A stretch of 64,000 bases of DNA from Bolinopsis microptera (taxonomy: Eukaryota; Ctenophora; Tentaculata; Lobata; Bolinopsidae), in the NCBI RefSeq assembly GCF_026151205.1, contig NC_087072.1:6372084-6436083 (forward strand), given 5' to 3'. Made by a program: the position numbers and the translations under genes. Shown piece after piece: positions 1 through 64,000 of the stretch. The notes beneath the pieces are model-generated. The model saw nothing but the letters and a program-made list of their open reading frames with translations. It was not told the origin of the DNA and ran no database searches. Position 1 is the first letter of the stretch. Every line of letters begins with the position of its first letter.

Positions 1-1011
1 AATTAATCAAGCCACGTAGTATTCTATTTGTTGCACGTTAATTGAGGTTAATTATGGTTGCACAGCGCTGTGAAACTGAGATAATATGGCCAATCACCTG
101 CTCACCAGGCCTATCAGGTCTAGGTTAGTAATTGGGTCTCAAGGTATGTGGTTATCTTGCTTCCAGTGACAAGATACGAGATACGAGATATTAACGAGGT
201 CCCGGAATGTGGTGTCCACTTTCTGATTGTCCAATCTAGTTATAGTACCTGTCTAGTACCTGTCAAGCATAGCTGATTTAAGGTCTGATTGCTCGCTTGT
301 TCGCCTTATCACAAAACATAAAAGACGACGCTCCGATGTTTCTTTCAGCTTACTTCATTTCTTGCACGTAATGCAATTACTGCTTATTCTTCCCTTGCAA
401 ATTGAAAAATTGACGGCCCTGAGAACACCACTCTCTCATTTCTCTTCAGGCTTAGCGGACTACCTTTTAAACTGTTTTTACAGAAGACCTGTCTCATCAT
501 ATTACCAGCTAATTTTCTTCATTAACTTTTAATGAAAATTCTTTAGCCTTCACAGACGCGCGTGTCGTCTCATTTCTCAGATGGCTCCTGGGAAATTTGC
601 ATACCGTCTGTGAAGTTTCTCGTAACGGTTAAATAAGTTGCAATTTTGTGTGACTGTGTGTGAAAGGATGGGTGTGTCGTGTTAGGATAGGGAAACTTCG
701 ACCTTTGATTGCACTCAGTAATTGTAAAACATGCTGTGTGTCGTTCCTTGTGATTACACCAAAATTCAATGCTACCTCTAAATTCCTCTGAATAATTATT
801 AAGTCATTAAAAATCATTTGTTTTACGTGTATGACACTCTAGTTTTGATGTCTTAATAATCCCAGTAACTATGCCGCTTTTCGTTTAATAACTCCTGATT
901 GTGCATTCTTATTCACATTTGAGCGGCTTGTATAATGTGTTGAATTGAAAGCTTTTAATTAGACAAGCTTTAAGATTAAAGCCTTTGTTATGTTCAGCAG
1001 TGTAGTTGGAG
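1..1011. other. 5' flank of the GAS2-like gene, no gene seen
   Basis: AT-rich sequence with no convincing exon on either strand; the open frames here are short and carry no recognisable domain. It should hold the promoter and any 5' untranslated exon of the gene that starts at 1012, but I see no clear TATA box that decides the start. Confidence 0.5.
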
Positions 1012-4000
1012 ATGACTGGTATAGACACCACAATGGACACAGTGATAGAGTACCTGGAGAGTATGAACGACATGGCTGACAAGCTGATGGACGACAAGCT
1101 GATGGACAACTCCCAGCAGTTGCTGGAAGATCTTGAGATTATCACCGACTGGATGAACGACCTCCTTGATCTTAGAGTAAGAATTTAGAGACTTTAGAAG
1201 TTGGAACTCTGTGATTTTTTAGAGATAGTTTACTACATATAATGCTGTACTGTTACTGTCCAGTTAATTTAGAGATGAATTGAGATAAAGTTACAATGGA
1301 CCCCATATTATAATGTTTAAAAGTTGACAGCCCTGCTAACACCCCACCCTGGCAGCTAGAAAGTGAGACTCTCCTGGAGAGGATACGGGACGGTGTTGTC
1401 CTGTGTCAGCTAACTAACGCTCTGTCCTCCACCGCCAGACTTGCTGGAGCTCCTAACCCTCCCCCTCCCGGTAAGATTCCGTTTCTCTATGCTAAAGTTA
1501 GGTTGTTTCTGTTTCAGTCTGCTGAAAGGCGTTATTGTTTCTGTTTCAGTCTGCCGAAAGTAGTTATTGTTTCTGTTGCAGTCTGCTGAAAGGTGTTATT
1601 GTTTCTGTTTCAGTCTGCTGAAAGGTGTTATTGTTTCTGTTTCAGTCTGCTGAAAGGTGTTATTGTTTCTGTTTCTGTCCATACTGAAATGGGTTCCTGT
1701 CTGCGCTAAGTGCTAAAATTGGCTATCGTTTCTGTCTGCTAAGTGATAGTTTGTTTGTCTGCTTGGTTTTTTGCTTGGTTTCTTGTCGCTTAGCTTTCAA
1801 AAGTTTAAACGGTGATGTTTTTAAATTTTTGAGGAATTTTGGAGCTCTGCAAGCTCCAGAATAAACCAAGTGTGAAATTTCACCGTCAAAAATAAATTTT
1901 TGTTTTAAAGTTTCCGAGTAACTTTTAAAGTCTTTAAAATTTGGGTTTGTACCTGCAAACTTGAGTAGGTCCAATTCTCGAGAAACTCGAGAATCGCAAG
2001 TTTTGTAATTTATAACGCTGGTTGCGTGCACAAAACCCACAGTTTCGTAGTTATTAAATTCATAATTATCCCTCTTTGAAGACTGTAGAAAAGCCCAAAA
2101 ACAAATTAACGTTTATCAACAACCTGGGGATGGGAGCGGCCAATGGCATAAATTAATTTTTTTAAATGGCAAAAATAAAATGTAACGTGTTTTCTGCTGA
2201 TGATATAAAAGGTGTAAGAGACCTTGTCCTCAGATCTTGTGGCACTTAGCATAACTGTGATAAAACATAACAATAAAGCCAAAAAAGCATCTAGAAGAAT
2301 CAATATGAATCTGCCAGTTTTGGGTGGAAACGGTGCAATTCTCCGTGGCAGCCTCAGGAGAAAAATCCAAATAAATTATGTCTTCTATTTTACAATTCAA
2401 TTGTAGACGCCAAAATCGAAACAATTTCGTAAACAATACCCGTAATTGTAGAGAGGGGTATAGGACACGAGGGCGAAGGACACAATAGCGGTGCTTTACT
2501 ATTAATAACTGCATAACTGTAAAGCCAAGGAACAAAATGTTAACTTAAAACCATAGAAGTCTTATGATCGAATGGTATAAAATGGTATAAATGTCAGTTT
2601 GGACAAACATTTTAGCTATCTATGCCACAAAAATCTATGTCATTTTATCCCCCCCCCCCCTCCCCCAGGCCCTCTACGTAGTCCTACATTAACTTTTTCC
2701 TTCTTCACACTGACAACCCTCTCACAGGTATCAGACGGTACCACAAGAAGTGCAAGTCTGAGAGTATCCAGGCCAGAGACAACGTCTCCTCCTTCTCGTT
2801 GTGGTGTATGTTGTACGAGGTGCCCCCTGTCCTCATCTTATCTGCTGATGATGTGGTTATGGGGAGGAATGCTGCTTCTGTTGTCAGGTACCTGAACACT
2901 CATTTTATGTTAAGTTAATATAGGATGGCCTAGGCCCCAGAGGGCTAGGATTGCGTATAATTTGAATCAAGGAATGTCTCCAGACCTTTCATTTCTAGGC
3001 TTGTAGGCCCTGAAATGGAGCCATGAGATGTTTGATCGATCTCTGAGCACCACCCTGTATATAGTTTAACTATTAGTCTTTCGGTCAAATTTGATCTTCA
3101 TTTACTTTTTATCACTCCGAAGCAACATGTACTAATTTATCGTGCATAAATGTTCGAGATGCCTATCTCTAATTTTAAATGTTGTGAAAATCAGACGACA
3201 TCTACAAAAATTGTCTCGGTTTATTTGATTCTCACGATTTCACAAATTGTAAAAATTATGAAACTGTCGCATAAAGTGTACAAAATAAAATCATATCCAT
3301 ATTATATTCTCCTATGTTACCATGACACGTTCTGATACAGTGCGTGCTTTAAAAATGCAATTATTAGTATCGATTCAGTCTGAGGTTGGTCGATGGTTTT
3401 GAGGCTGATTGATCGCTGGCTTGCGGCGATAGTCTACCCTCTTCCTGTCTCAAAATTGAGTACCGTTTGGCACGTGGTCAGTGCTCAGGCCGCAATATCA
3501 TAACGTTTTATATCATATTGTGCGTGTGATGATAAATTAATTGCTAAATTCTGTGAATCACACAGCAGCAGCTTGTCTTAGCTCATAAACTGTCGTTCGT
3601 GATTCTTCGCTCTGCTGAGCCCGACTGCGCATTACATAAACAGATATAGATAGCGATTATAAAACATATCCTTGTGTTTAACATCTAATAAGGCGTGTTT
3701 ACAGTCTGCTCCTGTACTTGGTGAGGAAGAGTTCAGACTTCTCGCCGCCCACTCTCTCCAGAAAGTCTTCAACCTCCTCATCAACAGGTAACAAATTCTA
3801 AATTTAACCCGACTTTTTTTAGAATGTGGCGGGGTGTTTTTAAAAATATTACCGCTGTCTACAGCAATTAGTAATGTGTTATTGGATAACTGTCAAGTTT
3901 TCAACAGCAATGAAGCCTAGAATACAAAAAAGCCCATAATATAGTTTACACCATGGCCAAGCGTACATGAACATTCAACAATACAAATTAGACCTAACAG

Positions 4001-7000
4001 CCCGGTATTGATAGTAATACCACTGTGTCAATGTGACATGTGATCTGTGATCACTATTATAATAATATAGTAATATGTAGTAAGTTATCATTACATCTGT
4101 TCTTTTGTCAGGTTCATATTACGATAGAGTGAACCGCAGGAGCTTCTCTAGGAAGACTTCTATTGGTGACTGTTTCCAGTAAGTTGTTATAACATTTTCA
4201 TAACCACTCAAACAAATCTATTTTTTCAACTTTTCCTAATTCGACATTCAATAAGTTTCTACTTTCTGTAGAAAGTCGCACTATGCCTGTTTTGTTTGTT
4301 AATGTAAGTTCAAAACTCCATAATAATGAGTCTATAAGTGTTGTGGGGGTTAGGAAATATATTATTGATATGGGAGGCTATTGTTTTAAAAGCTTTCACA
4401 AACCATATAAGTGGTCTAAACGGGCTTAAATTAGTGAATTTTGCATAAAATGGGTTATACTGTAATCTGTAGTTGCCATTTAAATTAGTTTACAATTATT
4501 TTATAATTTGGCAACTTTCAAGTGAGCCCGAAATAGGACATTTCCAAAACGACAATGTGTAAGTTATGCCTAATAACATCCTCGTCGATTTTTAAATTAT
4601 TGTCCAGGGAGGAATTCAAGTTTGAAGCCTCAAGCTTTATTCAAAAGAAAATACTTCTCAATATTATTTGGCGATAATGTCAAACTAATTTGCGGACCAT
4701 TAGATAATGATGAGCTTTTATGAAAGTAACCGGTGGATGTCAAACTGTCCCTACCTGAATGGTTTTCCGTACGCAAAAACGTCGGCAGGAAAAATTATTG
4801 ACGATCTTGATCAATCACACTTATTCTTGGGATATTGTGACGCGCAGTAATTGTCCGCGGAGGTCACAGTTTCCTGAAATAGTGACCACGTATCAGTCCT
4901 CTCCTGTCGGCACTCTCCGGCGTTAGCCTCCTTACCATCCGTCCTAACAGTCGCTAGTTGTCCTAAATCTCTTGCCACGATAGCTAACCTAGCCTCTCAC
5001 TCTAAGTCTTCTTGTCCTACCGTCACTCCGTACCTTCGTGAATTGGGCTAATAGGTGGGCTCCGCACCCTAACACTGAAACTTAAGCATTTGGACTTTGG
5101 AGCGTGCTCTGCATTCCTGCGGGGACTTCAGGACATTCTTACGAGTATTCACTATTCATCTGACTATAGCACTGCTACTCAGGGATCATTGGCATATTTC
5201 TTGTTATAAAAGCTGATGCTAAGTCTTAATTTTGTCAGTTGTAGTTTGCGGAACATACAATATCGTTCCCACTCCCTAAATATATCATAAATACAGTGTA
5301 TCTATTTAATAAGAATGTGCAACTTGTAACAGTATGCGCTCGGTATTTGGCAAACTAAGTATTTGTAATCATTTGTAGAACTTCGAAATATTAATATCTC
5401 AATTTTTTCGCTCTAGCCCGTGCTTGGTTTCATACTTAATATTTGTGTGCATGTGCACACCATGAAACTTTATTCACGCTGTAGGATGAGCACCGCAGTG
5501 GTCATTAGCTCTGGCGCCAGTCTCATTATCTGCGGTGAATAATTTCTAATCATAGATTATTTTGATAATTGAATGCTACCACCAATTAGTAACGGTACGG
5601 TTTATTTATGTTGTCGAATATAGTTTAAATTAACGCAGGTTTCATCAATATTATTGGTAGGAGACGGTGCACTTCTGACTAGACAGCACTAATGGGGTTA
5701 ATAGATACGCGGTTTTGTTTCTATCACGCTGCTTGAAATTGCGTTGAGCAGTACATTTGAGGACACGCCTTTTTTGGTATAAATCGTTAAAATGCTGTCG
5801 ATGAGACTTACTCTAAAGTTCTATCGAACTTTAATTCACAGATCGTGCTTCTTTACTTGATTCTTTATTTGTCTCAAGGTTCAGTGTTTGTAAATTTACT
5901 ATCTGTAGTTCCTGCTTTTGAGAAATTAGACAGAAAGAGTAGTGGTAGTAGAGGAATTATGACCATTTTTACAACTTATGTATAAGTATAACAAAGTGTG
6001 ATGCATTTCTATTACAACAATCACTAAACTTCCCGTATAACTCCTAAATAAGGCATCATGTAGCCGGTGGGCCCGACATGATACGACATATCTCGACACG
6101 TCGGGGTTTGTCGGGGTTTGTCGGGGTTTGTCAGGGTTTGTCGGGATTCTTTAATAATGGATGAAACTTGCAGTTTTTTTTTTAATTTTTTAATTTTTTG
6201 AATTTTATATTTTTACGTCCCTGTATCGTACTCTTCTCTCGTGCGTAACTACCCAGGAAGGCCTCATGTAGCCGGTGGGCCCGACATGATACGACATATC
6301 TCGACACGTCGGGGTTTGTCGGGGTTTGTCGAGCCTGGAGTCTACATGATGCCTTAAATAAATTGTATTAATTTATTTAGGGCTCATTTTTTGTATTAAC
6401 TTCTGACACCTGCAGAAAAGGCGGTTTATATAAAAATACCTACATGTAAAACTGGTCAACAACGCTGCTACTTGCTATAATATAAATCATAAAGATAAGA
6501 CGGGCTAACTCGTTTTATAATTTAAAATGATTACATTAATCTTCACTCTCTAAATTATATATGCCATGAAATACGTTTAATATATCATCGCCTATTTGCC
6601 AACAAGACAAGACTGACCTTATAGAGGAATAATATACAGTTCAGTGTGTTGGCTGTTTGCTCAGTCGCTCCACCGTCCAATAAACGTTCTATCACAGCGA
6701 TTGTCGTACGATTAATTATTAAGACGATACTTCCATATAAGGTAATATCTCATCCCCCTGCCTATAGTCCCTCTGCTCCCTGCTGTTTGACATCCCCACA
6801 TGATATATATCTCCATTCTCCAGTCTCCACGGAGCAACAACATAATTATGTTAGCTCTAGAATTTTCCAGCGGAGAGAGAGAGAGAGTGTTCTATTCTTA
6901 TATTCCCATGATTGTTCGGACCACTCCGGTAGTAATAACGTGCTGCTTGTCATCCTGTTACCGACTAAATCTTCTAAAAGAGTGATACTGTAGCCGATAC

Positions 7001-10000
7001 AGAAACGGCTATAGTTATATATAATACTACAGCTGAATATCTCTTCTTGCCAGCTTGACGAAAATAAAGTTTAGCAGTATTGCATGCTCGAGTATTTGCT
7101 GCTGACTATTATATATATAGGCATGTTGTGAGGCGGAATGGTCCCGCTTGTTGGACGTTATGAATTATCCACTATCGCATGCCAGGAATTTGTATTGTTA
7201 CATCTGCATGTCCTATTCGTGGGAAACACGTCCTGGTATCATATGCAGTTTAGAGCTTTGCTTCATTTGATGATAGGAATTTCCTTGGCTTGTTTGCACC
7301 TTCAAGTTGATACTCGCTTTAAAGCCTTTATTTTCACTGCATTACAATCTAACTCAGTAAAGAACCAGCATAGCTGTCAGGACAACTAATTTCTGATGTC
7401 CCATAGAATTCGCGAGGAATATTCCATCGTATGATACCGATTTTTGTTCATTGAACCATGGGAATTTAGCTTGCTTGTCATAACGGTTAATGAGACAGTT
7501 CTTTTGTTTTTACTGTTTTACAATAGAATTCAATCTCGGCGTAAAGATTGCCAGGTTCTATTTCTGTCGTTCAATAGAATTTTCAAGAACTTTTCATATA
7601 ACAATAGAAATATTTGATTGCCAGCATTTCATGTCAATTTAAACAGAATCGCCGAATGAACTGTTCCTATTCCCATTCGACACTATTGCACCTATAAATA
7701 ACGTAAAATAAGAAATACGAATCAGGAAACTGTAGATATTGTGTAGATATCGGATATCTGATAAGTATTTCTATTGTCCGATATTTCTTTTAATTTTATC
7801 CGACATTCTATTGTCCGATATTTCTTTTATCCTATATTTATATTGTCCGTTATTTCTTTTGTCTCTTAAGAAATCTCTGTTGATTTTTGTTGTCTTGGTA
7901 TTCAACATGAGCAGGATTATTCTTAATCTAGAATTTTCAAACGGTCGATCATATTTTGTTGTGAAACCAGCTTTTTTTGCCGGTACCCTTAAGGGATTTC
8001 AAGTCAACTTATAAAATCAAAAAATTCACACACCAAACAATATCTCACTCCCATCGGGCAGAAATTAACCTTTAATAAATCATAGTAAGTAAATGTATAG
8101 TCTATAGAATATGCGTATGAAAACTTAGCCTAGTTAAATAAAACCTACTGGTGAGACTTCCTTCACGATTGCTATTCAGCAATGTATGGTCCAAAAATCA
8201 TCACGGGAAATTATATGAGTAACAATCCCGTTGGCCATACTTCATCAGATCTCAAAAAGTCTGCACTTCGAGTTGCTATACCAAATTTGAAATTCAGCGA
8301 AATCACGCACTTTATTCTAAACTCATAAACTCAGCCCAATTGCACACAAATCAACAAAGAAGATACAGAGGCACATATTAGGTGCGGTAAAAAAAATCGA
8401 AATTATGCGGTACCGCACCCGACTATAAAGGTAAAATGTGCGGTAAGGTGTGGTAAATTTTTACCAATTATGCGGCAAATGTGCGACGATTTTTTCGAAA
8501 TTTGTGCGGGAATTGTGCGGTTTTCTTTTGCATTTTCTGAAGGACTTTGGAAATTCTAAACGTATAACCGCCGCTCTTATCAAAAACAGGTCTGTTTATG
8601 TGTTACTGAGGGTGTAGTTCTTTACTAAGACCATGATTGAACCTATCTTAAATTTGATCCTTCGAACAGCTGTTGAGCAATGAAACGCAAACATAATCTT
8701 AGCAACATGATTGAACCTATATTGAGATTCAGTTATCTGAGAACAGTGACTTGATCTGGTAGAGATCAGGAGACAGTTATTTGAGGACGCCTCTTGATAG
8801 AGTCGATCAGATCCCATGCGTGGTCGCAAATATGTGACACGCTTGTTCGCATTGATCGTCAGTACTTGTAAACCATTTGATACAAGATCCATTAAGCCCA
8901 CTATAAAGCCAACGCTACTATATATACAACGCTACTATATATACAACGAATAGAGCTCATTACCCGATAAAAAGGACTGCAGGTATGATCGAAGTACGGT
9001 AACGACGAGGGTTCCATAACGGCCTGGGTCACGGTCCCGAAAGGGCCTGGGTTAAGGTCCCGAAAGGGCCTGGGTCATGGTCCCGAAAGGGCCTGGGTCA
9101 CGTGGTAACCGGGTCACGTGGCCTAGGCATGAGTTCCAAAAGGGCCTGGGTCACGGTCCCGAAAGGGCCTGGGTCAGGGTCCCGAAAGGGCCTGGGTCAC
9201 GTGGTAACTGGGTGACGTGGCCTAGGTATGAGTTCCAAAAGGGCCTGGGTCACGGTCCCGAAAGGGCCTGGGTCAGGGTCCCGAAAGGGCCTGGGTCACG
9301 TGGTAACTGGGTCACGTGGCCTAGGTATGAGTTCCAAAAGGGCCTGGGTCAGGGTCTCGAAAGGGCCTGGGTCACGTGGTAACTGGGTCACGTGGCCTAG
9401 GTATGAGTTCCAAAAGGGCCTGGGTCACGGTCCCGAAAGGGCCTGAGTCACGGTCCTAAAAGGGCCTGAGTCACGGTCCTAAAAGGGCCCGACTTTTACC
9501 ATATTTTGGTTTTTAAACTCGAAAATCTTAACGCGAAAATTTCAAAATTATGCGAAATTACGCGGAAAATGCTAGATTATGCGGAAATATGCAGAAAATT
9601 ACAAAATGTGCGGAAGTGTGCGGAAAACAATAAGTTATGCGGAAATGTGCGGAAAACGGTAAATTGTGCGATCCCGCACCCATCGCACCTAATATGTGCC
9701 TCTGAGAAGATAACAGATTAATCTGAGTTAATTATCTCTTATATGCATTCACTACACTCAAAACTTTTCCGTCGTTAATATAGTGATACTTCGACGGTTC
9801 AGCAGATATTTTCTCCTTTAATTGAGCTACAAGTTTTTTATGTGTTGCTTGTTCCTCTCGGTTTCTATCTGGAGCAACGAACCAGCTGTGGTAGGTTGTA
9901 CAGAGGGACTTTTTCAAATGATTTGCTCTCGAGAGAGCCTCTTTCACTGATTCGTTACTATTCATAGTCACTTTGATTGGCCTCGGCCTACCATCCTCCC

Positions 10001-12751
10001 GTTTCTTCACACCGATACGATTAGCAGCTACAATATCAGAGTGGTTATTGTGTTGCAAAATCTTGTCCAGTACTTCATCTGCTAAATCAGCGGGGCACGT
10101 GGAGTAATCCTCCGGAACTCCGTGGACGATGAAGTTCCTGCTCCGAGCGTCGTCTTGAACAGCAGACTGTACTGCTTTCTTCACTGTCTTCAAAGTTGGA
10201 GCTTTATTGTCGCAGTTTTTCCTGGCAATTTCGCTCCATGTCTTCATCTCCGTTTTAATCTCAGTTTGAACAGTCTCCTGCACAGATTTTAGCTGCTCTC
10301 TCTGCACTTTTATCAGTTCTGACTTAACATAATCGATGGTACCGGCTGCAGATTTGCATAAAACAATGTTACTGATCAGTGATTTGGTTAAGTTCTCAAT
10401 GAGTTTTGCCATCGTGTCCTTGTTACATTTCATGAGTGCTGCATGATTCAGTTCCTCAAATTTTTCAATATTGACAGCGTTCTTCGCAGTATTTGCAGTA
10501 TTGACAGCTTTTAAAACTTTTTCCACTGATGAATGCAAAGCTTCCTCTTGTGTGTGTAGATCTGCTACGTTGAATTCCATTGTCAATTGTACAAAAAACG
10601 GGCTGTACAGCACGGTGCTGTGTTAAAGTTGATAAAACAGCTGATAAGAGACGATTTAAACCGTTGCATAAGCTAGATAAAATGATTGCTACTGATAAAA
10701 TGATTGCTACTGATATAAAAGCTGCAGGACCGATTATTCCAGTAATTCATATCCCTCGTGAGTTATCGTTGTAACTCTAATTTCGGTGTCCTACCAAAGA
10801 AAAAAAAAGGTCACATAATAATGAATTGCTCGGTGTATTTGAAGTATTTTGTGTCACTAATCTCGTCTTGATGGCATCTGTTCGTTCGTTAAGATATTAA
10901 GTAGGTAAATTCTGCATACCTAACAGTATTCACGCGTAACCTGTTACATCCTCTAAAATTACAATCTCTCGCCCTGCAAAATGTACGGATTTGACACGTG
11001 GAGATCGTATCTGTTTTCTCTCTTTTACATGATCTTGACTTATGTCAAAAACCCGCTGAAAGCATGCAGCTCGGACGTGCCTTGTATCGTTAATCGGTTA
11101 ATTGTTGATTAGCAATTGGTGGTTCGTTAGCAGCTATCCCGTGATCTCGTCCAGAGCAGCTATCTCGTCCAGACTTTTAATGTTTACTGTTAGCAGCTAT
11201 CTAGTCCCTCGTCCAGACTTACTGTTTACTTTCCGTGTTTTAAAATTTAAAATGTATTTCAAAACCCCGTCATTTATTTTATCGTCATTTATTTTATCGT
11301 CATTCATCTGTTTTAATAAGCTGGTATCGATAATGGCTTGTTATTCTTCCATGAGTCACTATATCGCGTCGTGGCAGAATAACAAGCCACAATCTATACA
11401 GTTACACGTCGCACTCACGCTGATCACGAATATTAATTAGTATCATGTTACTTGGCACGTGTCAAACAGTTTGATATATATCCTACCCAAACCACAAAAA
11501 ATACACTCTTCACTGAGTGTCTGAACATTAAATCTGACAATCTCTTCTCCCCTGCAGTGAAGTAATGAACCAGAACAACAGAAAGAGTTACCGTAACAGA
11601 TCCCTCTCTGTGGATAGCGAGGGTAGTCTCTGTAGCAGCAGCGGGTCCGCTCGAAGTCCTGTTACCAGTAACGAGTAAGTGTCCTGGTTTATTGTTTCAG
11701 GACCTGTTCTGTAACATGTTGTCAGACCATTCCTTGTTTTTTCTAGATAGTGTTAATACTCTGGCCGCCTTTGGTTCATGATGTGCCCAATAATGACCGT
11801 CAGGAATTTGTTTTATTCAGAGTTTGACTAACTCCTTCTCAGGACATCAGAAGCCGAAACTCTGATTAGAGATCTGAACCTAGCCTGCAGGAATATAAGC
11901 AAAAAGATCGTTGTCTCTAATGTCGATGTAAGATATTATTTTGAATTCTTAATAGTCTTCAGTTTGATAATGTACAATGTTACCTTTGACTACCACATCT
12001 CAGCCGCATTTTAACCCTAAGTTAAATTTCAGATCCCAGGCTGCAACGGTCAAGATCCACTATTTATTGATAAAGCATTAGAAGATGAATCCCAAGCATG
12101 CTTGCGGAGGAAAAATCGTCTCTTCAAACGGTCAAACACTGTTGGACATCTTGAAGCAAGCAAAATGAACAGCAACCTCAACGGCAAAAGGCGGTTTATC
12201 TTGAAGAACTCTAGCAAGAAAGCCGATGATTTGGACATAAGTGGAGAGGAGTTGAGTCTGGAAGATATGGAGTATCTGCTGTTGAGCACATCTGATAACG
12301 TATCTACAAAGATAAAGGCTCTTTATAAATTAATAGCTCTTAGAGCTTTAGAGCGCCAGTCGAGGTTTGTAATTAACAAAATAATTTGAATTTTAAGTAC
12401 GTCGCTTTTTGTAATAGCCGCGGGTCCCTTTGCCTTTGGTTAGACAAACATCAATAGTTTACAATAATTATTGTCTCCTTTGCTAGCGCAATAATCGTCG
12501 AGTAAGGTTTCGACTTATTTTAGTCAACTACTTGATCGACAGTTGATCATCTGTATTTTGTTCTCAGGTCGAGTGTGGCAACGGACTTAACAACACGTGT
12601 TTATCCCTACTTCACCCTCACCACCCACACCTCCAAGGAGAAAGAAACTGCTTTTAGAACTCTCAAAACTTTCCTGATCAGCAAGATTTCCGATAGAAAG
12701 GATGTTTTGTTTGGTGACGTGTTCGATATTTGGAACAGGAGACACTCCTGA
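1012..12751 (+). CDS. GAS2-like: GAS2-like calponin-homology (CH) domain protein, nine exons
   Basis: Exons read from splice signals with matching phase: 1012-1176, 1356-1470, 2728-2887, 3705-3787, 4112-4178, 11558-11674, 11843-11927, 12033-12364, 12568-12751 (435 aa). Exons 1-4 give a single CH domain of the GAS2 type: ITDWMNDLLDL, then LLERIRDGVVLCQLTNALS, then ARDNVSSFSLWC and a short LLLYLVRK helix. CH domains of this family bind actin. The rest is Ser/Arg-rich linker (exons 4-6) followed by a helical region with no domain I recognise. The zinc-binding GAR (GAS2) domain that follows the CH domain in GAS2 proteins and binds microtubules was not found in any exon or in the 7.4-kb intron 5. 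The start is the first ATG in frame with the CH domain; a 5' non-coding exon is possible. Exon 8 stays open past its donor to a stop at 12389. The long intron leaves open that the first five and last four exons are two genes, but the phases join cleanly. Confidence 0.75.
1502..1680 (+). repeat. 32-bp minisatellite made of acceptor-like units, intron 2
   Basis: About five to six tandem copies of a 32-bp unit with core TTTCTGTTTCAGTCTGCTG followed by AAAGGTGTTATTG. Each unit contains a pyrimidine run ending in CAG, the shape of a 3' splice site. It lies just after the donor of exon 2 (1471) and far before the acceptor of exon 3 (2727). Confidence 0.85.
6050..6355. mobile_element. Possible MITE with 14-bp inverted ends
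   Basis: The left end AAGGCATCATGTAG (6050-6063) is an exact reverse complement of the right end CTACATGATGCCTT (6342-6355). AAAT flanks both sides (6046-6049 and 6356-6359), which may be a 4-bp target duplication or chance. Inside, a 90-bp segment ending in tandem TCGGGGTTTG units occurs twice in direct orientation, from 6050 and from 6258. No coding capacity; superfamily not assigned. Confidence 0.6.
8366..9704. mobile_element. Non-autonomous hAT-like DNA transposon, 1339 bp
   Basis: The left terminus CAGAGGCACATATTAGGTGC (from 8366) is matched exactly in inverted form at the right end (to 9704). The element is flanked by a perfect 8-bp direct repeat AGAAGATA (8358-8365 and 9705-9712), the target-site size of hAT elements; a CAG start also suits that superfamily. 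Short TGCGG/TGTGCGG motifs crowd both subterminal regions (about 8383-8520 and 9545-9680), like the subterminal repeats that hAT transposases bind. No transposase frame is present. The centre holds a GC-rich minisatellite. Confidence 0.85.
9021..9489. repeat. Complex GC-rich minisatellite inside the hAT-like element
   Basis: Short units of the type GGGCCTGGGTCACGGTCCCG, about 22-24 bp, are nested in a higher-order unit of roughly 98 bp. That unit also contains CACGTGGTAACTGGGTCACG and GCCTAGGTATGAGTTCC. About four higher-order copies are visible. It is open in several frames only because the unit lacks stops; no protein is proposed. Confidence 0.9.
9732..10580 (-). CDS. LINE-type (L1-like) ORF1 protein, solitary
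   Basis: An uninterrupted frame of 282 codons from the chosen Met at 10578-10580 (an earlier Met at 10613 is also open). It reads as an ORF1 nucleic-acid-binding protein of non-LTR retrotransposons: an N-terminal helical part, a KTWSEIARKN linker, then an RRM-like core with SRNFIVHGVPE and RPIKVTM, and a C-terminal domain with FVAPDRNREEQATHKKL. In such elements ORF1 packages the RNA and acts as a chaperone. No endonuclease or reverse transcriptase follows; the hAT-like element sits only about 20 bp beyond the stop. It is either a truncated insertion or a retained stand-alone ORF1. Family identification rests on motif style, not a search. Confidence 0.65.
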   Translation of the reverse strand: MEFNVADLHTQEEALHSSVEKVLKAVNTANTAKNAVNIEKFEELNHAALMKCNKDTMAKLIENLTKSLISNIVLCKSAAGTIDYVKSELIKVQREQLKSVQETVQTEIKTEMKTWSEIARKNCDNKAPTLKTVKKAVQSAVQDDARSRNFIVHGVPEDYSTCPADLADEVLDKILQHNNHSDIVAANRIGVKKREDGRPRPIKVTMNSNESVKEALSRANHLKKSLCTTYHSWFVAPDRNREEQATHKKLVAQLKEKISAEPSKYHYINDGKVLSVVNAYKR

Positions 12752-13977
12752 GAACTTTTCGGGGTGCCTTGCGCTGAGATTCTGTTTGGTCGCGAGCAAT
12801 AATTGTGCTCAATTTATGCTATAGATAGAAATTTCTAGACAGGATTTGCGCTGAACACACCCCTAGTATTGTGTTGATGATCTGTGTATACCAATCCATG
12901 TTGGATACGACATAATAGAAACGATGAACCTTATTTGAGAAAGTTATAGTGTAGTTAAATAAGTTATGATTATTTTATTGTGATAGCGGCCGGAATTGCA
13001 AACGTTTTGATAATGGCAATTTATTTTACTAGCTGGCTCCCCTAATATAGGGGCATTTGGCATGTATAATGAAACCTGACAATTATTAAAATATAAATAA
13101 GCATATTGATATTCATATAGTCATAAATGGTATAGGCTATACTTATAGGTAATGCCAAGATTTTAGATTGATCGAGAAATAACAGATATTTATAGGGCTG
13201 CATTGCCATTACGACTGCATTATAATTGATTGTTTTTCAACTACATGTACGATGTAAGGTTAGGCCGAGATCAGAACTTGTCATTCCATGGATCTAAATA
13301 ATATAAATTGTGTTTGTGATGTCAAGATTCCAGTGATAAATGATTAAGTTTTGTTGATATCATAACATCTTTCGATTCCAGTGAGAATGATAAGTTGTTA
13401 AATTTATTTATTCATCGCCAACTATCCAAATTAAGTGAACAAATTACCATATTTTAATTAATTTTCAATATTTTTCATGATATGACCTCATAAGCTATTA
13501 GATGCGTATATAATTTAAAATTAGTAAAAATAGGCTTTATCGTAAATTATTTGATATTACAGAAAATTTGTCGATATACATACATTGTGCGATTCTGAAT
13601 ATTACATCAAAAATTCTAATACTAGATTTAAAATGTCCAGATAATTGTTTGTACATATATAATTATGCGTGTAAGAATGATCGTTTCCACTGAACAAATT
13701 GCTTCTTACTGTCTTATTTTGGTCTTTTGGAGTCTGGTTTTAATAAAACCACAGATAGAAATCTCAGTAGTTAAACTTAATGTCGTGATACTGATATCAT
13801 ACTGCAAACATACGTCATACGCTGTCACTGTCACACTCACAAGAGAGGTATAAAATATGGAATATGAATTCCTGGAGTTACCTGGCACACCAATCCCAAA
13901 TTGCAAATGCGCGACGCTCTTTTTATTTCGAGCTCAAATGCGTGCCCAGTGCCGAGTTGGAGTCCAACTTGGACTCA

Positions 13978-15018
13978 ATTCTTCGCAGCTCGGCGAGGCC
14001 CAGTGGTGCATCTCGCCGATCTAATGTGGTTGCGAGAAGCATTATTTGATACGCGGTGCGGCCCAGAAGTGCATCGCGCTGCATAATCATAACAACTTGT
14101 ACTTGTAGGTTTATAACTTGTAGGTTTAATAACTTACCAAAACGCGCGCCGAGTTGAACTCGTCGACAAACAAAGATTTTACGAGTATCACCCGTTAAGC
14201 CCTGGATGACTATTCGCAACCCTAACCCTCTAATCACTTATCTGATCCCAACCCTAACCCAATACCTAACAAAATTAGAGCATATGCTGTTAATTGTTAC
14301 CTGGGGACCTCAGGCTATTATGTTCATAAACATATAGAGATTAGGCGGAATGACAGGCTGAGCGCGGCCCAGTAAGTTAATTGACGATGTCAATTCTTCT
14401 GTCTTCGCAGCTCGGCGAGGCTCAGTAGCACATCTCGCCGATCTAAACAAACATAATTGAGTGGGCGGTGCGGCCCAGTACACAGTAACGCATTGCGCTA
14501 CAACATATATTGTATATGCAGAAACCTTAATCTTAATAACGAGAAATTAGACCAACTTCCTTATATATTTTTATATCACGTGATCGAGACAGTTTTCCGC
14601 TAATATCTCGCCAGGATGGGGAGCATTTTAACTCGGGACAGCCATGACGCCCATTTTTGGTCCCAATTATGCCTTAAATATTCACCATTCACCTTAACAT
14701 TTGTAGGTTTACAACCTACCAGGACGCGCGCCGAGTTGGACTCGTCGACGGTGCAACATGAACATATGGAACAAATATTTTACGAGTATCACCCGTTAAC
14801 TTAACATACTCAAAACCCAAATTTCAGGTGCTCTACTGAGTCTACTTGTAATTGTAGTTGTATTTGTAGTTGCAGCTAGTATATAGTTAATTGACGATGT
14901 CAATTCATGGCAGCTCGGCGCGGCACAGTAGCGCATCTCGCCGATGTAGTAGCGCATCATGTCGCTGTGAGAAGCCTTATTGAGTGCGCGGCGCGGCACA
15001 GTAACGCATCGCGCTACA
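13978..15018 (+). repeat. Three copies of a paired stem-loop repeat
   Basis: Copies lie at about 13983-14085, 14400-14503 and 14908-15018. Each has two similar hairpin modules about 35-40 bp apart. The first has arms CGGCGAG/CTCGCCG around GCCCAGT..GCAT; the second has a GCGG-GCCCAGT..GCATCGCGCT form. Flanking pieces recur too: GACGATGTCAATTC (14382, 14893) and CGCGCCGAGTTG..CTCGTCGAC with ACGAGTATCACCCGTTAA (about 14142 and 14725). This is a dispersed repeat family rather than a gene. Confidence 0.75.
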
Positions 15019-15447
15019 AGTATATAGTAGTGCCCTGAACTCTTATATGGATTTTCATCAACATTAAACAAAAAATGACTGAGTTATGAGCCATGAAAAA
15101 CCATATGCCCATATTTAATTTGGACATACGCACTAAATTTGATCGATTTTGGCCCATAATGCATAAATTGGTCAAATATCAATATTTTTAAATGAAGCTC
15201 ACTTTATAGAAAAAGTAATTCTAAACTACACAGTCTCTATGATTATTAGCTTAACAGTGGATTTTGTGTTATTTAAACGGTGCAGGGGCCAGGGATCATA
15301 TTTATAAGGCGGGGAAAACAGTGGAATGGATGAAATGATATCTGCAATTTGAATTACCGCTTGTGTGAAATTTTTGAAAAATGGTGTTCTTTAAAGTTCA
15401 AATATTATAATTTTGGTACCAAAAGTTGCGTCTGACTAAGCTTATTA

Positions 15448-15553
15448 TTGTCTTACGTTGTATGACCCGCCGCGCACGAGTGCGCGGCTCCCCCTGTATG
15501 ATGTATCGTCGAAACTCTAGTGAAGCGACAGTGGGGGTCACCTTGTGATACAA
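15448..15553 (+). mobile_element. Short MITE with 8-bp target duplication, copy 1
   Basis: A 106-bp element flanked by perfect GCTTATTA (15440-15447 and 15554-15561). The ends are imperfect inverted repeats (TTGTCTTACGTTGTATGACC against TTGTATCACAAGGTGACC). A strong GC hairpin, GCCGCGCAC/GTGCGCGGC, lies near the left end. An inverted related copy is at 62675-62811. The 8-bp duplication suits hAT-type transposition. Confidence 0.75.
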
Positions 15554-17012
15554 GCTTATTATTACGATCTTGTAAAAATCCTGAATTAAATATTCGATAT
15601 TTTAGGAGCTATGTGCATTTTAAGCAAGAAATTACCTGTTTTTCGTCCTTTTTACACTCTTGCAATGCACATGGCACAGGAGGCCCACATACAGCTCGAC
15701 GTTATCGTGCTACACGGTGAATTTGCATTATTCATACTTAGAGGCAACTTTTGGTACCAAATTTATCAAAATCAGAGACAAAAAATGTTGTGCTAATCGC
15801 TTGTCTCTTATTACATTTACACTGACTAGAAATGGCCCGAGGCAAGTGCTACGAAGTACGGAAGTAGCGCACGCCGGGCTAGTCCATTATTATTAACAAT
15901 GGTCAACGCGGAGGCTGTATTCGGCAATAACGATGCGATCTTTCCAGGGCGAGATCTTTCTAACCGGGCCTATCGGATCACATATATAGCTTAGAAGCTC
16001 AAAAAGAGTGCCGCACATAGGGATAGGCGCACCTGGTAGTGGGAAACTCCACAAATAATTCAGTGGGTCATTGGGAAGTTTGTCGACCTCGCTCTGGAAT
16101 ATAACAACTTAGCATGACTAAAGTTTAATATTTGGTACCTTTTTTTTGCTAATTAACACTAACACTAACAGTGAAACTAAATATTGTCTTTTTAATATGT
16201 TAATAAAGTTGAAAAGAGTACTAATAATTGTACTAAGATGTACTACTACTAAGTTTAAACCAATCATCTGAGTGCAATGCAGATGAAGTAAAGTTAACAA
16301 TGTAACAGCTAACAAAACGTAAAAGTAAAACTTAACACTCCGCTTTCTAAACAATTCCAGCTTTTGTTAAACAAATTATCGTTAACAGTGAACAAACATA
16401 AAATAGCTTGAAACATAAATTATGTAATATTATAGAATAAACTTTAATGAAAAATCCTTCGTGCATGCTGAAAAGACAGCTATGAGCTATTGAATCCATT
16501 CCATATTTCAAAGAAGAGCGACAAAAACCCCGAGATTTAATTATTTTATGTTTTACCTCATCCAAAAATATTTGCCTCCTCAAATATCCACTCTCTACAA
16601 TCATGAGACTTTTGATGGTATTCCGGTTCGGAACTTCAAAAGTTGCAACATTTAAATAAAAATAACCAGTAAAATCCGCGTTATCCGCGATACCATGCTC
16701 GTGGTCGGAAACAATTCATGATTCATGAAATGCGAATCTGGTTACATATTATTATCCTCATATTATGTGCCTTGAAATAAAACTGATTACAATTTAAAAA
16801 CTCCAGTTCTTTGCTTGCATGCATAACTTCAACTGATTGAAAGAAATCGTGAACTCTGTGATGTAGCCTTTGGATCAAAGAACTTCTCTTAGGCACCAAC
16901 GTGAACAGCCTGCAATGATGAAACTTGTGATACATCATACAAAACGCGATTAGAATTAAATAAAAAGGGTCGCACTATGTCAAAGAAGCAACTTTCCGCA
17001 ATAATTCAATTC

Positions 17013-20000
17013 TTATAATCCTAAAAGGTGAGCTCTAAAACTCACATGGTCAACATGGTTGTTATCCTCCTCCTTGTTTTTAAGTTGCAGAAACTTCTCC
17101 TCGTCGCCGGCACCTCCTGATCTAGGGCAGGAAGAACCGGCTAGTTGCTCTATCACCGCACATCCAACTGCATCACCTGTTGGAAAGTGATGATGTTAGG
17201 CGGGGAATATTACACGTGTAGTTCATAAGAATTAAGAATATGTTGAGTGGTGCACACTGGTAGATGGAACGATTAAACAAAATAGTTTGACTGTTTAAAG
17301 TCTGTTTTATTCTCTCAAATACAACTAGTACCTGTAAAATGTTAGATCTAGACGGATACCAAAGGAGGGGGAATTATTGACTCTGAAGACGCAGAAATAA
17401 CTAACCTACAACATTAGTCATGGTCCTGAACCTATCCAGGAGCCAGTCGATAGTGAGGATGAGAGCGATATGCTCGGTGCCGAGATCCACAGCGTTCAGG
17501 ACCATTACCAGGGTAACAAGACCAGCACTGGGTATTCCTGCTGCTCCGATAGCGGCCACTGTGGCAGTCAGCGCCGTGATCACGATCTCAGGGTTCGTTA
17601 GTTCTCGGTCGTTCAGCTGGGCGATAAACAAACACGCTACAGCTTCGTACAGTGCCGTTCCTGGTGAAAGAAGGAAATCAGAGATGAGCGATGGAATTTG
17701 TACTTGGTTCATGATATTATCAGTGGTAAATGGTAGGGACTAGGGCCACTCGACAAGGACACAAATCACATATTTTTCCTTAAATCTGAGGGCCAAATAT
17801 CGCGTTTTTCTATAAGGGAGTGTTCACACTCAGCAAGTTTTTGGCCATTTTTGGCCTCGATTTTAAGATCGCCTCTCGAAGGGTAACGAGTAACGACCCT
17901 TCGAAAGACGATATTCGAATCGGTAGGTACAGAACAAATATTTTCGGCACACAATGATCAGGGTAGCATGAAACGTAGATTAAAGTGGTTTCCATGAAAA
18001 CTTGTTTGACCGTTGTAAATCGATTTTATTTTTTGCGAAAATACGTACATTTAAATACGTTTCATTTGAATTCTCCAATTCCGCTCTCCTGCTGCGTGTT
18101 AGTATAACACCATATAATATATTATTGTTATTGTTTCATTTAAGTAAATACTTTCATTTCCGCATATCGCAGTTTTTAATGAAAAATAAATTAAACTAAA
18201 TAATTGATGAGGCAAATGCTCCGATTCAAATTACAAATAACGCTCATTGATATTAATTAATTGGATTGAAATTTGATGTTTATATTTTAATTAAGAGAAT
18301 TATCGCAGATGAAAGACGAGAAGTTTTAATCGAAGAAATGACAACTTACTTTAATTGATCGATTAATTAACGTAAGTATAAATACTTTGGTGGGAGATAA
18401 ACAACATCGTATCCGATTCAGTCTTTTACAACAAGACAACTCAGTTTTCTTGTTTGCGCTTTTTTTCGAAACTATTGAAGATTTATCATTGATTTGTCAA
18501 GTTGACACGAATTTATTTTCCTTTTACTAAACTTCGAGTTGATTACATATTATACCATAACTAACTCCTTAACTCTTTAGAAATCACTCTAAAAACACCA
18601 ACATGTCTTCTGAACTGGACCAACTGAAAGTAATCCATGAAGAGCTCAGACTTCAGAAGAGAGCTATCGACCGAGAAACTGAGGATACCAGAACCAAGAC
18701 TATCGAGGACAAACGAGTAGCTGCAGCTGAGATCGAGAAGCTACAACTGGATCTGGAGTCCTTGAAGGAAGAAAGTGCAGCTCTCACCGAAAAGAACAAA
18801 AACGTAGAAAGCAACGTAGCAAGTCTTAAACTAGATCATGAAGAGAAGAAGAAGAAACAGGAGGAAGATTACGACAACCAGAGACGTGCCAAGCAGAAGC
18901 TGCAGTTCCAGGAAGCTAAACTTTGCACCAAGAAAGTGAACGTTGAGAAGAAATGTGACCCAGTTGAAGTACATAAACTTCAGATCCAAGAACTTGAAAA
19001 GGAGGTGGAACACAACAAAAACGAGCGGGAGGAGGTCAAGAAGATCTATGAAACTGAGATGAACAAATTAGACAACATTCTTTCTAAAGTAAATTTCCAG
19101 AAGAAGACCTGGGAAAAGAAAGTTCAGGCTGCAAGAGAACAGCTCCTGAAACTGAACGCTAACTGTATCAATATCAGGGAATCTTCCAGAAAGGAACTCT
19201 TCGAGAAAGATCTGCTTCTCCAACGTTTGGTTCTGGATACAAACAGGTGCCAAAAGTCTATCCCTGAACTTGAGGCAAGCACAGCTGTTCTTGAGAAAAT
19301 GATCAAAGAATAGACACTTTTATTTTTTTTGTGGATAGAATAGAATGAGAATAGAAATAGAATGAGAATGAATTAGAGTAAATGTATTTTTCAGATTTAT
19401 ACTTTTGTTTTTCGATTTGATAATTTTTGAGATAGGTATTATATTTGACGATTTTTATACAGGGTAAAAAGTCGCGATATCTTTATCCTTATTATAATAT
19501 ATTTATTCCTGACATTTATTGATCATTTTGCAGCTAAACTTATTAATCTAGTCTTTTATTGTGAATCCAGACATAATCATTCAAGTAAAGTCCGCAATGA
19601 TCAGTTGTGACTCCACTCAATTAAACAATCAATAAATTTGAGTAAATGTTGCTTTTTCTTCGCACGTGATATTTGAAAGTATCATCGTAACAGTAAATAC
19701 TAAAAACCGAATAAAGCAAATAACCAAATTCGTTGGCATTTTTCATAAAAAAGATCCTAATGTCGGAATGTCATCAGGCATAATTTCAAGATATCTGCAT
19801 TGACTTGATGAAATTTAGATCTTGAACAGGTATCTATTAAATTGATGCGCTAAAAATAACCAAGAGAGCACTCACCGTCCATGTTAATGGTAGCACCAAC
19901 AGGAATAACAAAGTCCACAACATCTTCAGATACTCCAGCTTTCTTGACACACTTCATTGTAATTGGAATAGTCACGGTGGAAGAGGCGGTTCCTGATAAG

Positions 20001-21914
20001 TTGAAATGTTAATAATATTATTCGTCAATATCAGACTGTTGTTTGTCATTTATTTACAAGTTTTACCATCAAGTTTATAAATTCATAGGTCGGGCACAAC
20101 TAAACATTGGATAGAGTCGAAATGTGTTGAAACCAAAACGAAATTACTGCGATCAGTTCCAGGAACAAACACTAGCCATGGCAATCACACATGATTACAA
20201 TAAATTGCTATCGCCGGATACAAAATCGATGAAATCATGCAGGTCGAGATCAACTATCAATGTGAAAAAGAAAAACGAACCGAAGGCAGTGGCCATGGCG
20301 GGTAGAAGAGATTTGTAGTACAGCAGAGGGTTCTTCTTAGCCAGAGCAAACAGGATAACGGGGAGTACAATAAAGAAGTGAATGGCTAGACCGACCAACA
20401 CTGTCACCACATAGAGTCCTATCTCCTTGGCATACTCCGACACGTCAGACACAGAGTACTCCGCCATCACTAGGAACATGATTCCAATGGGCGAGTACCT
20501 GAAATAAGGGGCTGTTGATATTACATTTCTTATTATGCATATTATGCATATTATGCATATTATGCATATTATGCATATTATGCATATTATGATATGGATA
20601 GCATGGGGTGAACACTGAACGTTCATCTGCTTATCGATATCACGTAAGTATAGGTTACAAAATCAGTTTCAAAGTACAGGGTTTTTTGTATTGTAATAAT
20701 TATCAGCCCTAGGATTGATCGGATTGTTAACCTACCACAGAACCACTCTGGTGAGCTTGTTGATGATCACATTGAGAGACAAACAAAAGTCAAGGAACGG
20801 TTGGCACTCTTCCTTGTTCGCCATTATTATCACACCAAATGTTATCGAAATGCTGAAAAATACGTTAATTACAATAAAGCCATATTTTGGGGACAAATAA
20901 AGCAACTATATCATGTTATCTTGAATAAATAAATTATGAACACAGAAAAGGGTACAACTCTCCCAAACCACACTTACAAGATGACACCCAGCATGTTCAT
21001 ACCCTCCACCGGTTCCTCCATAACCCCGTGATCGTACGTAGTCCTGGTCTTCTGGTGACTCATTGCTACAATGTTAGCTGGCACCAGGTTCTTGATCATG
21101 TCCCCCACAAAGTCAAGGACGGTTGTGTTCCTCACGCCCAGTTCCTCTCCTTTGCTTCCTTCCGCTCTACCGCCGGGCTGGATCGCGCATACCAGTACCA
21201 GACCTTAGGAGTTAGGAGTAGGGGAGAGGTGAGCTTGTTATCAACTGATTACTGACAAATTTAAACTTTATAATTATATAACTGTAAATCCAACGCTTCA
21301 ATAACCATTATAGTTTCTAGCAGATCTACCTATAATAGCGGCGAACAGTGTAGTAGAGACGTAGTAGAGAATGGTTATTCCAGCCTGTTTGTTGAACTTG
21401 CCCCGCTTGTTCCCGGCCAGTCCGAGAATGAGACTTGTCATGACCAGGGGCAGGACCAACATGTTCAAACCTCGGAGCAGCAAGTCTCCTGGGATCCTGT
21501 AACAAGATGTTGGGAATAAGAGATACTTTCAACTAAAAACTTCTAGCTAAAGAGCGAATGATTTAACTCAAAGTCTCATGTTAAAGACCAAAATTGTAAA
21601 TTAATTTAAATAATGTGCAGCGTCAAGAATAATACTTAAATCTATAAAATGTGCGGTATAAAAATCAAGTAAGCTAATGAAAAGAAGACACCAGATTATC
21701 GACCACTCCACATTAAGGGAATCTAAAACCTCTTATTCTGATTAGTTACCACAAACCTGATTCCCTTGATAAGCTCGTCAGTATGTTTGGGTTCCTCATC
21801 TTTACTACTCCTGATCAGATATCCGCAGATAACTCCCACAATGACTCCAGCTATCGTCAGTATCGACAGCAGATTATTCACCAGCATTCGTCTAACTTTC
21901 CCTCCGCCAGCCAT
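17013..21914 (-). CDS. SLC1A-like: SLC1-family excitatory amino acid (glutamate/aspartate) transporter, eight exons
   Basis: Exons in gene order: 21914-21757, 21496-21330, 21203-20978, 20852-20736, 20498-20281, 19992-19876, 17660-17406, 17176-17013; phases all agree and give 473 aa. SLC1 carriers couple Na+ (and H+/K+) gradients to uptake of acidic or neutral amino acids across the plasma membrane. Landmarks: [17 protein letters not shown] (TM2), [18 protein letters not shown] (TM4), HP1 loop [10 protein letters not shown] (from residue 296), TM7 motif NMDGT (332-336), HP2 region AGIPSAG, and TM8 DRFRTMTN. The TM8 Asp410, Arg413 and Asn417 match the substrate-binding residues of glutamate carriers; the Arg is replaced in neutral-amino-acid (ASCT) members, so acidic substrates are likely. 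The start is the Met before AGGGKVRRM; a Met 13 codons upstream is also open. The donor of exon 5 (GTTCGT) is weak but required by the family sequence. Confidence 0.9.
18377..18384 (+). promoter_or_regulatory. Candidate TATA box for the nested coiled-coil gene
   Basis: TATAAATA lies about 220 bp before the ATG at 18603, in + orientation, and would predict a transcription start near 18410. A short 5' intron is possible. Support is positional only. Confidence 0.35.
18603..19313 (+). CDS. Intronless coiled-coil protein nested in the transporter intron
   Basis: A 236-codon frame with good start context (accaacATGtct) and no introns. The product is nearly all charged alpha-helix, rich in Glu, Lys, Leu and Gln, with heptad-like spacing from about residue 5 to the end, no Pro beyond two short breaks (DPVE near 120, SIPEL near 221) and no membrane segment. 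I do not recognise the family; such patterns occur in filament, kinetochore and tropomyosin-like proteins, and none is specifically indicated. It lies on the opposite strand within the 2.2-kb intron between transporter exons 6 and 7 (17661-19875). Codon use looks like that of real genes here (many AAG and CTG), unlike the AT-rich flanks. Confidence 0.8.
   Translation: MSSELDQLKVIHEELRLQKRAIDRETEDTRTKTIEDKRVAAAEIEKLQLDLESLKEESAALTEKNKNVESNVASLKLDHEEKKKKQEEDYDNQRRAKQKLQFQEAKLCTKKVNVEKKCDPVEVHKLQIQELEKEVEHNKNEREEVKKIYETEMNKLDNILSKVNFQKKTWEKKVQAAREQLLKLNANCINIRESSRKELFEKDLLLQRLVLDTNRCQKSIPELEASTAVLEKMIKE
20528..20592. repeat. ATTATGCAT microsatellite in a transporter intron
   Basis: About seven tandem 9-bp units (TATTATGCA) in the intron between transporter exons 4 and 5. 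Confidence 0.95.
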
Positions 21915-23365
21915 GTTTAACTTGGTGCTAGCAAGATGCCACATATAGCACATTTTTATACGGTTTAGAGCTGAACTTAGTGTCCAGTGAAAAATCTTTT
22001 AAAAACAAAAAGTGATACAAAATCAATTATAACTCAATCGCAGATAAATAATCTTGTTTTAAATTGAAGTTTTACCATCACGCACTATACTCTATACATC
22101 CTAACCACAATCAATCAGTTGGATTTCGGAGATAACAGTTGAGAGATAAGAGAACAAGACGATTAGCACGTAACACAACTGTTAATATTGCACCCAAATA
22201 AAAGGTGATGCTTCCAGAATTTAAACTGAAAGCTTCACTCATTTTACAAAATGCGGGCATTGATAGTCGAAAAACTATTACTAAGGTCAGGGTAGAGATT
22301 CAGATATCAACTTCACAATTAAATAGTTGCTATGACACAAAAAAAACATTTCTTAATTCTAAATGTTAGCCCAAATTGTTGACAATTGTATACAAAAATA
22401 TTGACATTTTACGCCTAAACTCATCAGGAAATTAAAAGATAGCAATCCAATATCCAGTTTTAAACCCACACCTTATCTTACCAATCAAATGCCGATATCA
22501 CTCGTAATCACCATAATTGTTTTTGTTTTGCCGTCCGCAAGAATCAACGACGAGATCAAACGTTGGCGTTGAACTAATTAAGAAGAAAAAACTAAAGTAT
22601 AGAACAGCCCCGAAGGGCTAAGGGAGTATTGGCCATTACCGATCGTTGGTAGAAATAAATTTATTGGCTACTTTCGCATCCAACTGACATGCATGGGCCG
22701 CGGCATTTTACATGCAGGCGTCGCCTAGATCTAGAAAGGAAATGTATAGAAATAACCGTCATCTCGAATATTCAGTGGAGCTGCATCTGATGTCGCAGGT
22801 TTCTGTCATGCAATAGTACCAGTTTCTACCTCATTCAGATTAAAAAGTAAAGAAATATTAGCAAGAATTAAAACTATCAGTCTGACTTTTCCAGAGTCTA
22901 GCATCTACCAAATCAGTGCAAGCACAACTGATGTTTTGTCCAGAAGAGCTATAAAATAAACGATTTGACATAAATGTCAGTAAATTTACCAAATTACTGA
23001 TTACGTGCCACATTTGAGCACAAAACTACCATATTAAGATATAAAGAGGATTTATATAATATAATAAAGAAGAGTTAAGAGCCAGCTGAGTAACAGGTGC
23101 TTTATGTAGTCTTCTAAGTGAATACAACAATCCTCAGTGTAAAATGTTTACAACAAATAAGCTGGGAAAAAGACAGAATATAAAAAACACAAAACGCAAT
23201 GTAATGTAAATATAAGATTAGGAGGAGCTACGATTGGTATTGCTGAAGCACTAGCTCACAGTTAAACCACTGTATGAGAATATGAGACTTATGAGATTAT
23301 TTTTCCTTGGAAATGCTAAGTTACAATGAGAAATTAGGGAAAAAACCAACTTTTATAATTAAGGG
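21915..23365. other. Intergenic region upstream of the transporter
   Basis: AT-rich, no gene seen. It should contain the transporter promoter (reading leftward) and ends where the first 4.5-kb tandem unit begins. Confidence 0.5.
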
Positions 23366-25197
23366 GTGTTTCTAATGATCAGGGTTGGCTACAGAGTTAC
23401 CTGACGGCGACAGAGCGGACGAACAGGACCATGACAAACACAGGAACACAAAATAATTTTAACAAATACCTTCGCAAAACTGGTCACACAGCCCTAGTCT
23501 CTGTCCAGAACAGGTCACATGGCCCTGGCCCCTGGTCTCTGTGGCAATACGAACACGGGATATTGTGATGTGAAGTGACCGATTAACGGGACTACACGTA
23601 GTAAAACATGTTATAGTTCTTGGTGTGCCTCTCTCTCTCTTGGAGGTGTCAGGTTGCAAAACAACGGGACTACTACCTGGTAGTGACATGTGAACTGGAA
23701 CGTTATTACCCTCAGGGTTATGTATTGGGAGCCGAGGTGGAATCACAGAGTGTTGATTAGTGATTACCCGTTTAACTCATCAACAACGTTTCTGTAATAC
23801 TAATAGAGTGAATAATTTATCTGCAGAGAAGACAGTCCGGTCTGATGAAAGTGAGTTTGGATGGAGATAGACTGCAACGGAGTGGAAGTTTGGAGTGTGG
23901 AATTCAGAAGCTTATCAGAAATGTGCCATGAAACAATGAAGGCCACAAATCAGCCACCATCTTTTATAGACCAGCATCCGGTGAGAAATATGTTGATGTC
24001 GTTTGGTTTTAGTTGACACGAATTCACCAAATATACTTTTTCAGTGGTGTGTGAGAACCCAAGCTAGCCCAACGGCCAACGCTGACTTCAACCCGTTCAA
24101 CTAACCATTAATTCCGGGGGTTACTGCCATGGAACAGTGACCTGATAACAATAGTTCGTGAGATAGGGCTCTGATATCATTACTTGGGGAAACCAAAATG
24201 TCGACTACCGGGTAGTCGATTTTTAGACGGTTTTTGCGGAAAGTCGCGTTAAAGTTGATGCCGTGGTGTCAGTAAAATGGTATGGAACCCTCCATATATA
24301 TCGTCTCGAGCTTTATATATAGTAAGATAGTAAGTTATAAATATGGTTCATCCCAAAAACGAACACTATTAGTACTACACCTGGGACTACACTGGAGAGA
24401 GAACCGTCCCTGAACTAGAAGATCAAGAAGAAATTTACTTGTAATTTTTCAAATTTCATTTATTATTTTATTGATTTTCTCAAATATTGGGTTTTATTTG
24501 TAAAATAAAGAAATGAAAAAAAAAATCCCCAAATACCATGATTTAATTTGGGGTAAGAAACGAGTTGGTTTTCGGCAAAAAATCCCATATTTTCGTTCCC
24601 AAACCATTTAGGTCACTGGAATTTCGTCGAGTATAAATATGTCTCGTAAGGTACTATATAAAAATGAAAATCAATAACGACACATTGGGCATTTACAATT
24701 GCTATAAAATCTATAATTTCAAACATGTTGCCAGCTAGTAAGCTAGTTGTTGACAACATCAACACAACCGAAAACAAGGTTAATGAACAATCAACATAAC
24801 ATACATAATTTACATACATAATTTACATTACATTACATAATTAACTAAGCTTAAGATCTTTATCTTTAAATAATTTTAAAGTTTTTTCGATGTAAAATGT
24901 ACGATACTGGCTTTGTATTGTCCATGTCATTAATCATTAAAATCTACCGGAATCATTTCATAATACTTTATAATATAATATCACTTCATAATACTTTCAG
25001 GTAATCTAATGAAAATGTTTTTCTATCTAAACGAGTAGAATGCGATCTCTTCTGCTATTATAAGGAATTTAAGTATCACTACGAAAAATATTACATGAAC
25101 CATATCACCAATATGACTAGATTCTGTTCTTAATTGAATAGAAAGACGGTCAATTTTATACATATCGCTGTAACAACGCTATGACAACGCTATAGCT

Positions 25198-26928
25198 CTA
25201 TACTCTATAGCAACGATATATATTATAGATATCGTGTACAATTGCACAGAAAGTAAAAAACGAAGCTACCTGAAGAAATTTGATGGTAAAACGGAAGAGG
25301 AAGTCTATAGATTTTCTCCAAATTTCTTGCTCGGAGTCCTTTGTTAACTTCTTTAAATCGGGAGTGAAGTCTTTCTTTAGCATCATCAATTTGTCGTATA
25401 TTGTATTTGTGAACCTCTGACAGTTGTCAAAGATAAAATGATACGGTTTTATGAGTTCCTTTGTTTCCCCAATTGATAGCATCATCTGATTAAAGGTCGC
25501 ATTTCCTTGAAAGCCCTTAAAATCTTCAATCAACTCTGGATAGTACTGCTTCCAAAATGCTGTCGTTATCCGTTCTTTGCCTCTCAACTTACCTAAAACG
25601 TCACTTTTCCGATTACTTGACTGAATAATAATTTCTGGTCCATATTTTTCAATTGATATCCACCAAGGTTTTGATACAGGGTGGATACGCTGTTCTCGCA
25701 ATTCAGGGAAGTTATCATAAGCTTCGTTCAAATATTCTATGAACTCATAGTCGGAGCCAATTACCAGAAAGGAATGATAAAGAAGATATTCTGATAGAAA
25801 TGGAATGTAAACCTCAGTTAAAATGGGTTCTCGGTACTTTTCGATCTGGAATATTTTGTTACTAACACTGTTAGCTCGTTCATCACTAGTAGGCATTTTA
25901 TTTGGATATTGTGCAACTGCAAGTTCCCCATCTAAGTTCAAAATATTCAGTGTTTTAACGTCTATGAAGAACTCAGCAGGTCCGTGGGGTGTATATTTGT
26001 AAACAAAGTATGTCTGACCTTCGATATTACGGAGTTCGATAGGTGATCCTACCTTAAGCTCAATTTTATCGATGTCGAGGGATCCACGCCTAGGATAAAG
26101 ATACCATCGAATCCGTTCAGCCCAAAGACCACCGACTCTCAAGCTTATAGATTTCACAACTGATGCCACTTTGTCGTTAACAATACTCTGCACGTTTTCG
26201 ATATAATTACAATCCCAATCCCATTTCTTCTTCAAGGAAAGTCTGTTAAATATCATTTTACTGAAAGCGCGATTGTGTGAACACGTCCTAACTTCACGTG
26301 TTTCATCCGCCTCATAGAACTGTTCTAGAAAAGCTATAAGATCCGGCACTATTGATCTATAGGAAAGAGTGGATTTTGCTTTATCCTCGATGATCAATTT
26401 CGGTTGAAGACCTTGGTTGCTGCGGGGAATCCTCCCAAAATTAGCGATAACAGTCTCCCGGTTATTGCAATCGAAACTGTCTTGAAAGTAAATGTACTGT
26501 CCATCACTTTCAATTGTAGCATAACAACTGGAAGCTTTGTCATGACCACGATAAAACTTTAACAAAACAAATGTTTTACTGGGCTCCAATGTGCTGATCA
26601 GATCCTGTTCAGAAACAGTTTCATAAATTTGAACTTGAACAATTGTAGTGCATTCAAATTCTTTCCGGATGTAATTGGAGATAAACTGTCTCGCAAGAGG
26701 AAATGACAACAGTGTCTCTATCAGAATGTTGTCCTTATCAGGGCGAAGAGGCATCCCATTCTCTCCAGGCTGGTGGATTGTTACAACGAGCCCCTCCAGT
26801 TTCTTAAACGGAGGAATAAAATATGGAAGTAAGGGAGCCATTAGTATTATTATTGCCATTATTATTATTAATGCTACAACAATAATAACGATTCTTTTCA
26901 CCATCCCAACCGTTGAATTGAGCCACAT
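25198..26928 (-). CDS. Membrane-anchored protein with LRAT/PPPDE-like His-Cys domain, copy A
   Basis: The open frame runs from 27057 (619 codons). I prefer the Met at 26928 (residue 44) because homology with copy D begins at this region (WLNSTVGMVKR). Residue numbers below use the long frame. A membrane helix lies at 55-78 after a KR, giving a signal-anchor. A luminal/extracellular domain (about 85-410) holds TIVQVQIYETV, TFVLLKFYRGH and IESDGQYIYFQD. The C-terminal domain (about 415-560) has LLYHSFLV with His428, WWISIEK, and FDNCQRFTNTIYDKL with Cys546. A beta-strand His followed by an Asn-Cys-x-x-Phe helix is the pattern of permuted NlpC/P60 folds (LRAT, PPPDE), so a thiol hydrolase or acyltransferase is possible; the fold is inferred. 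A second hydrophobic stretch spans 583-608. Residue 474 is Pro in A and B but Leu in C and D. The frame stops early relative to D. Confidence 0.75.
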   Translation of the reverse strand: MWLNSTVGMVKRIVIIVVALIIIMAIIILMAPLLPYFIPPFKKLEGLVVTIHQPGENGMPLRPDKDNILIETLLSFPLARQFISNYIRKEFECTTIVQVQIYETVSEQDLISTLEPSKTFVLLKFYRGHDKASSCYATIESDGQYIYFQDSFDCNNRETVIANFGRIPRSNQGLQPKLIIEDKAKSTLSYRSIVPDLIAFLEQFYEADETREVRTCSHNRAFSKMIFNRLSLKKKWDWDCNYIENVQSIVNDKVASVVKSISLRVGGLWAERIRWYLYPRRGSLDIDKIELKVGSPIELRNIEGQTYFVYKYTPHGPAEFFIDVKTLNILNLDGELAVAQYPNKMPTSDERANSVSNKIFQIEKYREPILTEVYIPFLSEYLLYHSFLVIGSDYEFIEYLNEAYDNFPELREQRIHPVSKPWWISIEKYGPEIIIQSSNRKSDVLGKLRGKERITTAFWKQYYPELIEDFKGFQGNATFNQMMLSIGETKELIKPYHFIFDNCQRFTNTIYDKLMMLKKDFTPDLKKLTKDSEQEIWRKSIDFLFRFTIKFLQVASFFTFCAIVHDIYNIYRCYRV

Positions 26929-27639
26929 ATTTGAGCGATGAGTTATCCCACGGTTCAGATGAACACCTTGCTGCAGGCATCTGGCACTTTCCACTGCATG
27001 TTCTACTGGTGATGAAACTATCAATTCAAATAAGTCAATTAAAAATAAAATCGGCAAATATAGGAGATTATATATGTAAATTTTTAATTTTATCAGTTCA
27101 TAATGAGCTCATGTTTTTTTTGTTCGTTTTTGTCCATGCGATTTTGTCCGTTTTCAGAAAATAGGGTACCGTACGGACAAAAATTGTAACTTTTGATTTG
27201 TAACAGGCTATCTGCAGAAATGGGTAGCACGGTCAACGACAATGATCCTTTCTCAAACTTTCAATCCTCAGTTAGGTACAAAGAATAGTCTACACATTTT
27301 TTACTAACATAAAAAGGGATGAAAATCACTTTATTTATGAAAAATAACGTTCGGTAAATCAATATTCGCTTAATTACTTTAGGCTAGGTAAGAACTCGAT
27401 ACTCAGAGTCAGATGAAGAGCTAGTGAACACTGAACATCTACTATATGTGCTTTAGTATGTAGTAGATATACTGGAAATTGAATTTGAATCTAAAGTAAA
27501 AATCCCAAAGTAACCGAGTAATGTCTTCTAATTACTGCACTATAGGACCTATTCAGACTTACAAGGTCGAGTCTTTTAAAATATTTACGATGTCAAACAA
27601 ATTTAAAAGTAATACGAGAGCTGAGAAGGTATCGTACAT

Positions 27640-27856
27640 ACAAGGACTGAGGAGGAGGAGGAGGAGGAGAAGGACTAGGGAGGAGGAGGTGAAGGAGGAG
27701 GATGAAGAGGAGGAGGAGGAGGATGAAGAAGAGGAGGAGGAGGAGGAGAAGGAGGACTGAGGAGGATGAATAGGAGGATGAGGAGGATTAATGGGGAGGA
27801 GGAGAACTGAGGAGGAGGAGGAGGAGAACTGAGAAGGAGGACTGAGGAGGACTGAG
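27640..27856 (+). repeat. GGA-rich purine tract closing unit A
   Basis: Irregular GGA/GAGGACTGA repeats on the + strand, an almost pure-purine stretch. The same tract closes units B (32113-32329) and C, and is where the tandem junctions fall. Any Glu-rich frame through it is a by-product of the repeat. Confidence 0.9.
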
Positions 27857-30800
27857 GTGTTTCTAATGATCAGGGTTGGCTACAGAGTTACCTGACGGCG
27901 ACAGAGCGGACGAACAGGACCATGACAAACACAGGAACACAAAATAATTTTAACAAATACCTTCGCAAAACTGGTCACACAGCCCTAGTCTCTGTCCAGA
28001 ACAGGTCACATGGCCCTGGCCCCTGGTCTCTGTGGCAATACGAACACGGGATATTGTGATGTGAAGTGACCGATTAACGGGACTACACGTAGTAAAACAT
28101 GTTATAGTTCTTGGTGTGCCTCTCTCTCTCTTGGAGGTGTCAGGTTGCAAAACAACGGGACTACTACCTGGTAGTGACATGTGAACTGGAACGTTATTAC
28201 CCTCAGGGTTATGTATTGGGAGCCGAGGTGGAATCACAGAGTGTTGATTAGTGATTACCCGTTTAACTCATCAACAACGTTTCTGTAATACTAATAGAGT
28301 GAATAATTTATCTGCAGAGAAGACAGTCCGGTCTGATGAAAGTGAGTTTGGATGGAGATAGACTGCAACGGAGTGGAAGTTTGGAGTGTGGAATTCAGAA
28401 GCTTATCAGAAATGTGCCATGAAACAATGAAGGCCACAAATCAGCCACCATCTTTTATAGACCAGCATCCGGTGAGAAATATGTTGATGTCGTTTGGTTT
28501 TAGTTGACACGAATTCACCAAATATACTTTTTCAGTGGTGTGTGAGAACCCAAGCTAGCCCAACGGCCAACGCTGACTTCAACCCGTTCAACTAACCATT
28601 AATTCCGGGGGTTACTGCCATGGAACAGTGACCTGATAACAATAGTTCGTGAGATAGGGCTCTGATATCATTACTTGGGGAAACCAAAATGTCGACTACC
28701 GGGTAGTCGATTTTTAGACGGTTTTTGCGGAAAGTCGCGTTAAAGTTGATGCCGTGGTGTCAGTAAAATGGTATGGAACCCTCCATATATATCGTCTCGA
28801 GCTTTATATATAGTAAGATAGTAAGTTATAAATATGGTTCATCCCAAAAACGAACACTATTAGTACTACACCTGGGACTACACTGGAGAGAGAACCGTCC
28901 CTGAACTAGAAGATCAAGAAGAAATTTACTTGTAATTTTTCAAATTTCATTTATTATTTTATTGATTTTCTCAAATATTGGGTTTTATTTGTAAAATAAA
29001 GAAATGAAAAAAAAAATCCCCAAATACCATGATTTAATTTGGGGTAAGAAACGAGTTGGTTTTCGGCAAAAAATCCCATATTTTCGTTCCCAAACCATTT
29101 AGGTCACTGGAATTTCGTCGAGTATAAATATGTCTCGTAAGGTACTATATAAAAATGAAAATCAATAACGACACATTGGGCATTTACAATTGCTATAAAA
29201 TCTATAATTTCAAACATGTTGCCAGCTAGTAAGCTAGTTGTTGACAACATCAACACAACCGAAAACAAGGTTAATGAACAATCAACATACATAATTTACA
29301 TTACATTACATAATTAACTAAGCTTAAGATCTTTATCTTTAAATAATTTTAAAGTTTTTTCGATGTAAAATGTACGATACTGGCTTTGTATTGTCCATGT
29401 CATTAATCATTAAAATCTACCGGAATCATTTCATAATACTTTATAATATAATATCACTTCATAATACTTTCAGGTAATCTAATGAAAATGTTTTTCTATC
29501 TAAACGAGTAGAATGCGATCTCTTCTGCTATTATAAGGAATTTAAGTATCACTACGAAAAATATTACATGAACCATATCACCAATATGACTAGATTCTGT
29601 TCTTAATTGAATAGAAAGACGGTCAATTTTATACATATCGCTGTAACAACGCTATGACAACGCTATAGCTCTATACTCTATAGCAACGATATATATTATA
29701 GATATCGTGTACAATTGCACAGAAAGTAAAAAACGAAGCTACCTGAAGAAATTTGATGGTAAAACGGAAGAGGAAGTCTATAGATTTTCTCCAAATTTCT
29801 TGCTCGGAGTCCTTTGTTAACTTCTTTAAATCGGGAGTGAAGTCTTTCTTTAGCATCATCAATTTGTCGTATATTGTATTTGTGAACCTCTGACAGTTGT
29901 CAAAGATAAAATGATACGGTTTTATGAGTTCCTTTGTTTCCCCAATTGATAGCATCATCTGATTAAAGGTCGCATTTCCTTGAAAGCCCTTAAAATCTTC
30001 AATCAACTCTGGATAGTACTGCTTCCAAAATGCTGTCGTTATCCGTTCTTTGCCTCTCAACTTACCTAAAACGTCACTTTTCCGATTACTTGACTGAATA
30101 ATAATTTCTGGTCCATATTTTTCAATTGATATCCACCAAGGTTTTGATACAGGGTGGATACGCTGTTCTCGCAATTCAGGGAAGTTATCATAAGCTTCGT
30201 TCAAATATTCTATGAACTCATAGTCGGAGCCAATTACCAGAAAGGAATGATAAAGAAGATATTCTGATAGAAATGGAATGTAAACCTCAGTTAAAATGGG
30301 TTCTCGGTACTTTTCGATCTGGAATATTTTGTTACTAACACTGTTAGCTCGTTCATCACTAGTAGGCATTTTATTTGGATATTGTGCAACTGCAAGTTCC
30401 CCATCTAAGTTCAAAATATTCAGTGTTTTAACGTCTATGAAGAACTCAGCAGGTCCGTGGGGTGTATATTTGTAAACAAAGTATGTCTGACCTTCGATAT
30501 TACGGAGTTCGATAGGTGATCCTACCTTAAGCTCAATTTTATCGATGTCGAGGGATCCACGCCTAGGATAAAGATACCATCGAATCCGTTCAGCCCAAAG
30601 ACCACCGACTCTCAAGCTTATAGATTTCACAACTGATGCCACTTTGTCGTTAACAATACTCTGCACGTTTTCGATATAATTACAATCCCAATCCCATTTC
30701 TTCTTCAAGGAAAGTCTGTTAAATATCATTTTACTGAAAGCGCGATTGTGTGAACACGTCCTAACTTCACGTGTTTCATCCGCCTCATAGAACTGTTCTA

Positions 30801-32329
30801 GAAAAGCTATAAGATCCGGCACTATTGATCTATAGGAAAGAGTGGATTTTGCTTTATCCTCGATGATCAATTTCGGTTGAAGACCTTGGTTGCTGCGGGG
30901 AATCCTCCCAAAATTAGCGATAACAGTCTCCCGGTTATTGCAATCGAAACTGTCTTGAAAGTAAATGTACTGTCCATCACTTTCAATTGTAGCATAACAA
31001 CTGGAAGCTTTGTCATGACCACGATAAAACTTTAACAAAACAAATGTTTTACTGGGCTCCAATGTGCTGATCAGATCCTGTTCAGAAACAGTTTCATAAA
31101 TTTGAACTTGAACAATTGTAGTGCATTCAAATTCTTTCCGGATGTAATTGGAGATAAACTGTCTCGCAAGAGGAAATGACAACAGTGTCTCTATCAGAAT
31201 GTTGTCCTTATCAGGGCGAAGAGGCATCCCATTCTCTCCAGGCTGGTGGATTGTTACAACGAGCCCCTCCAGTTTCTTAAACGGAGGAATAAAATATGGA
31301 AGTAAGGGAGCCATTAGTATTATTATTGCCATTATTATTATTAATGCTACAACAATAATAACGATTCTTTTCACCATCCCAACCGTTGAATTGAGCCACA
31401 TATTTGAGCGATGAGTTATCCCACGGTTCAGATGAACACCTTGCTGCAGGCATCTGGCACTTTCCACTGCATGTTCTACTGGTGATGAAACTATCAATTC
31501 AAATAAGTCAATTAAAAATAAAATCGGCAAATATAGGAGATTATATATGTAAATTTTTAATTTTATCAGTTCATAATGAGCTCATGTTTTTTTTGTTCGT
31601 TTTTGTCCATGCGATTTTGTCCGTTTTCAGAAAATAGGGTACCGTACGGACAAAAATTGTAACTTTTGATTTGTAACAGGCTATCTGCAGAAATGGGTAG
31701 CACGGTCAACGACAATGATCCTTTCTCAAACTTTCAATCCTCAGTTAGGTACAAAGAATAGTCTACACATTTTTTACTAACATAAAAAGGGATGAAAATC
31801 ACTTTATTTATGAAAAATAACGTTCGGTAAATCAATATTCGCTTAATTACTTTAGGCTAGGTAAGAACTCGATACTCAGAGTCAGATGAAGAGCTAGTGA
31901 ACACTGAACATCTACTATATGTGCTTTAGTATGTAGTAGATATACTGGAAATTGAATTTGAATCTAAAGTAAAAATCCCAAAGTAACCGAGTAATGTCTT
32001 CTAATTACTGCACTATAGGACCTATTCAGACTTACAAGGTCGAGTCTTTTAAAATATTTACGATGTCAAACAAATTTAAAAGTAATACGAGAGCTGAGAA
32101 GGTATCGTACATACAAGGACTGAGGAGGAGGAGGAGGAGGAGAAGGACTAGGGAGGAGGAGGTGAAGGAGGAGGATGAAGAGGAGGAGGAGGAGGATGAA
32201 GAAGAGGAGGAGGAGGAGGAGAAGGAGGACTGAGGAGGATGAATAGGAGGATGAGGAGGATTAATGGGGAGGAGGAGAACTGAGGAGGAGGAGGAGGAGA
32301 ACTGAGAAGGAGGACTGAGGAGGACTGAG
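27857..32329 (-). repeat. Tandem unit B, 4473 bp
   Basis: Direct repeat of unit A. The clearest difference is loss of 18 bp near 29290 in an ACATACATAATTT-type run. The left junction joins the purine tract of A directly to GTGTTTCTAATG, without the AATTAAGGG flank seen before A. Confidence 0.95.
29671..31401 (-). CDS. Membrane-anchored protein with LRAT/PPPDE-like His-Cys domain, copy B
   Basis: The encoded protein is identical to copy A over the whole frame (open from 31530; preferred Met at 31401). It has the same signal-anchor, His428 and Cys546, Pro474, and the same early stop. Identity this complete means a very recent duplication, active gene conversion or an assembly artefact. The flanking 18-bp deletion shows B is not simply A counted twice. 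Confidence 0.75.
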   Translation of the reverse strand: MWLNSTVGMVKRIVIIVVALIIIMAIIILMAPLLPYFIPPFKKLEGLVVTIHQPGENGMPLRPDKDNILIETLLSFPLARQFISNYIRKEFECTTIVQVQIYETVSEQDLISTLEPSKTFVLLKFYRGHDKASSCYATIESDGQYIYFQDSFDCNNRETVIANFGRIPRSNQGLQPKLIIEDKAKSTLSYRSIVPDLIAFLEQFYEADETREVRTCSHNRAFSKMIFNRLSLKKKWDWDCNYIENVQSIVNDKVASVVKSISLRVGGLWAERIRWYLYPRRGSLDIDKIELKVGSPIELRNIEGQTYFVYKYTPHGPAEFFIDVKTLNILNLDGELAVAQYPNKMPTSDERANSVSNKIFQIEKYREPILTEVYIPFLSEYLLYHSFLVIGSDYEFIEYLNEAYDNFPELREQRIHPVSKPWWISIEKYGPEIIIQSSNRKSDVLGKLRGKERITTAFWKQYYPELIEDFKGFQGNATFNQMMLSIGETKELIKPYHFIFDNCQRFTNTIYDKLMMLKKDFTPDLKKLTKDSEQEIWRKSIDFLFRFTIKFLQVASFFTFCAIVHDIYNIYRCYRV

Positions 32330-35300
32330 GTGTTTCTAATGATCAGGGTTGGCTACAGAGTTACCTGACGGCGACAGAGCGGACGAACAGGACCATGACA
32401 AACACAGGAACACAAAATAATTTTAACAAATACCTTCGCAAAACTGGTCACACAGCCCTAGTCTCTGTCCAGAACAGGTCACATGGCCCTGGCCCCTGGT
32501 CTCTGTGGCAATACGAACACGGGATATTGTGATGTGAAGTGACCGATTAACGGGACTACACGTAGTAAAACATGTTATAGTTCTTGGTGTGCCTCTCTCT
32601 CTCTTGGAGGTGTCAGGTTGCAAAACAACGGGACTACTACCTGGTAGTGACATGTGAACTGGAACGTTATTACCCTCAGGGTTATGTATTGGGAGCCGAG
32701 GTGGAATCACAGAGTGTTGATTAGTGATTACCCGTTTAACTCATCAACAACGTTTCTGTAATACTAATAGAGTGAATAATTTATCTGCAGAGAAGACAGT
32801 CCGGTCTGATGAAAGTGAGTTTGGATGGAGATAGACTGCAACGGAGTGGAAGTTTGGAGTGTGGAATTCAGAAGCTTATCAGAAATGTGCCATGAAACAA
32901 TGAAGGCCACAAATCAGCCACCATCTTTTATAGACCAGCATCCGGTGAGAAATATGTTGATGTCGTTTGGTTTTAGTTGACACGAATTCACCAAATATAC
33001 TTTTTCAGTGGTGTGTGAGAACCCAAGCTAGCCCAACGGCCAACGCTGACTTCAACCCGTTCAACTAACCATTAATTCCGGGGGTTACTGCCATGGAACA
33101 GTGACCTGATAACAATAGTTCGTGAGATAGGGCTCTGATATCATTACTTGGGGAAACCAAAATGTCGACTACCGGGTAGTCGATTTTTAGACGGTTTTTG
33201 CGGAAAGTCGCGTTAAAGTTGATGCCGTGGTGTCAGTAAAATGGTATGGAACCCTCCATATATATCGTCTCGAGCTTTATATATAGTAAGATAGTAAGTT
33301 ATAAATATGGTTCATCCCAAAAACGAACACTATTAGTACTACACCTGGGACTACACTGGAGAGAGAACCGTCCCTGAACTAGAAGATCAAGAAGAAATTT
33401 ACTTGTAATTTTTCAAATTTCATTTATTATTTTATTGATTTTCTCAAATATTGGGTTTTATTTGTAAAATAAAGAAATGAAAAAAAAAATCCCCAAATAC
33501 CATGATTTAATTTGGGGTAAGAAACGAGTTGGTTTTCGGCAAAAAATCCCATATTTTCGTTCCCAAACCATTTAGGTCACTGGAATTTCGTCGAGTATAA
33601 ATATGTCTCGTAAGGTACTATATAAAAATGAAAATCAATAACGACACATTGGGCATTTACAATTGCTATAAAATCTATAATTTCAAACATGTTGCCAGCT
33701 AGTAAGCTAGTTGTTGACAACATCAACACAACCGAAAACAAGGTTAATGAACAATCAACATAACATACATAATTTACATACATAATTTACATTACATTAC
33801 ATAATTAACTAAGCTTAAGATCTTTATCTTTAAATAATTTTAAAGTTTTTTCGATGTAAAATGTACGATACTGGCTTTGTATTGTCCATGTCATTAATCA
33901 TTAAAATCTACCGGAATCATTTCATAATACTTTATAATATAATATCACTTCATAATACTTTCAGGTAATCTAATGAAAATGTTTTTCTATCTAAACGAGT
34001 AGAATGCGATCTCTTCTGCTATTATAAGGAATTTAAGTATCACTACGAAAAATATTACATGAACCATATCACCAATATGACTAGATTCTGTTCTTAATTG
34101 AATAGAAAGACGGTCAATTTTATACATATCGCTGTAACAACGCTATGACAACGCTATAGCTCTATACTCTATAGCAACGATATATATTATAGATATCGTG
34201 TACAATTGCACAGAAAGTAAAAAACGAAGCTACCTGAAGAAATTTGATGGTAAAACGGAAGAGGAAGTCTATAGATTTTCTCCAAATTTCTTGCTCGGAG
34301 TCCTTTGTTAACTTCTTTAAATCGGGAGTGAAGTCTTTCTTTAGCATCATCAATTTGTCGTATATTGTATTTGTGAACCTCTGACAGTTGTCAAAGATAA
34401 AATGATACGGTTTTATGAGTTCCTTTGTTTCCCCAATTGATAGCATCATCTGATTAAAGGTCGCATTTCCTTGAAAGCCCTTAAAATCTTCAATCAACTC
34501 TGGATAGTACTGCTTCCAAAATGCTGTCGTTATCCGTTCTTTGCCTCTCAACTTACCTAAAACGTCACTTTTCCGATTACTTGACTGAATAATAATTTCT
34601 AGTCCATATTTTTCAATTGATATCCACCAAGGTTTTGATACAGGGTGGATACGCTGTTCTCGCAATTCAGGGAAGTTATCATAAGCTTCGTTCAAATATT
34701 CTATGAACTCATAGTCGGAGCCAATTACCAGAAAGGAATGATAAAGAAGATATTCTGATAGAAATGGAATGTAAACCTCAGTTAAAATGGGTTCTCGGTA
34801 CTTTTCGATCTGGAATATTTTGTTACTAACACTGTTAGCTCGTTCATCACTAGTAGGCATTTTATTTGGATATTGTGCAACTGCAAGTTCCCCATCTAAG
34901 TTCAAAATATTCAGTGTTTTAACGTCTATGAAGAACTCAGCAGGTCCGTGGGGTGTATATTTGTAAACAAAGTATGTCTGACCTTCGATATTACGGAGTT
35001 CGATAGGTGATCCTACCTTAAGCTCAATTTTATCGATGTCGAGGGATCCACGCCTAGGATAAAGATACCATCGAATCCGTTCAGCCCAAAGACCACCGAC
35101 TCTCAAGCTTATAGATTTCACAACTGATGCCACTTTGTCGTTAACAATACTCTGCACGTTTTCGATATAATTACAATCCCAATCCCATTTCTTCTTCAAG
35201 GAAAGTCTGTTAAATATCATTTTACTGAAAGCGCGATTGTGTGAACACGTCCTAACTTCACGTGTTTCATCCGCCTCATAGAACTGTTCTAGAAAAGCTA

Positions 35301-36828
35301 TAAGATCCGGCACTATTGATCTATAGGAAAGAGTGGATTTTGCTTTATCCTCGATGATCAATTTCGGTTGAAGACCTTGGTTGCTGCGGGGAATCCTCCC
35401 AAAATTAGCGATAACAGTCTCCCGGTTATTGCAATCGAAACTGTCTTGAAAGTAAATGTACTGTCCATCACTTTCAATTGTAGCATAACAACTGGAAGCT
35501 TTGTCATGACCACGATAAAACTTTAACAAAACAAATGTTTTACTGGGCTCCAATGTGCTGATCAGATCCTGTTCAGAAACAGTTTCATAAATTTGAACTT
35601 GAACAATTGTAGTGCATTCAAATTCTTTCCGGATGTAATTGGAGATAAACTGTCTCGCAAGAGGAAATGACAACAGTGTCTCTATCAGAATGTTGTCCTT
35701 ATCAGGGCGAAGAGGCATCCCATTCTCTCCAGGCTGGTGGATTGTTACAACGAGCCCCTCCAGTTTCTTAAACGGAGGAATAAAATATGGAAGTAAGGGA
35801 GCCATTAGTATTATTATTGCCATTATTATTATTAATGCTACAACAATAATAACGATTCTTTTCACCATCCCAACCGTTGAATTGAGCCACATATTTGAGC
35901 GATGAGTTATCCCACGGTTCAGATGAACACCTTGCTGCAGGCATCTGGCACTTTCCACTGCATGTTCTACTGGTGATGAAACTATCAATTCAAATAAGTC
36001 AATTAAAAATAAAATCGGCAAATATAGGAGATTATATATGTAAATTTTTAATTTTATCAGTTCATAATGAGCTCATGTTTTTTTTGTTCGTTTTTGTCCA
36101 TGCGATTTTGTCCGTTTTCAGAAAATAGGGTACCGTACGGACAAAAATTGTAACTTTTGATTTGTAACAGGCTATCTGCAGAAATGGGTAGCACGGTCAA
36201 CGACAATGATCCTTTCTCAAACTTTCAATCCTCAGTTAGGTACAAAGAATAGTCTACACATTTTTTACTAACATAAAAAGGGATGAAAATCACTTTATTT
36301 ATGAAAAATAACGTTCGGTAAATCAATATTCGCTTAATTACTTTAGGCTAGGTAAGAACTCGATACTCAGAGTCAGATGAAGAGCTAGTGAACACTGAAC
36401 ATCTACTATATGTGCTTTAGTATGTAGTAGATATACTGGAAATTGAATTTGAATCTAAAGTAAAAATCCCAAAGTAACCGAGTAATGTCTTCTAATTACT
36501 GCACTATAGGACCTATTCAGACTTACAAGGTCGAGTCTTTTAAAATATTTACGATGTCAAACAAATTTAAAAGTAATACGAGAGCTGAGAAGGTATCGTA
36601 CATACAAGGACTGAGGAGGAGGAGGAGGAGGAGAAGGACTAGGGAGGAGGAGGTGAAGGAGGAGGATGAAGAGGAGGAGGAGGAGGATGAAGAAGAGGAG
36701 GAGGAGGAGGAGAAGGAGGACTGAGGAGGATGAATAGGAGGATGAGGAGGATTAATGGGGAGGAGGAGAACTGAGGAGGAGGAGGAGGAGAACTGAGAAG
36801 GAGGACTGAGGAGGAGGACTGAGGACTG
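32330..36828 (-). repeat. Tandem unit C, about 4.5 kb
   Basis: Third direct copy. It keeps the 18-bp segment lost in B and has one coding difference from A and B (base 34601). Its right end does not return to the GTGTTTC junction but runs on into an expanded purine repeat (to about 37427), marking the original edge of the array. Confidence 0.92.
34162..35892 (-). CDS. Membrane-anchored protein with LRAT/PPPDE-like His-Cys domain, copy C
   Basis: Frame open from 36021, preferred Met at 35892. It differs from A and B by one residue, Leu474 instead of Pro (codon CTA for CCA), in the segment between WWISIEK and the Cys motif. Copy D also has Leu here, so C keeps the older state. All other features, including the early stop relative to D, are shared. 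Confidence 0.75.
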   Translation of the reverse strand: MWLNSTVGMVKRIVIIVVALIIIMAIIILMAPLLPYFIPPFKKLEGLVVTIHQPGENGMPLRPDKDNILIETLLSFPLARQFISNYIRKEFECTTIVQVQIYETVSEQDLISTLEPSKTFVLLKFYRGHDKASSCYATIESDGQYIYFQDSFDCNNRETVIANFGRIPRSNQGLQPKLIIEDKAKSTLSYRSIVPDLIAFLEQFYEADETREVRTCSHNRAFSKMIFNRLSLKKKWDWDCNYIENVQSIVNDKVASVVKSISLRVGGLWAERIRWYLYPRRGSLDIDKIELKVGSPIELRNIEGQTYFVYKYTPHGPAEFFIDVKTLNILNLDGELAVAQYPNKMPTSDERANSVSNKIFQIEKYREPILTEVYIPFLSEYLLYHSFLVIGSDYEFIEYLNEAYDNFPELREQRIHPVSKPWWISIEKYGLEIIIQSSNRKSDVLGKLRGKERITTAFWKQYYPELIEDFKGFQGNATFNQMMLSIGETKELIKPYHFIFDNCQRFTNTIYDKLMMLKKDFTPDLKKLTKDSEQEIWRKSIDFLFRFTIKFLQVASFFTFCAIVHDIYNIYRCYRV

Positions 36829-37427
36829 AGGAGGATTAGGAGGAGGAGGACTGGAGAGGAGGAAGAGGAGGAGGTGGAGGAGGATGAAGAGGAGGAGGAG
36901 GAGAACTGAGAAGGAGGACTGAGGAGTAGGACTGAGGACTGAGGAGGATTAGGATTAGGAGGACTGGAGAGGAGGAAGAGGAGGATGAAGAGGAGGACTG
37001 AGGAGGATGAATAAGAGGATGAGGAGGATTACTGGGGAGGAGGAGGACTGAGGAGGAGGAGGACGAGGAATGAGAAGGATTAGGAGGAGGAAGAGGAGGA
37101 GGAGGTGGAGGAGGAGGATGAAGGAGAGGAGGATGAGAAGGAGCAGGACTGAGGAGAAGGAGGTGGAGGATTAGAAGGAGGAGGAGGAGGAGGTGGAGAA
37201 GGTGGAGGAGGCGGAGGAGGATGAAGAGGAGGAGGAGGATGAAGAGGAGGACTGAGGAGGAGAAGACGGAAGAGGATGAGGACTGGGGAGGAGGTGGAGG
37301 AGGAGGAGTATGATGAATTGCAGGAGGACTACGGAGGAGGAGGAGGAGGAGGAGGAGGAGGAGGAGGAGGAGGAGGGGGAGGAGGAGGGGGAGGAGGAGG
37401 AGGGGGAGGAGGACTGAGGAGGAGGAG
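36600..37427 (+). repeat. Expanded GGA purine repeat
   Basis: About 0.8 kb of irregular GGA, GAGGAT and GGACTGA units ending in a near-pure GGA/GGGGGA run (37330-37420). The strand asymmetry (purines on +) could favour triplex or R-loop structures. Frames giving poly-Gly, poly-Ser or poly-Glu are repeat artefacts. Confidence 0.95.
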
Positions 37428-37469
37428 TCAATCCATCAAGTCAAAATCACAGGTCACCTACATGGTTCA

Positions 37470-37520
37470 AAATTGGTAGTATACAGTGTTGGCAAATCTT
37501 TTGAAATTTTCAGTAAAAAG
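37470..37520 (-). pseudogene. Eroded fragment of the His-Cys family
   Basis: On the - strand the segment reads FKRFANTVY, matching CKRFANTVY of gene E and CQRFANTIY of gene D, with the Cys codon changed to Phe. DNA similarity to gene E (about 43940-43985) spans some 30-35 bp. The rest of the gene is not recognisable. A separate block at about 37738-37872 resembles the 3' flank of gene E (about 43262-43460), so remnants of more than one old copy lie here. Confidence 0.55.
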
Positions 37521-38050
37521 TACGTTTATTTGATTCGTCAGTATTTTGTCGGCACTATAAAAAAAACCAATCACATAACTCTTACCGATTTCTTGATTAA
37601 ATGGTTTGTGAATTGCAAACGGACGGACAGACGCGACGGACGAAGTTTTCACTATTTCTAAGGAGATTAATTAAGTAGATAACAAATAACTATTTAACTA
37701 TAATACATGAATAGAAATAGAAAAACGATATCAGAGTAATATCAATAAAACAGAACAATAAGGTCTGGCACCGACAAAATAAAGCAGTGAACGCAACTTT
37801 ACAATACAAGCTGACAAAGCAACAGATAAGCACTCTTAGATAAGAACCCATGACATGACATACTGTTATTTAATACTGTATGGGCATTAAATAAATGCCT
37901 TTGTTTTTATGTCCGTTTTAAATGCAATTTCCGGTCAAATAACTTCCGCTAAAGTAGTAGCAGAAAGTAGTTGAGTGTGCACTTCGATGTATAGAAGCTT
38001 TGTGACTGACCCTGATCATTGCATTAGGGAAAACGAACTTTAATTAGGGG
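37521..38050. other. Region between the eroded fragment and unit D
   Basis: No gene. It includes the block TAAGGTCTGGC..CGACAAAAT (about 37760) also found downstream of gene E near 43280. Confidence 0.5.
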
Positions 38051-38322
38051 GTGTTTCTAATGATCAGGGTTAACTACAGAGTTACCTGACGGCGACAGAG
38101 TGGACGAACAGGACCATGACAAACATAACACAAAATAATTTTAACAAATACCTTCGCAAAACTGGTCACACAGCCCTACTGTCCAGAACAGGTGACAGGG
38201 CCCCTGGCCCCTGATCTCTGTGGCAATACGAACACGGGATATTGTGATGTGAAGTGACCGCTTAACGGGACTACACGTAGCAAAACATGGTATAGTTCTT
38301 GGTGTGCACTCCCTCTCTCCTG

Positions 38323-38617
<295 letters not shown>

Positions 38618-39410
38618 GGTAATATATTGTGAGACGAGGTGGAGTCACAGAGTGTTGATTATCCGTTTAACATGTTAACAAATATTCTGTAATAGAGTGA
38701 ATAATTTATCTTCAGAGAAAACAGCTCGGTCTGATGAAAGTGGTTAAGTACTCGCGTACTTAAACTTGCATATATAACTTACAAACTTATACAATATTCT
38801 GAAGAATATCTCTCCACCCGCTTCTTAGATCTTGGGTTATTATATAGATTTGTGACTGTTACAGTGATTGGACTGCTGCTCATTTCTGTAAGACTTTAAC
38901 GATTTTTAAATCATCCACTCTCATGAAGATAGAGTGCGACGGAGGTTTGTAGTTAATATTTAGAGAGAAGAGAAGTAGCCACAAATCACCCACCATCTTC
39001 TGTAGACCAGCATCCGGCGGTCAGGGTAGTAATTTTGGTGCAACATTTTCCTGGCCACCTTTGCTTTACTTTTTCGATCAAAATCAATAACGACACATTG
39101 AGTATTCACAATAATTGTTATTATAATAGGGGGTATTCTAATACCATAAAATCAAACATGTTGCCAGTTAGCAAGTTATACTAGTTATTGACAAAATCAA
39201 CACAACCGAAAATGTTTTAATCGACATACATAATTAACAAACATTTTTAGACAATTTCAGTTTTTTTAAATGTAAAATGTGCGATAATGGATTTTTCATT
39301 AACCATTAAAATACACCATATTCATTTCATAGTACTTGCAAGTAATCTTACAATAACTTTTACCTAAAAATAAAGTTGAGAAAAGTTCAGTATTTCTCTT
39401 GTGCAATTGT

Positions 39411-39489
39411 TCTGTAATGTGTAAAATGATATGTTATGTGTAAAATGATATGTTATGTGTAAAATGATATGTTATGTGTAAAATGATAT
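39411..39489 (+). repeat. 19-bp tandem repeat 3' of gene D
   Basis: Four copies of a unit with core AAAATGATATGTTATGTGT, just past the 3' end of gene D. Confidence 0.9.
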
Positions 39490-39556
39490 CTATTCAGCTT
39501 CATAATAATGCATGGATATGAAATTATATCCAAGATTCACAACTTTTTAAAATCAT

Positions 39557-41653
39557 TCAATTCTCTATATACAAGTAAATAAAGTCATACGACCATTTCA
39601 CTACGCCATACTGCAAAAGAATGTTATTCAAATATGTTTTATAATCTGAATAGAATTCAACTGGAGAACGGTAAGTAGTTATGCCCGGGTCATCACCATG
39701 GAAATCCACGGGAGATCGGTATTTAAGAGCCACTATGAATGTGTACAAATGATGTTCATACAACCAAAACAAGTAAAATGCGATCTCTTCTGCTATTATC
39801 AGGAATTTAAGTATCACTACGAAAAATATTATATGAACCATATCACAAATATGACTATATTCTGTTCTTAATCGAATAGAAAGACGGTAAATTTTAGTGA
39901 AAAGATGGTTCAGACATATCGTGATAATTACCAATATTGCACAGTTTGTAAAAAATAAAGCTAACCGAAGAAATTTGAGGGTAAAAATGAAGAGGACTTC
40001 TATAAATTTTCTCCAGATTTCTTGTTCGGAATCAATTGTTACCTTCTTCAAATCGGGAGTAAAGTCTTTCTTTAACATCATCAATTTGTCGTAGATTGTA
40101 TTTGCGAACCTCTGACAGTTGTCGAGGAGAACATGATAAGATTTTCTGAGTTCGTTTGTTTCCCAGATTGAAAGCAACATCTGATTGAAGGTCGCATTTC
40201 CTTGAAAGCCTTTAAAACCTTCAATCAACTCAGGATAGTACTGCTTCCAAAATGGTGTCGTTATCCGTTCTTTGCCTCTCAACTTACCTGAAACGTCACT
40301 TTTCCGATAACTTGACTGAATGATAATTTCTAGTCCATATTTTTCAATCGATATCCACCAAGGAGTTGATACAGGATGAATACGCAATTTTCGCACTCCT
40401 CGATAATTTTGGTACGCGTCGGACCAAGAATCTTCAAACCTATAGTTGTAGCCAACAACCAGAAAGGAATGATAAAGTAGATATTCCGATAGAAAAGGTA
40501 CGTAAAATTCAGTTGCAACAGGAACTCGGTACTTTTCGATCTGGAATATTGCGTTAGCTTGTTCATCACCAGGCATTTTATCTTGTTCAAGTTTCCAATC
40601 TAAGATCGTGCAATCGTTCAACAGATTCAACGTTTTAATGTCTATGAAGAACTCGCCAGGTAAGAAGGAGTTATATTTGTAAATAACTGTGCTCTTTCCT
40701 CCGACATCACGGAATTCCAAAGGCGGTCCCATCAAAAGTTTTAAATTATCGATATTGAGGGATCCATCACGCCTAGGATAAATATAATATCGAATCCGTT
40801 CAGCCCAAAGACCACCGATTCTCAAGCCTATAGATTTCACAACTGATGCCACTTTGTCGATAACAATACTCTGCACATTATCGATATAATTACAATCCCA
40901 ATCCCATTTCTTCTTCAATGAAAGCCTGTTAAATATCATTTTGCTGAAAGCACGATTGTGTGAACATGTCCTTAGTTCACGTGCCTCATCCGCCTCATAG
41001 AAACTTTCGAAAAAAACCATAAGATCTGGCACTATTGAGCTATAGGAAGGAGACGTAGATTTTGCTTTATCCTCGATAATCAATTTCGGTTGAAGACCAA
41101 GGTTGCTGCGGGGAATCCTCCCGAGATTAGCGAGAACAGTCTCCCGGTCATTGCAGTGATCGAAATTATCTTGAAAGTAAATGTACTGTCCATCACTTTT
41201 AATTGTAGCATAGTAGGCTACAGGGTTGTCATGACGACGATAAAACTTTAACAAAACAAACGTTTTATTGGGTTCAAATGTGCTGATCAGATCCTGTTCA
41301 GAAACAGTTTCATAAATTTGAACTTGAACAATTGTAGTATCGTTAAATTCGGCCAAGATGTAATTGGACATAGCCTGTCTCCAAACAGGAAATGACAACA
41401 GTGTCTCTATCATAATAGTGTTCTGGTCAGGGCTAAGAAGCACCCTCTCCCTACCAGGTGTCATGAGATTGATTGGAGGCTGATGACGTATTACAACGAG
41501 CCCCTCCATTTTCTTAAACGGAAGGATAAAATATGGAAGTAAGGGAGCCATTAGTATTATTATTGCTACAACAATAAAAAAGATTCTTTTCACCATCCCA
41601 ACTGTTGAATTGAGCCGAAGGATATAACTGTAATAATGCCACATCTGAGCCAT
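39557..41653 (-). CDS. Membrane-anchored His-Cys domain protein, copy D, with extra C-terminal membrane region
   Basis: A 698-codon uninterrupted frame, the longest member. Signal-anchor helix at about 23-43, domain with TIVQVQIYETV and SDGQYIYFQD, then LLYHSFLV (His395), WWISIEK and DNCQRFANTIYDKL (Cys513). After this, unlike A-C, the frame continues through hydrophobic stretches at about 550-582 and 605-645 (MVHIIFFVVILKFL) to a tail in which YRSPV(D/E)F occurs twice. The product may therefore cross the membrane more than once, with the His-Cys domain between anchors. The fold and any enzymatic role are inferred from the motif pattern. Whether D or A-C has the ancestral C-terminus is not settled, but open homologous codons lie beyond the stop in A-C. 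Confidence 0.75.
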   Translation of the reverse strand: MAQMWHYYSYILRLNSTVGMVKRIFFIVVAIIILMAPLLPYFILPFKKMEGLVVIRHQPPINLMTPGRERVLLSPDQNTIMIETLLSFPVWRQAMSNYILAEFNDTTIVQVQIYETVSEQDLISTFEPNKTFVLLKFYRRHDNPVAYYATIKSDGQYIYFQDNFDHCNDRETVLANLGRIPRSNLGLQPKLIIEDKAKSTSPSYSSIVPDLMVFFESFYEADEARELRTCSHNRAFSKMIFNRLSLKKKWDWDCNYIDNVQSIVIDKVASVVKSIGLRIGGLWAERIRYYIYPRRDGSLNIDNLKLLMGPPLEFRDVGGKSTVIYKYNSFLPGEFFIDIKTLNLLNDCTILDWKLEQDKMPGDEQANAIFQIEKYRVPVATEFYVPFLSEYLLYHSFLVVGYNYRFEDSWSDAYQNYRGVRKLRIHPVSTPWWISIEKYGLEIIIQSSYRKSDVSGKLRGKERITTPFWKQYYPELIEGFKGFQGNATFNQMLLSIWETNELRKSYHVLLDNCQRFANTIYDKLMMLKKDFTPDLKKVTIDSEQEIWRKFIEVLFIFTLKFLRLALFFTNCAILVIITICLNHLFTKIYRLSIRLRTEYSHICDMVHIIFFVVILKFLIIAEEIAFYLFWLYEHHLYTFIVALKYRSPVDFHGDDPGITTYRSPVEFYSDYKTYLNNILLQYGVVKWSYDFIYLYIEN

Positions 41654-43632
41654 GAGTTATCCCAGGATTCAGATAAACACCTTGCGGATAGGAAGAATGT
41701 CCAATGCCTTCAACTTTATTTTCTTCTGATGGCGAACTAATAAAAATAAATCAAGGTTAACAGTCAATCGAGATTTTACTGTAAGACTGTACTTCATTTT
41801 TTAATATGTATTATCTAATGTAGTTGCATAGTGGGTACACAGTCTATAATTATACACACTATATATACAATTACGAATTCTTAAAAGTTAAACTTAAAGG
41901 TAATAATCTGTAGAGTTAAATGGCATTATATTATAAAATAACTGATAACATAAAAAACGCCCTAGAAACATACAAAATAAGCAAATGATGAAGCATACGA
42001 ATAAATCACCAAATGTACATGAGATAAACTAATAGCTTTAGCGTTTTCCAAGCACAAATCGTACTTTACGAAAATGACGAAAATTGAACAGAAAAAGTAA
42101 CGTTACATACGTTGGCCTTTATAGCTCAGTCACTGATTGACTGATTGCCCAATTGAGGTAATTCTTTTTGTTATGACTTACTATCAGAAATATGTGAATT
42201 CAAAGAATATTCATGTTCATTTTTTTCGAATGAAGGTTCGTTGTCGTATTTATTTGATAGTTTTGATAATCAGATCGAGCCAAATTTTATTGAATTGTGT
42301 ACTAGGCCATTCAAATTACGTTTGTCCTGATCACAGTTAAACGGATTAAAAGATTCAAATTCAAACAATGGTAATGTCTGACCCAATATAAAAAGTAATA
42401 ATTATATGTAATAATATATATAAGTAATCACATGATTACCCAATCAATTTTGCTGACGAAATAAACAGATTACTTGATAACTTCGTCATTTAAAATCTGT
42501 TTTTAAAATTCTTTTCAGAACATATTCCGGATCTCAAATATGAAACACGGCGGTGGTATAAGACCCAACGTATGTAACGTTAGTGTTGCCCCGCCCGGTT
42601 ACCAGCGCGGTTATTAGGTAGCGAAGCACATATATTACATGGTTACGACCAAGTTTCCGTGTGCTCAATGCAAATGATCTCAGCCAGTTCGTAATGTCAA
42701 TGTTAATTTTCGGTTCTATTATATATAGGTAGCTCATGAAACACTTAGCACTACAGATGAGCTCTACAGAGTTAAGTTCATAAGTTCGAGTCTAACCGGG
42801 CTGGAAATAACCACCTTTCACTTCCCCGGACTGACAGTATATTATAATGTGTTTTAATGTAAAAGATGTCACCAGTACTGCACTGATAACAATTATTTGT
42901 GGGTCTGATTTACTGGTACAATCGAAATCGATATCCCTTTCATCCATACAGAGCTTGCTGAAGATGAAGACAACTTAATGACTCAGATATCATATAAAAT
43001 ATGATACCTGAGCAATCTTACCCTAAAATTCAAACGTGGTTCACTGTTCACAGCAGTTTGATCCGTGGCGACTCAGATATAATCTTCGGAATGAAACATG
43101 CATCTATAAACCGGTGTGATCAGCAAGTTAGGTGAGTTATAATTCGTTTAGAAGGGCTTTGAAAGATTCCAGGGATTGAGCCGATGAGATGATATCAGGC
43201 ACGGTATATTGGTAGGTAGAAAATAACTACACATGAAATACAAGAAAAAATATTACAATTTTATCAATAAAACAAAATACTAAGGTCTGGCGACGACAAA
43301 ATAAAGCAGTGAACGTAACTTTACAATAAAAGCTACTTTGATTGATTGAAATAAATTTTCGTGCACATACAGAATGAATGGTTAATAATTTAATAGCTAA
43401 TATACAGCTACAGAGAAAGCACACTTAGATAGGAATACAAATTGTATAGTCATGTAATGTGATATGCATAAGGGCTGTCATTTTATACTATATATAGCAT
43501 ATCTAGTTGATACTGCTACTCAATGTATAAATATCATGCCGCTTGAAAGTTTTACGATTTCTAAGATATTTGCAACATGCTGTCAGATAGTAATGAGATG
43601 TCCTATCATGTGTTCAGACATTGAGCGATATG
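41654..43632. other. Intergenic region between genes D and E
   Basis: No gene recognised. A block near 43262-43460 resembles 37738-37872. A lone GTTCGAGTCTAA near 42785 resembles a tRNA B-box but has no matching tRNA body. Confidence 0.5.
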
Positions 43633-45336
43633 TCAGACACAAGAGCACAAGTAGATGTAGATGAAATTCAGCACTGTCTCAAATATCGATCTCTCACGTT
43701 CTCTATGGTATTTTCTGCTTTTGAGTACACACCCGGGGGTACTGAGGGTGCCATGACAGGTTATCCTTTCATACATTCGTACCATGAACTGATACCATTC
43801 TAACTCGTCGTCCGGCGGATCGTTGCTATTTTCAAAAGTACAACAATCAAAAGAGCCACATTTTCGTTCTGGTATTTTTATCCTTCCATCCTTCAACTTC
43901 GTCAGGTCAATCTTACTAGTCACCTTCAAGGTTGAAATGTGATTGTAAACAGTATTAGCAAATCTTTTGCAATTGTCGGTTACAAGATTATATGATTTCT
44001 CCAACTCGTTGGTCTCTTGAATAATCACGAAAATTTTTGCAAGTGAAACATTTCCACTGTGTCCAATAAACTGTTGCATGAGAGCTGGAGAACTTTTAGT
44101 CACCCGGTCTTTTCCAAGAAACTTTCTAACAACATCTTCTTTCTTATTACTAACTTGAACGGTGATCCCTTTTCCATTTTTCTCAACAGATATCCACCTG
44201 GGCCATATGTTTGGCCAAAAAGTGTTTGTACGATGAATATGATGATCTGATCTGAAGACTACATAGGAGTGGTACAGCACTAAATCAGTTATCGGGTTAG
44301 AAAGGCATTCAATAGCTGGTACTTTGTAAATTTCGAGATAAAAGATATCTGAAGTAACGTTGAATCGATGTCTTAAGAGTCCCTGCAATGCGTCTAAGTT
44401 TTCGACGTCGATAAAAGATTGAAAAGGCTTTTCGCCATCGTACCCCTGTGCATCCCAATACAAAACATTTGTATATAATTGTTCCATACTATCCTTATGA
44501 TTATAGACGTAATATCGAATACGTTTCGACCAGGTGTTACCGATGAGATTCAAAATTGGCTGAACTAATCGTAGTTGTATGGTTTCATAAATCACATTCT
44601 TAACGACCTCATTACGGCTACATTTCCAGTTCAATCTTTTTGATTTTGAAAGTTTGTTGAATACTAATTTAGCTATTTGTTGGTTATAGTAACATGGCTC
44701 ATCCTCTGCGATGGCGGAACGTAATAGCTGGAAAGAAACTAATAGCTCCCACAAGGACGTTAAATTTGCCTCATCATCCAATATGAGCACGGGTTCACTT
44801 CCTTCTTTTCCTCGGAGATCTCGACCTTTGTAACGAAATATAGGACTAGTGAGATAATAAAGCACAGATTCTTGATAGAATATCTCTTTGCCGTCACTTT
44901 CGATAGAAGCATAGATATCGTACACATCCAAGGGGCAATTAAATTTCCTATCTCTGTGAAACTTTATGATGATGAAAGTAGTGTTCTTTTCAGCAAATTC
45001 GTACCAACTTCGCGTTTCATAGTCAACCATAGTTTCGAAAGCCCAGACGTGTACAATAGAGGTATTAACGAAATGATGCTGCATAAATTTGAAAAGAGCA
45101 TTTCCTTCCAAAGGAAAAGTTAGAATTGTTACTCGATCAGGGCGATCGTCACATTTCAATTCGGCTGGTGAAATTTCGTCATGTTCGTAGAACATTATTT
45201 CTTCTATGGTTCTTGAAGGTTGGTTCCAACACAATGCTACAACAAAAAGCGCAACTGTGGCGAGAACAGCTCGAAAAATGTTCATTTTTCTTCTGGAAAA
45301 CAACGACACAATAAAATAGGTTATCCTCACAACCAA
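43633..45336 (-). CDS. Distant paralogue E of the His-Cys membrane-protein family
   Basis: A 567-codon uninterrupted frame. A hydrophobic segment at about 19-36 (after RRK) is a signal-anchor or signal peptide; the Met at residue 18 is an alternative start. It aligns with A-D by eye throughout: FPLEGNALFKFMQHHF, TFIIIKFHRD, IESDGKEIFYQES, LVLYHSYVV (His356), RWISVEKNG, and TDNCKRFANTVYN (Cys456). Keeping both His and Cys despite strong divergence elsewhere argues that they matter. The C-terminus differs from A-D: a Cys-rich, acidic stretch (CGSFDCCTFE) and a short final hydrophobic run instead of long membrane segments. Several N-x-S/T sites fit a luminal or extracellular location. Function unknown. 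Confidence 0.75.
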   Translation of the reverse strand: MVVRITYFIVSLFSRRKMNIFRAVLATVALFVVALCWNQPSRTIEEIMFYEHDEISPAELKCDDRPDRVTILTFPLEGNALFKFMQHHFVNTSIVHVWAFETMVDYETRSWYEFAEKNTTFIIIKFHRDRKFNCPLDVYDIYASIESDGKEIFYQESVLYYLTSPIFRYKGRDLRGKEGSEPVLILDDEANLTSLWELLVSFQLLRSAIAEDEPCYYNQQIAKLVFNKLSKSKRLNWKCSRNEVVKNVIYETIQLRLVQPILNLIGNTWSKRIRYYVYNHKDSMEQLYTNVLYWDAQGYDGEKPFQSFIDVENLDALQGLLRHRFNVTSDIFYLEIYKVPAIECLSNPITDLVLYHSYVVFRSDHHIHRTNTFWPNIWPRWISVEKNGKGITVQVSNKKEDVVRKFLGKDRVTKSSPALMQQFIGHSGNVSLAKIFVIIQETNELEKSYNLVTDNCKRFANTVYNHISTLKVTSKIDLTKLKDGRIKIPERKCGSFDCCTFENSNDPPDDELEWYQFMVRMYERITCHGTLSTPGCVLKSRKYHRERERSIFETVLNFIYIYLCSCV

Positions 45337-45681
45337 AGATAGCGAAAAAGTATCATCATAGTCTTTTCGACTTGGCTTAAAGTTACAAATGTTTGTTGAA
45401 CAAAGAGCTATTGCACAACAGCGGAATTATTGAGTCATATAAACATTTAAAAAATGAGAATACGCAACATGATTTCTATACTTATTAGAATTCATTAATC
45501 ATTCGTGACGAGCAGAGCCATCAAATTTAAACTTTTCCGAATACGCGCGTAATTGCTAACATGAGAATTCATTATATTACATATAAAAATAATGACAATA
45601 TTATTTCCAGTTCCACTTACTTGGAGGTTGATAGATCAGCGATGCTGCGATGTTGATTAAGTTCTGAAAGCGTCACTCTAA

Positions 45682-46176
45682 ATGTACAACGTGATTGGTG
45701 CGCAAAGTGCAAACTCAACAATAAGTGTTTATCGTTGGATTGAGGGATTAACAAGCATGCTCCTGTACCGAGACAGGCTGAAGAAGCTTAAGTTGATGTC
45801 CCTTCAGAGGCGGAGAGAGCGTTATTCTATTATTCATGTATGGAAAATTCTTAATGAACATGCTCCGAACGATACGGGCTTCGAGTTCAAGTCTCATCAA
45901 AGGCATGGTATTAAGGCAGAGATCCCAGCCATGAACAAAAACGCACAGTTGTCGGTAAGAACAGATTACGACAACAGCTTTAGAGTTAGAGCAGCTCAGC
46001 TCTTCAACGTGCTCCCATCGGAGCTTCGGAGTATCACATTGCTAGACAGTTTCAAAGTTGGTCTAGGCAGATTTATGGAACAGTACCCAGACACACCACC
46101 GGTTCCGGGATACACTCCGACAAACGATAACTCAATGCTGAGCTGGAGGAGGACGCACTCGATGCAGTTGTCCTGA
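45682..46176 (+). mobile_element. LINE reverse-transcriptase 3' fragment
   Basis: A 164-codon frame whose product resembles the extreme C-terminus of non-LTR retrotransposon reverse transcriptases: YRDRLKKLKLMSLQRRRERY, IIHVWKILN, then FRVRAAQLFNVLPSELRS and a short tail. Palm and finger motifs are absent, so it is a 5'-truncated insertion, the usual fate of LINEs. It lies about 350 bp upstream of gene E on the opposite strand. No clear poly-A end or target duplication seen. Confidence 0.75.
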
Positions 46177-46980
46177 GCACGCCCTGCCAAACTCACCAAA
46201 ACGTACCAAAACGTACGTATGCGGTCTTTACGAACAGAAAACTGAAATCTGGACATATCACGATAAGTATTTAGTATACTAACCCCGGATCGCAGCCGTA
46301 AAAATTAATCATGAAGATAAATAAGGGAAAAAAGAAAATTGAGCACAAATGAAAAAGAAATGGACGTAAAACACTTGTGAATTAGGAAGCCACAATACAC
46401 AGTGACAGTACTCTCTAAATTAACAAATTTACTAAACTCTATGTTAAGATGACTGATCTGATAGATTTCTATAAATTACAATATTTCTATTCGGCTATTA
46501 TTTTAATTTATTAAAACAAGTCACATACTACTGAACAAAGCATTGTGCAATTAAGAAATCAGTAATGAAATTAAATCCTTGAAAAGTCACAAATTCTTGC
46601 TGATCATCAGGCCTCTCGAAAGTAAAAATAGATTATAAAATTGAAAAACGGCTAATGATGAAACCTGAATGACAACAGCACAAAAGCCCTACGATGAAGG
46701 AATCTGTTGTTCAACTATTTTAGAGGTTAAAATGGAAGATGGTTAAGACTAAGAAGATATCAGATCTAATCACATACTGCTAGAGATGGCTTATTGAATG
46801 GAACATATCCACCTTATATCAACCAGAAGCTTCCAGTCGAATCAAAAACAATCTCATTTACAGTTTAGCACTCGATACTCGATAGCACATTATAAAGATG
46901 CAAGGAACTGAGCAATATGGCCCACCCTCACTCTCCTTCCATTTGGTCGAATGCCAGCTGTGGCCTGTGAGCAGTAGCAC
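46177..46980. other. Intergenic, nothing recognised
   Basis: AT-rich sequence with no supported gene, RNA or repeat, ending at the E2F/E-box cluster. Confidence 0.5.
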
Positions 46981-47096
46981 TTTGGCGGGAAACCAAGCTG
47001 TACTCTCCACGTGACATTACCACGTGATGGTTGCTAATCTCAGAGAGAGGGCCACGTGACCACCTAAGAGTCACGTGATCACCTAAGAGTCACGTG
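46981..47096 (+). promoter_or_regulatory. E2F-like site plus five CACGTG E-boxes
   Basis: TTTGGCGGGAAA (46981-46992) is an E2F-type site. CACGTG follows at 47008, 47021, 47053, 47072 and 47091, five in 89 bp. The last three sit in CACGTGAC/GTCACGTGA contexts, the form bound by USF/MITF/TFEB-type bHLH-zip factors. Part is a 19-bp direct duplication (CACCTAAGAGTCACGTGA). It looks like a promoter or enhancer; the gene it serves is uncertain, perhaps the + strand gene whose last exons lie at 52999-53460. Confidence 0.55.
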
Positions 47097-48230
47097 ACTG
47101 CGGAGTTTAGTGTGTGTAGAGGGTTTTACCAGGTAGTGGTACCCAGGGGGTATAATGCTGAGCTGGGTGGGGAGACTCTCTCAGTATATTAGTGTTTCCG
47201 TCTCAGTGTATTTCAGGGGCTGTCTACTGGATATTAAGGGAGTACATCTCGTGCTGAACAAGGGTTACAGTCTGTACTTGTAAGGGTGCACTATGAACCT
47301 GATACCTGACACTCAGCAGACACTGAACAAAGCTTCTTTTGACAGAGAATTCATATAACGGACAAATTAATAATAATCGACTTAGTTTAATTTAATTAGT
47401 CGGCTTAATATTCGTTAATTAAAATTGTGAAAGTGGGACGCTTGGCCGCTTGGGCTGGGATTGACTTTGAAAATATATATTCGAGCGAAATAACCGGCAT
47501 AAGTTCAGAAGTAACATTGACTTGAATAACAGCCTATAACAGAATAGCCCGCGCTTCACATAATTCATGGAACCACCTGGTTAGATGAATCCCGTTAAGT
47601 TTATTAATCTGGTTCTGCAGGGAAAGGATCAGTAATAAACAGGTACTAACTCAATCTTCTCGGCTTTATCCTGAATTATTTTGCGACTGGGGGCCATACC
47701 ATCTGATGGTTCCTAAAAAGTGTCTGTTTTGAATGGCTAACAGACCTTTCCGGCGCTTATTTCAGTGCACTTCTGCAACGGTTAAATTACTCGATAGTAA
47801 TTCGAACAATTAGAAATAATTATTTCAGATGCAAACTAAAAACAGAGACCAGTGAGTACTGAGGATAACATAAATCTGGTGATGTAAATGTGGTTTAAGG
47901 GAAGACCATCTTTTATGAATTTGCTAAAAATGAATTTACTAAAAATAACTCAGATGCAGACTTCAAAACTAAAAAAGTTGATTGAGTACAGTAGAAAGCG
48001 TGTAATTAGAGGACTATTGGGTTTCTATTTGTGCAAATTGAAAAGTAAGTGAACTAATGTGACCGCAGGACAGTTCGTTTTGCTAAAAATACCTGAATAC
48101 TTTGTTAAATTCCAAAGGTACTTTGGTCTCACTGCTTACGCTGACTCTAAGTTCCAGTCATCAGCCAACGGCCAATGCCATTGTTGTTAAAATATTGAAT
48201 TAAGCCAGTAAATGGAGACGAACAATTATA

Positions 48231-48359
48231 ATGAGCTTTAATGTTAAAGGTGCTATATTAGGTGCGTATAAAGGTGCTGCGTCTCAAGCTGCTGGATTGG
48301 AGCTGGAGCCAGATCCAAAAATCACAACAGATCCTATTCCAAAAAATCTAGAAATATGA
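48231..48359 (+). CDS. Candidate 42-aa small ORF
   Basis: ATG to TGA with coding-like composition: an N-terminal SFNVKGAILGAYKGAASQAA stretch that could form an amphipathic helix, then a Pro/Asp/Lys tail (ELEPDPKITTDPIPKN). No splice donor in frame before the stop. It lies about 1.1 kb downstream of the E-box cluster on the same strand. No family recognised; it may be a first exon, a micropeptide or chance. Confidence 0.25.
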   Translation: MSFNVKGAILGAYKGAASQAAGLELEPDPKITTDPIPKNLEI

Positions 48360-48595
48360 CCGTTCCTGGCAGTGCAAGTGGGATAGAAAATTTAATTTTT
48401 CCGATAACCAGGGTCAACAGTCAACACGTAAACTTTTGTGTATAATTCTGATGCTTACGTTACACTTACACTTACCCATGAAACGTATCAACAGTGCCCG
48501 ATCAACGCGAACAATTTGTTTCTCATAACGGAGCCAATAAAATACCTTTTCTTCCCGGAAACAATTCTGAAAAAAGGTGAGATCGATGATAAAAG

Positions 48596-49118
48596 ATTTG
48601 ACCAAAACCCATAATCATGGGTAGAGTGGACCGCTGCCAGTGTCTCTCTTTCCCAAACAAAAGGAAATGATATTAATTTGATTGACCGTTCTCAAATGCA
48701 AAATGATACCGAGAATGAAATCGGTCGCTCGCTTTTCCCATTCATTCACGGCTTACGAATTGTATAAATAAGTTTCGATTGATTACGTCAATCAGATGCT
48801 GTAAAAATCTCTTTGGGTTGCGTTCGGGTCGATACCTAGTATTTCGGGGTAAGGGACAAGGGTGGTAGTTATTACTTATTGAACAAGCTGAAGTTTATTA
48901 AATCTTCATTGCTGATTGCCGAGTACAGCTGCCTTTGGGTAGTTCTTCTTAATCTATTACAATTGTAAATGAATGGGAAAAGCGAGCGACCGATTTCATT
49001 CTCGGTATCATTTTGCATTTGAGAACGGTCAATCAAATTAATATCATTTCCTTTTGTTTGGGAAAGAGAGACACTGGCAGCGGTCCACTCTACCCATGAT
49101 TATGGGTTTTGGTCAAAT
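48596..49118. repeat. Perfect long inverted repeat: 151-bp arms, 221-bp spacer
   Basis: The left arm (48596-48746) and right arm (48968-49118) are exact reverse complements by eye, from ATTTGACCAAAACCC outward to TTCCCATTCATT inward. The spacer 48747-48967 is unrelated to either arm. A transcript would fold into a long double-stranded stem. Outside the arms weak similarity (GAGAT.GATGAT) continues for a few bases. Confidence 0.95.
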
Positions 49119-50527
49119 ATCATCTCTTTTTGATTATAATGTCAGGGTACTTTATAAAGTCGAAATATAAACTGATATCTTCATTAATAAGGAGGAAGTT
49201 TCAACGATTTCGAAATTTTTCCTTTAAAAACATTTCCTTGTGTTTAGGGAAGCATATCGGTCGATCACTGACTGAATATGACACTTAATACTCATTCAAG
49301 TTGGCATTAAATTCATATATAATGACATTAAACTGTCGTGGCAAAGCAGAATTTGTTGGAAATCACGAATGAGCAAAATTCTCACCTTTCGCACGTGCAA
49401 ACTTTGAGCGGACGTTGCGTGCGCATCCAATATTGAATCGCCGTAAATTTTTGCATGTAATTGTTTTATATATAGCTTGATAAGCATGCAAAGTTTCAAA
49501 GTATTTCAAGAAGAACTGTCACACAACGGCACTCTAAAGTTGACAGAAAATGACGAAAACAGCAATTTTCAGTGATTTTAGCAATTTTCTATCAATTTGG
49601 GCGTGTCCCCACGTGTGCAACTTTTCGATTTTCAACTTTAAAACTAGCCTAATGCACAATTTATACCTATAGAAAGCAGAACTGAGCTCCACAACCCAAG
49701 GCATGGCCCAACACCAGAGAATACTAAATCGCAAAATTGACGTTTTTATAAAATAATTCTTCGAAAAAGCACAAACTTCAATGACGAATATCTTTATGAA
49801 GGAGCAAGCTAGAAAAACTTTCCGATAGATTTTCAGAATGCTTGAACAATTATCTAAGATGAAAATTTCCTCAGATTTTGAATAAAATTACTCCTTAATG
49901 GTTTAAAATTCATTTTAAAAGTTATTACTTTGTCAAAAATCAAGTTTTAAAAACGGTTAACTTGATGACGTAATCAAGGGGTGTTTATGACGTCAAATAA
50001 TTTTTTTATACAATGTAAACTAAAGTGTAAACAATTATTTGCAAGACCTGTGGTCGGAAATGGCTTTATATTTTATACTTTTGAATCTATGGACACTTAA
50101 ATACAGGCTACAATTGACTGGCAAAGCGTCTATCCCTGAATATATGTATATATATATATATATGTATGTATGTATGTATCACGACAATCTATCGTAAAAC
50201 AAGGGTTCTAGAAAACCCATTTCCCGATGCTCCTGAAACCTGAAACTTTTTTTGCAGTCGATTTGGTCAACGTTTAGACGCCCTGAAAAATTTCAGATCT
50301 CTAACTCAATTTTAACATGGTTTTTAAGGCACCTGAATATGGCGATTTTGGGTTTTTTACCGAATTTCGTATAACAGTGCTGGCGAGTATTTTATGCAAA
50401 TTTCTTAAAAATCTCAACATAAATATTTTTTATTCCTGTCATCTTTGACATCAAATTAGAATGTTTTGAACTAAAAATAAATCTGCTGAACGACTTCCGA
50501 TGAGTCTTAATGCCTGGAAAACTCCTG
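49119..50527. other. Gene-free AT-rich stretch
   Basis: No supported gene. Includes a TATATATATATGTATGTATG simple repeat at about 50144-50178. Confidence 0.55.
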
Positions 50528-50584
50528 CCGGAGGCGGCGGCCTTCGGCCGCCGCCTCCGGCCGGAGTGCACGCTTCGCGTGCAC
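50528..50584. repeat. Twin GC-rich hairpins with TTC loops
   Basis: Hairpin 1 at 50528-50560: perfect 15-bp stem CCGGAGGCGGCGGCC closed by loop TTC. Hairpin 2 at 50566-50584: 8-bp stem GTGCACGC with loop TTC. They are nearly contiguous in otherwise AT-rich DNA. Confidence 0.9.
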
Positions 50585-50608
50585 AAAAGAGGCTTGTAAA
50601 GTGTACCA

Positions 50609-50680
50609 AAGGGGGTATAATAGTAAAGGGGGTATAATAGTAAAGGGGGTATAATAGTAAAGGGGGTATAATAGTAAATG
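50609..50680 (+). repeat. 17-bp tandem repeat GGGGGTATAATAGTAAA
   Basis: Four copies right after the twin hairpins; each holds a TATAAT. A single GGGGGTATAATG also occurs at about 47146. Confidence 0.9.
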
Positions 50681-51034
50681 GGGAACATAGTATACCCACA
50701 ATAAATGCAACGGTCGTGCTTGCCAGCACTGTGATAAGAGAAGCCAGATAAGTAGTTAGTTGAAGATTGAAATGAGCCGTTGGCCCTTCAGTTACACTTA
50801 CAGTGTCTCCGTTCTGTTTTCAATTCACTGTCAGTGTCACCACTAAATTCGATTTTATGGAATGATCTCCAAGAATGGAATTGGACTAAAATGATGGTCT
50901 GCTAACTGCTAATCATTTTCACGAACGTATTACGTATCCAAGCTGATAGGACATTCCAGTCTGTGCAATAACATCGACAAATGTTAAGCCGAATGGCCAG
51001 AATAATATTTGAAAGGAATCACCAGCACCAGTAA

Positions 51035-51372
51035 CAGTGGCGTAACGTTGCCTGTTGCCCCCCCCCCCCCCCCCCGCCGAAAAAGCGCCCCCCTGTTGGC
51101 GCCCCCTCCCCTTTTGGTGCCCCTCCCTAAAATTGAATAAATTAGGTGATTTTAGAGGATACGCCGGTAAAATCTCTAAAAAAGTGTGTATCTAGAGCAA
51201 AACGCGCAGTTTTGCTAGTACTTTAGTTAAGTTTTCGAAATTGCCCCCCTATTCAAATTGCCCCCCCATTCAATTGCCCCCCCCCCCCATTCAAATGACG
51301 ATTTGGCGCCCCCCTAACACCCCCCCCCCCCCCCGCACAGCGGGGTCAGCAGGGCCCTTCGTTACGCCACTG
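51035..51372. mobile_element. hAT-like MITE, 338 bp, C-rich interior
   Basis: The ends CAGTGGCGTAACG (51035-51047) and CGTTACGCCACTG (51360-51372) are exact inverted repeats, and CAGTGGCGTA-type ends are common in animal hAT MITEs. Flanks ACCAGTAA (51027-51034) and ACCAGTGA (51373-51380) form an 8-bp target duplication with one mismatch. The interior has several long poly-C runs and no coding capacity. Confidence 0.85.
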
Positions 51373-52998
51373 ACCAGTGATCGAACAGAAAACTCAAGTG
51401 CATAATATGATGCTCACATAACACAGCCATTCAACAATAGAGTCAATCTAACCGAGTCCACATCATAACCGTATGAAAACCGAGTACGATTATACATTTT
51501 CTAGCTCTATTATAGGTCGATACTGAATTAACCTTGAACGGTAAAACTATGATTATGTTAACATGTTTTCGTTTAAATTAATCTCAGACTGTTCATTTTA
51601 AATAAAGCCATTTATTATCAGAAAATGACCACACTATCGTATCAAAATCATAATCTGTGTAGTACGATGCTTTCTTTAAGTTCAACCACTGTTCTTGCCA
51701 AGTAATCATTACTGTGCGCTAATAGCTATTGTATTACAAAGAACAATGTTACAAACGTATACACTTAACCAGCTATTGAGTTATTGCTTATGAACACGGA
51801 ACACTATACCGAGACCTCATCAAAACCTTGCACCAGCACTTCAGCAGTGGTTTTTTCACTGTGGAGAGATGGAAACGGTGGAATGTTCTGGATGACAAGT
51901 TATGAACTAGGAGTACCGGTCCACGCCGTGATCACGCCACTCGCATGCCAGCTGCACGCTAGCTTGTAGCTAGGTCCACCAGAAGTGCAGCCTACGATGC
52001 CAATTCATCAATTTCGTCCTGATTTCGGGTGTTTGTTACGTGTCCTGTCTGTCCCTGCTTTAACCTGTAGTTTCAGCTCCGATGCCTGGATTGGTGACAC
52101 GTCAATATGAGTTTGCTGGTAAAGTTTGGTTGGCTCCTAAATGCGGTACGAGTAGTTCCATTTCTACTTTGAAGTCGAATTTTCAAAGTTTTGTAAGGCC
52201 AGTATTTAAATCGTTTTCTTAGTCATCAAGGTTTTTGTTTGGTTAAGAGCTGATCATGATTCGCTAGCCTGAATTTGGATGCTTTCAGTTCTTCAATGTA
52301 GTTCGCGAGAATATTTGTAGTGAAATTAAAATTGCCTCTTTCACTTTTCATGGTCCAGCTGCACACCCTCTACTCAGGTTATCATAATTCATAGTATTTG
52401 ATTTAAGGCTGAATCCAGCTCTGGCTGGATATCCCACCTCAATATTCGGTTCTTGACTAGGTGTTACTTGATTGGATATCAATCAAATATTTAACACATT
52501 TCCAGGAAACAGTCAATTTTATAAATATATGGTTTCAGTCTAGGCTATTTGTCTCGTTTTAAGTCGGAATTTAAAGGTTTAAATAAGGCAAGATCTAGAT
52601 TTTTTTCTTCGATGGATTTTTTTCTTCAATGGTTTTGTGAGGATGTCAGCCAGAATTTGAATGTTTTCTTTTTTTTTAATTATAAAGCCGTTAATTAATT
52701 TAAGGCTATTTTTCAAAAGCCACTTTTTGTCAAATTATGCCTTTTGGCTAACAATCACAAGGCAGTAGATTTCATTATAAATAACGTAGCAATAGTATTA
52801 CCCAGTATGCACACCCAATTTGTTTATCTAGGTAATATTATCTCGACAGCTTGTCCACTCGATTTTATTTGCCTCTACACTGATGGACAATCGCATTTTA
52901 TTATTTGTGCTACGAGTCCTGTCACAAAAATCACTCCTACAAATTTCTGAAACTAACCCTTCACCAATATCCTCAGCTAATGTCATTTTTCCTTCTAG
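51373..52998. other. Region 5' of the orphan exons, no exon recognised
   Basis: AT-rich. Earlier exons of the gene ending at 53460 should lie here or further left, but I could not identify any that join in phase. Confidence 0.45.
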
Positions 52999-53460
52999 TA
53001 GCCACATCTCTTAAAACAACGGCATCCAAAGCCCCGCTCCCCAAACTGAACACCACAGCCAACACCCGGACATTCCAGAATTGCTCCGGTGATAGTACCA
53101 GCCACAGGAACAGTGGTTTCAGCCCTCTAGCTAGCTTAGCTCTTAGCAAACCAGTGAATAAGGTTAGTTGTATTGAGTAATCTTTATCAGGGGGGGGGGG
53201 GGGGGCGGGGGGCATGTTTCTATTATATTTACAATTACATTGTCTTTATGGTTAACGATATCAAAATAATGAACATTGAGTGATTTAAGTGGTATGGTTT
53301 TGCTGAAGACAGGCGGTAATCAAATTCGATTCATCGGAAACCTTTTATAGTAGTTTATTAACGTAGCAATCTCCCCCAGGGTAAACAAGCAGCTGGTTAC
53401 GTCAAGAAAGAGTATAAGAAGCCTGTTAAAGTTGGGGACGAGTTCTTTGGTTTACACTAG
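52999..53460 (+). CDS. Last two exons of an unidentified + strand gene (partial)
   Basis: Exon 52999-53162 follows a pyrimidine tract and TTCTAG acceptor and ends at a GTTAGT donor. Exon 53380-53460 follows CTCCCCCAG and ends in TAG. Phases agree, giving 81 codons: a Ser/Thr/Asn-rich, likely disordered part (ATSLKTTASKAPLPKLN, SHRNSGFSPLASLALSKP) and a basic tail ending KKPVKVGDEFFGLH. The upstream exon must end one base into a codon; it was not found. No family recognised. The intron carries a G16 run at 53190. Confidence 0.55.
53190..53212 (+). repeat. Poly-G run
   Basis: G16, one C, then G6, inside the intron between the two orphan exons; capable of G-quadruplex formation. Confidence 0.9.
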
Positions 53461-56222
53461 TCCTTCTTCATACAAAGAAAACAGAGTAGCAGACTATTTT
53501 ACTTCCCTGCGCACTTAATTTCGACAGATTACTGTACTATTGGTGACCATCATGGATTGTTAGACTTTCAGTGAATCAGATCCTGGTGAATTATGGTGAA
53601 AAGAATTCACTGATTCCCCCGCTGTGTGTTGGTCAGTATAATTCACAGCGGGGGAAATCGTCAGAAATTCCTGTAGAAAAGACGTGACCCGCACTGCGTA
53701 GACTGCAGTGATTTTAAGGTTGTAGTTTTAAAGATTGTTTTGAAATATGATTGATTTTTGCGATTTAAAAAACAACGAATTCTTCTTAATGGTGTAGCAT
53801 TAATGGTATAGCATTTTATTTGATATTTTTGGTAAGAGTTAAGACATTTTTTATTTTCGAAAGATTAACAAATTTTATTAAAATACAGAACACATGTGAC
53901 CTTTATCTTCAATTTGATTAGATTTATTGAATGTTATGGAAATCTTGTTTTTTCTTTCTTCTAGAAATAATGTACATACTATCACATCTGCTTGAACTAA
54001 TTAATATATTCCAGAAGTGAATATAAAACATATGTCTAAAAATACTGAAGAGGCCTAATTAATTAGAACGCAAATAGAGCCACTTCATCGCCAAATGATT
54101 GAGTCAGACTTTGAGGCTTGAGCGTGTATTCTACTACATCCGAATGACTAGATCCTTCTAGAAGAGTCCTTGGCTATGGTTTATCAGTTTATGGTCACAT
54201 TACACGTGTTGAAGCCTTGATAACGTAAGCAGTAAGCCAGTAAAATTTTAATTATATTATCAGACGCCCCAATATGAATGACACATGAGATGTGATATTT
54301 GAAAATTTATTTGGCAATGAAAACTTTTTCTGAGTTAAATCGCAGGGGGTGACGGAGCCCCTGTGGTAAGTACCATTAGAAGAAAGCGAAATTCTTTAAA
54401 GACGATACTGGCGAGCAAAGCAGTAACGACAGACCTGATAAATGACAAAGAAAATATTAACAGGTGGCCTGATGGCGGATTAAAGATATTATAATAAAGA
54501 AAAGCTTACTTAATACTGTATAAAAGAACGAGCCCATTCATCTAAATTTAATTTTAAGTCTGCCTTAAAGTTATTAAGATAACACGATCCTCCTTAATAA
54601 ATTCAGAGAAATGAACTGCAATACCGGTCTCAGACTCCGGAAATTTGTGAAATGGAAGTTCTCAGATTCTGGAAATGGAAGTTTTTTGGAGAAATGACGT
54701 CAAATTATTTTCGTTTATCTGCTAACTACTATGATTATTTATAATTATCAAACTGCTAAGAAAGTAATAGGTGACCCACGAAGTTATGAGCAAAACAAAT
54801 TAGATAAACTTGTACTTACCTGGAATTTGTCATTTCATAGTTTCAAATTCCAGTGTTTGGAACAGGTATTTCGACTCCTCCAGCTCATACTTTAATTAAC
54901 AGTTTAAACCGATCAGAAAAACGAAAGTGCACTGCGTAAAGTTATGTATTAAACAACTAAGAAAATCTACTAATAACATAATGAAGCAGCGCGCCGATGT
55001 CCTTAACTTCTAAGCTAAAGTTTAGACGTACCGTTTCCCCCACGTCCGTCGTCCCTGGTCCCAACTGCCTAGAAGCAGATACAGTGACTGTACAGTGCAG
55101 TACAGAGTGGAAATAGCTAATTGACTAACTGTACCCGGTTTTAATCACGATCAGTATATATCTATTTGACATCCACGTGACATCTGGGACAAGCACAATT
55201 TGTCAGACATTGCCTGAATCATAGTCTGATAAATGAAGTCGTAGCTTAGCCGGGCAAGCGGAGGGGATGCCGGATGCGGCGATGCCATGGCCCATGAGTA
55301 CGCGTATTGCGAGCAGCGAGACCGCAAAAGGCAAACTATAAGCGACATAAATAATTAAATGATTAAATAAAATGATTTGCATGAGAATGACTGAGATTTA
55401 AGATGTTTTCTAAAAATGTAAAACACAATTTCCGTCGCGTTTTTGATACTGCTGAGTTAAAAAATAGCTAGCGGCCGGCCTTTGAATGTCACTGGTCACG
55501 TGAATTGCATTTCCCGGTGAAATGACCATATAATTAATAGAATTAGAATCAAAATCAGCAATGCGTGCCAAAACACTTCACACTTCAGTTCTACCATCTA
55601 CGCTCGAACTTCAATAAATATTTTTGTCCAATCCCGACAATTGATTGTTTTCCATCACCCCATATAATATGACATAAGGTAAAAACAAAAAATGCTCCGG
55701 CCCTGGCGAAAAACTGCTTCGATCGATCACGTGTGACGTGACATCAAACAGGACCGTACCATGTTAATTTGGGGTCCGAGTATGGAGTAGATTAGGTTTA
55801 ACTTTTGAATGTCTCTAAGGGCCATCAAATCTAGAGAAAGTGTTTAAGTAAGTCACGTGATACTCGAGTGACGATCGAGTGTAGCTGTAGAGTGATCATA
55901 ATTAATTATGATCATTAAATATAATAGGATAATATGTAATACATAATAAAACACTACCAATTTCGAAAGCTAACTGTGTAACGTATGCAAAAATTAACAA
56001 TTAAAAATGGGACACTGCACCTGACGCAAAACGGAGCTGCAACGAAATACAAGCGGTAAACGTGAACACCAGTTAAATTATTTCCCACGTGCGTGCCTTC
56101 TTCCGCCGCGCATTGATCGAACGAATCGAATGGCCGATATCCACGCGCACGTACAGCTAGCTTGCTTAAATTAGTGAATTTTGCTACACTACGGGCCGAA
56201 AAGTGCATTTGTTATATTTTAA
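53461..56222. other. Intergenic region with scattered CACGTG sites
   Basis: No gene recognised. CACGTG occurs at 55176, 55497, 55728, 55854 and 56086, more loosely spaced than the cluster at 47 kb; they precede the small ORF at 56223. Confidence 0.45.
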
Positions 56223-56432
56223 ATGCGCAGCGCGCTACGTAAAACGTTATATTGTCGTGGTACCGGCTTTAAACGATATACGATTAGTGATTTAAACGAA
56301 CTGGTCGATCAATACAGCTCCTCATTTCCTAGTCATCAGAACAAAGAGAGTTTAAATACTTTCTTACAACTGAATACACTTAAGTCAATTACAAATTCAG
56401 AAGAAATACATAACTTTATCTTGTCACAGTAA
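56223..56432 (+). CDS. Small hypothetical protein, 69 aa
   Basis: Complete frame with ATG in a plausible context, an Arg/Lys-rich start (MRSALRKTLYCRG) that could be a mitochondrial presequence, then a soluble Ser/Asn-rich part (DLNELVDQYSSSFPSHQN, NSEEIHNFIL). No family recognised. It ends 231 bp before the 3' end of the converging large gene on the other strand. It may be genuine or chance. Confidence 0.35.
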   Translation: MRSALRKTLYCRGTGFKRYTISDLNELVDQYSSSFPSHQNKESLNTFLQLNTLKSITNSEEIHNFILSQ

Positions 56433-56662
56433 ACATTAAACAGTAAACACTCGATAACAAGCCATCTTCTCAATCGTATAGATAGTCAAAACAAAATTTA
56501 CATTATGTTAACATACCAATAATCAGTACCAAAGCGACGGACATAAATACTTTAATAAAATTTTCGACAGAGATTCAAAATCACATATGCTAGACATTAT
56601 CAGAATAAAACATTACAATAACTAATAGATTTCACTATTGAAGTGTTAGTCACAACAAGCTT

Positions 56663-59600
56663 TCAAGGTAGAGAAATGCCCTCGGTTATTTCTGAGGCAC
56701 CACGCTCAGATGTAAAAGCTTGTGAGTGTATCGAGTCAAACTCCTCTATGTTAAGTCCATGTACCCACTCTGTTGTTCTATCTTTAAATGGTCCTGACTT
56801 TGCTACCTGTAAATAATCAGCATTTAACATTCAAAACCTCATATCAAACAAGGACTTTATAGAAATTAATATATCCTTTAATAAAAACTAGAAGGTTAAG
56901 TCTTGACTTGATTACTTTCAAGTTATATCTTTTTCGGTAGCTTAGAATAATTTTCTTACCACAGGTTTAGGTGTCTTTTGTATGTCATTGAACAGTTCCT
57001 CAGCCACATTGAGTCTTCTTAGTATAGCTGCTTTTCTGTCGAACTCATTCCTCCTGAACAAAACTGTTTATTTCACAGTCACCACTATTATACAAATAAG
57101 AGAATTGTATTAAAGACTTGTATCAATAAAGTAGTAAAGACTTGCGTCAATTTAGGGTAATGTCGTCTTATTTCGGCAGTATCCAAGAAGCCCAGCCATT
57201 CCATGTGATTATATCATCAACACGGACGAAGGGGAAGCGTTTAAATATCTTACAGCCGCTGGCTACACCCATGTCTCTTTTAAACCACGCCTATTAGTTA
57301 GTGGGTCTCAGCACATTCGTCCACACAAACACACAGGAGGGGCTTTGGTTCATATCTTATAAATACTAAAGTGTACCTCTTATTGCGGAGTTAAATTACC
57401 CAGTCTAGGAAAAGTCGAAACTGGGGGAAGTTTTCCGGTAGCCTATATTCCAACCAACTTCCATACGGGTTTCTTGGATGCTGCCCTTATTTCTCAGGAT
57501 TCTCATCTTCTAAAGCTACTAAAAATAAAGACAAAGCATAAAATTATTTAGTCCCGACAAATGCAGTTCAACTTACGGAGGTGTAGGTTGGGTTTTTGGT
57601 TTCTGATAAGGTCGAGATTCTTGCTTTCTCTTTTCATCTTGTTCTTTCTTAAACTCCAACATTCTTGCTTTTCGCTTTTCTTCTGTCCACATCTCCAATT
57701 CCTTTTTATCCTGTAAAAGTTACATTTCACAATAAGAAAACTGATAAATTGTAACTGACAGTTTTCAAACAAAAGATAACTGTATCTAATAGCAGGTCGA
57801 ATGTCGACCGACTTGAACAAAATAAACATATTACAACAAGTCACAAGATGACGCTAAGAGCACTTAACTAAACTCTGTTTTAAGTAAACTTAAGTTCTAA
57901 TTAAACATTGCTATCGAAACAGTAAGCATATAGATTTTAATACATAACAGTAAATAAACAATAAGCTTAAACGATTAAACTATTAAAGTGATTCACTTCC
58001 TAAGAAATAGTCACTAACTCATACTCACATGATTATGTGCAGTCTTCTTTTTACTGATCTGTTTTCTGGGTTTTTCCGCAGCAAGCTTAGTTGGTCTTGG
58101 CTCTGGTGGCATGGTACTATCACTATCAAGTGCCGCTCTCAATAAATCGTCAGTGTTGGTAGGGAGTGACGTATCGCTGCTCACACCAGATGCTTTACTG
58201 CTGGGTCGTATCAGCAGGGATTCATCTGGCTGGGTGGGTCTCTGCTCATGATAAATTTGGGAGCTTTTATCAGAGTTACTGTTTCTGATTTGAGCCGGGG
58301 TGACGGACGGATTGGAGTTGGTCGAGTAACATTGGATGTGGATTTGGCAGCACTTTGAACGGTGCCCCGATTTTGGAGGAGCATGTTGATCTTCTTTGTT
58401 CTGTCGACTTCTTTCTGTTGACTTTCGCTGTAAGCTTGCTTTATTTTTGACAGGTTGTCTTCAATGTATCGACTGAACTGGGTAGGGTCGATCGGTTTTG
58501 GCTGATAAGACTCTGAGGAAACTCTTGATTCTACCTCGCTTGCTGGTGCTGTGTGGCGTTCAGGAATTTCCTTTTGCGGAGTGGAGTGATTTCTAGCCTC
58601 AAGAATGAAATCAGGTGATTTACAAGGTTGTGAAGATAAAGTATCCCCCTCTTCAAACATTGGTTCTTCAGACATTGGTTCTTCATTCTCAATTGTTTTA
58701 TCAGACACTGAGATTTCTTCGTCGTCTTTCTGTGACAGATATTTACCAATTGACGACATAGATTGGGACTTGTAGTCAGCCACCTCGCCAGGTGAAGGAG
58801 GAGCTTCAGGAATTAGATCATCGTCTGATCTCTTTGAGTGAGCTGAGGGGCTAGCTGGCTCATCAACCGCTGAAGATTTACGAGATCTAGGTGACTCTAC
58901 GTTTAGTTCTAGACTTCTTGGAATTTCTCTTTTGGGAGCAAATACGTCTTTGGTTCTTAGTCCACCGTCGATTTTATCAGGTTTTTTATCTTTTCCCTTC
59001 TTTTTATGTTGCAATTCTTTTTTAGACGCCCTTGCACCATGACCTCTTTCAACTTTGAGACGCTTATCTACACTATGGGTCTTTCTGGGATCACTTATAT
59101 CAGTTATATGAAGGAATTCTGATTCCGGTTTTCTTGTAAGAGATGTTCTTCTCAATAAGTCGAAATGACCTGAGTTAGTAGTGCTTTGAGGAAGATCTAC
59201 TATGTCTATAAACCTGTTTGCTTTTCCCTTCTTTTTGCTTGGTTCTTCATCGAAAAATTTTTCCAAGAATATTTCATGCTTCGATTTGATATATGACTGT
59301 TTTTCTTCTTTGCTGGGAACAAATGACTGCTCCTCGGGAGTTTCAGCCGTGGCTTTACGTGATACCGTGTTGTCTTTTCTAATTGCTTTGAGCTCATTTG
59401 CTGAATTCTGGATTCTCTCAAGCAACATCTTGCATTCCTCCATAACTTTTAGAGGTATTTCCTGTTTATTTACAGTCTTCTGATATTCTAGATTCTCACT
59501 AAGAGGTTTCATCAAGTTTTGCTTTATTGGAAGATTTTCAGATCCGTGAACTGGGTTTGTTTCATGTTTAGAGGGTTGTTTAGAGGGTTGTGTGATTTCA

Positions 59601-61204
59601 ATTTCTAAATCAGGCTGCACACCCACTTCTACACACTCTGGTGTTTGTGCAACAGAGTTGCTGGTTTGAACAGAAACATCAAGGTGTGATGCAGCTGGAA
59701 CTGGTGCGACAACTTCTTCAGAGCTAGTTTTTTGTTCAATTTTGATACTGAGTGGAGCCACCTTTTCATCTATTTCATCTTCTTCTGTAGGCAATTGCAG
59801 AAACATAGGACCCTGTCTAGTCGCCTCGTCACCTGACTTAAAAATTGGGATTTTAAGTGGCTTATAGAAAGTGTATGGTTCTGGTTCATCCTTGGGTAAC
59901 TGGAGCATGACCATTCCTGATTGAGATGGTTTCACACGAGGAGCCTCACTTTGAACATGGTTCTCATTGCCCTTTAATGCTTTGTCGACGAAAGAATCTA
60001 AAATTTTATGCCAAATCTCATTTTGCATACTAACAACAGCTGTCATTTCTTCCTTTACTATCTGTTTTATACCGTTTTCGTTCATGTAGTTAACAACTTG
60101 TTTCTTCCTTCGTTTTTTAGATGCTGCTTCGTAAGATAAGCTAGAATCACTGTTATTGGATGGAGTTGGAGTTCTCGTATCGACAGAACGACTTTTACTC
60201 TCCAAAGCTTTCCAATTTTTAGTAGATTTTGTTTTCTGATTATTACTTGACGTATTCATATTACCGAGAACTTTTCTTGGACGTCGGTGGCCGTGAGAAG
60301 TGCTGTTATTCTCAGTATCCTCCAAATTTGGCATATGCAATAGAAATGGCTTCTCTCTTACTGGCCAGTCTGGATTAAAAGTCTTGAAAACAGTCATATC
60401 ACTGGGCCTACTAGAAGTAGAGAAACTAGAGTTGGAAACAGAAGCAGAAAAATCTCCCATTGTGTCAGACTTGATGGATCCAATAGAATGTTCAGGATTA
60501 GTTTGTCTGCTTACATCGCTCCCTGTTACTCTTCCATCTGGTTTTCTGGGAGGTTTAACTTCAACAACTGTTATTCCTGATGTTGATGTTTTGGGGGCTG
60601 TGTTAGAAGCAAACGATTTAATAGACGATGTTGGTTTGGTAGTATTCTGTCGCTTAACCTCTTGCATAAACCTTGCTTCTGATGTAAGCAACTTTTCTTT
60701 TGTGTTCAACAGTAGGCCAGATGGCGGAGATAAGGACTGATTGTAATTAGAGTCTTTCGCTGGAGAACTTTCCGGGGTTACACTTTCATCTACATCTTGA
60801 TCTTTTTTGGTCACAACAACAGAGGTTAGAGGAAGCATCTCCTGAAAATCAGGAATATCATCAAGAGTTCCCTCCAGAGTGGTAGCAGTAGCACTTGGTG
60901 TGACTCCACTGGTTGAGGTGTTGTGATGTGACACTGACAGAAAATTAGGAGGGTTTTCTAACATCTTAGTAGGTCTTTCTTGGTCTTCGTCATATGGTAC
61001 TGTGATAAAGACTGGCTGGTGCTCTGAAGTGAAAATACCAGTATTGGCAGCTGAAATTTTAGTCAAGGATAAACTTTCAACAGATATGGATTTGTTTGTC
61101 TTAGCTTCTCCCGTTTCATCAGATAGAGTGAGTCTGCTTTTGTCCTCTGAGAGACACAAACCGATTGACTCCTCTGAACGTTCAGACATTTCCTGAATTG
61201 TCAT
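56663..61204 (-). CDS. Large mostly disordered protein with charged helical C-terminus
   Basis: A 997-codon open segment (61204-58211) followed by segments to 58029, 57710-57577, 57053-56960 and 56806-56663 (stop), the last three joined by consensus splice sites in phase. The long part is Ser/Pro/Lys/Glu-rich with few hydrophobic stretches; short ordered islands are GIKQIVKEEMTAVV..IWHKILDSF and EECKMLLERIQNSANELKAI. The C-terminal exons give ELEMWTEEKRKARMLEFKKE, EFDRKAAILRRLNVAEELF and TEWVHGLNIEEFDSIHSQAF. I do not recognise it with confidence; the basic/acidic helix recalls C-terminal parts of ciliary proteins such as CPLANE1, but that is a guess. The join at about 58211-58260 needs a change of frame: the coding-like frame continues as DESLLIRPSSKASG. 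Either a very short intron (GTAACT..GCAG, 38 bp) or a frameshift lies there. Confidence 0.65.
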
Positions 61205-64000
61205 TCAATTAAAAAGTACATTGTTTCAATAAAACATAATATAATCGGATAAACACTTTGTTAGTAAAACAAATTTTTCAGATGCTGTTCAATGAGTTAG
61301 CCACGAAAATGTTCAAATTAGGTAGGAGGGTAAAGGACACAATTGCTAGTAGTGCTTCTTTGTGCCCGTTGACTACAATGAACATTTTGCGGAGTTTCTC
61401 CAGACGGCTTTTATCGGAGTGCGTGTTATTTACTTGGTTATGTAAGCCAGGCCAACATTTTGTTTTTTGTGTCAGCCGCGCTACCAGGTTGCAGAGTATG
61501 ATAAACACTAAAAAATTATACACTATACAAATTTGCTAATACATAATATCAGAGTCCAATCTAGCTGCAAACATCAGACACCACAGTTGCAGTTCAGCCG
61601 CCAAGTACCGTTTAAGTGAACACCGAAACACGAGGATTAGGTGTCATTTTGTAAATCACTTTATGGATGGATGATTCAGTAATTGTTGTAGAAAATTACA
61701 GTCACTGCCGCCTATAGCGTTATGTCATGGGTCTGATTAACGGCCAAGAATAAACGTATGTGCACGCTTAAGAAACCTGCGTTACCAAGAGTAGTTCAGA
61801 AATTACAGAAGATATCGGCTTTACTTGAAAAAAAATGTCAATATTTTGACTGAATTTTATTCAATGACCAATAAGTGTGTCCACTGTGAATGGCACAAGA
61901 CACATTTCAGGTTATCAAAGGTAGATCACAGTAGAAACCTTTGATAAACAGAATCTCATCAAAATACAAGGACAAATTTTGAACGATTTTTAAATAGGCA
62001 CTTTTCTGCCATTTCCTTGACCAAAATATCACAGTTTAGATTGAATTTGTTACTGGACGATGCTACGAATTGTCCATTGTTAATGGACTGACCCGGCGCA
62101 CGCGGCACGCTACCTTGAAGCTTCGTGCCTCGAGCATGATAATATTCCGAGAAAAAAAGCAGCGGGCTACTTCGAAGAAATTAGACTTATATCATCCATC
62201 AATGCTATGAAAACTTAAGCCTTTGATCACCAGGCAAACAAATGGTTATTCTGACATGAGCATTTAAGAAGTGCCACGAATGATTACACTCTCTCAGTGT
62301 TAATTGTTATTAGTTATACCTTACCAGTGCCAGATATTTCAAGAAAAGATATCATGTAAACGTAGGAGATAATCTGAAACCGGGTTTAATTTATTTCACC
62401 ATGTTACTATATACTGTAATGCACGGAATTTTTTAAAAGTAAGACAAAACACCAAACACAGCTGATTGATAAACATTTTAATCATTAGTTGAACAGTCAT
62501 CATAAGCTTTATGGAACAAATTTTGATTTATGATAGCGCTCGATTTACCACCAGTTTTAAAAGCGCGCGGCACCCCAAAAATTAAATTTATTATTGTCAT
62601 ATGCTCGATCTTTTTTAAATGTTAAATTCATATATTTTGTTTGTTTTTATTTTGAGAAACTAAAACGTGCATTTTTGTATCACGTCGTCATGACCCCCAT
62701 TGTCGTTTCATTTCACTAAGTGTATGTATTGTGACTACAATACAGCCGTGACTACTATACGATACAGCCGCGCGCACTCGTGCGCGGTGGGTCTACAACG
62801 TATGATCACAAGTGCATTGTATTTAATTGGGACTGGCGTCAGGCGTGGCAGCTAAATTTGTGATTGACTTAATTTAATTAATTTAAATTCGAAAAAATTA
62901 AAAACGACACTCAAGGTTCGCAAAATTAAAAAAGGAAAAAATTGTTTTTTGGCTGTTGGCCAGATTTTTGATTTTTGTTTCATTGGACATTTTTTTGTTT
63001 CATAATGAATCATTACAAAAAGTTAAATTTGTTGTTATGTACTACATATTACTCAACACCAAACACTGAACACTAAACTTTTTGGTTCTGGTCCGGTTTG
63101 AATCAAATAGTTTTAAATTTATAATCCCGGTCTTAGCTTAATGCGTGCACCAGGCAGCATTTTTTCCAGGTTTGGTTCTATCCAGGCCTAAAACGTTTTA
63201 TCATTTGTTTCTTTCATGTTGCGACGTTTTCTATACTTAATACTGCACTGGGCGGTGCCCAGTCTGTCACTCCGCCATATAATGTATATTAAGGATGCTA
63301 TACATTTCCATCAGGCATCATATTAAATGTAGTGTTGAGTTAATGTTGGTGGGGAAATATTTATTATATACTTTTTCACATAGTGCGATGATATTTTGTA
63401 GACATGTGTGATGATGTCATATATTTTACTTTACTTAACTTTTACTTTGAGTTAGTGCAGTGCAAAATTTAACAGATGGCTGAGCCTGAGGAACAAAAAT
63501 GCTGGAACTTCACCAGCTCCATACAGTGGTAGATTGTGATTGGTTTTAAACATTAAATTTTAAACGATATTCAAACAATATATACATTCATTCAAATCAA
63601 GTGTTGCAATTGGCTTGTTCTAACCAGAGCCCTCTCGCTTGGAGTAGCGCGCGACTGCTGAACGGCAGCACAGGAAACAAGCGCGTCATGCAGTATGCAT
63701 AGACTCATGGCTATGTGAAGCAATTGGCAGAAAACAAACACAGGTAAAGGAAATGGTCATTTGCTACCGATATCGATGTTATTTGAAATATCCACAATCA
63801 AATATATACACACTTTAGGGTTCAATTTTCAAACACATCTACTCCGCGCCGTCATAGGGGCAGGGATGAGGTTTTTGTATACTTCTGATAGATAGGGGTC
63901 TCGAATACTTGTTGTACAATGTACTTGTTGTACTTGTTGTCCACCTTCTTGCCTCTATGGTTACTCTGTAACCATGTAGAGCAATAAGAGTCTTCTTTCT
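61205..64000. other. 5' flank of the large gene and downstream region, no gene seen
   Basis: AT-rich; holds the MITE copy at 62675-62811 and a small palindrome CTGGGCGGTGCCCAG near 63247. Upstream promoter or non-coding exons of the large - strand gene may lie near 61.2-61.6 kb but none is clear. Confidence 0.5.
62675..62811 (-). mobile_element. Short MITE with 8-bp target duplication, copy 2
   Basis: Inverted relative of the element at 15448-15553, 137 bp. It shares the GC hairpin around GCGCACTCGTGCGC, the GGGTC blocks and the ends TTGTATCACG / TGATCACAA. Flanks GTGCATTT (62667-62674) and GTGCATTG (62812-62819) match at seven of eight bases. It is longer than copy 1 because of an extra internal CAATACAGCCGTGACTAC-type segment. 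Confidence 0.75.

Follow-up and report, generated by a model that had tools for sequence, protein, structure and literature searches.

The closest described systems are the LRAT/PLAAT proteins (HRASLS; PF04970), the PPPDE/DeSI proteins (PF05903, MEROPS C97) and the YiiX/YaeF-like proteins (C92, BcPPNE). LRAT and PLAAT proteins are permuted relatives of NlpC/P60 that carry an NCxHF motif and are membrane-tethered, and the third active-site residue of LRAT is a second His. In PPPDE/DeSI proteins, a His is followed by an Asn-Cys pair within the pattern Tyr-x5-Asn-Cys-x-x-Phe. The triad of BcPPNE is given as His49-Glu64-Cys154 in PMC3142127. Six LRAT-like homologues, DESI1, DESI2 and a few further enzymes of the cluster are attributed to humans in PMC10318531.

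Here, we analysed a window of 64,000 nt from the ctenophore Bolinopsis microptera (assembly GCF_026151205.1, contig NC_087072.1, positions 6,372,084 to 6,436,083 of the forward strand). Five long genes, A to E, had been reported in a preliminary description of this DNA, and all five open reading frames were found in place:

25198–27057, minus strand: gene A, 619 codons from a TTG, with an anchor, a degenerate N-domain and a catalytic-type C-domain
29671–31530, minus strand: gene B, the same nucleotides as A
34162–36021, minus strand: gene C, one nucleotide and one amino acid changed relative to A
39557–41653, minus strand: gene D, ~72% amino acid identity to A (parts matched by tblastn only), with an additional hydrophobic C-terminal tail, perhaps multi-pass
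43633–45336, minus strand: gene E, ~29% amino acid identity to A (parts matched by tblastn only)

We consider it rather probable that A–E encode membrane-tethered thiol enzymes of the circularly permuted papain-like kind (NlpC/P60 superfamily, PPPDE/LRAT branch) and belong to a large family of paralogues; the substrate may be a membrane lipid or acyl group, and the N-domain may be a pseudo-enzyme. The family shares the order of His and Asn-Cys and the Tyr-x5-Asn-Cys-x-x-Phe pattern with PPPDE/DeSI but differs from it in having an acidic residue between His and Cys, membrane segments and, in several members, a second, degenerate domain. Membrane segments are a feature that it has in common with LRAT/PLAAT, but its proteins are larger, some have two domains, the Pfam LRAT match is weak, and an acidic residue is found instead of the second His. 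A His-Glu-Cys order is common to the family and the YiiX/YaeF-like proteins; the C92 Pfam family was matched by none of 25 members at E ≤ 1.

In 20 mononucleotide shuffles of the window, the longest open frame on either strand was at most 166 codons; the frames of A–E are thus not due to chance. TTG is the listed start of A, B, C and E, and the true starts are likely the ATGs that align at the anchor (residue 52 of A, at 26904; residue 20 of D; residue 18 of E, at 45285). The genes had been called intronless, which holds for the coding frames, as these are uninterrupted, while introns in untranslated parts would be invisible to a reading of the sequence. Between A and D, dN/dS was lowest in the C-domain (0.29, 95% bootstrap 0.18–0.50), intermediate in the N-domain (0.57, 0.36–0.88) and 1.0 in the linker.

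Across 10 contigs, 41 places match the family, the five window genes among them; some are fragments, and most are open frames. The clustering noted earlier is real, but A–E form only a subcluster of a genome-wide family. The link between window genes and relatives is illustrated by C11:1102861-1103319, which was matched by gene E at 2.4e-11 and by gene D at 1.3e-5. Among loci L026–L055, five are the window genes, and L029/L034 (a single stop-bearing place) and L040 (a near copy of L039) were left unaligned; the resulting alignment, A6, has 25 rows, comprising 22 relatives together with A, D and E. A canonical-looking DeSI is encoded by a separate gene (L056 on C9), with an HTAIVV part and an NLLENNCNNF part in two frames. 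The 41 places of this one related family, some of them fragments, compare with the six LRAT-like homologues, DESI1, DESI2 and a few further enzymes given for humans in PMC10318531.

The C-domain of each window gene contains a candidate active site:

25312–25860, minus strand: C-domain of A, permuted papain-like; likewise B 29785–30333 and C 34276–34824
40007–40555, minus strand: C-domain of D
43861–44352, minus strand: C-domain of E, the best PF05903 match of the window (E-value 0.0019, 18.5 bits; cut-off 29.2)
25774–25776, minus strand: His428 of A, the proposed catalytic His; B 30247–30249, C 34738–34740, D 40469–40471, E 44269–44271
25648–25650, minus strand: Glu470 of A, the candidate third (acidic) residue; B 30121–30123, C 34612–34614, D 40343–40345, E 44182–44184
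25420–25422, minus strand: Cys546 of A, the proposed nucleophile, in Tyr-x5-Asn-Cys-x-x-Phe; B 29893–29895, C 34384–34386, D 40115–40117, E 43969–43971

As described earlier, the motifs survive in the most diverged member, E, as LYHSY, WISVEK and DNCKRFANT. Conservation was assessed on 23 aligned C-domains (alignment A7), that is, A6 without L044, which has a long insertion, and L050 (a place also numbered L025), whose His is doubtful since its Cys part is read in a frame other than that of its His strand. Identity to A falls as low as 15%, and seven of 226 columns are invariant, His, Asn and Cys among them. All 23 C-domains have a His upstream of a Cys in NC-x-x-F context and an acidic residue (Glu or Asp) before an invariant Lys, although close copies among the rows (L049/L054, L041/L047, L038/L039) mean that these are not 23 independent lines. 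From this pattern we infer that the His and Cys are catalytic; the acidic residue may be the third member of the triad, judging by its position in the sequence. Two AlphaFold2 models of three sequences each reached a mean pLDDT of 34.9 and 34.7, too low to place His428 and Cys546, probably on account of shallow alignment depth.

The proposed relationship to permuted NlpC/P60 proteins is best seen through the paralogues. PF05903 (Peptidase_C97, PPPDE) matched 19 of the 25 members at E ≤ 1 (best 2.9e-9), and its curated cut-off of 29.2 bits was exceeded by L035 (37.4) and L049 (31.7), two of 10 relatives searched singly, with the match covering both His and Cys. A third member above the cut-off, C2:59368, came from a genome scan with the same profile, which gave 12 matches at E ≤ 0.01; nine fell within the family, and family members made up three of the four above the cut-off. 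In a control of 14 well-known genomes, below-cut-off matches occurred in two and above-cut-off matches in none. For A, C, D and E, the four window proteins searched, PF05903 was the top sub-threshold Pfam match, at 13.9–18.5 bits. The PPPDE/LRAT-type assignment made in the preliminary description is thus supported for the C-domains by homology through paralogues such as L035 and L049; none of the window proteins reaches the gathering cut-off on its own.

Matches to LRAT (PF04970) were weaker: eight of the 25 members (best E-value 0.0075), none at the cut-off of 24.3 bits (best 17.0 bits, L035), and confined to the Cys part in the five members with coordinates. PF04970 was absent from the window proteins at E-values up to 1 and from the window C-domains at up to 10. 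In a profile search of the PDB, the best 11 of 13 matches were PLAAT2/3/4, an LRAT chimera, PPPDE1 and PPPDE2 (E-values 0.05–0.2), most of them PLAATs; these align over the Cys motif, and none is individually significant. An earlier profile had given nine matches, all of PLAAT/LRAT/PPPDE type (E-values 0.4–0.65). The Tyr-x5-Asn-Cys spacing is identical in the family and the aligned PLAAT and PPPDE sequences.

Other searches yielded little. NCBIfam matched none of three window proteins, PHROGs gave one weak match each (E-values 0.1–0.55, none in common), and a PDB search with D alone and with an A/D/E profile had no matches. Matches of the C-domain profile to C3 ADP-ribosyltransferase (E-values 0.23–1.1) and a match to succinate dehydrogenase (E-value 1.4) do not cover the Asn-Cys motif and disappear with deeper profiles, and were for these reasons put down to chance. 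The nine NCBIfam families found with the 25 members, one member each, were likewise taken as chance, and herpesvirus DUF832 (E-value 0.019), which gene E matched weakly along with one other family, was rejected, as it turned up in one of 25 members. A dedicated model for the family was seen in neither Pfam nor NCBIfam with the 25 members searched.

If the assignment is right, the Cys of the C-domain, activated by the His and perhaps with the Glu/Asp orienting, would attack a carbonyl. The acyl-thioenzyme so formed would then give up its acyl group to water, as in a hydrolase, or to some other acceptor, as in an acyltransferase. With less certainty, the enzymes may act as PLAAT/LRAT do, on membrane lipids or on acyl groups carried by membrane proteins, and not on ubiquitin or SUMO, the targets reported for DeSI proteins. 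This substrate class is favoured because the members scanned have membrane segments: Kyte–Doolittle (KD) hydropathy indicates an N-terminal hydrophobic segment in A, D and E, bearing out the anchor earlier ascribed to all five reading frames and common to them, and at least one transmembrane-like segment in all 14 relatives scanned (of 22 in A6). Alternatively, the same fold and thiol chemistry could serve membrane-tethered, DeSI/PPPDE-like isopeptidases or peptidases, which would strip off ubiquitin- or SUMO-like modifiers or cleave proteins at a membrane; we find this somewhat unlikely. PPPDE does outscore LRAT in all five relatives listing both (10 searched), and PPPDE proteins are described as deubiquitinases and deSUMOylases in PMC10318531, but the membrane segments suit PLAAT/LRAT better and the separate DeSI on C9 may already fill that role. 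In addition, PPPDE1 has a Phe at the usual third position according to PMC3142127, against an acidic residue in 23 of 23 C-domains here, if the position is the same.

Sidedness is ambiguous: flanking charges are indecisive, and the N-glycosylation sequons (one in A, three in D, five in E), which hint at a luminal side, conflict with the MGSAHSKK start of relatives L038–L040, which we take to resemble the N-myristoylation signal of cytosolic proteins.

Besides the anchor, the five frames share two domains; upstream of the C-domain, the part first described simply as globular proved to be a degenerate copy of it:

26086–26805, minus strand: N-domain of A, without catalytic His or Cys; likewise B 30559–31278 and C 35050–35769
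40769–41515, minus strand: N-domain of D, degenerate copy
44494–45213, minus strand: N-domain of E, degenerate copy

Aligned by hhalign, C- and N-domain profiles gave a probability of 95, an E-value of 3.5e-8 and a score of 51.9, which none of 200 column shuffles reached (peak 20.3). The window genes and L038/L039 have lost both His and Cys in their N-domains. A family mostly of diverged, non-enzymatic binding or structural proteins, with the fold kept and conserved residues structural, seems very unlikely. The N-domain, at a dN/dS of 0.57 without His or Cys, does indicate that the fold can persist here without catalysis; nevertheless, His and Cys are among the seven invariant positions of C-domains as little as 15% identical to A, and in these N-domains, by contrast, both are lost. 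Within the thiol-enzyme reading, the dead N-domain might, less surely, serve as a pseudo-enzyme that has a regulatory role or helps to position the substrate.

In a tree built from both kinds of domain, the L038/L039 N-domains group with their own C-domains. As support is only 82/85, deep nodes are weak (61/99) and N-domain branches are long, we merely lean towards two independent duplications. A lipid-remodelling effector system (innate immunity, self-recognition or cell death), in which an undescribed expanded animal family combines an active domain with a pseudo-enzyme copy (perhaps arisen twice, independently) as sensor or brake and diversifies in tandem arrays, would be a further but decidedly unlikely reading. 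If active, the family would add a large set of lipid/protein acyl-chemistry enzymes in an organism outside the usual models, along with a naturally occurring pair in which a dead catalytic domain persists next to a live one. The candidate active-site residues are located precisely enough for point mutants.

Scans of viral (IMG/VR) and prokaryote genomes confirmed no relative at E ≤ 1e-3, leaving a viral or bacterial origin without support. Proteins with WWSLEK and NCxxFA motifs probably occur in sponges and cnidarians. The family was not found in the literature covered, nor was anything on PPPDE-domain expansion or tandem permuted-papain pseudoenzymes, subscription papers and preprints being outside its scope.

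Genes A, B and C lie in near-identical units, each accompanied by a repeat element:

23365–36815, strand not applicable: tandem triplication with A, B and C, unit of 4.47–4.49 kb
25029–25158, 29502–29631 and 33993–34122, minus strand: remnant of the C-terminal tail of D

The first unit starts at 23366 (23365 in one comparison). The triplication is either a recent event or an assembly duplication, and, with A equal to B and C one nucleotide off, the clearly distinct proteins number three rather than five. That the whole locus is an artefact, combining assembly duplication with non-coding open frames or mobile-element ORFs, is extremely unlikely. The adjoining repeats would fit it, and so would the near identity of the units, which over 4.49 kb are set apart by a single substitution and a single 18-nt indel. 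Against it, the C-domain dN/dS between A and D is well below 1, the motifs survive in E although its identity to A is 29%, and the family is met again, mostly as open frames, on 10 contigs; doubt attaches to the copy number of A/B/C alone. In each unit, the remnant of the D tail lies 3′ of the A-type stop, in a different frame.

We recovered the five minus-strand long ORFs of the preliminary description (genes A, B, C, D and E) as given in an ORF search of the window, which lies at C1:6372084-6436083 of its genome. Their implied status as a five-gene orphan family was not upheld, since searches of their own genome (264.65 Mb, 232 contigs) placed them as outliers of a large family. That size, and the exon-sized pieces of an SLC1-type transporter gene in the window, mark the genome as eukaryotic, perhaps that of an invertebrate animal. 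Gene D as query found three distant matching places outside the window, and gene E found seven at E ≤ 1. A 166-aa relative gave 40 matches at E ≤ 1, the window genes among them, and a single-domain member gave 39 at E ≤ 0.01. Merging two relative-query searches (E < 1e-3, matches less than 2 kb apart joined) yielded at least 41 family places, spread over 10 contigs and counting the five window genes; this is a lower bound because only the best candidates were scored. The sole match contained stops at five of the 41 places, and a sixth place (on contig C13) had six stops in the longer of its matches. The place at C2:73699 matched the membrane tail only, and C5:7782202-7786350 comprised two genes joined into one place. 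Groups of neighbouring members were also found on contigs C5 (7.78-7.80 Mb) and C11 (1.07-1.10 Mb). Sequence scans of IMG/VR and of prokaryote genomes confirmed no relative.

The motifs of the C-terminal domain (C-domain) had been read correctly. His428 and Asn545-Cys546 (A numbering) were among the invariant columns of 23 C-domains (20 relatives plus A, D and E), together with Lys471, Arg496, Tyr539 and Phe549, and a Glu or Asp directly preceded the invariant Lys in all 23. The proposed kinship with permuted NlpC/P60 proteins is supported through the relatives; the window proteins themselves remained sub-threshold. On their own, the latter matched Pfam Peptidase_C97/PPPDE (PF05903) below threshold at the Asn-Cys helix (4/4 family proteins sent), with E-values of 0.0019-0.011 for the C-domains. 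Relatives matched better: 19 of 25 aligned members (22 relatives plus A, D and E) had a PPPDE match at E ≤ 1 (best 2.9e-9), and L035 and L049, two of 10 relatives sent singly, exceeded the curated cut-off with a match spanning His and Cys. LRAT was the second Pfam family (8/25 members). A PF05903 scan of the whole genome gave 12 matches at E ≤ 0.01, nine of them in the present family. Two others fell in one gene, L056, which looks like a canonical DeSI, and the last was the following.

L057:790-1545 (C8:17890700-17893700), plus strand: different protein ending NNNCQHFSVALFNKL, PF05903 25.2 bits, below cut-off

L057 has a stop within this match and possibly represents another divergent permuted papain-like family. 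In a PDB sequence search with the profile of the 23 C-domains, the first 11 of 13 matches (E 0.05-0.2) were to PLAAT2, PLAAT3, PLAAT4, an LRAT chimera, PPPDE1 and PPPDE2, and the last two to G-protein constructs. Single E-values are weak, and we count these matches as evidence because the top ones share one superfamily and the same motif. Excerpts of PMC3142127 describe the permuted order in this protein group, a Cys-His-Glu triad in BcPPNE and Phe at the third position in PPPDE1; an excerpt of PMC10318531 assigns C97, C92 and LRAT to the permuted families of cluster II. AlphaFold2 pLDDT values (34.9 for full-length A/D/E, 34.7 for the E C-domain) were too low to judge His-Cys proximity.

The globular domain of the preliminary description (N-domain), which precedes the C-domain, is present but not separate: it aligns to the C-domain in hhalign, with the catalytic residues replaced (in A, for example, HNRAFSKMIFNRL versus DNCQRFTNTIYDKL). 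Profiles from A, D and E scored 34.5; the highest of 100 column shuffles reached 25.2, and the reversed profile gave 10.5. With relatives added (seven C-domains versus four N-domains), the score was 51.9 (probability 95, E 3.5e-8), against at most 20.3 in 200 shuffles. The global option gave a probability of just 5.8, so support is confined to the local stretch that starts at the second strand and ends with the Cys helix. In a one-sequence BLASTP search, the N-domains of two further members, L038 and L039, matched the L038 C-domain at 7e-14 and 1e-15, respectively. The L038 N-domain has DYVYFV in place of DYHAFV and NKDFAK in place of NCQDFAK; together with the window N-domains, this means that two kinds of member carry a copy lacking both catalytic residues. 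Judged by sequence, the N-domain is a dead copy of the C-domain. Between A and D, the one pair used as saturation precluded comparison with E, dN/dS was 0.29 for the C-domain, 0.57 for the N-domain and 1.0 for the linker, and the C-domain value was below that of the N-domain in 97% of bootstrap pairs.

Hydropathy revealed a hydrophobic segment at the N-terminus of A, D and E and at least one TM-like segment in all 14 relatives scanned (of the 22 aligned). Nine single-domain relatives carried four or five TM-like segments after the enzyme domain. The uninterrupted two-domain members L038-L040 (C8, 3.83-4.09 Mb) start with MGSAHSKK, which we take to resemble an N-myristoylation signal, and the two of them scanned, L038 and L039, had a C-terminal TM-like segment. 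The family would comprise Cys-His-acid thiol enzymes at the membrane, acting via an acyl-enzyme on a lipid or acyl-protein. Such a substrate is favoured by tethering to the membrane and by kinship with PLAAT/LRAT; PLAATs are described as phospholipases/acyltransferases. PPPDE kinship scores above LRAT kinship and would instead favour an isopeptidase, a role that we place moderately behind, with the lead of the lipid reading held to a moderate one by that higher score. As a whole, membrane-tethered permuted NlpC/P60 thiol enzymes with a pseudo-enzyme N-domain and a lipid or acyl-protein substrate seem to us the best explanation, and a reasonably probable one. Genes A-E would then form one diverged cluster within a large permuted NlpC/P60 family and combine enzyme and pseudo-enzyme in an unusual layout.

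Genes A, B and C lie inside a tandem triplication (23365-36815, unit 4.47-4.49 kb). A single 18-nt indel and a single substitution distinguish the units, and the array arose either very recently or as a duplication made in assembly. Copies D and E have diverged. Beyond the stop codons of A-C, sequence of the D tail is kept in broken frames, and A-C therefore do not have D's hydrophobic tail. An element of ~300 bp recurs 3' of all four genes A-D.

23333-23639: ~300 bp element, 3' of A
27856-28130: ~300 bp element, 3' of B
32329-32603: ~300 bp element, 3' of C
38023-38319: ~300 bp element, 3' of D

The D copy shares 91-93% identity with the others, and the element is a possible substrate of unequal exchange behind the triplication. 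A long GAG-rich tandem array (36613-37427) coincides with strong GC skew at 36-38 kb; a perfect (TC)145 microsatellite comes after it (38326-38615). Serine/proline-coding frames resembling a similar array adjoin another family member on C11 (L010).

The window also contained the following features.

2682-2918, plus strand: piece of a calponin-homology domain (PF00307 below cut-off, E 0.0017)
9732-10613, minus strand: LINE ORF1-like protein by eye, no Pfam match over cut-off
17401-21528, minus strand: SLC1-type (sodium:dicarboxylate/excitatory amino acid) transporter gene in exon-sized ORFs, three over the PF00375 cut-off
45682-46176, plus strand: fragment resembling a LINE reverse transcriptase end by eye, no Pfam match over cut-off
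48596-48749 and 48965-49118: 154 bp inverted repeat, 99.4% identity
58211-61204, minus strand: uninterrupted 997-aa ORF, Pfam matches not significant (E 0.12 at best)

The inverted repeat is possibly a foldback/MITE-like element. By eye, 2682-2918 together with 1314-1589, the latter without a Pfam match, appeared GAS2-type-like.
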